A stretch of 22,981 nucleotides of DNA from a virus. The translations under genes were made by a program, and so were the position numbers. The DNA lies in the IMG/VR virus record IMGVR_UViG_3300021375_000168, positions 1 to 22,981 of that record; one strand, written 5' to 3'. Below the pieces are notes generated by a model. The model did not search any database. It was not told the DNA's origin and saw only the letters and a list, made by a program, of their open reading frames with translations. Below, in pieces: positions 1 through 22,981 of the stretch. The stretch's first letter is position 1, and each line of letters starts with the position of its first letter.

Positions 1-70
1 TGGCAGCGCCGCCCGCCAAAAGCTGATCGAGAAGCTCATTCGGTATGGCAGGTTCTTTGCGTCGTGACAT
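1..70 (-). CDS. IS256-family transposase, N-terminal fragment (runs off the left edge)
   Basis: Read leftward from the ATG at 70-68, the frame gives MSRRKEPAIPNELLDQLLAG and continues open to the window edge. This is the characteristic start of IS256/mutator-type DDE transposases, where RKEPxIPxxLLDQLLAG is very well conserved. An AAGGAG Shine-Dalgarno lies eight bases before the ATG. The enzyme would catalyse transposition of the element; the catalytic DDE residues lie outside the window. Only about 23 residues are visible, so integrity cannot be judged. The recognition is from memory of the family and from the fit of the start site. Confidence 0.8.
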   Translation of the reverse strand, partial: MSRRKEPAIPNELLDQLLAGGAA

Positions 71-128
71 AGTGGGACTCCTTGTTGCCCATTATGCCCG
101 GCCACACACGGAAATCCTGACAGTCCCC
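71..128 (-). mobile_element. Terminal segment of the IS256-family element, including the probable inverted repeat
   Basis: The 58 bases upstream of the transposase ATG start (minus strand) with GGGGACTGTCAGG at about 128-116 and continue to the AAGGAG ribosome binding site. A tip of the form GGGACTGTC is usual for this IS family, and the distance to the ATG fits. The exact edge (125-128) is inferred, because the other end and the target duplication are outside the window. The adjoining coding frame to the right loses family resemblance exactly here, which supports the boundary. Confidence 0.6.
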
Positions 129-233
129 AAACCGATCGCCCAGCACAATCTGCCATGCGTCACCAAGAGTATTGCCTACTGGCGCTAGGCTGTCCTGAGC
201 AACTTTGACAATCTCGCCAATTCCAAGCCCCAC
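126..233 (-). pseudogene. DUF4393 (Abi-alpha)-like gene, truncated by the IS256 insertion
   Basis: From a GTG at 233-231 (AAGGAG nine bases upstream) the frame encodes about 36 residues, including SLAPVGNTLGDAWQIVLGDR. This resembles the N-terminal region of DUF4393/Abi-alpha proteins, where a helix of the type PxxxxxGxxxGDxWxxxxG is typical. At 126-128 the frame runs into the IS256 tip and then stops at about 36 after non-homologous sequence, so the gene appears cut by the insertion. An in-frame TTG at 263 is a possible earlier start overlapping the DUF6232 stop. The gene follows the DUF6232-like gene by about 20 bases and was probably its operon partner. Some DUF4393 members are linked with phage exclusion, but no function can be assigned to this stub. 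The family call is tentative. Confidence 0.45.
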
Positions 234-252
234 CGGCAGCGTCTCCTTCCCG

Positions 253-636
253 TCACGCCGCAATCATCGCGGATTCGATCTTCCGTCGAAGATCATCGAT
301 CATATCGCCATCCCGCGACGTGATTGCCTGCGCCTCCGATGACGAGGTCATCAGGAAAAGCTGATACTCAATTATCTTGGAGCGGAGCCACAGCCGGTAT
401 GCGATGAAGCCGAAAACGGCTGCCATGATCAGTGACGTGATGCCGCCCGAGCTTTCACCAGAACCCAGCAGCGTGCCCAATCCGGACATGCCGAAAATAA
501 ACGCCAAAACCCCAAAGATGAACATCCCGGCTTGCCCATGCGGCTTGCGTTCGCGGACTTCGACAGTGTTGATTTTGTTGATTGCGTAACTCTTCGATCC
601 GAACCGCGCAAAATCCTTATCGACCGAAATGTTCAT
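253..636 (-). CDS. DUF6232-like small inner-membrane protein
   Basis: This is a 127-residue protein with an N-terminal soluble strand-rich part (GSKSYAINKINTVEVRERKP, residues 14-33), two hydrophobic helices at about 37-57 and 66-84, and a C-terminal cytoplasmic segment ending in a helix (about 110-125). The layout (short beta segment ending near an INTV motif, two membrane helices, then YQLFLMTSSSEAQAITSRD) matches DUF6232, whose function is unknown. The start at 636 is supported by a GGGGG Shine-Dalgarno at 641-645. The gene is divergent from the phage packaging operon and probably starts a minus-strand operon whose second gene is the truncated DUF4393-like ORF. It may be a prophage moron or a host gene beside the prophage; the window does not decide. 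Confidence 0.7.
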   Translation of the reverse strand: MNISVDKDFARFGSKSYAINKINTVEVRERKPHGQAGMFIFGVLAFIFGMSGLGTLLGSGESSGGITSLIMAAVFGFIAYRLWLRSKIIEYQLFLMTSSSEAQAITSRDGDMIDDLRRKIESAMIAA

Positions 637-733
637 AATTCCCCCAAATCTTCGCTATGGTTCTGCCCTGACACAGGATTTGCAAAAGCATGGTTAAGAG
701 TAAAGGCTTTTGAGAATGCTTCTGGACGGCAAG

Positions 734-763
734 CGGCGGGTTGAACAATTCAATTCCCCGCCG
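734..763. repeat. GC-rich inverted repeat with an inner AT-rich palindrome
   Basis: CGGCGGG (734-740) pairs with CCCGCCG (757-763). Inside it TTGAA (741-745) pairs with TTCAA (749-753) around a CAA loop, leaving only a three-base bulge (754-756). No U-run follows on either strand, so it is a weak candidate for an intrinsic terminator. It lies between the divergent DUF6232 gene and the phage operon, where an operator or packaging-related site is conceivable. Confidence 0.5.
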
Positions 764-775
764 TAATAGCGCCCC

Positions 776-825
776 GTGTCCTGACCGATCGGAGTGTTCA
801 GCGGCCCGCCTATCGATCGGGACAC
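776..825. repeat. Bulged 12-bp inverted repeat upstream of the packaging operon
   Basis: GTGTCC (776-781) and CGATCG (786-791) together pair with CGATCGGGACAC (814-825), leaving a four-base bulge (782-785) and a 22-base loop. It lies about 50 bases before the first start motif of the operon. Its role is unknown. Its position just ahead of an HNH/terminase block makes a cos or terminase-binding site, or an operator, possible. Confidence 0.4.
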
Positions 826-877
826 ACCATTTCTCCGATAAATTCCGCCAACCCGCGCCGGTTTCCGCTCGTTGAAG

Positions 878-891
878 TAAATAGTCATATG
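878..891 (+). promoter_or_regulatory. Start-associated motif TAAATA-N5-ATG (37-aa ORF)
   Basis: TAAATAGTCATATG runs straight into the start of the small ORF. No Shine-Dalgarno is seen. The TAAATAGTC core is the same as that before the tape measure gene at 11425. Confidence 0.5.
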
Positions 892-1002
892 GACGACTAT
901 GACTTCGCGGTGTTGGCGCTGGAGCGCATTCTTGACGCGATCGACAAGCTGATCGACGCCGCCGAGAATATTGTTGATGCGCTGCCCGGCGCGGATGCCT
1001 GA
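889..1002 (+). CDS. Small 37-residue protein, first gene of the packaging operon
   Basis: The ORF starts MDDYDFAVLALERILDAIDK and ends with ALPGADA. It is acidic, with a heptad-like pattern of Leu, Ile and Val, so a single amphipathic helix is likely. Evidence that it is real: it begins at a copy of the TAAATA start motif shared with known structural genes, and its stop overlaps the HNH gene start by eight bases (ATGCCTGA), giving tight translational coupling. I do not recognise a family. Possible roles are a leader that delivers ribosomes to the HNH gene or a small partner of packaging proteins; both are guesses. Confidence 0.5.
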   Translation: MDDYDFAVLALERILDAIDKLIDAAENIVDALPGADA

Positions 1003-1354
1003 CCTTCCCCGCATTCTCGGCCAGCGTCGCGGCAAGCAATCCATCGGCGGCAGCGCCACCCTGCGTGATCATAGCCGAGCCTATCGCCGACTGTGTGCCT
1101 CGATCCTCGATGCCGAGCCATTGTGCCGATATTGTCGCGCGGAAGGGCGGATCAGCCCAGCCAAGCTGATCGACCATGTCTTTGCGCTGTCGTTGGGCGG
1201 GAGCAATGACCGATCCAATCTCGCCCCAGCCTGCGTGGACTGCAACGCGGCCAAGGCGGTGGCGGAGCAGCGTTTCGTGGCACGGGGATATGACGTGCGG
1301 GATGTGATGTTTGAACCCGAATTGGCAGGTTGGGTCAAAAAGGCGCAAACATAA
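995..1354 (+). CDS. HNH endonuclease (phage packaging-associated type)
   Basis: The protein has 119 residues. The zinc-binding ββα-metal core is clear: CRYC (Cys44, Cys47), the catalytic DH (Asp60-His61), Asn75, and CVDCN (Cys80, Cys83, Asn84). This is the small HNH type found immediately before terminase genes in HK97-like phages; HK97 gp74 is known to assist the terminase in cutting at cos. The chosen ATG at 995 overlaps the stop of the 37-residue ORF; an in-frame ATG at 971 would add eight residues unlike the family. All key residues are present, so activity is expected. Its substrate is inferred from position. Confidence 0.85.
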   Translation: MPDLPRILGQRRGKQSIGGSATLRDHSRAYRRLCASILDAEPLCRYCRAEGRISPAKLIDHVFALSLGGSNDRSNLAPACVDCNAAKAVAEQRFVARGYDVRDVMFEPELAGWVKKAQT

Positions 1355-1394
1355 AGAAGGTTACGCTTGGAATTGCGCGTTGATCGGGCGACAT

Positions 1395-1419
1395 ACGCCT
1401 CTCAAATATAGAGAGGTGT
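1395..1419 (+). promoter_or_regulatory. Hairpin masking the ribosome binding site of the HNH_2 gene
   Basis: ACGCCTCTC (1395-1403) pairs with GAGAGGTGT (1411-1419) over nine base pairs, one of them G-U, with a seven-base AT-rich loop. The 3' arm contains the Shine-Dalgarno GAGAGG (1411-1416) five bases before the ATG at 1422. In RNA this would hide the site and lower or gate translation. The pairing is seen directly; the effect is inferred. Confidence 0.5.
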
Positions 1420-1421
1420 TC

Positions 1422-2075
1422 ATGCGCGTTAGTCTTGATCAGGTGAAAGAAGCAGTCGATGAAGCCCGTGGTCTTACCGATGACCAACTGCGGGTAGAGG
1501 CGAAGAGCGGCCGTTCGCGGTCGTATTTCATCATGGATCGCCAGCGGCCGCTTCCGATGAAGGCGATTGTGCGGTTGGCCTACATCAGGGCAAACATCAA
1601 ATGGGATGGGCCGCAATCTCTCGCTGTTGCCAACGCGCTCAGGGGAACCTTCGACATCCTGCATTCGGTTGCGGAAGTCGAACAGGAGCGTTTGGATCGT
1701 CAGCGCGAGAACGTGGAGCGGTGGAAGCGCGATGGCAAATTCCGGGCGGCGCTGCTCGATCTGTTTGGTTCTGCCTGTGCGATCAGTGGATGTAAGGTGC
1801 TGGATGCAATCGACGCATCACATATCCTCGGTGTTGCTGACGAAGGCGATGACGACGTGACCAACGGCTGGATCATCCGCACCGATCTTCACCGGCTGTT
1901 TGATGTGTGGCTGATGTCTATCGATCCGGCCACCGGTCGTGTCCACATATCGCCTGATTGCATGGACAGCTATGCCGAATTCGATGGTCGGACAGTGACG
2001 CTGCCCAAGGGAGCGGCTTCTCTGTCTGATTTCGCACTGCATTGGGCAGAATTTCAGAAGCGGAACGCAGCGTGA
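1422..2075 (+). CDS. HNH_2-type endonuclease-like protein
   Basis: The protein has 217 residues. The N-terminal half (1-110) is charged and helical with a coiled-coil-like stretch (about 84-105). The C-terminal half carries an HNH_2 pattern: CAISGC (Cys119, Cys124), ASHI (His134), NGW (Asn148-Gly149), and DLHRLFD (His157, Phe160, Asp161), as in the nuclease domains of many restriction-like and phage proteins. The frame is open upstream to 1311, but that would overlap the HNH gene and add a low-complexity basic tail. The ATG at 1422 has a clear GAGAGG. It follows the HNH gene by 67 bases. It could be a second packaging helper or an accessory nuclease acting against other DNA; the sequence does not settle this. 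Confidence 0.75.
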   Translation: MRVSLDQVKEAVDEARGLTDDQLRVEAKSGRSRSYFIMDRQRPLPMKAIVRLAYIRANIKWDGPQSLAVANALRGTFDILHSVAEVEQERLDRQRENVERWKRDGKFRAALLDLFGSACAISGCKVLDAIDASHILGVADEGDDDVTNGWIIRTDLHRLFDVWLMSIDPATGRVHISPDCMDSYAEFDGRTVTLPKGAASLSDFALHWAEFQKRNAA

Positions 2076-2106
2076 TCCATTTTGCATAAATAATATCGAA
2101 CGCAAC

Positions 2107-2136
2107 AGCCGGGGTGATCAGTTGTTCGCCCCGGCT
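2107..2136. terminator. Strong hairpin after the HNH_2 gene (terminator-like, no U-run)
   Basis: AGCCGGGG (2107-2114) pairs with CCCCGGCT (2129-2136), with possible extension inward. It stands 31 bases after the HNH_2 stop and between convergent genes, a usual place for termination, but neither side has a T-run. The rest of 2076-2300 is AT-richer, holds an orphan TAAATA at 2087-2092 and a T7 run near 2205, and no gene that I can support. Confidence 0.35.
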
Positions 2137-2300
2137 TCACGAGGTCCGCATATAGGGGCGGGTAAAATCACAACGTACCAATATATGGGATAACCGCCTT
2201 TCAAGTTTTTTTCTGCGCGTGTTAATTAAAATTCGGGGCTGTCCGCTAGCGACCAGAAACTGCCATCTGGCACCCGATAATTAAATCCGAAAAGCTGTCG

Positions 2301-2609
2301 TTACCGTTGCGGTTCCCAGCCGTAGATAATATTTTTGAAGCCTGAGCGCTGTAATATGTAAATCACGCTTCCCAAGCAGCGGTAAGGAAGATTTTTTACG
2401 TCGCCATCAATCTTAGCAGTGTCTGTGACGCTTTTTTGCTCGGCGCTCAGCCTTCGAAGTTCATCGAACGAAATGTTATTCTCCGCCACCGAAATTTTGC
2501 AGGTGGGGTATGAGCCTCCAATGCGCACTGTAAATGGTGCGGTATTGAGATTGCCCGCATGCCCATCGGCAGCCGAAACGATCATCAGGAGAAATGCTGC
2601 TCTTTTCAT
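2301..2609 (-). CDS. Small exported protein, weakly ExbD/TolR-periplasmic-domain-like (moron)
   Basis: This is a 102-residue protein. Residues 1-18 (MKRAAFLLMIVSAADGHA) look like a cleavable signal peptide. The mature part has two cysteines (37 and 78) that could form a disulfide. The pattern ISFDELRRL, then a Asp-Gly-Asp segment and YRCLGSVIYILQRSGFKNI (76-94), recalls the periplasmic fold of ExbD/TolR, but no transmembrane anchor with the functional Asp is present. That likeness is weak and by eye only. The frame is open to 2807, but the ATG at 2609 gives the signal peptide; no strong Shine-Dalgarno is seen there. The gene is reverse-oriented between HNH_2 and small terminase, so it is probably independently expressed, perhaps from the lysogen. 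Confidence 0.5.
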   Translation of the reverse strand: MKRAAFLLMIVSAADGHAGNLNTAPFTVRIGGSYPTCKISVAENNISFDELRRLSAEQKSVTDTAKIDGDVKNLPYRCLGSVIYILQRSGFKNIIYGWEPQR

Positions 2610-2740
2610 GAGCAGTCTAGTCGTTCTGAACAGTGACACTTTGATGAATAGGTCATTGGCAGCCCCATGCTGAGTGTCCGCCAAGTCGCCTTCTCGACTC
2701 AAAAGCAGACAGTCGCATAACCACCCATGCCTGCCATCAA

Positions 2741-2755
2741 GATAATTACCTGATG
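2741..2755 (+). promoter_or_regulatory. Degenerate start-associated motif before small terminase
   Basis: GATAATTACCTGATG matches GATAAATATTGGATG (upstream of the connector gene) at 11 of 15 positions and ends in the start codon. It is the weakest member of the set and could be chance. Confidence 0.25.
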
Positions 2756-3163
2756 CAGAGAGGAAAGAAGCCCGCGACCGCCGCGCGCAAAAAGCTGGCC
2801 GGAACATATGCGAAGTCCCGCGACGATGTAAAAACCATCCTTGGCCCGATCGCGGATGAGACTGGGCCGATCATGCCGGAATGGTTGACGCCTGCGGCGC
2901 GGGAAGTCTGGGCTGTCGATATTGCTCGCGTCGTGGGCTGCGGCGCTACAGCGGCGGACTCCCATATGTTCGCGCTCTATTGCACGACCATGGCCGATTT
3001 CATTGCTTCGGTTCAATCTGGTGCGCCCCATAATGCCGCCTTCCGATCGGAGCTACGCAAACAGGCTGAAATGCTCGGCATCGCGGGTGCGAAGTCTCGC
3101 ATTAGTAAAATGCCACAGGACAGCGCGGCGAAGGCCAGCCCCTTTAGCGTTAGACAACGTTAA
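2753..3163 (+). CDS. terS: Terminase small subunit, P27-like
   Basis: The 136-residue protein binds phage DNA and recruits it to the large terminase. The N-terminus (MQRGKKPATAARKKLAGTYA) is the basic GRKPxP...KKLxGT type of the P27 small-terminase family. The middle (about 43-100) has the expected alpha-helical pattern with LTPAAREVW and a C-terminal helix ending near RISKMPQDS. Length and position before the large terminase fit. No good Shine-Dalgarno precedes the ATG; a degenerate start motif does. Unlike most HK97-like phages, the gene is separated from terL by about 630 bases holding a reverse-oriented lipoprotein gene. Its stop lies inside the 3138-3169 hairpin. Confidence 0.75.
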   Translation: MQRGKKPATAARKKLAGTYAKSRDDVKTILGPIADETGPIMPEWLTPAAREVWAVDIARVVGCGATAADSHMFALYCTTMADFIASVQSGAPHNAAFRSELRKQAEMLGIAGAKSRISKMPQDSAAKASPFSVRQR

Positions 3164-3179
3164 AGGGGCGATGCCCCTT
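3138..3179. terminator. Three-arm inverted repeat between convergent terS and lipoprotein genes
   Basis: Arm A (3138-3151, GCCCCTTTAGCGTT) pairs with arm B (3156-3169, AACGTTAAAGGGGC) over 14 bp with one G-U and an AGAC loop. Arm B's AAGGGGC (3163-3169) also pairs perfectly with arm C (3173-3179, GCCCCTT). The two hairpins exclude each other. The terS stop is within arm B and the lipoprotein stop touches arm C. There is no U-run, so bidirectional termination is plausible but unproven. Confidence 0.45.
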
Positions 3180-3708
3180 ATGTCTGAGGCAATTGTGCGG
3201 TTTCGATCTGCCGCAGGAATTCCTCAATGTTCGCCTGAACGGAGCGACTACCCGATTTGCGAGCACGATTGACGCCCACATAGTCAGACGCGCCACCATT
3301 GGTCTGGATTTTGGTCGAGTAAACTGTCTGTCCGGTATTGCGGTCGACCAATTCGTAGGTTGCAGTCGTCGCCGCTTTGTATCCCAAGCTCTGGATATCC
3401 AGTTCCAAGATTTTGACGATCAGGGACAGCTTGCGCGGGGAATCGTCGCGAAACAGAGCTATGCGAACGAGCGCATCGTCCAATGTGCTTTTCCAAAGGC
3501 TGGCAACGTCGGCTTCCGCGCCTGCGGTGTTCATCTTGCCGGTTTGCTCTTCTTTGGATGCCACTGTTACGTTGGTCGAAATCAGTGCAGCGTCGAGCCT
3601 ATGAGCGCTGCGAGCAACGTTCGACGGCGTGAAGTTAAGCGGCGCGGCCGAGCAGCCGGTCAAGAGAACTGCACTTGCAAGGCAAAGGATATTCAACTTG
3701 GACTTCAT
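3178..3708 (-). CDS. Predicted lipoprotein, reverse-oriented moron inside the packaging module
   Basis: The 176-residue product starts MKSKLNILCLASAVLLTGC: a short basic n-region, a hydrophobic stretch and a lipobox LTGC with Cys19 as the lipidated residue. Ser at +2 favours outer-membrane sorting. The mature part has features seen in YajG/DUF4136-like lipoproteins (a Trp-Lys-Ser plus LDDALVRIALF helix, then alternating strands with LVDRNTGQTVYST), but I cannot name its family. The start at 3708 is chosen over 3726 because of a GGGGGG Shine-Dalgarno right before it and the signal peptide. It lies opposite to terS and terL, so it is likely transcribed by its own promoter from the 3709-3790 gap. 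Envelope lipoproteins from prophages often modify the lysogen surface or block superinfection; that role is only a possibility here. Confidence 0.75.
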   Translation of the reverse strand: MKSKLNILCLASAVLLTGCSAAPLNFTPSNVARSAHRLDAALISTNVTVASKEEQTGKMNTAGAEADVASLWKSTLDDALVRIALFRDDSPRKLSLIVKILELDIQSLGYKAATTATYELVDRNTGQTVYSTKIQTNGGASDYVGVNRARKSGSRSVQANIEEFLRQIETAQLPQT

Positions 3709-3780
3709 AATCCCCCCAATTGGCAAAGTAACCGTGGGTCGGATTGCATAACCATGTCACGATCGCAACTGCCTTCGCCC

Positions 3781-3793
3781 TAAATAATGGGTG
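3781..3793 (+). promoter_or_regulatory. Start-associated motif TAAATA-N4-GTG (terL)
   Basis: TAAATAATGGGTG ends in the GTG start of the large terminase. It is the only member of the set that uses GTG and it does not overlap an upstream stop codon, so its conservation is not explained by a stop. Confidence 0.5.
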
Positions 3794-5461
3794 AAAGCAA
3801 AACGATATCCCAAAGGCTCCTATGCGTGGCGCGCGATCGAATATGCCAAGCGCGTCACCACTGGCAGAATCCCCGCTTGCTGGCAGATACGCGCTGCCTG
3901 CCAGCGCACCCTTGATGACCTCAAGCGCACCGACCTGATTTTCAGTGTCGACCACGTCGACCATGCCTGCGGTTTCTATGAGGCGCTGGTCCACATCAAA
4001 GGAAAGTGGGCCGGGCAGCCATTCCTGCTTGCCGATTATCAAGTTTGGATGGTGGCCAATATCTTCGGCTTCCTCAACGCCGATGATGGCTTGCGGCGAT
4101 TTCGCGAGGCGTTCTGCCTGCTTCCGCGTAAAATGGGGAAGTCTGCCTTCGCATCCGCCACCGGCCTCTACATGGCCTTTGCCGATGGGGAGGCGGGCGC
4201 GGAAACCTACTGCGGCGCGACCAATCTCGCACAGGCCAATGAGGTCTTCCGCCCGGCGCGCCTGATGGCGCAGCAATCGCCCGGCTTCATCGATGCCTTC
4301 GGCGTGGAAGTGATGGCGAAATCCATTTTCGTAGAAGCGACCGGCCAGTTCTTCAGTCCAGTCATTGGCAAAACGAAGGATGGCTCTAGTCCGCACTGCG
4401 CCATCGCTGACGAACTTCATCAGGCGGTCGACGACACCCAGATACAGGCGTTCCGGACAGGTATGGGCGCGCGCCAGCAGCCGCTGCTACTCATGATCAC
4501 TACTGCCGGGTTCAATCTTGCGGGTGTCTGCCGCACCGAACAGTTGGCGGCCGAAAGCGTCCTGCGCGGTGACATCATCGACGACCGGGTCTTTGTCGCG
4601 ATCTACACCATCGACGCTGATGATGACTGGCGCGATTTCAATAGCTGGATCAAAGCCAATCCCGGCCTCGACATATCGGTCAGCGAAAAATTCCTGCGCG
4701 ACACCTTGGCTAAGGCGCTTCAATCCCCGGCCAATGCTGCTGCCGCGCGCACGAAGCACCTGAACGAATGGATCGCGTCAGCGGCCGGATGGCTGAACCA
4801 GCACGACTGGCGGAACGCTGCCGATGTATCCCTGTCCTATGATGCGCTCAAAGGCGCGCCTGCATGGATCGGCGTCGATATGTCGACCAAGCAGGATTTG
4901 ACGGCGATCAGCGTGGTCGTCCAGCTACCCGATGATCGTCGCGCCATTCTGCCGTTCTGCTTCTTGCCGCAGGGTGCAATCGACGGCAGTCGCAATTCCA
5001 CCGCCTACGCGAGTTGGATGTCGTCGAACGACCTGATCGTCACAGATGGGGCGGCAAGTGACTTCGTCGAAATCGAAGCCCAGTTGTCCAAGCTGGTGGA
5101 TCATTTCGATGTCCAGATGATCGTTTTTGATCAATGGCAGGGCGAGAACAGCCGCCAGCAGTTTGCTGCACAGGGCTGCGAAACTTCAATCTGGCAGGCC
5201 AACAATCGTGGCGCATGGACGGTCGCGATGGATGATTTCGAAGCGGACCTGAAAAACGGGAAGTTGGTGCATCCCGACAATGGGGTGCTGAATTGGTGCG
5301 CGGCCAATATCTGCGCCAGCCTCAAGGGGGTGACCCGCATTCCGGTGAAACCTCACAATGACCAGAAGATCGACGCGATGGTAGCCGCGCTTATGGCGCA
5401 TGCTGCGTCCAATATCATCCCTGTGCCAGTAACAGCGCCGACCATCGAATGGTTCGACTAA
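3791..5461 (+). CDS. terL: Terminase large subunit (ATPase-nuclease packaging motor)
   Basis: The 556-residue protein drives DNA into proheads and cuts genome ends. N-terminal ATPase: Walker A-like LPRKMGKS at 111-118, Walker B CAIADE at 203-208 with the catalytic Glu, and the coupling motif MITTAG at 235-240. C-terminal RNase-H-like nuclease: GVDMSTKQDLTAI around 357-369 with the first Asp, MIVFDQWQ around 440-447, and DQKIDAMVAA near 525-535 supplying further acidic residues. This is the HK97-type (Terminase_1) architecture and the length is normal. Start GTG at 3791 directly follows the TAAATA motif; no Shine-Dalgarno is seen. The stop TAA forms part of the next start motif for the portal gene. 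Confidence 0.95.
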   Translation: MKAKRYPKGSYAWRAIEYAKRVTTGRIPACWQIRAACQRTLDDLKRTDLIFSVDHVDHACGFYEALVHIKGKWAGQPFLLADYQVWMVANIFGFLNADDGLRRFREAFCLLPRKMGKSAFASATGLYMAFADGEAGAETYCGATNLAQANEVFRPARLMAQQSPGFIDAFGVEVMAKSIFVEATGQFFSPVIGKTKDGSSPHCAIADELHQAVDDTQIQAFRTGMGARQQPLLLMITTAGFNLAGVCRTEQLAAESVLRGDIIDDRVFVAIYTIDADDDWRDFNSWIKANPGLDISVSEKFLRDTLAKALQSPANAAAARTKHLNEWIASAAGWLNQHDWRNAADVSLSYDALKGAPAWIGVDMSTKQDLTAISVVVQLPDDRRAILPFCFLPQGAIDGSRNSTAYASWMSSNDLIVTDGAASDFVEIEAQLSKLVDHFDVQMIVFDQWQGENSRQQFAAQGCETSIWQANNRGAWTVAMDDFEADLKNGKLVHPDNGVLNWCAANICASLKGVTRIPVKPHNDQKIDAMVAALMAHAASNIIPVPVTAPTIEWFD

Positions 5462-5471
5462 ATATTGGATG
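5459..5471 (+). promoter_or_regulatory. Start-associated motif TAAATA-N4-ATG (portal)
   Basis: TAAATATTGGATG begins with the stop codon of terL and ends with the portal ATG. It is identical over 13 bases to the copy before the connector gene at 8578. Confidence 0.6.
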
Positions 5472-6674
5472 GGATTCTGGACAAAAACATGGGACTGGCT
5501 GACTGACGTCGAAACGAAATCGTCACTGCCACCGACGCGTTCTGCGGAGGAAATCCGCAAAGATATTATCGCTGATCAGCGCGCAGACCTGAACGCAGCG
5601 GTCAGCGCGGTCTTTGGTTGCGCACGCGTCATCGCCGAAGGGCTGGCGTTGCCGCCCTGTTATGTGACGAGGGATGGCGAGCATGCGCCCAAGCATTCGC
5701 TCTATTCTCTGCTCAACGCATCGCCCAATGATCTCCAGACCGCATACGAATTCCGGGAAATGCAGGGCTATCACATGGCCCTAGACGGCAATGCATATAG
5801 TTGGCTCAATCGCGCACCGGACGGCGACATCCTCGAAATCTTGCCGCTTGATCCGCACTATGTGCAGGTCGTGCCGACCTCATCCCGGCTCGGCACGCAG
5901 GTCAAATATTTCGTGTTTGGTGTGGAGATGCCAGCCAATGAAATTTGGCACCAGAAAGGCCCGGCGACCAAGGATCATACCGGTCTATCTATGCTCGATC
6001 AGGCCCGGACTGCGATCAAACTGGCGCGGCATCAGGAAGAATATGGCGCGAAATTATTTGAGAACGGCGCACGTCCGGCGGGTCTTCTCACCACGAACGG
6101 CACATTGACGCCCGAACAACGCGCAGACCTCAAGAGGTCGTGGGAGCAGCAGTATAGCGGCACCGGCAATGCGCATAAGACCGCGCTTCTCACCGGTGAC
6201 TTCCAATACCATCCGCTGGGGTCAACCGCCAATGAGGCCCAGTTCATCGAAGCCCGGAAGTTTCAGATTGAGGAAATCTGCCGGTTCTTCCGCGTCAGCC
6301 CTACCAAGCTGTTCCACAACGCTGGCAGCCAATCCTATGCCAGCGTCGAGCAGGCCCACATTGCCCATGATGCCGACACAGACGCGCATTGGCACACCCG
6401 TTTCGTCCAGTCGGCCAACAAGACGCTGCTGACGCAGAAGGAGCGCGCGCAAGGTTATCAGATCATCCTTGATAACCGTGATTTCCTGCGCGGAACCGCT
6501 GTTGAGCGGATGCAGTATTACCAGATTGGTCGGGCGATCGGCGTCCTGTCCGCCAACGAAATCCGCGAGATGGAGGGTTTCGAGCGCAGCGCTGATCCGG
6601 CGGCCGATCAGCTTGCACCAGCGGCCAACCTCTTCGGCGGCAACGACGGCGGCGCAGACCGACCGTCTGCATAA
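5469..6674 (+). CDS. Portal protein, HK97 type
   Basis: The 401-residue protein forms the dodecameric ring at the capsid vertex through which DNA enters. Recognisable features include the early AVSAVFGCARVIAEGLALPP helix, the EFREMQGYHMALDGNAYSW segment, EILPLDPHYVQV, the LSMLDQARTAIKLARHQEEY helix, GLLTTNGTLTPEQRADLKRSW, and the QIEEICRFFRVSPTKLFH stretch, all typical of the HK97 gp3 portal family. The length is normal, and the last 25 residues are Ala/Pro/Gly-rich. It is placed between terL and the prohead protease as expected. The start uses the TAAATA motif with no Shine-Dalgarno; the TAA stop starts the next motif. Confidence 0.93.
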   Translation: MGFWTKTWDWLTDVETKSSLPPTRSAEEIRKDIIADQRADLNAAVSAVFGCARVIAEGLALPPCYVTRDGEHAPKHSLYSLLNASPNDLQTAYEFREMQGYHMALDGNAYSWLNRAPDGDILEILPLDPHYVQVVPTSSRLGTQVKYFVFGVEMPANEIWHQKGPATKDHTGLSMLDQARTAIKLARHQEEYGAKLFENGARPAGLLTTNGTLTPEQRADLKRSWEQQYSGTGNAHKTALLTGDFQYHPLGSTANEAQFIEARKFQIEEICRFFRVSPTKLFHNAGSQSYASVEQAHIAHDADTDAHWHTRFVQSANKTLLTQKERAQGYQIILDNRDFLRGTAVERMQYYQIGRAIGVLSANEIREMEGFERSADPAADQLAPAANLFGGNDGGADRPSA

Positions 6675-6685
6675 ATATCGTCATG
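6672..6685 (+). promoter_or_regulatory. Start-associated motif TAAATA-N5-ATG (prohead protease)
   Basis: TAAATATCGTCATG: the first three bases are the portal stop and the last three the protease start. The gap is five bases rather than four. Confidence 0.5.
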
Positions 6686-7402
6686 GAAATAAAAACGCTT
6701 TCGGGCCGGATTGAAATCAAGGCTGTCGATGATGGCGAGATGACCTTCACTGGTCTCGCTGCCCATTACAACAATGTCGATGGTTACCGCGATATCGTGC
6801 TGCCGGGTGCTTTTGCCGCCACGATGACCCAGCATGATGCCGCCGCTACCAAGCCTGCGATGCTCTGGAACCATGATGCAAAGGCGCTGCCGATTGGTGT
6901 CTGGATCGACTGGGAAGACAGCGAAGAAGGTCTCAAGATGACCGGGCACTTCCTTGATACGCAGGCGGGTCGGGATGCCTATCAGGCCGTCAAGTCCGGC
7001 GCGGTCAATGGTCTGTCGATCGGATACACGACCGTCGATTTCGAAATTATCCGCGAAGATGGCCGCACGATCCGCCATCTGAAGGCGGTTGACCTTTGGG
7101 AGGTCAGTGTCGTGACCTTTCCCGCAAACCCACTAACCCGAATTTCCGAAGTTAAGGAGAATATCTTGCCCGATAATGACGATGATCTTGGTGCAGCTTT
7201 TGATGCGCTGATGAAACAGGTTGAGACGCTGAAGCTGCGCTTGGTGCCGCCCGCTAGTCCGGATGATGAAGCGAAGGTCGAGGATGTCGAAGAAGATATC
7301 GATGAACCGTCCGAAGAAACTGAGAAGGAAGCTAAATATCTTGCGGCAATTGAGGCCGTAAAAACCTTGCGTCTGAAATTGCAACAGGAGAACCATGGAT
7401 AA
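6683..7402 (+). CDS. Prohead protease, HK97 family
   Basis: The 239-residue protease removes the N-terminal scaffolding domain of the capsid protein during head maturation. Family motifs: GLAAHYNNVDGYRDIVLPGAF (24-44), LWNHDAKALPIG with the likely catalytic His64, GAVNGLSIGY with the likely nucleophile Ser112, and DLWEVSVVTFPANP (around 137-150). After about residue 160 the protein has an extension rich in Asp and Glu, ending in a helix, which may act as additional scaffold; this is inferred from composition. Its end overlaps the capsid gene start by eight bases. An in-frame TAAATA (7333-7338) in this gene may serve the capsid gene. Confidence 0.93.
   Translation: MEIKTLSGRIEIKAVDDGEMTFTGLAAHYNNVDGYRDIVLPGAFAATMTQHDAAATKPAMLWNHDAKALPIGVWIDWEDSEEGLKMTGHFLDTQAGRDAYQAVKSGAVNGLSIGYTTVDFEIIREDGRTIRHLKAVDLWEVSVVTFPANPLTRISEVKENILPDNDDDLGAAFDALMKQVETLKLRLVPPASPDDEAKVEDVEEDIDEPSEETEKEAKYLAAIEAVKTLRLKLQQENHG
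7386..7390 (+). promoter_or_regulatory. Shine-Dalgarno of the capsid gene
   Basis: AGGAG stands four bases before the capsid ATG, within the end of the protease gene. It contrasts with the genes started by the TAAATA motif, which have no such site. Confidence 0.6.
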
Positions 7403-8510
7403 TCTTACGAATGAACTGAATAAGCTGGACTATGAATTCAAGTCCGCTTTGACGCGCAACGATGAAGCTGCGCAGACCCGCCTGAACGATGCGATGTGCG
7501 ATCTTGAGTCCAAGATGCGCGACATGTTCAAGGCCGGTAATCGTCCTGAAATCGACGCTGAAGCCGTCGAAGGCAAGAGCGCTTTCAACTCGTTCCTCCG
7601 CTCGGGTGAGACCAAGTCGATGTCTGTCGCGGTAAACGCCGATGGCGGCTATACGGTGCCGAAGGTCGTCGATAATGTCATTTCCAACCGGCTGGTTGAA
7701 GTGAGTGACCTGCGTGGTCTGGCCACTGTCATCAACGTCAGTTCGGACAAATATAGCAAGCTGCACAATGTCGGCGGGACTGGCTCTGGCTGGGTCGGCG
7801 AAACCGATGCGCGTCCGGAAACCGCAACGCCGAAGTTCGTGGAGATCACTCCGGCGTTCGGCGAAGTCTATGCCAACGCCTTCATCACGCAGTTCTACCT
7901 GCATGATGCGATGTTCGATGCCGAAGCGTTCATCACTTCGGAAGCCGCGACCGAATTCGCTCGCGCGGAAGGCAATGCTTTCCTGCTTGGCGACGGTGTG
8001 AAGAAGCCCAAGGGTCTGCTGACCGCGACCACGGCTGCGACCAAGGATTCTGCCCGCGCCTTCGGCACTGTTCAGCACATCGCATCTGGCGCTGCTGCTG
8101 CGCTGACCAACCCGGACAAGCTGATCGAAATGACTCAGTCGCTCAAGGCGGGTTTCCGTCCCGGCGCGTCGTGGGGCTTCAATCGCTCGACCATTGGCGT
8201 GATCCGCTCGTTCAAGGACGCCAACGGCCGCTACATGCTGGAGCCGAGCTATCAGGCTGGCCAGCCTTCTACGCTGCTCGGCTACGCCGTCAACGAACTG
8301 GAAGACATGCCGGACATCGCCGCTGGTAATGTCGCGGGCTTCTTCGGTGACCTCAAGGCAGCTTACCTGATCGCCGATGTCACAGGCACCAGCGTTCTGC
8401 GCGACCCTTACACCAACAAGCCTTCGGTTTGCTTCTACTTCACCAAGCGTGTGGGTGGCACCATCGCCGACACCGAGGCGGTGAAGTTTCTCAAGATTGC
8501 CGCTTCGTAA
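7395..8510 (+). CDS. Major capsid protein, HK97 fold
   Basis: The 371-residue shell protein. Residues 1 to about 72 form a charged helical delta (scaffolding) domain; the mature form probably begins near SMSVAVNADGGYTVP (75-89), the usual border in this family, after cleavage by the adjacent protease. Then come the N-arm/E-loop region (WVGETDARPETATPKF), the spine-helix region (ITSEAATEFARAEGNAFLLGDG) and the C-terminal A-domain with GYAVNELEDMPDIAAGNVAGFFGDLKAAY, all typical. It overlaps the protease end, has an AGGAG Shine-Dalgarno and is followed at once by a strong terminator, consistent with high expression. The cleavage site is inferred. Confidence 0.95.
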   Translation: MDNLTNELNKLDYEFKSALTRNDEAAQTRLNDAMCDLESKMRDMFKAGNRPEIDAEAVEGKSAFNSFLRSGETKSMSVAVNADGGYTVPKVVDNVISNRLVEVSDLRGLATVINVSSDKYSKLHNVGGTGSGWVGETDARPETATPKFVEITPAFGEVYANAFITQFYLHDAMFDAEAFITSEAATEFARAEGNAFLLGDGVKKPKGLLTATTAATKDSARAFGTVQHIASGAAAALTNPDKLIEMTQSLKAGFRPGASWGFNRSTIGVIRSFKDANGRYMLEPSYQAGQPSTLLGYAVNELEDMPDIAAGNVAGFFGDLKAAYLIADVTGTSVLRDPYTNKPSVCFYFTKRVGGTIADTEAVKFLKIAAS

Positions 8511-8533
8511 GCGGTTCATCTCCGATGGATGGG

Positions 8534-8568
8534 GCAGGGGTCGGATGCGTTCCGGCCCCTGCTTTTTT
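8534..8568 (+). terminator. Intrinsic terminator after the capsid gene
   Basis: A 12-bp stem (8534-8545 with 8551-8562, including one G-U pair) with a five-base loop is followed by six Ts (8563-8568). This is a textbook Rho-independent terminator, 23 bases after the capsid stop and nine bases before the next TAAATA motif. It would limit read-through from the abundant capsid message into the connector genes. Confidence 0.85.
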
Positions 8569-8577
8569 GTGCGCAGA

Positions 8578-8590
8578 TAAATATTGGATG
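8578..8590 (+). promoter_or_regulatory. Start-associated motif TAAATA-N4-ATG (connector)
   Basis: TAAATATTGGATG follows nine bases after the terminator's U-run and ends in the connector ATG. A gene placed behind a terminator needs transcription of its own, which is why this copy best supports a promoter role. Confidence 0.6.
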
Positions 8591-9052
8591 ACCACCGTTG
8601 TCCGCACCTCACCTCCTTCATTTCCGGCCGTATCGTCGGCCCAGCTTCGCGAATGGCTGCGCCTCGACCCTGATGTCGATCAGGCGACCCTAGACCTACT
8701 GCTTGGCGCGGCCGTCGACCATATCGCTGGGCTGACAGGCCTGTATGTCGTGTCGGCGGAATACGCGGTCAGCTTCGCCGCCACCGGCTGCTATTCACTT
8801 CCGATCAGCAATATCACGCAGACCGAGGCAGGTGCAGTCGTCGGCGGTAACCTCGAAATAGAAGTTGAGGCGGTTCCGCTGGTCGTATCAATCAGCGCGG
8901 GCTGGACCACCGAAGAAGCCATCCCCGTAGCCTTACGCCACGCCATCGCCATCTATGTTGGCGCTGCATATGATAGCCGTCACGACATCAGCGAAGCCAC
9001 ATTTGCGACCATCAAGCGTCTGTGCGCGCCCTTCATCCGGGTGGCGCTGTGA
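8588..9052 (+). CDS. Head-tail connector, HK97 gp6-like
   Basis: The 154-residue protein belongs to the gp6/gp15-like adaptor family that forms a ring below the portal. Visible features are the N-terminal helix [35 protein letters not shown] (18-52), a beta-rich middle ([33 protein letters not shown]) and a C-terminal helix pair ([18 protein letters not shown]). The frame is open further upstream to 8429 within the capsid gene, but the ATG at 8588 follows both the terminator and the start motif and gives the right length. The stop overlaps the GTG start of the next gene. Confidence 0.82.
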
Positions 9053-9372
9053 AGATCGACGCGGGCGCGCTGGATCGACGCATCGACATTATGACCCAGA
9101 CCACTGTGCGCGATGCGGCTGGTCAGCAGCGCTCGACATGGATGGTCACGGCCTCGACATTTGGTCAACGGCTGGAACTGCGGACCACGGATGTCGCCCG
9201 CAGCGCTGGTAAAGTGACGGTCCCGGCTGGGCGCTATCTCATCCGCTACCGCACCGGCCTATCGACCGCCAATCGTGTCCAGATCGACGGCCAGACCTAC
9301 GCCATCACCGCGATTGATGAGCCTGATCGCCGCACCACGATGGTCCTGACCGTCGAGGGGGTGAGCGCATGA
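9049..9372 (+). CDS. Head closure / head-tail joining protein (Phage_H_T_join-like)
   Basis: The 107-residue protein fits the SPP1 gp16/HK97 gp7-type stopper family. It begins (V/M)[21 protein letters not shown], continues with a GQQRSTWMV strand and [18 protein letters not shown], and ends in the [21 protein letters not shown] barrel strands, all typical of this small beta-barrel. GTG at 9049 overlaps the previous stop (GTGA), preferred over an ATG at 9022 that would sit inside the connector gene. The stop overlaps the next ATG, so translation is coupled. In the particle it closes the channel after packaging. Confidence 0.8.
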
Positions 9373-9818
9373 CCATCAGCGTGACCACGACCGGGTTCGC
9401 CGCGCTGGAAGCGCGCATGCGTTCGCTGTCCAACGATGTCGCCACCAAGATTGGGCAGTCGGCCAACCGTGCTGGTGCGGTCGTGATCGCGAAGAAGATC
9501 AAGGAAACCGCGCCCATCGGCCCGGATGCCGAAGGCTCTACCCGCAACCGGAAGCGCAAAAACGGCACGGTCGTGCAGGAGGCGCACACCAAGATCGTCA
9601 ACAACATCAAGGTGCGCAAGGTCCGCGCCGAGTCCGGCAAAGTGGTCAATGCGATTGTGGTCGGCCGGGATGCCTATCACGCCAGCATGGTCGAATTTGG
9701 GTCGATCCATAATGCCCCCAATCCATTTTTCCGCACTGGCTTTGCGCTTGCGAGCGAGGATGCAGTTGATCGCGTGCGGGCCATTCTGGATCGACGGCTG
9801 TCGAAAGCGGGGGGCTGA
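9369..9818 (+). CDS. HK97 gp10-like tail completion protein
   Basis: The 149-residue protein has the HK97-gp10 pattern: an N-terminal helix ([39 protein letters not shown]), a basic loop with [11 protein letters not shown], strands with [20 protein letters not shown], and [26 protein letters not shown]. The GSxxxPxPFxRPAF-like ending is highly characteristic. ATGA overlap with the stopper gene places it in the same coupled group. The family helps terminate or complete the tail. Confidence 0.85.
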
Positions 9819-9820
9819 CG

Positions 9821-10180
9821 ATGTTGGAAACCGCTCTCGTCACCTATCTCTCGCACCTTGCGCCGGACATGTATCCGGGGCGCGCGCCCACCAACTACGA
9901 CACGCCCGCCGTCATTTATAATCGTCTGTCCACCCAGATGGAGGATGACCTCGACGGCGTTGGCGACATGGGCTGGGTCGTCATGCAGATCGATGTCTAT
10001 GACCCGTCATATTTGGCGGCGAAAGAATTGGCGCATGATATCCGTGATCATCTGGTCATCTGGGATGATGAACAGGTGCATGCTGTTACCGTCGTCAATG
10101 AAACCGATATGATCGATGAGACAACAGAGACGACTTTATATCGCGTCATGATGACGTTCCTGTTCTTCGCGGCCATCTGA
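9821..10180 (+). CDS. Tail terminator-like protein (DUF3168)
   Basis: The 119-residue protein starts MLETALVTYLSHLAPDMYPG, followed by a PAVIYNRLSTQMEDDLDG segment, the strand WVVMQIDVYDPSYLAAKELAHDIRDHL, and an ending of TLYRVMMTFLFFAA. This matches DUF3168/lambda gpU-like tail terminators, which cap the tail tube and join it to the head. A G-run just before the ATG serves as Shine-Dalgarno, two bases after the previous stop. It ends 70 bases before the tail tube gene. Confidence 0.78.
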   Translation: MLETALVTYLSHLAPDMYPGRAPTNYDTPAVIYNRLSTQMEDDLDGVGDMGWVVMQIDVYDPSYLAAKELAHDIRDHLVIWDDEQVHAVTVVNETDMIDETTETTLYRVMMTFLFFAAI

Positions 10181-10202
10181 CCGGCGGTCACGCCTGCCTG
10201 AA

Positions 10203-10242
10203 TAAATACTCCGTAACGCGCAGATTTGCGCACATTATGGAG
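10203..10242 (+). promoter_or_regulatory. TAAATA plus hairpin masking the tail tube ribosome binding site
   Basis: TAAATA (10203-10208) is followed at once by CTCCGTAA (10209-10216), pairing with TTATGGAG (10235-10242, one G-U). Inside it GCGCA (10218-10222) pairs with TGCGC (10227-10231) around a GATT loop. The Shine-Dalgarno GGAG (10239-10242) is in the outer arm, eight bases before the ATG. Translation of the tail tube would need this hairpin to open. The pairing is read from the sequence; regulation is inferred. Confidence 0.55.
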
Positions 10243-10250
10243 TTTATCTT

Positions 10251-10670
10251 ATGGCTAATGGCGCAATGCTCGCGCGCAAGACGCGACTTGAAGTAAAGGA
10301 TGGGGAAAATTGGATTCAGGTGAAAGGGTTCAAGGACTTTTCCGGCCTTGGCGGCGGTTCGGCCGCTGTTGTGGATGTCAGCGATCTCGATTCTGATGCC
10401 AAGGAAAAGCTGATCGGCCTGCCGGATGAGGGCCAGATTTCCATTTCGCTCAACTATATCGAAAGCGATCCGGGGCAGCAGTTTCTGGAAGAGGCGCGCC
10501 TGTCTGGCGAACTGATCGACGCCCGCATCGTCATGCGTAACAATAAGGCTTTCGCCTACAGCGCTGCTGTCCTGACCTTCGAAAAATCGGGTGGTGTGGA
10601 TGCGGTTCTGGCTGGCACTGTGGGCATGGAAATCAGCGGTCTTGTGACCAAGGTTACGGTCACGCCCTGA
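10251..10670 (+). CDS. Major tail tube protein
   Basis: The 139-residue protein has the beta-rich pattern of siphophage tail tube proteins: MLARKTRLEVKDGENWIQVKGFKDFSGLGGGSAAVVDVSDLDSDAKEKLIGLPDEGQISISL without long helices, a short helix QFLEEARLSG, and a C-terminal VLTFEKSGGVDAVLAGTVGMEISGL. It stacks around the tape measure protein to form the tail tube. It is in the expected place just before the G/GT chaperone. It has a GGAG Shine-Dalgarno, unusual in this operon, and a structured leader. Its stop TGA overlaps the next ATG (TGATG). Confidence 0.82.
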   Translation: MANGAMLARKTRLEVKDGENWIQVKGFKDFSGLGGGSAAVVDVSDLDSDAKEKLIGLPDEGQISISLNYIESDPGQQFLEEARLSGELIDARIVMRNNKAFAYSAAVLTFEKSGGVDAVLAGTVGMEISGLVTKVTVTP

Positions 10671-11086
10671 TGGCCAAGCTGAACAAGGAAGCGATCCTTG
10701 CGGCGGCAAAGCCGAAGGTTCGCGAGGTCGAAGTCGAGGAATGGGGTGTGCGTCTCAATGTCCGGGCGCACACCCTGCGGTCGCGGCTGGCGCTGCTCGA
10801 TGCCGATACGGTCAATGCCGACGCAGTCGAAGAATATGAGCGCGATCAGGCGCTGCCCGACGATGAGCGAACCGGCGTCGCGAAGGTCGAGCGTTTCGAC
10901 CCGGCGATCATCAACTTCATCCACTCTATCGTCGATGAAAATGGCGATCAGCTTTTTGACCTCACCGATCATGACCGCTTTCGTGACCTGTCCTACGCCA
11001 CACTGGTTTCGATCCATCTGGCGATCCAGCAGGTCAATGAGGTCAAACCAGTCAGCTTCACCGATCTAAAAAAAAATTCCGACTGA
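10670..11086 (+). CDS. Tail assembly chaperone, short form (lambda gpG analogue)
   Basis: This is the 138-residue unshifted product. The first part, MAKLNKEAILAAAKPKVREVEVEEWGVRLNVRAHTLRSR, is the usual N-terminus of this chaperone family in HK97-like phages; the rest is helical and ends in LKKNSD, right after the nine-A slippery run. In lambda-type phages this protein coats the tape measure and recruits tube subunits and is absent from the finished tail. Most ribosomes stop at TGA 11084-11086; a fraction shift back one base and make the long form. Start ATG overlaps the tube gene stop. Confidence 0.82.
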   Translation: MAKLNKEAILAAAKPKVREVEVEEWGVRLNVRAHTLRSRLALLDADTVNADAVEEYERDQALPDDERTGVAKVERFDPAIINFIHSIVDENGDQLFDLTDHDRFRDLSYATLVSIHLAIQQVNEVKPVSFTDLKKNSD

Positions 11087-11427
11087 ATCCCGAGCGGCGG
11101 TTCCTCTTCCGCCTCGCTCTGGCACTGGGGCGGACGGTCGAGGAACTGTCCGCCACCCTTTCCGACGATGAACTGACCGAATGGATGGCCTTCTATGATG
11201 TGGAGCCGTTCGGCTGCGCGGTTGAGGATGATCGCGCCCGTCACATCGTTTCAATTCTCTTCAATGCCTATGACGGCAAAAACGAACCGAATTGGTTTGA
11301 TCGTGATCCCGATTGGACTGCTGAATTGCGACGCCGTGCCGCGCCGACTGCCGATGAACTGGAAGACAGGATCGACGCATTCTTCTCGGCGAAGCTCACC
11401 GGACAAGATAGCCCATCGGCCAGCTAA
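10670..11427 (+). CDS. Tail assembly chaperone, -1 frameshift fusion (lambda gpGT analogue)
   Basis: If the ribosome slips back one base on the A-run (11068-11076), translation continues through KKKFRLNPERRFLFRLALAL and GRTVEELSATLSDDELTEWM to the stop at 11425, giving a 252-residue fusion. The segment GRTVEELSATLSDDELTEWMAFYDVEPFG is the characteristic T domain, and it has no start codon of its own before 11185, where an ATG would cut off most of the domain. Both facts argue for frameshifting. The T part binds the tube protein in lambda. The frame is coded as joined 10670-11074ish and 11074-11427. Confidence 0.8.
11068..11119 (+). promoter_or_regulatory. Programmed -1 frameshift site with downstream hairpin
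   Basis: Nine As (11068-11076) after CT, read CTA AAA AAA AAT in frame 0, contain A AAA AAA and A AAA AAT heptamers. About 14 bases after it GAGCGGCGG (11092-11100) pairs with CCGC (11109-11112) and CGCTC (11115-11119), leaving a two-base bulge. The frame-0 stop is at 11084-11086, and the -1 frame is open to 11427. Confidence 0.8.
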
Positions 11428-11437
11428 ATAGTCGATG
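11425..11437 (+). promoter_or_regulatory. Start-associated motif TAAATA-N4-ATG (tape measure)
   Basis: TAAATAGTCGATG: TAA is the stop of the GT fusion and ATG the start of the tape measure. The gap sequence is GTCG, as in the first copy at 878 (GTCAT), unlike the TTGG/TGGG copies. Confidence 0.55.
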
Positions 11438-13801
11438 GCAGACCTCGGCACACTTACCGTCAATATGGCGCTCGAAGCGGCGCAATTCATCAATGGAATG
11501 CGGCAGGCGGCCGCGCAATCGCAGGCCACGAACAAGGCGATTGCCTCGGCTATGGATGGCGCAAAGAAGGCGGTCGGTGGCCTGATCGCGGTTATGTCGA
11601 TCGACGCCTTCGTTTCCGCCTCAAAGGCCGCTTTCGATTATGCCGACGATATCGTTGACCTTGCCGATCGAACCGGTGCGACGACCAAGTCGATTCAGGA
11701 ACTCAGATATGCGGCCCAAATGACAGGCAGCGATTTTGCGTCTGCCGATGGTGCGCTGGAGAAATTCGCCAAGAATCTGGGAACGGCACAATCGGGCGGT
11801 AAGGCGATGGGCGAGACGTTCAAAAATCTCGGTGTTACTTCATCGGACTTCGATGCCGCCCTGCGCCAGACCATAGAAGGCATCAGTAAGTTGCCATCGA
11901 CCAGCCAGCGCAATGCCGCTGCGCTTGAGGTATTCGGCAAATCGGCGGGAACCCTCACTGCCCTGATGGGCGAGGGGGCCAAGGGGTTCGAAGAATTCGC
12001 GGAAAAGGCCGATGAGCTTGGCGTCGTGCTGGGCGATGACCTGTTGCGCAACGCTGGTCAGATCAACGATCGGCTCGATACGCTCAAGATGACCTTGGAC
12101 GCGCGATTTGCTTCCGCGATCGTCCAAAACGCTGACGCTATCGGCAATCTTGCGGATCAGGTCATCAAGATCGCGGGCGCTATGGCGCAATTCTGGTCGC
12201 AAAATCCTACCGCAGCCATGGGAATCATGGGCGCGCTGGCCGGTGGTCTGGCGGGCGGCTGGGTTGGTGGTCTGCCCGGCGCTCTGGGGGGCGCTGTCGC
12301 GGGTGGCGTCGGTGGCGCAGTGCTCGGCTACAATAGCCGTGGGGAGCGGAAGAAACTGACCAGCGAACGGGCCGATCTTGTTGCGGCCAATGATGAGCAG
12401 ATGCCTGTGTGGTCGCTGTTCGGTGATTACCCTCTGTTGCCGAAGAATTCAGAGCAGCGGAAAAAGAACGACGCGCGGATCAAAGCCATCGACGCTCGCC
12501 TTGCCGCAATGACCAAGGAAGAGACGGCAGCAGCGAAATTGCTGGCCGGTGGCGGCGACAGCGGCGGCACGCTTCCCCCCATATCAGGCGGCAAGAAATC
12601 CGGCGGAAAATCGGCCGCTGACCTTGCCAAGGAAGCGCGCCAGCGCCTGTTTGCCTATGACTCCGACATCGACGCGGCCAATGTCAGTCTGCTGTCGGCC
12701 AAGCAGTCGCTGACCAGCGATATCACCGAGCAGTCGGCGCTGGAGCGCGAGATGCTGACGATCGAAAGCAATCGCCGCAAAGCTGCAATCGATCAGGATG
12801 CCCTCGATGGCAAATATACGCAGGCACAGGCGGACGCGCTCAAGGCGCTCGAAGACAAGGTCGTTTTCGCCAAATATGACCTCGTCAACCAGCGCGAAAA
12901 TGAGGAGTTGGCGCGCCAGCAACTGGCAATAGGTCAGGCCGGATTGTCCAATGATATGGACCTGCTGTCGTCGCAATCGGGGCTGGCTCGATCGCAGGCC
13001 GATCGTCGCGCCATCAGCCTGCGCCTCTTGGACCTACAATATCAGCAGGAGCGGTTGGCGCTCGATGCGATCCTCGCCAGCAAGACCAGCACTGACGCGG
13101 AAAAGCAGATCGCGCAGGCACGCCTTGACGTTCTGGACCGTCTCAAGGCCAATGATGCGGCAGGTATCCGGCGCGACACGATGTCGCCCATGGGAGTCTA
13201 CCTCGACGGTATCCCGCGCACCGGTGACGAAATCCGCGAGAGTATGGAGAGTGCCGCCGTTGACGGGCTGGGTTCGCTCAATGCCGGGCTGAAAGAGGCG
13301 ATCAAAGGCACGGGATCGCTGGCTGATGCCTTCGATGCGATGGGTGACCGGATCATCGACAAGATCATGGATATTGCGCTCCAACAGGCCATCTTGGCAC
13401 CGATCGGCAGCCTGTTTGGATCACTGCTCGGCTCTATTACTGGATCGATCGCAGGCGGCGCAGGCGGCGGCGATATCGTCATGGGTGGCGGCTTCACTTC
13501 GTTCATGAGCGGCGCGCGCGCCAATGGCGGCTTGACCCGTGCAGGTGCCTATCTGGTTGGCGAGCGTGGGCCGGAAATTGTCAACGTGGGCAACACGGCC
13601 AACACGATCCCGACCCATGCGCTTGCCAGCGTGAGGGGCGGAGCGCGATCCGGGCCGGTTATCTCGATCGGCAATATCACGTCGAATGACCCGGCCATGG
13701 TGCGAGCGATGGTCTATCAGGGGATCGCGGAAGCTGCGCCGATGCTGACCAAGTTCGGCACGGACAACACGATGTCAAAACTGCGGAGGCCGTCACTCTG
13801 A
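11435..13801 (+). CDS. Tape measure protein
   Basis: The 788-residue protein sets tail length; at about 1.5 angstrom per residue it would give a tail near 118 nm. The N-terminus (MADLGTLTVNMALEAAQFINGMRQAAAQSQ) is typical of lambda-H-like tape measures. Features: helical N-terminal domain to about 255, a glycine-zipper membrane-like segment at about 262-300 (MGIMGALAGGLAGGWVGG and on), charged helical coiled-coil part at about 400-590 rich in Gln, Lys and Asp, and a C-terminal domain with GSLADAFDAMGDRIIDKIM, a Gly-rich helix, and the conserved GGLTRAGAYLVGERGPEIV (about 698-716). Gene position after G/GT and size are normal. Confidence 0.92.
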   Translation: MADLGTLTVNMALEAAQFINGMRQAAAQSQATNKAIASAMDGAKKAVGGLIAVMSIDAFVSASKAAFDYADDIVDLADRTGATTKSIQELRYAAQMTGSDFASADGALEKFAKNLGTAQSGGKAMGETFKNLGVTSSDFDAALRQTIEGISKLPSTSQRNAAALEVFGKSAGTLTALMGEGAKGFEEFAEKADELGVVLGDDLLRNAGQINDRLDTLKMTLDARFASAIVQNADAIGNLADQVIKIAGAMAQFWSQNPTAAMGIMGALAGGLAGGWVGGLPGALGGAVAGGVGGAVLGYNSRGERKKLTSERADLVAANDEQMPVWSLFGDYPLLPKNSEQRKKNDARIKAIDARLAAMTKEETAAAKLLAGGGDSGGTLPPISGGKKSGGKSAADLAKEARQRLFAYDSDIDAANVSLLSAKQSLTSDITEQSALEREMLTIESNRRKAAIDQDALDGKYTQAQADALKALEDKVVFAKYDLVNQRENEELARQQLAIGQAGLSNDMDLLSSQSGLARSQADRRAISLRLLDLQYQQERLALDAILASKTSTDAEKQIAQARLDVLDRLKANDAAGIRRDTMSPMGVYLDGIPRTGDEIRESMESAAVDGLGSLNAGLKEAIKGTGSLADAFDAMGDRIIDKIMDIALQQAILAPIGSLFGSLLGSITGSIAGGAGGGDIVMGGGFTSFMSGARANGGLTRAGAYLVGERGPEIVNVGNTANTIPTHALASVRGGARSGPVISIGNITSNDPAMVRAMVYQGIAEAAPMLTKFGTDNTMSKLRRPSL

Positions 13802-13814
13802 TAAATATGGGATG
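13802..13814 (+). promoter_or_regulatory. Start-associated motif TAAATA-N4-ATG (distal tail)
   Basis: TAAATATGGGATG is preceded by the tape measure TGA (13799-13801), giving TGATAAATATGGGATG. This 16-base string is repeated exactly before the DUF6950 gene at 15070-15085. Confidence 0.6.
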
Positions 13815-14420
13815 CCTTCCTATCCCATATCATTTCCGCCGGTTACGCCAAATTCCGAACGGTTGGCGCTTAACCGTCGTCAGGCCGCGATTACTTCAAC
13901 ATTTTCGCTCGTCCAGCAGACCGTCAACACCGCGAGCCAGTGGCTGCTGACATGGACATGGCCGCAGATGATGCAGCCGAAGGCCGAGAGCGTTCGGGCT
14001 TGGCTCAATTCGTTGCGCGGGCAGGTTGGCACTTTCCGTTATGCACCTCGGCAGGCGATCAAATCCACGCTGACCGGCCGCACGGTCGCCGAAACTGCCT
14101 ACGCCTATAATAACTCAGCGCGCATCGGCGGATGGTCAGCCAATGCAGCGAGCCAGCTTCGCCTCGGTCAATATTTTCAGATCGGCCCACAACTCTTCGA
14201 AATCACGTCGGCACCAGCGAGCGCAGACGCCAATGGCCGCTGCCTGATCGAATTCGAACCGGCGCTTCGCATGTCATATGCGGTTGGGACGGCCGTCGAA
14301 CTTGCCAATCCCGTTGGGCTGTTTCGCCTTAACATCAGCGATGGTCAAACCTACACCCTGTCACCGGGCGCATTGGCCGAATTTGGCACCATCACCGCGA
14401 CGGAGGCAGTGGAGGGATGA
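13812..14420 (+). CDS. Distal tail-like protein
   Basis: The 202-residue protein occupies the first slot after the tape measure, where distal tail (Dit) proteins of alphaproteobacterial phages and gene transfer agents stand. The sequence begins MPSYPISFPPVTPNSERLAL and contains LTWTWPQMMQPKAESVRAWLNSLRGQVGTFRYAPR, a style common in minor tail proteins of this class, then Asn/Ala-rich strands and a beta-rich end (LISDGQTYTLSPGA-like). Fold and role are inferred from place and composition; I do not recognise the exact family. Its stop overlaps the next ATG, with GTGGAGGG just before. Confidence 0.6.
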   Translation: MPSYPISFPPVTPNSERLALNRRQAAITSTFSLVQQTVNTASQWLLTWTWPQMMQPKAESVRAWLNSLRGQVGTFRYAPRQAIKSTLTGRTVAETAYAYNNSARIGGWSANAASQLRLGQYFQIGPQLFEITSAPASADANGRCLIEFEPALRMSYAVGTAVELANPVGLFRLNISDGQTYTLSPGALAEFGTITATEAVEG

Positions 14421-15069
14421 GGCCCAATATTACGCAGGAAATCCGTGACGCGCTGGCTGCGCAAGGAATCACGACCGCCTATATGGCGCGCTTGGACTTT
14501 GCCAGTGGGACCGTGTGCGCATGGACTGGCGCGCATAGTATCGAGGTCCAGAGCAGTGCCGATAGCCTGCTGAACGGCCAGACCTTCCACCCGATCCAAG
14601 CAGGGATCATGGTCCAGATCGGCGATAATAGTTTCTCCTATAGCGGCTCGGAATCGCTCGATATCCATTTGGCTTGCCGTCATCGGTCCCGGCTGAAATT
14701 GAGGCGGCATCGGTCATTCCTTCCGAATATCAGGGACGGTCTGCTACCTTGTGGCGGGCGCTGTTGATCCAACCGGGTGGACTAGCCGAACCGCACTGGG
14801 TCTTTCGTCGCATACGAGCGGGAACCATGGATACGGTCGAAGTCAGCGGAGACGGGCAATCGCGCCTGTTCAAACTGACGATCGAATCCCACGCGGGCAT
14901 GATCAGCAATGCGACCCAGTCGACATATCTGGATCAGCCTAAATTTGATCCCAATGACCGGTCGCAGGAATACGCGCCCACCATCGCCAATGGCGATGAC
15001 TTGATGAAGCGGCCAGCCACGGGCTGGGCGGCGCTTCAGCAAACCTTCGAACGCTGGGCAGATCGGTAA
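14417..15069 (+). pseudogene. Tail hub-like gene (DUF2163/lambda L type) split by a frameshift
   Basis: Two overlapping frames, 14417-14767 and 14674-15069, look like one protein. Frame 1 reads MRPNITQEIRDALAAQGITT to YSGSESLDIHLA and then degenerates into Arg-rich shadow sequence; the second frame takes over as LPSSVPAEIEAASVIPSEYQ and runs through ATLWRALLIQPGGLAEP and LFKLTIESHAGMISNATQST. It has no good start of its own: a TAG at 14641 limits it upstream and only a TTG at 14674 fits. Restoring one base around 14672-14674 would give DIHLALPSSVP and a 217-residue protein of the right size for a tail hub. No slippery heptamer is seen, so a real one-base deletion or a sequencing error is likelier than programmed shifting. 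The family name is by position and overall look. Confidence 0.6.
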
Positions 15070-15072
15070 TGA

Positions 15073-15085
15073 TAAATATGGGATG
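15073..15085 (+). promoter_or_regulatory. Start-associated motif TAAATA-N4-ATG (DUF6950)
   Basis: TAAATATGGGATG, preceded by TGA (15070-15072), is an exact copy of the string before the distal tail gene. Confidence 0.6.
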
Positions 15086-15547
15086 CTACTTGCGTCCCAT
15101 AGAGCAGCCGATTGGGAAGATCGGCTTCGCACCTATCTAGATCGAATTTCAGACGAGCCCTTCGATTGGGGGCGGCACGACTGCGCGCTTTTTGCCGCCG
15201 ATTGCATCAAGGCGATGACCGGGTTCGATCCCGGCGAAGCCTTTCGCGGCCAATATGACACCAAGACCGGTGCGGCAGAAGCGTTGCGTGAATATGGGGC
15301 AGGGACGCTGCTCCAGACGGTCACCGCATGGCTGGGCGATCCGGTTTCGATCCATCTGGCCAAGCGTGGCGACATCGTCATGCGCGATCGCACGACCTGC
15401 GGCATCTGCGTTGGCCCCTACAGCTATTTCGTAGGCGAAGGTCCGGGATCAGTCGGACTGGTCCCGCTTCCCACGGCGAGCCTGAAATACGCCTTCAGCG
15501 TGCCGTTCGGTCCGGTGGCGGTCGATCCGGTGATCGCTAATGGGTAA
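15083..15547 (+). CDS. DUF6950 protein, NlpC/P60-like tail-associated peptidase
   Basis: The 154-residue protein carries the DUF6950 (NlpC/P60 superfamily-like) signature: FDWGRHDCALFAADCIKAMTG with the presumed nucleophile Cys34, then RGQYDTKTGAAEALREYG, and AKRGDIVMRDRTTCGICVG. Cell-wall hydrolases of this fold sit at the tail tip and locally cut peptidoglycan during DNA entry. The usual His after the GDIV segment is replaced by a C/G segment, as is common in DUF6950, so activity is not certain. It is placed between hub and J genes as in GTAs. The TAAATA motif gives the start; its stop overlaps the J gene start. Confidence 0.75.
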   Translation: MLLASHRAADWEDRLRTYLDRISDEPFDWGRHDCALFAADCIKAMTGFDPGEAFRGQYDTKTGAAEALREYGAGTLLQTVTAWLGDPVSIHLAKRGDIVMRDRTTCGICVGPYSYFVGEGPGSVGLVPLPTASLKYAFSVPFGPVAVDPVIANG

Positions 15548-18500
15548 GGTCGTAACTACCGTCCTGATCGTGGCGGTCGCTGTCGCTGTCGTCGTCTTCG
15601 CGCCCCAGATCGCAGCGGCCATCGGTGCCAGCGGCATTTTCGGGGCGACCGTCACGGCGGCCACGCTTGCCACCATCACTTCATCACTGGTCGGCCTCGG
15701 CGTCAGCCTTGGCCTTGCTGCTGTCGCATCGGTCTTCCGCAAAGTGCCGAACATGAGCCAGTCGCTGGTCGACCGGCTCAATACCAGCGTCGTCCCCAGT
15801 GCCTCGCGCAAGATCATCATCGGCACCACAGCGGCGGGCGCGGATGTGCGCTTCCTTGAAAATTTCGACCGGGCCGGATCGAAGAAGGATGGCTTCGCCC
15901 AGATTGTGGCGCTGGCCAGCCATCGCATCAACGCGGTCAAATCCCTTTATCTCGAAGACACGCTGACATGGAACGGGTCGACCATTGTCGACGACCATGA
16001 TGGTGGCGTTCTCGCAATCCGCTCCTGTCTGGAAGGCAAGGCCAATAATGGCTTTTCGTGGGGAAGCGGCTCCTATTGGACTGCCCAGCACACTTTCACG
16101 GGCTGCGCCTATCTCGCTACCCGGTTCAAATTGGACAGCAAGGCGTGGCCCAGCGGAATTCCGTCGCGCTTCACGACGATCGTCGAAGGCTGTCCGCTTT
16201 ACGATCCCCGCCGCGACAGCACGAACGGCGGGTCCGGCGCGCATCGTATCGCGGATCAGTCGACTTGGACATTCCGCGAAGGTTCGACCGAGATTGGCCG
16301 CAATCCCGCTTTGGCGATGCTGGTCTATCTGCTGGGTTACCGGATCAACGGCAAGCTGGCTTGGGGCATGGGGATTCCGGCCCACCGCATCGATTTCGAC
16401 AATTTCCGCGCCTACGCCAACCTTTGCGAAGAGCAGGTTCTTACCCAGTCCGGCGGCACGGTTCAGCGCTACACCGCAGATGGATCGTTCAGCACGGCCG
16501 ATACCCACGAAACGGTCATCAGCGGCATCACGGCCGCAATGGGATCGTGCAAGCTGGTCGATACCGGCGGCCTTTACCAGTTGGTCGGCGGCTATGATGA
16601 CACCATCGGTCCCAAGGTCGATTTTGACGAACATGACATCGTCGCGGCGGCTGGTTCCGCCTCGCCTTATACGTGGAAACCTGCGCCCGCGACGCGCGAG
16701 ACCTATAATATCGCGCGCGGTCGCTTCGCCGATCCCACCAATCTCTACCAGCTTGTCGACTGGGGCGTGGTCGAAACCGATCCGCTGGCCGATGGCATCC
16801 CGCGCACCATGTCGTTGGACCTTGGTTTGGTCAGCAGGGCCGAAACCTGTCAGCGCATCGCCAAGCAGTTCCTTCTTCGCGAAGCTCTAGGACCGGGCGT
16901 TTTCTCGGCGACCTTCGGCCCGAAAGCCTTCGCCGTTCAGGTTGGCTCGCTTCTCACGTTGTCGCTGCCCGAGCGGGGCTGGAACCGGAAGCTGTTCCGA
17001 GTGCAGGAGCAAGTCGAAACCCACGATCTCTTCTTCTCGATGGTGCTGCGCGAGGAAAGCGCAGATATCTATGCATGGGACCGCGAGGAAAAGCCGCTTC
17101 CCGCCAACATCCGCCCCAGCAGCTATGATCCGCGCGATACGGTCGCGCCCGCTAATCTTGCCGTCACCAGCGATGTCATCAACGGTGCGGGCGGACAGCA
17201 GGTCAGTGAAGTCGAGGTCACTTGGACGCCTGCCGACAGCGCACGTGTCGCGGGTATCCAGATTGAGAGCCGTCCGGTGGGCGCGGTTGCATGGACCGAG
17301 CAGGCAGCCCTGCATGATCCTGTTGCGGGCGTATTCCGCTTTACCAGTAACGTCGGCGGCACCGATCTTGCCGTTCGTGCCCGTTACCGCATGGACACCG
17401 GCGTTTACAGCGATTGGGTTGGTGCTGATGTCATATCGGCCGCCATTGAAGTCATTGACGGCAAAGCCCGCGATGATGCTTCCACCGCTGTCGACACGGC
17501 GCAGCAGGCGCAGGAAACGGCCAATGCCGCTGCTGGCGCTACCGCGACCCTCAATGCGAAATTCGATCAGCTAGAAACTGCCGTCGAGGAGGCCGATGGC
17601 CTGATTGACGATCTTGTCACCACATATGGTTTGACCGCATCGGCGGCGGCGAGTGCGGATGCGGCGGCCCAGCATGAAGTCAATGCAGCTAGTGCGGCGA
17701 CCAACGCTGTTACGGCGAAACAACAGGCAGAATCCGCCAATAGTGCTGCGGCAGCGGCAAGAACGGCGGCGGAAACGGCACGCAATCAAGCGCAGACAGC
17801 GGCGACAAGCGCTTCAACGGCGCTCAGTGATAGTAATGCGGCAAAGACCGCCGCGCAGAGCGCGAAGGCTGATGCCGAAGCTGCTTTTGCAAATTCGACG
17901 AGCGCCAAAAATGCGGCGGTGGCGGCACAAGGGGCGGCGGAGACGGCGCGGAATAATGCGCAGACCTATGCTTCCAATGCGAGTAATTCGGCTACGGGTG
18001 CCGCAGGTAGCGCGACTACGGCAGCGACGAAGGCGACCGAAGCGGGCAACTCGGCGTCAGCCGCATCCGGTTCGGCAGTCACCGCACAGGCTGGCGCTGA
18101 AAGCGCATCCTATCTCGATGTCGCCCACGCATGGGACTTTGCGAACAACGCGGTCAATGACTTCACAGCCAATGGTGGCTCGTTGACCGGTCAGTCAAAT
18201 GGGCTGTTATATGCGCAGACTGGTGGCGATCCCCAGTTGATCCGCACCGGCCTTTCTTTTGCGGGATCACGCTACACGCGCGTAATAGTGGATTTGACGC
18301 GCACAGTGGCCTCCACAAGCAGTGCCGTTGATCTTATGATGTTTTGGGCCACCGCAGGCCATAGTTACGCGGCAGGCTATAGGTGTTCGCCGATGGCGGT
18401 CGTCAACCCGCCGCTCAACCAGCGCACGCAACTGACGTTTGATCTGACTTCCGCTATCGGGTCGGCTGACTGGCTCGGCAGCACCATTTCGGCGATCCGC

Positions 18501-21500
18501 TTCGATCTTGATTCCACTTCTGGCGGCTCGTTCCTGATCCATTCGATCCGGGTCGTTGGCCCCGATGGTCTGGCTCCGGCAAAATCGGCCACGGCGGCAG
18601 CCACAAGCGCATCGGCGGCGGCAACGTCGGCAGGCGCAGCGGGCACGTCAGCTACGGCGGCGCAGACCAGTGCTACCAGTGCATCGACAAAGGCTGGGGA
18701 GGCCAGCACTTCCGCGACCAATGCCGCGACCAGTGAGAGTAATGCCAAGGGATCGGAGAATGCTGCCAAAACGTCCCAGACGGCGGCGGCAGGATCGGCA
18801 ACGAGCGCGGGTAATTCCGCTTCGGCGGCAGCGACGTCCGCTTCGACAGCATCGACCAAGGCCACTGAGGCAAATCAGTCCGCATCGACGGCGACTACGC
18901 AGGCCAACAGCGCCGCAACCAAGGCAGGTGAGGCCAGCACTAGCGCCAGTCAGGCGGCCACGAGCGAGAGCAACGCCAACGCATCCAAAAATGCTGCCGC
19001 GACATCCGCGAATAATGCGGCAATCAGCGCCAACGCGGCCGGTGGCAGTGCCACGGCTGCTGCTGGTAGCGCCAACAACGCTCAGACCAGTGCTTCCTCT
19101 GCTGGCAATAGTGCTAGCGCAGCGGCGGCACAGGCTATCGTCGCCGCCAGCCATGCGACCGGTAATCTGGTCCGAAAAGGGATTTTCAGCGATGGCTCGA
19201 CCGGAACTTGGTCCGGCAATGTAACCGCCATCGCGACAACGATTGCACCGCCTGACGGGGCGTCGCGCGTCCTGCGCACTACAAATCGTAATTCGGCCGA
19301 AGGTGACCTGATCCCATGGCCCTTCACCACGGCGCGGAAGCTGCGGATCACCGGCTATATCCTCGCCTATGGCTCCTATCTGGGCAGGATCGGCATAAAC
19401 GCCGTCAATTCGGCAGGAAGTAACGTCTGGTATTTCGTCGCTGGATCAAGCGCCGGGGCGTCAAGTTGGACTAGCGTTGACGGGATTGTCACAATCCCGG
19501 CCGATATCGTAAGTCTGCGTGCATTCATCGTAAGTGACGGTCCCGATGGCGAGACTGGGCACGATGTGCGCGCAACCAGCATCGCTATATCTGATGTCAC
19601 CGATGCTGATGCCGCTGCGGCAAGCGCGTCGGCGGCGGCGACCTCGGCGAGCGCGGCTGGCACCTCGGCCACGAACGCGGGAACCAGCGCCAATAGTGCC
19701 ACCCAGTCGGCCAACACCGCGTCGACCAAGGCGAGCGAAGCCGCTGATAGTGCATCGTCTGCGGCGACTAGCGCATCGTCGGCCTCTAGCGCATCGACCG
19801 CCGCAGGAAATTCGGCGACTGCTGCGAATTCCTCCGATATTTCGGCGAAGCTGACCGCAGCATCACAGATGCCCAATGATTTCCAGTCGGACGGGAAATT
19901 CTGGCAGCAGGGTTTCGGCGGTCTTCCTGCGACTCTCAACTCGATCACCGCCAATTCGACCTTCTCCTTCGTCACGAATAGCGACGTTGGGAGGTCTATG
20001 AGGATCACCGCTGCCGGACAGATCGATGTCGGCAATATCGGGATGATCCCGCTACAGCCTGATCGTGTCTATCGACTCACAGCAAAGGTGCGTCAGCAAA
20101 CCGGCTCGGTGTTCGCCCAACTCCAGCTTTACCGGATCGGTGTAACCGCGACAGGCGCAACCACGGCCAATGGCACGGTCAACAACCCTTCGACCTTCAC
20201 TTTCGCATCTTTGAACCAATGGGTCGAACTGATGGGAACGGTCCCGGCAGCGACGACTAATGCGATGATCGCGGCGGGCGCGGCCAGCATTCGTTGCTTG
20301 CTGCGCCTGTTGGCGGCGTCGACCACCGTCACGGTCGATTACGCGTTCATTCGCCTCGAAGATATCACCGAAAGCAACAGCGCGGCCGGATCAGCGAATG
20401 CCGCAGCCAATAGCGCATCGCAAGCGTCCGCAAGCCAATCTTCGGCAGGATCGTCTGCATCATCGGCCCAATCCAGCGCGACAACGGCGGCTACAAAGGC
20501 AGGCGAAGCATCAACCTCCGCCTCGCAAGCATCAACCAGCGCGTCAAATGCCGCTGGCAGTGCCAACACAGCCAGCCAACAAGCAGGTCTGGCAGCACAA
20601 TCGGCTACCAATAGCGGTAGCAGCGCAAGTGCTGCGGCCGGTTCAGCTTCCACCGCTAGCACGAAGGCGAGCGAAGCGAGCCAATCAGCTAATGCGGCTC
20701 AAAGCGCCTTGGTAACCGCGTCCAGCGTGGCGCAAGCGCTAATGCCGAACACATTTGGTGATCTCAAAAACTGGACTTGGGACTATTCGAACGGAACGTC
20801 CGATTGGAGCGGCGACAGCCGCGTTCGAGCCTTCGACCATTCGACCCACGGCCGGGTGATGGAAATCACCAACAATCCAGCATTCGTCCCACATATCTCG
20901 TCGAAGGGGCGGGTGGCACTTGTTCGTGACCACAAGTATCGCATCACGGTAAAATGGTGCCTTGTCGGCCAGCAAAATGGTGATGTCGCGGTCACGGCGT
21001 CGATTTTCGCGATCGGCCTGAAGCCGGACAACAGTCAGTGGAATAATATCTCGCTAGGCTCGCAGATTGCACCGGGCAATTCTGGCTGGGGCTGGTCAAA
21101 TTTTGCCACGCACGCACTTGATGTCGACGCCAACACGTTAATGGATCAGGGGTGCACGTGGGTGCGCCCGTTGTTCCGCATCGACAGTCAGGGCGTCTAT
21201 TACGTCCAATCAATCGATTTTCGCGATGTCACCTCGGAAGTCGCGTCGGCCGCTTCGGCGGCGGCAGCCTCAACCAGCTACAGCAATGCGCTCTATGAGG
21301 CGACGCAAGCAGCGCAGCGTTCATCGGCGGCATCGGGTTCGGCGAACACCGCCTCGATACAGGCTGGCAATGCGGCTTCCAGTGCATCGGCGGCGGCAGG
21401 GTCGGCTGCTACAGCGAGTAATCAGGCTGCGGCGGCGTCGTCCAGCGCTTCATTGGCGGCTACCTATTCCACAGCCGGTGGAAACCTGCTGGTCAATACC

Positions 21501-22826
21501 GAAATCGTGCCGGACACCAGCGGTTGGGCCAACTATGTGGGCGGCGGCATGGTTGCGACACATGGCCGTTCGCAGCCCAGCGCGGAATGGGTGCTGACGG
21601 GCGAGCATACGCTTTCGATTGTCCAGTCCAACAATGGCAGCAGCGGTTATGCTGAGTGGACGCAGGTCATCAACGTCAAGCCGAGTCAGTGGTATGACGT
21701 GAGCGGGTTGGCGGCCGCGCACCGCTGTAATGTGCAGGTCTATTTGCAGTGGGTAGATGCAAACGGCACCGCCGGTGCCGCGCCATCGACGGGCCTATTT
21801 GCGGCAGGCACTGGCGGCAACAAGATACAGGACTGGACCAACTATGGTTACAAGGCGCAGGCCCCGTCCGATGCTGTTCGCGCCAACCTGATCCTGCGGA
21901 AATTTCCGACCCTGTCTGGGCAGACCGATAGTTGGGCTTGGTTCTGTCGTCCGCAAGTTCGCGAAACTTACGCTGAAGCGCCCACACCCGCACGCTATGC
22001 GCCGGGGCGGGCAGGGGCGGCGTTGGCCAACATGTCGGCGAGCATCACCACAACCCAGAACACGGTCGCGACCGCCAATGCGGCTATCGCGTCCCACGAA
22101 ACGCGCCTTCAGGCTGCCGAGTCCAATGTCAGTCAGACGCTGGGTGCGGTGTCTGATCTCCAAGGGCGGACGACCGCCTATTGGCAGGTGCAGGCGGTCG
22201 CGGGTGATGGTCGTGCGCAAATGCGTCTCGTTGCCGATAGCAATGGGGGCGGGGGCGTTGACATTGTGGGTGACCTTCGCGTGACCGGAAATGCGCTGAT
22301 CACCGGCACGGTTAATCCAGAAGCGCTGGCATTGGGCCGCTTCGTCAAGCGCCTTGGACCGGTCAGCATTTCGCCGACCAATTCGACCGGAACGCTGTAT
22401 TCGGCCACGCTGGGCGAAACGATGGCCAACGGCAGCTATCTGTTGGAAGGGACAGTTGGCTTCACATATTCGTGTGGTCGGTCCACCACGACCTACAATG
22501 GCAAGCCGCTCTACACCGACTACGCGAACGACGGTGGTGTGAATGTCCTGCTCAAGAAAAATGGCAACATCATCGCCAGCACCGGGTGGTCGGGAAATCT
22601 GCTAACCAATTACGGCTCGCTTGCGTATGGTTCGGCGATGACGACTGTGTTCGATGCACCGGCGGCGGACACATACACGGGCAATGTGACGGTGGAAATC
22701 GTCGCGCTCAAAGGCAACGTCGACACCGGTATCGTCAATCAGGGCGATTATTACACGCGCACGATCAGCGGCAACTACACCAATTTCAGCTTCAGCAATC
22801 TCAAGCTGAAATGGACCTTCATCTGA
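15540..22826 (+). CDS. Giant J-like tail tip / receptor-binding protein
   Basis: The 2428-residue tail tip protein is probably the host-recognition determinant. Layout: hydrophobic N-terminal segments (about 5-70); conserved J/gp15-like tip domains with KVPNMSQSL and GTTAAGADVRF (about 75-520); a FnIII-like domain (534-631, EVEVTWTPADSARVAGIQIE); then five beta-rich modules at about 858-1012, 1208-1358, 1440-1612, 1730-1900 and 1980-2155, separated by Ala/Ser-rich spacers at about 648-857, 1016-1199, 1359-1437, 1613-1730 and 1901-1979. Near 2160-2230 is a coiled coil followed by YWQVQAVAGDGRAQMRLVAD (a domain common in phage fibres), and the last 155 residues form a Tyr-, Gly- and Thr-rich beta domain that may bind the receptor. 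The modules look like jelly-roll or carbohydrate-binding folds, by strand pattern only. Start overlaps the DUF6950 stop. Confidence 0.88.
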   Translation: MGKVVTTVLIVAVAVAVVVFAPQIAAAIGASGIFGATVTAATLATITSSLVGLGVSLGLAAVASVFRKVPNMSQSLVDRLNTSVVPSASRKIIIGTTAAGADVRFLENFDRAGSKKDGFAQIVALASHRINAVKSLYLEDTLTWNGSTIVDDHDGGVLAIRSCLEGKANNGFSWGSGSYWTAQHTFTGCAYLATRFKLDSKAWPSGIPSRFTTIVEGCPLYDPRRDSTNGGSGAHRIADQSTWTFREGSTEIGRNPALAMLVYLLGYRINGKLAWGMGIPAHRIDFDNFRAYANLCEEQVLTQSGGTVQRYTADGSFSTADTHETVISGITAAMGSCKLVDTGGLYQLVGGYDDTIGPKVDFDEHDIVAAAGSASPYTWKPAPATRETYNIARGRFADPTNLYQLVDWGVVETDPLADGIPRTMSLDLGLVSRAETCQRIAKQFLLREALGPGVFSATFGPKAFAVQVGSLLTLSLPERGWNRKLFRVQEQVETHDLFFSMVLREESADIYAWDREEKPLPANIRPSSYDPRDTVAPANLAVTSDVINGAGGQQVSEVEVTWTPADSARVAGIQIESRPVGAVAWTEQAALHDPVAGVFRFTSNVGGTDLAVRARYRMDTGVYSDWVGADVISAAIEVIDGKARDDASTAVDTAQQAQETANAAAGATATLNAKFDQLETAVEEADGLIDDLVTTYGLTASAAASADAAAQHEVNAASAATNAVTAKQQAESANSAAAAARTAAETARNQAQTAATSASTALSDSNAAKTAAQSAKADAEAAFANSTSAKNAAVAAQGAAETARNNAQTYASNASNSATGAAGSATTAATKATEAGNSASAASGSAVTAQAGAESASYLDVAHAWDFANNAVNDFTANGGSLTGQSNGLLYAQTGGDPQLIRTGLSFAGSRYTRVIVDLTRTVASTSSAVDLMMFWATAGHSYAAGYRCSPMAVVNPPLNQRTQLTFDLTSAIGSADWLGSTISAIRFDLDSTSGGSFLIHSIRVVGPDGLAPAKSATAAATSASAAATSAGAAGTSATAAQTSATSASTKAGEASTSATNAATSESNAKGSENAAKTSQTAAAGSATSAGNSASAAATSASTASTKATEANQSASTATTQANSAATKAGEASTSASQAATSESNANASKNAAATSANNAAISANAAGGSATAAAGSANNAQTSASSAGNSASAAAAQAIVAASHATGNLVRKGIFSDGSTGTWSGNVTAIATTIAPPDGASRVLRTTNRNSAEGDLIPWPFTTARKLRITGYILAYGSYLGRIGINAVNSAGSNVWYFVAGSSAGASSWTSVDGIVTIPADIVSLRAFIVSDGPDGETGHDVRATSIAISDVTDADAAAASASAAATSASAAGTSATNAGTSANSATQSANTASTKASEAADSASSAATSASSASSASTAAGNSATAANSSDISAKLTAASQMPNDFQSDGKFWQQGFGGLPATLNSITANSTFSFVTNSDVGRSMRITAAGQIDVGNIGMIPLQPDRVYRLTAKVRQQTGSVFAQLQLYRIGVTATGATTANGTVNNPSTFTFASLNQWVELMGTVPAATTNAMIAAGAASIRCLLRLLAASTTVTVDYAFIRLEDITESNSAAGSANAAANSASQASASQSSAGSSASSAQSSATTAATKAGEASTSASQASTSASNAAGSANTASQQAGLAAQSATNSGSSASAAAGSASTASTKASEASQSANAAQSALVTASSVAQALMPNTFGDLKNWTWDYSNGTSDWSGDSRVRAFDHSTHGRVMEITNNPAFVPHISSKGRVALVRDHKYRITVKWCLVGQQNGDVAVTASIFAIGLKPDNSQWNNISLGSQIAPGNSGWGWSNFATHALDVDANTLMDQGCTWVRPLFRIDSQGVYYVQSIDFRDVTSEVASAASAAAASTSYSNALYEATQAAQRSSAASGSANTASIQAGNAASSASAAAGSAATASNQAAAASSSASLAATYSTAGGNLLVNTEIVPDTSGWANYVGGGMVATHGRSQPSAEWVLTGEHTLSIVQSNNGSSGYAEWTQVINVKPSQWYDVSGLAAAHRCNVQVYLQWVDANGTAGAAPSTGLFAAGTGGNKIQDWTNYGYKAQAPSDAVRANLILRKFPTLSGQTDSWAWFCRPQVRETYAEAPTPARYAPGRAGAALANMSASITTTQNTVATANAAIASHETRLQAAESNVSQTLGAVSDLQGRTTAYWQVQAVAGDGRAQMRLVADSNGGGGVDIVGDLRVTGNALITGTVNPEALALGRFVKRLGPVSISPTNSTGTLYSATLGETMANGSYLLEGTVGFTYSCGRSTTTYNGKPLYTDYANDGGVNVLLKKNGNIIASTGWSGNLLTNYGSLAYGSAMTTVFDAPAADTYTGNVTVEIVALKGNVDTGIVNQGDYYTRTISGNYTNFSFSNLKLKWTFI
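18687..18980 (+). repeat. Imperfect direct repeats in the Ala/Ser spacer of the J gene
   Basis: The segment encoding TKAGEASTSA recurs at residues 1050 and 1127 of the J protein (77 residues, 231 bases apart), followed by similar TSES(N) sequence; a third copy starts at residue 1652 (20493). Related ASTKASEA units occur in spacers 3 and 4. Coding differs at the DNA level by synonymous changes, so these are old duplications under selection for protein composition. Confidence 0.6.
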
Positions 22827-22830
22827 AATG

Positions 22831-22854
22831 GGCGGGCGCGGAAGCGTGCCCGCC
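22831..22854 (+). terminator. Hairpin after the J gene, probable weak terminator
   Basis: GGCGGGCGCG (22831-22840) pairs with CGTGCCCGCC (22845-22854) with a GAAG loop and one G-U. It is five bases after the J stop. No U-run follows; position and GC-rich stem suggest a terminator. Confidence 0.5.
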
Positions 22855-22939
22855 TAATACCGACCTCCAGTGATGCTGACTCACGAGGGGGATTCCCAAG
22901 GCGCTGAATTTCTGAATCTATGGCTTCCCGTTGGAGGGC

Positions 22940-22981
22940 ATGGCGATGGGTGCAGCGATCGGATTGCGGGACGACTTTGAC
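22940..22981 (+). CDS. Transposase N-terminus resembling IS630 family (runs off the right edge)
   Basis: From the ATG at 22940 (an internal ATG at 22946) the frame gives MAMGAAIGLRDDFD and stays open to the edge. The string MGxAIGLRDDFDA is familiar from the start of IS630-type transposases of alphaproteobacteria. A TTGGAGG Shine-Dalgarno stands a few bases upstream. With only 14 residues, this is a pattern match and could be wrong; 22855-22939 would then be the IS end region. No terminal repeat can be confirmed. Confidence 0.5.
   Translation, partial: MAMGAAIGLRDDFD

Follow-up and report, generated by a model that had tools for sequence, protein, structure and literature searches.

A TAAATA element of putative T4-late promoter type, often followed by a hairpin, precedes the late genes of a clade of temperate phages

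Introduction

The stretch of viral DNA analysed here, an IMG/VR record of 22,981 bases referred to as the window, is a fragment and not a whole genome, and it raises the question of why the hexamer TAAATA recurs a few bases upstream of the start codons of its phage genes. An initial annotation, made from the sequence alone, proposed either a promoter element of a phage factor that yields leaderless mRNAs or a translation signal acting by reinitiation after the stop codon embedded in the hexamer.

Similar sequences are known as late promoters. The T4 late promoter reads TATAAATA at positions −13 to −6, with a first T that is poorly conserved in T4 relatives, and that of phage Aeh1 is CTAAATA, starting at −12 (PMC1524935); the cyanophage late promoter is NATAAATA (PMC2984593). 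In T4, an RNA structure conceals the start of genes e, soc, 49 and I-TevI in the longer transcripts, and late transcripts, which are devoid of the 5' part of this structure, are well translated (PMC3014915).

Occurrence of TAAATA in the window

A hexamer scan of the window found 11 copies of TAAATA on the plus strand and 0 on the minus strand, whilst shuffled versions hold a mean of 1.9 over both strands (maximum 6), so that about two would be expected by chance. The pattern TAAATA-N3..6-ATG occurs seven times against 0.15 expected, and the large terminase gene terL, which starts with GTG (TAAATA-N4-GTG, 3781/3791), supplies the eighth copy located 4 or 5 bases (N4 or N5) 5' of a start codon. 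The initial annotation had proposed a random-chance test, and these shuffles show that the number of copies is not expected by chance.

All of the copies it named are present, including an orphan copy at 2087, a degenerate copy (TAATTA-CCTG-ATG) ahead of the small terminase gene terS at 2743, and two copies that share the 16-mer TGATAAATATGGGATG, at 13799 and 15070. Its statement that the motif heads eight genes holds for the start-adjacent copies, but is an undercount that missed those at 7333 and 10203; likewise, "start-associated" describes the dominant N4 and N5 spacings, but not the conserved copies for the major capsid and major tail genes, which lie 48–62 nt upstream. The observation is thus real and larger than was stated. 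The hairpins described below, which are the unusual part of the system, had not been seen.

Conservation in related phages

Using a portal profile, 80 loci were gathered. The portal matches include the Sphingomonas prophages L001 (G001) and L002 (G002), whose portal proteins are 47–48% identical to that of the window, and the viral contigs L003 and L004, for which the figure is 96%. At a portal identity of at least 43%, the longer loci contain 6–10 sense-strand copies of TAAATA-N4/5-RTG (expected <0.15), and loci at 41% or less contain 0–2. Locus L043 (G410) is the exception to this identity rule, having the motif at the same genes with spacings of 4 to 81 nt, several of them with a Shine-Dalgarno sequence.

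In two Sphingomonas genomes, 15/17 and 16/18 of the TAAATA-N4/5-RTG copies fall within one prophage contig stretch, and across 399 Sphingomonadaceae genomes the pattern is rare, with a background equal to that of a reversed-pattern control. The signal therefore belongs to the phage clade and not to the host, and a host sigma factor or host-wide signal was rejected on the same grounds, the prophage regions of G001 and G002 also giving no Sigma70_r2 match. The phage family is temperate, and at least some of its members live in Sphingomonas. A literature search for a TAAATA motif in Sphingomonas phages found nothing.

In the late regions of the clade, TAAATA is both the most over-represented hexamer (z 14.0; the next scores 8.0) and the most strand-biased, with about 156–165 sense copies against 4 antisense. 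As judged from this sense enrichment and from counts per gene, it is confined to late (structural and lysis) genes; the endolysin copies lie on the other strand in G001 and G002. The initial annotation had suggested a motif search in related prophages, and TAAATA does recur at the same orthologous gene starts across the clade. A more distant prophage remnant (G090:C11:491688-499906), with a terL about 30% identical, also keeps TAAATA-N4-GTG at terL.

Sites in the late gene region

Gene identities in the window were confirmed with PHROGs, and gene specificity was counted as TAAATA within 120 nt upstream of the gene start across the clade. The first site (878..889, plus strand, as are all features of this section) is a TAAATA-N5-ATG at a 37-residue ORF leading into an HNH endonuclease gene, and carries a hairpin, GTCATA (884-889)/TATGAC (898-903), that is found in the same form in the close relative G003. 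The degenerate terS copy (TAATTA-N4-ATG, 2743..2755) is the exact TAAATACTGGATG in L003 (7272), and the terL copy lies at 3781..3793; TAAATA is found upstream of terS in 16/19 and of terL in 16/21 cases in the clade. In the window, minus-strand genes at 2301-2607 and 3178-3708 flank terS, which isolates both terS and terL from transcription coming from upstream, and terL, being preceded by a minus-strand gene, needs a promoter of its own.

At the portal gene (TAAATA-N4-ATG, 5459..5471; 21/21 relatives) the first TAA of the motif is the terL stop codon. The head maturation protease follows (TAAATA-N5-ATG, 6672..6685; 22/23), and within its gene another copy (7333..7338; 22/23) lies 62 nt 5' of the major capsid gene, which in the window has its own Shine-Dalgarno sequence at 7386-7390. 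An intrinsic terminator 3' of the capsid gene (8531..8568; fold −28.2 kcal/mol, z −4.7) has a T-run that ends 9 nt before the TAAATA of the head-tail adaptor gene (TAAATA-N4-ATG, 8578..8604; 23/23), a layout common to the relatives. The adaptor site is predicted to fold into a hairpin, TGGATGAC (8585-8592)/GTTGTCCG (8597-8604).

The copy for the major tail protein (10203..10253; 23/23) lies 48 nt 5' of its gene, with a hairpin, CTCCGTAA (10209-10216)/TTATGGAG (10235-10242), whose 3' arm is the Shine-Dalgarno sequence (fold −18.2 kcal/mol, z −4.1). TAAATA-N4-ATG is then found at the tape measure gene (11425..11437; 21/21), at the distal tail gene (13802..13827; 18/18), where TGGGAT (13808-13813) pairs with ATCCCA (13822-13827) (fold z −4.2, with covariation), and at a DUF6950-type gene (15073..15099; 13/14), where TGGGATGC (15079-15086) pairs with GCGTCCCA (15092-15099) (fold −14.5 kcal/mol, z −5.0). 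The tail terminator gene has the motif in 12/23 cases.

Genes coupled to their upstream neighbour had been said not to carry the motif, and across the clade it is indeed found in 0–1 of 13–23 cases at most such genes (Hc1 0/23, Ne1 1/23, tail chaperone 0/23, second tail gene 0/17 and fibre gene 0/13). The overall pattern resembles one element per transcription unit.

Spacing and transcription start signals

Reducing site redundancy at 60% identity left 235 non-redundant sites, although orthologous sites are related, and independent sites are thus fewer than the raw counts. N4 spacing accounts for 100 and N5 for 51 of the 235. A Shine-Dalgarno sequence is present at 2/151 of these N4/N5 starts compared with 51/242 other starts, which bears out the initial description of motif-headed genes as having no clear Shine-Dalgarno. 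Both the spacing and this absence fit leaderless mRNA as the probable product.

In nearly all relatives, the copies that belong to the capsid and major tail genes are located at some distance 5' of the gene, which has a Shine-Dalgarno sequence, and copies upstream of genes with such a sequence are found at distances of 10–81 nt. A translation signal would be expected to hold a constant distance to the start, whereas a promoter is free to vary it. In most relatives a strong terminator is located 3' of the capsid gene, its T-run ending 9–11 nt upstream of TAAATA.

In the leadered copies, purines peak at offsets 5–7 after the motif (offset 6, 62/84, p 1e-5), and the first base after TAAATA is 46% purine and is not enriched. 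At N5 sites a pyrimidine precedes the A of the ATG in 46/51 cases (C/T 90%). The purine peak and the pyrimidine-purine step are indirect marks that suggest a transcription start. Three features count against a T4-type start or a leaderless reading: the N4 sites, the commonest class, have G and not a pyrimidine just before the ATG in 82% of cases, they place the A of the ATG one base nearer than the T4 start, and about a fifth of them start with GTG, while leaderless initiation usually prefers AUG.

The base before TAAATA is C in 53% and A in 34% of sites. As C or A thus precedes it in 87% of sites, the element [C/A]TAAATA appears by sequence to be of the T4-late type. Further upstream, information is below 0.15 bits per position, and a clade-wide motif search for a conserved −35 gave weak signals only, extending to the clade the earlier remark that no common −35 is seen. 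The element is therefore a TAAATA core without a −35 box, comparable to the CTAAATA of Aeh1. A C-C preference at −22/−21 upstream of TAAATA in the clade is significant but small, and is unexpected for gp55, as this factor makes no −35 contact.

Hairpins after the motif

A stem starting 0–2 nt after TAAATA is present at 39% of N4 sites, compared with 8% of shuffled sequences and 10% of other starts. No such excess is seen at other offsets, and about 60% of N4 sites are without a strong hairpin. At many sites the hairpin buries the start codon or the Shine-Dalgarno sequence, and the arrangement in which it does so with its 5' arm lying between the putative promoter and the start was found in this subset of N4 sites. 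The same nesting is present at the endolysin start of the relative G404, TAAATA[GTCCAT]gcgta[ATGGAC].

The distal tail stem is kept in the relatives with varying sequence and conserved pairing (TCGGAT/ATCCGA, ATGGAT/ATCCAT, TCGGGT/ACCCGA and TTGGGT/ACCCAA), and even the first base of the start codon (ATG or GTG) is paired, its partner being the third base of a Tyr codon. Its covariation score is 0.271, against 0.135 ± 0.033 in shuffled alignments (0/500 as high) and 0.01–0.14 when slid.

For N4 sites the start codon is predicted to be unpaired with a probability of 0.25 in read-through RNA (other starts 0.42; shuffled 0.40 ± 0.02) and of 0.70 when the RNA begins at the ATG. Since other starts also gain accessibility on truncation (0.42 to 0.62), the telling part is the excess hiding in read-through RNA. 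The major tail Shine-Dalgarno sequence is predicted to be unpaired at 0.00 in read-through RNA and at 0.44 when the RNA begins 5 nt 3' of the motif.

A candidate late factor

A weak Sigma70_r2 match in G404, a phage record of 33 kb whose morphogenesis module is of the siphophage type, led to a 247-residue gp55-family protein (G404:C1:23408-24151; L138:1048-1791). It matches PHROG_12791, 'sigma factor for late transcription' (E 9e-58), PHROG_234 (E 2e-21) and the gp55 structure 7d7c in the PDB (E 5e-9), and was aligned with ten family members. The gene lies within the phage, between the endolysin and replication genes, and its relatives among the matches listed are T4-like, cyanophage and jumbo phage records.

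The presence of gp55 in all members was considered and rejected, as PHROG_12791, PHROG_234, a home-made gp55 profile and hhalign matched G404 only, that is, 1/18 clade records. The profile searches found no gp55 in the window, which is a fragment, in the 16 other phage records or prophages of the clade, several of which are also fragments (G003 and G407 among them; G001 and G002 are not), or in two whole host genomes. The hhalign search is a weak test, as the greedily built gene set it used would miss the G404 gene, and PHROG_12791 had no match in the 399 Sphingomonadaceae genomes, where a control likewise matched nowhere. With gp55 in one of 18 records, the late factor of most clade members must be a different one or have escaped detection. 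Sequence and context support membership of the element in the promoter family, and a gp55-type reader is putative for the phage of the window.

Eight clade phages share a conserved early protein of about 160 residues that belongs to no known family (G402, G403, G406, G409, G410, G414, the G002 prophage and the G090 remnant; e.g. L120:8435-8908, minus strand). It was tried as a late factor and rejected: its AlphaFold model is modest (pLDDT 73), with no significant fold match.

A model for hairpin-gated late transcription

We consider it probable that TAAATA is a promoter of the T4-late type from which transcription starts about 4–7 bases downstream, giving mRNAs that are leaderless or nearly so, with the hairpin silencing read-through RNA. 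The element [C/A]TAAATA would be recognised, without a −35 box, by an RNA polymerase bearing a late factor that the phage encodes and that belongs to, or resembles, the gp55 sigma family. At most late genes the start would fall at, or 1–2 bases from, the start codon, and at the capsid and major tail genes the transcript would have a leader with a Shine-Dalgarno sequence. We infer promoter activity from clade-wide conservation at fixed genes, the copies 10–81 nt upstream of Shine-Dalgarno genes, the terminators 9–13 nt upstream and the gp55 gene of G404, which together favour the initial proposal of a phage-factor promoter.

At many sites the spacer would double as the 5' arm of the hairpin covering the start codon or Shine-Dalgarno sequence. 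As this arm lies between the motif and the transcription start, it would be missing from the promoter's own transcript, so the hairpin would form only in read-through RNA from upstream, and promoter-started messages would be translated. That the hairpin keeps read-through messages untranslated is suggested by the folding predictions, and we hold it with somewhat less assurance than the reading as a whole.

The comparison that the initial annotation drew with T4 late promoters proves apt. Among T4-like phages, C/ATAAATA has been published as a variant of the late promoter. The clade shares with T4-type late promoters (gp55/gp33/gp45) the TAAATA core, the preceding C or A, the lack of a clear −35, a single element for each late transcription unit, an expected start about 5 nt downstream and, in G404, the sigma gene. 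It differs in that its genomes are small (25–41 kb), with a lambda-like siphophage-type morphogenesis module and occurrence as Sphingomonas prophages, in that its start codons lie 4–5 nt from the element, so that the mRNAs would be leaderless, and in that gp55 is not detected in most members. Element, hairpin and start region are nested much as in T4 e, soc, 49 and I-TevI, even at the G404 endolysin; however, the T4 late promoter lies within the 5' arm, whereas in the clade the spacer that separates promoter and start codon serves as this arm, and the device, documented for a handful of genes in T4, extends here to many late genes.

The start-associated sequences of cluster K mycobacteriophages, with which the motif had also been compared, are similar in being short conserved sequences just 5' of many starts in one phage group. 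They differ in sequence from TAAATA, which is also found far upstream of leadered genes. The leaderless promoters of mycobacteria, Deinococcus and alphaproteobacteria likewise have a −10-like box at a fixed short distance from the start codon. TAAATA differs from them in being specific to the phages, in its absence from the host genome and in its combination with hairpins.

Whether the whole clade of small temperate siphophage-type phages uses T4-style late transcription with leaderless, hairpin-gated mRNAs, mostly through a factor that is no longer, or never was, gp55-like, is in our judgement evenly poised. T4-type late transcription is known from large lytic myophages, where the gp55 family also occurred among the matches listed, and here the phages are temperate and of about 35 kb. 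If the model is true, they would offer a minimal form of the system that can be studied without the rest of T4, and through its hairpins a prophage would have a simple and general means of keeping leaked late-gene transcripts silent, with only those begun by the late factor being translated.

Alternative explanations

The motif could instead work in RNA, with UAAAUA and the hairpin forming a post-transcriptional site at each late cistron, without any promoter, where a bound phage protein represses or releases translation; MS2 coat, Mu Com and T4 RegA are proteins that act on such sites. This would account for a hairpin that follows the motif directly, covaries and buries the start codon or Shine-Dalgarno sequence, for pairing that matters only if the bases just after TAAATA are present in some RNA, and for the many members without a gp55 homologue. 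A hairpin operator should, however, show the reverse of what is seen, namely a hexamer that is almost invariant beside a hairpin that is absent or weak at most sites, and the copies just behind strong terminators, the purine peak of the leadered copies, the gp55 gene in one relative and the published late promoter CTAAATA also speak against an RNA operator, which we regard as unlikely. A promoter that starts immediately after TAAATA, as with a single-subunit RNA polymerase, would make the hairpin, which peaks 0–2 nt after the motif, the 5' end of the mRNA and a protection against decay. Its first transcribed base would be the one that lacks purine enrichment, with the purine peak only at 5–7, the mRNA would have its own start codon blocked by the hairpin that protects it, and no such polymerase was found among the early and late families of the searched records; we find this reading very improbable.

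Reinitiation or translational coupling through the TAA within the motif draws on the cases in which this TAA is the stop codon of the upstream gene (5459 and 6672 among them). Many copies have no in-register upstream stop, or are intergenic after a terminator (8578) or intragenic (7333), and others lie behind an opposite-strand gene (3781), 48 nt from the start (10203) or at no gene at all (2087); the coupled genes, moreover, practically never carry the motif. This half of the initial proposal is hardly credible. The remaining explanation, that base composition places TAAATA at AT-rich junctions by chance and nothing more is involved, is refuted by the shuffle tests, by gene-specific conservation at 43–57% portal identity and by the restriction of the signal to one clade.

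Other features

Orphan copies of TAAATA with no gene behind them are found at 2087..2092 (plus strand) in the window, where a strong hairpin (GCCGGGG.../...CCCCGGC) follows and no ORF, an arrangement kept in L003, as well as on the minus strand of G2, in G404 (24379), G406 (9631) and G415 (1277), and once more in the G090 prophage remnant. Several read TAAATA-GAA(T/G)GTG and run into strong hairpins, and the G404 copy has a terminator about 110 nt on; such copies could possibly produce small RNAs from the same promoter. At L043:17338-17400, ATC seems to be where the tail fibre gene starts; it follows a good Shine-Dalgarno sequence as well as TAAATA and a hairpin, and is a possible non-standard start codon.

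The second tail gene (PHROG_2048), a single ORF of about 220–230 residues in the relatives, is split in the window (14417-15069) into two overlapping frames, 14417-14767 and 14674-15069, owing either to a mutation that shifts the frame or to an error in the sequence. The tail assembly chaperone ORF has a run of nine A near its end (11068-11076), and a second ORF without its own start signal follows, an arrangement that resembles the programmed frameshift usual in tail chaperone genes.
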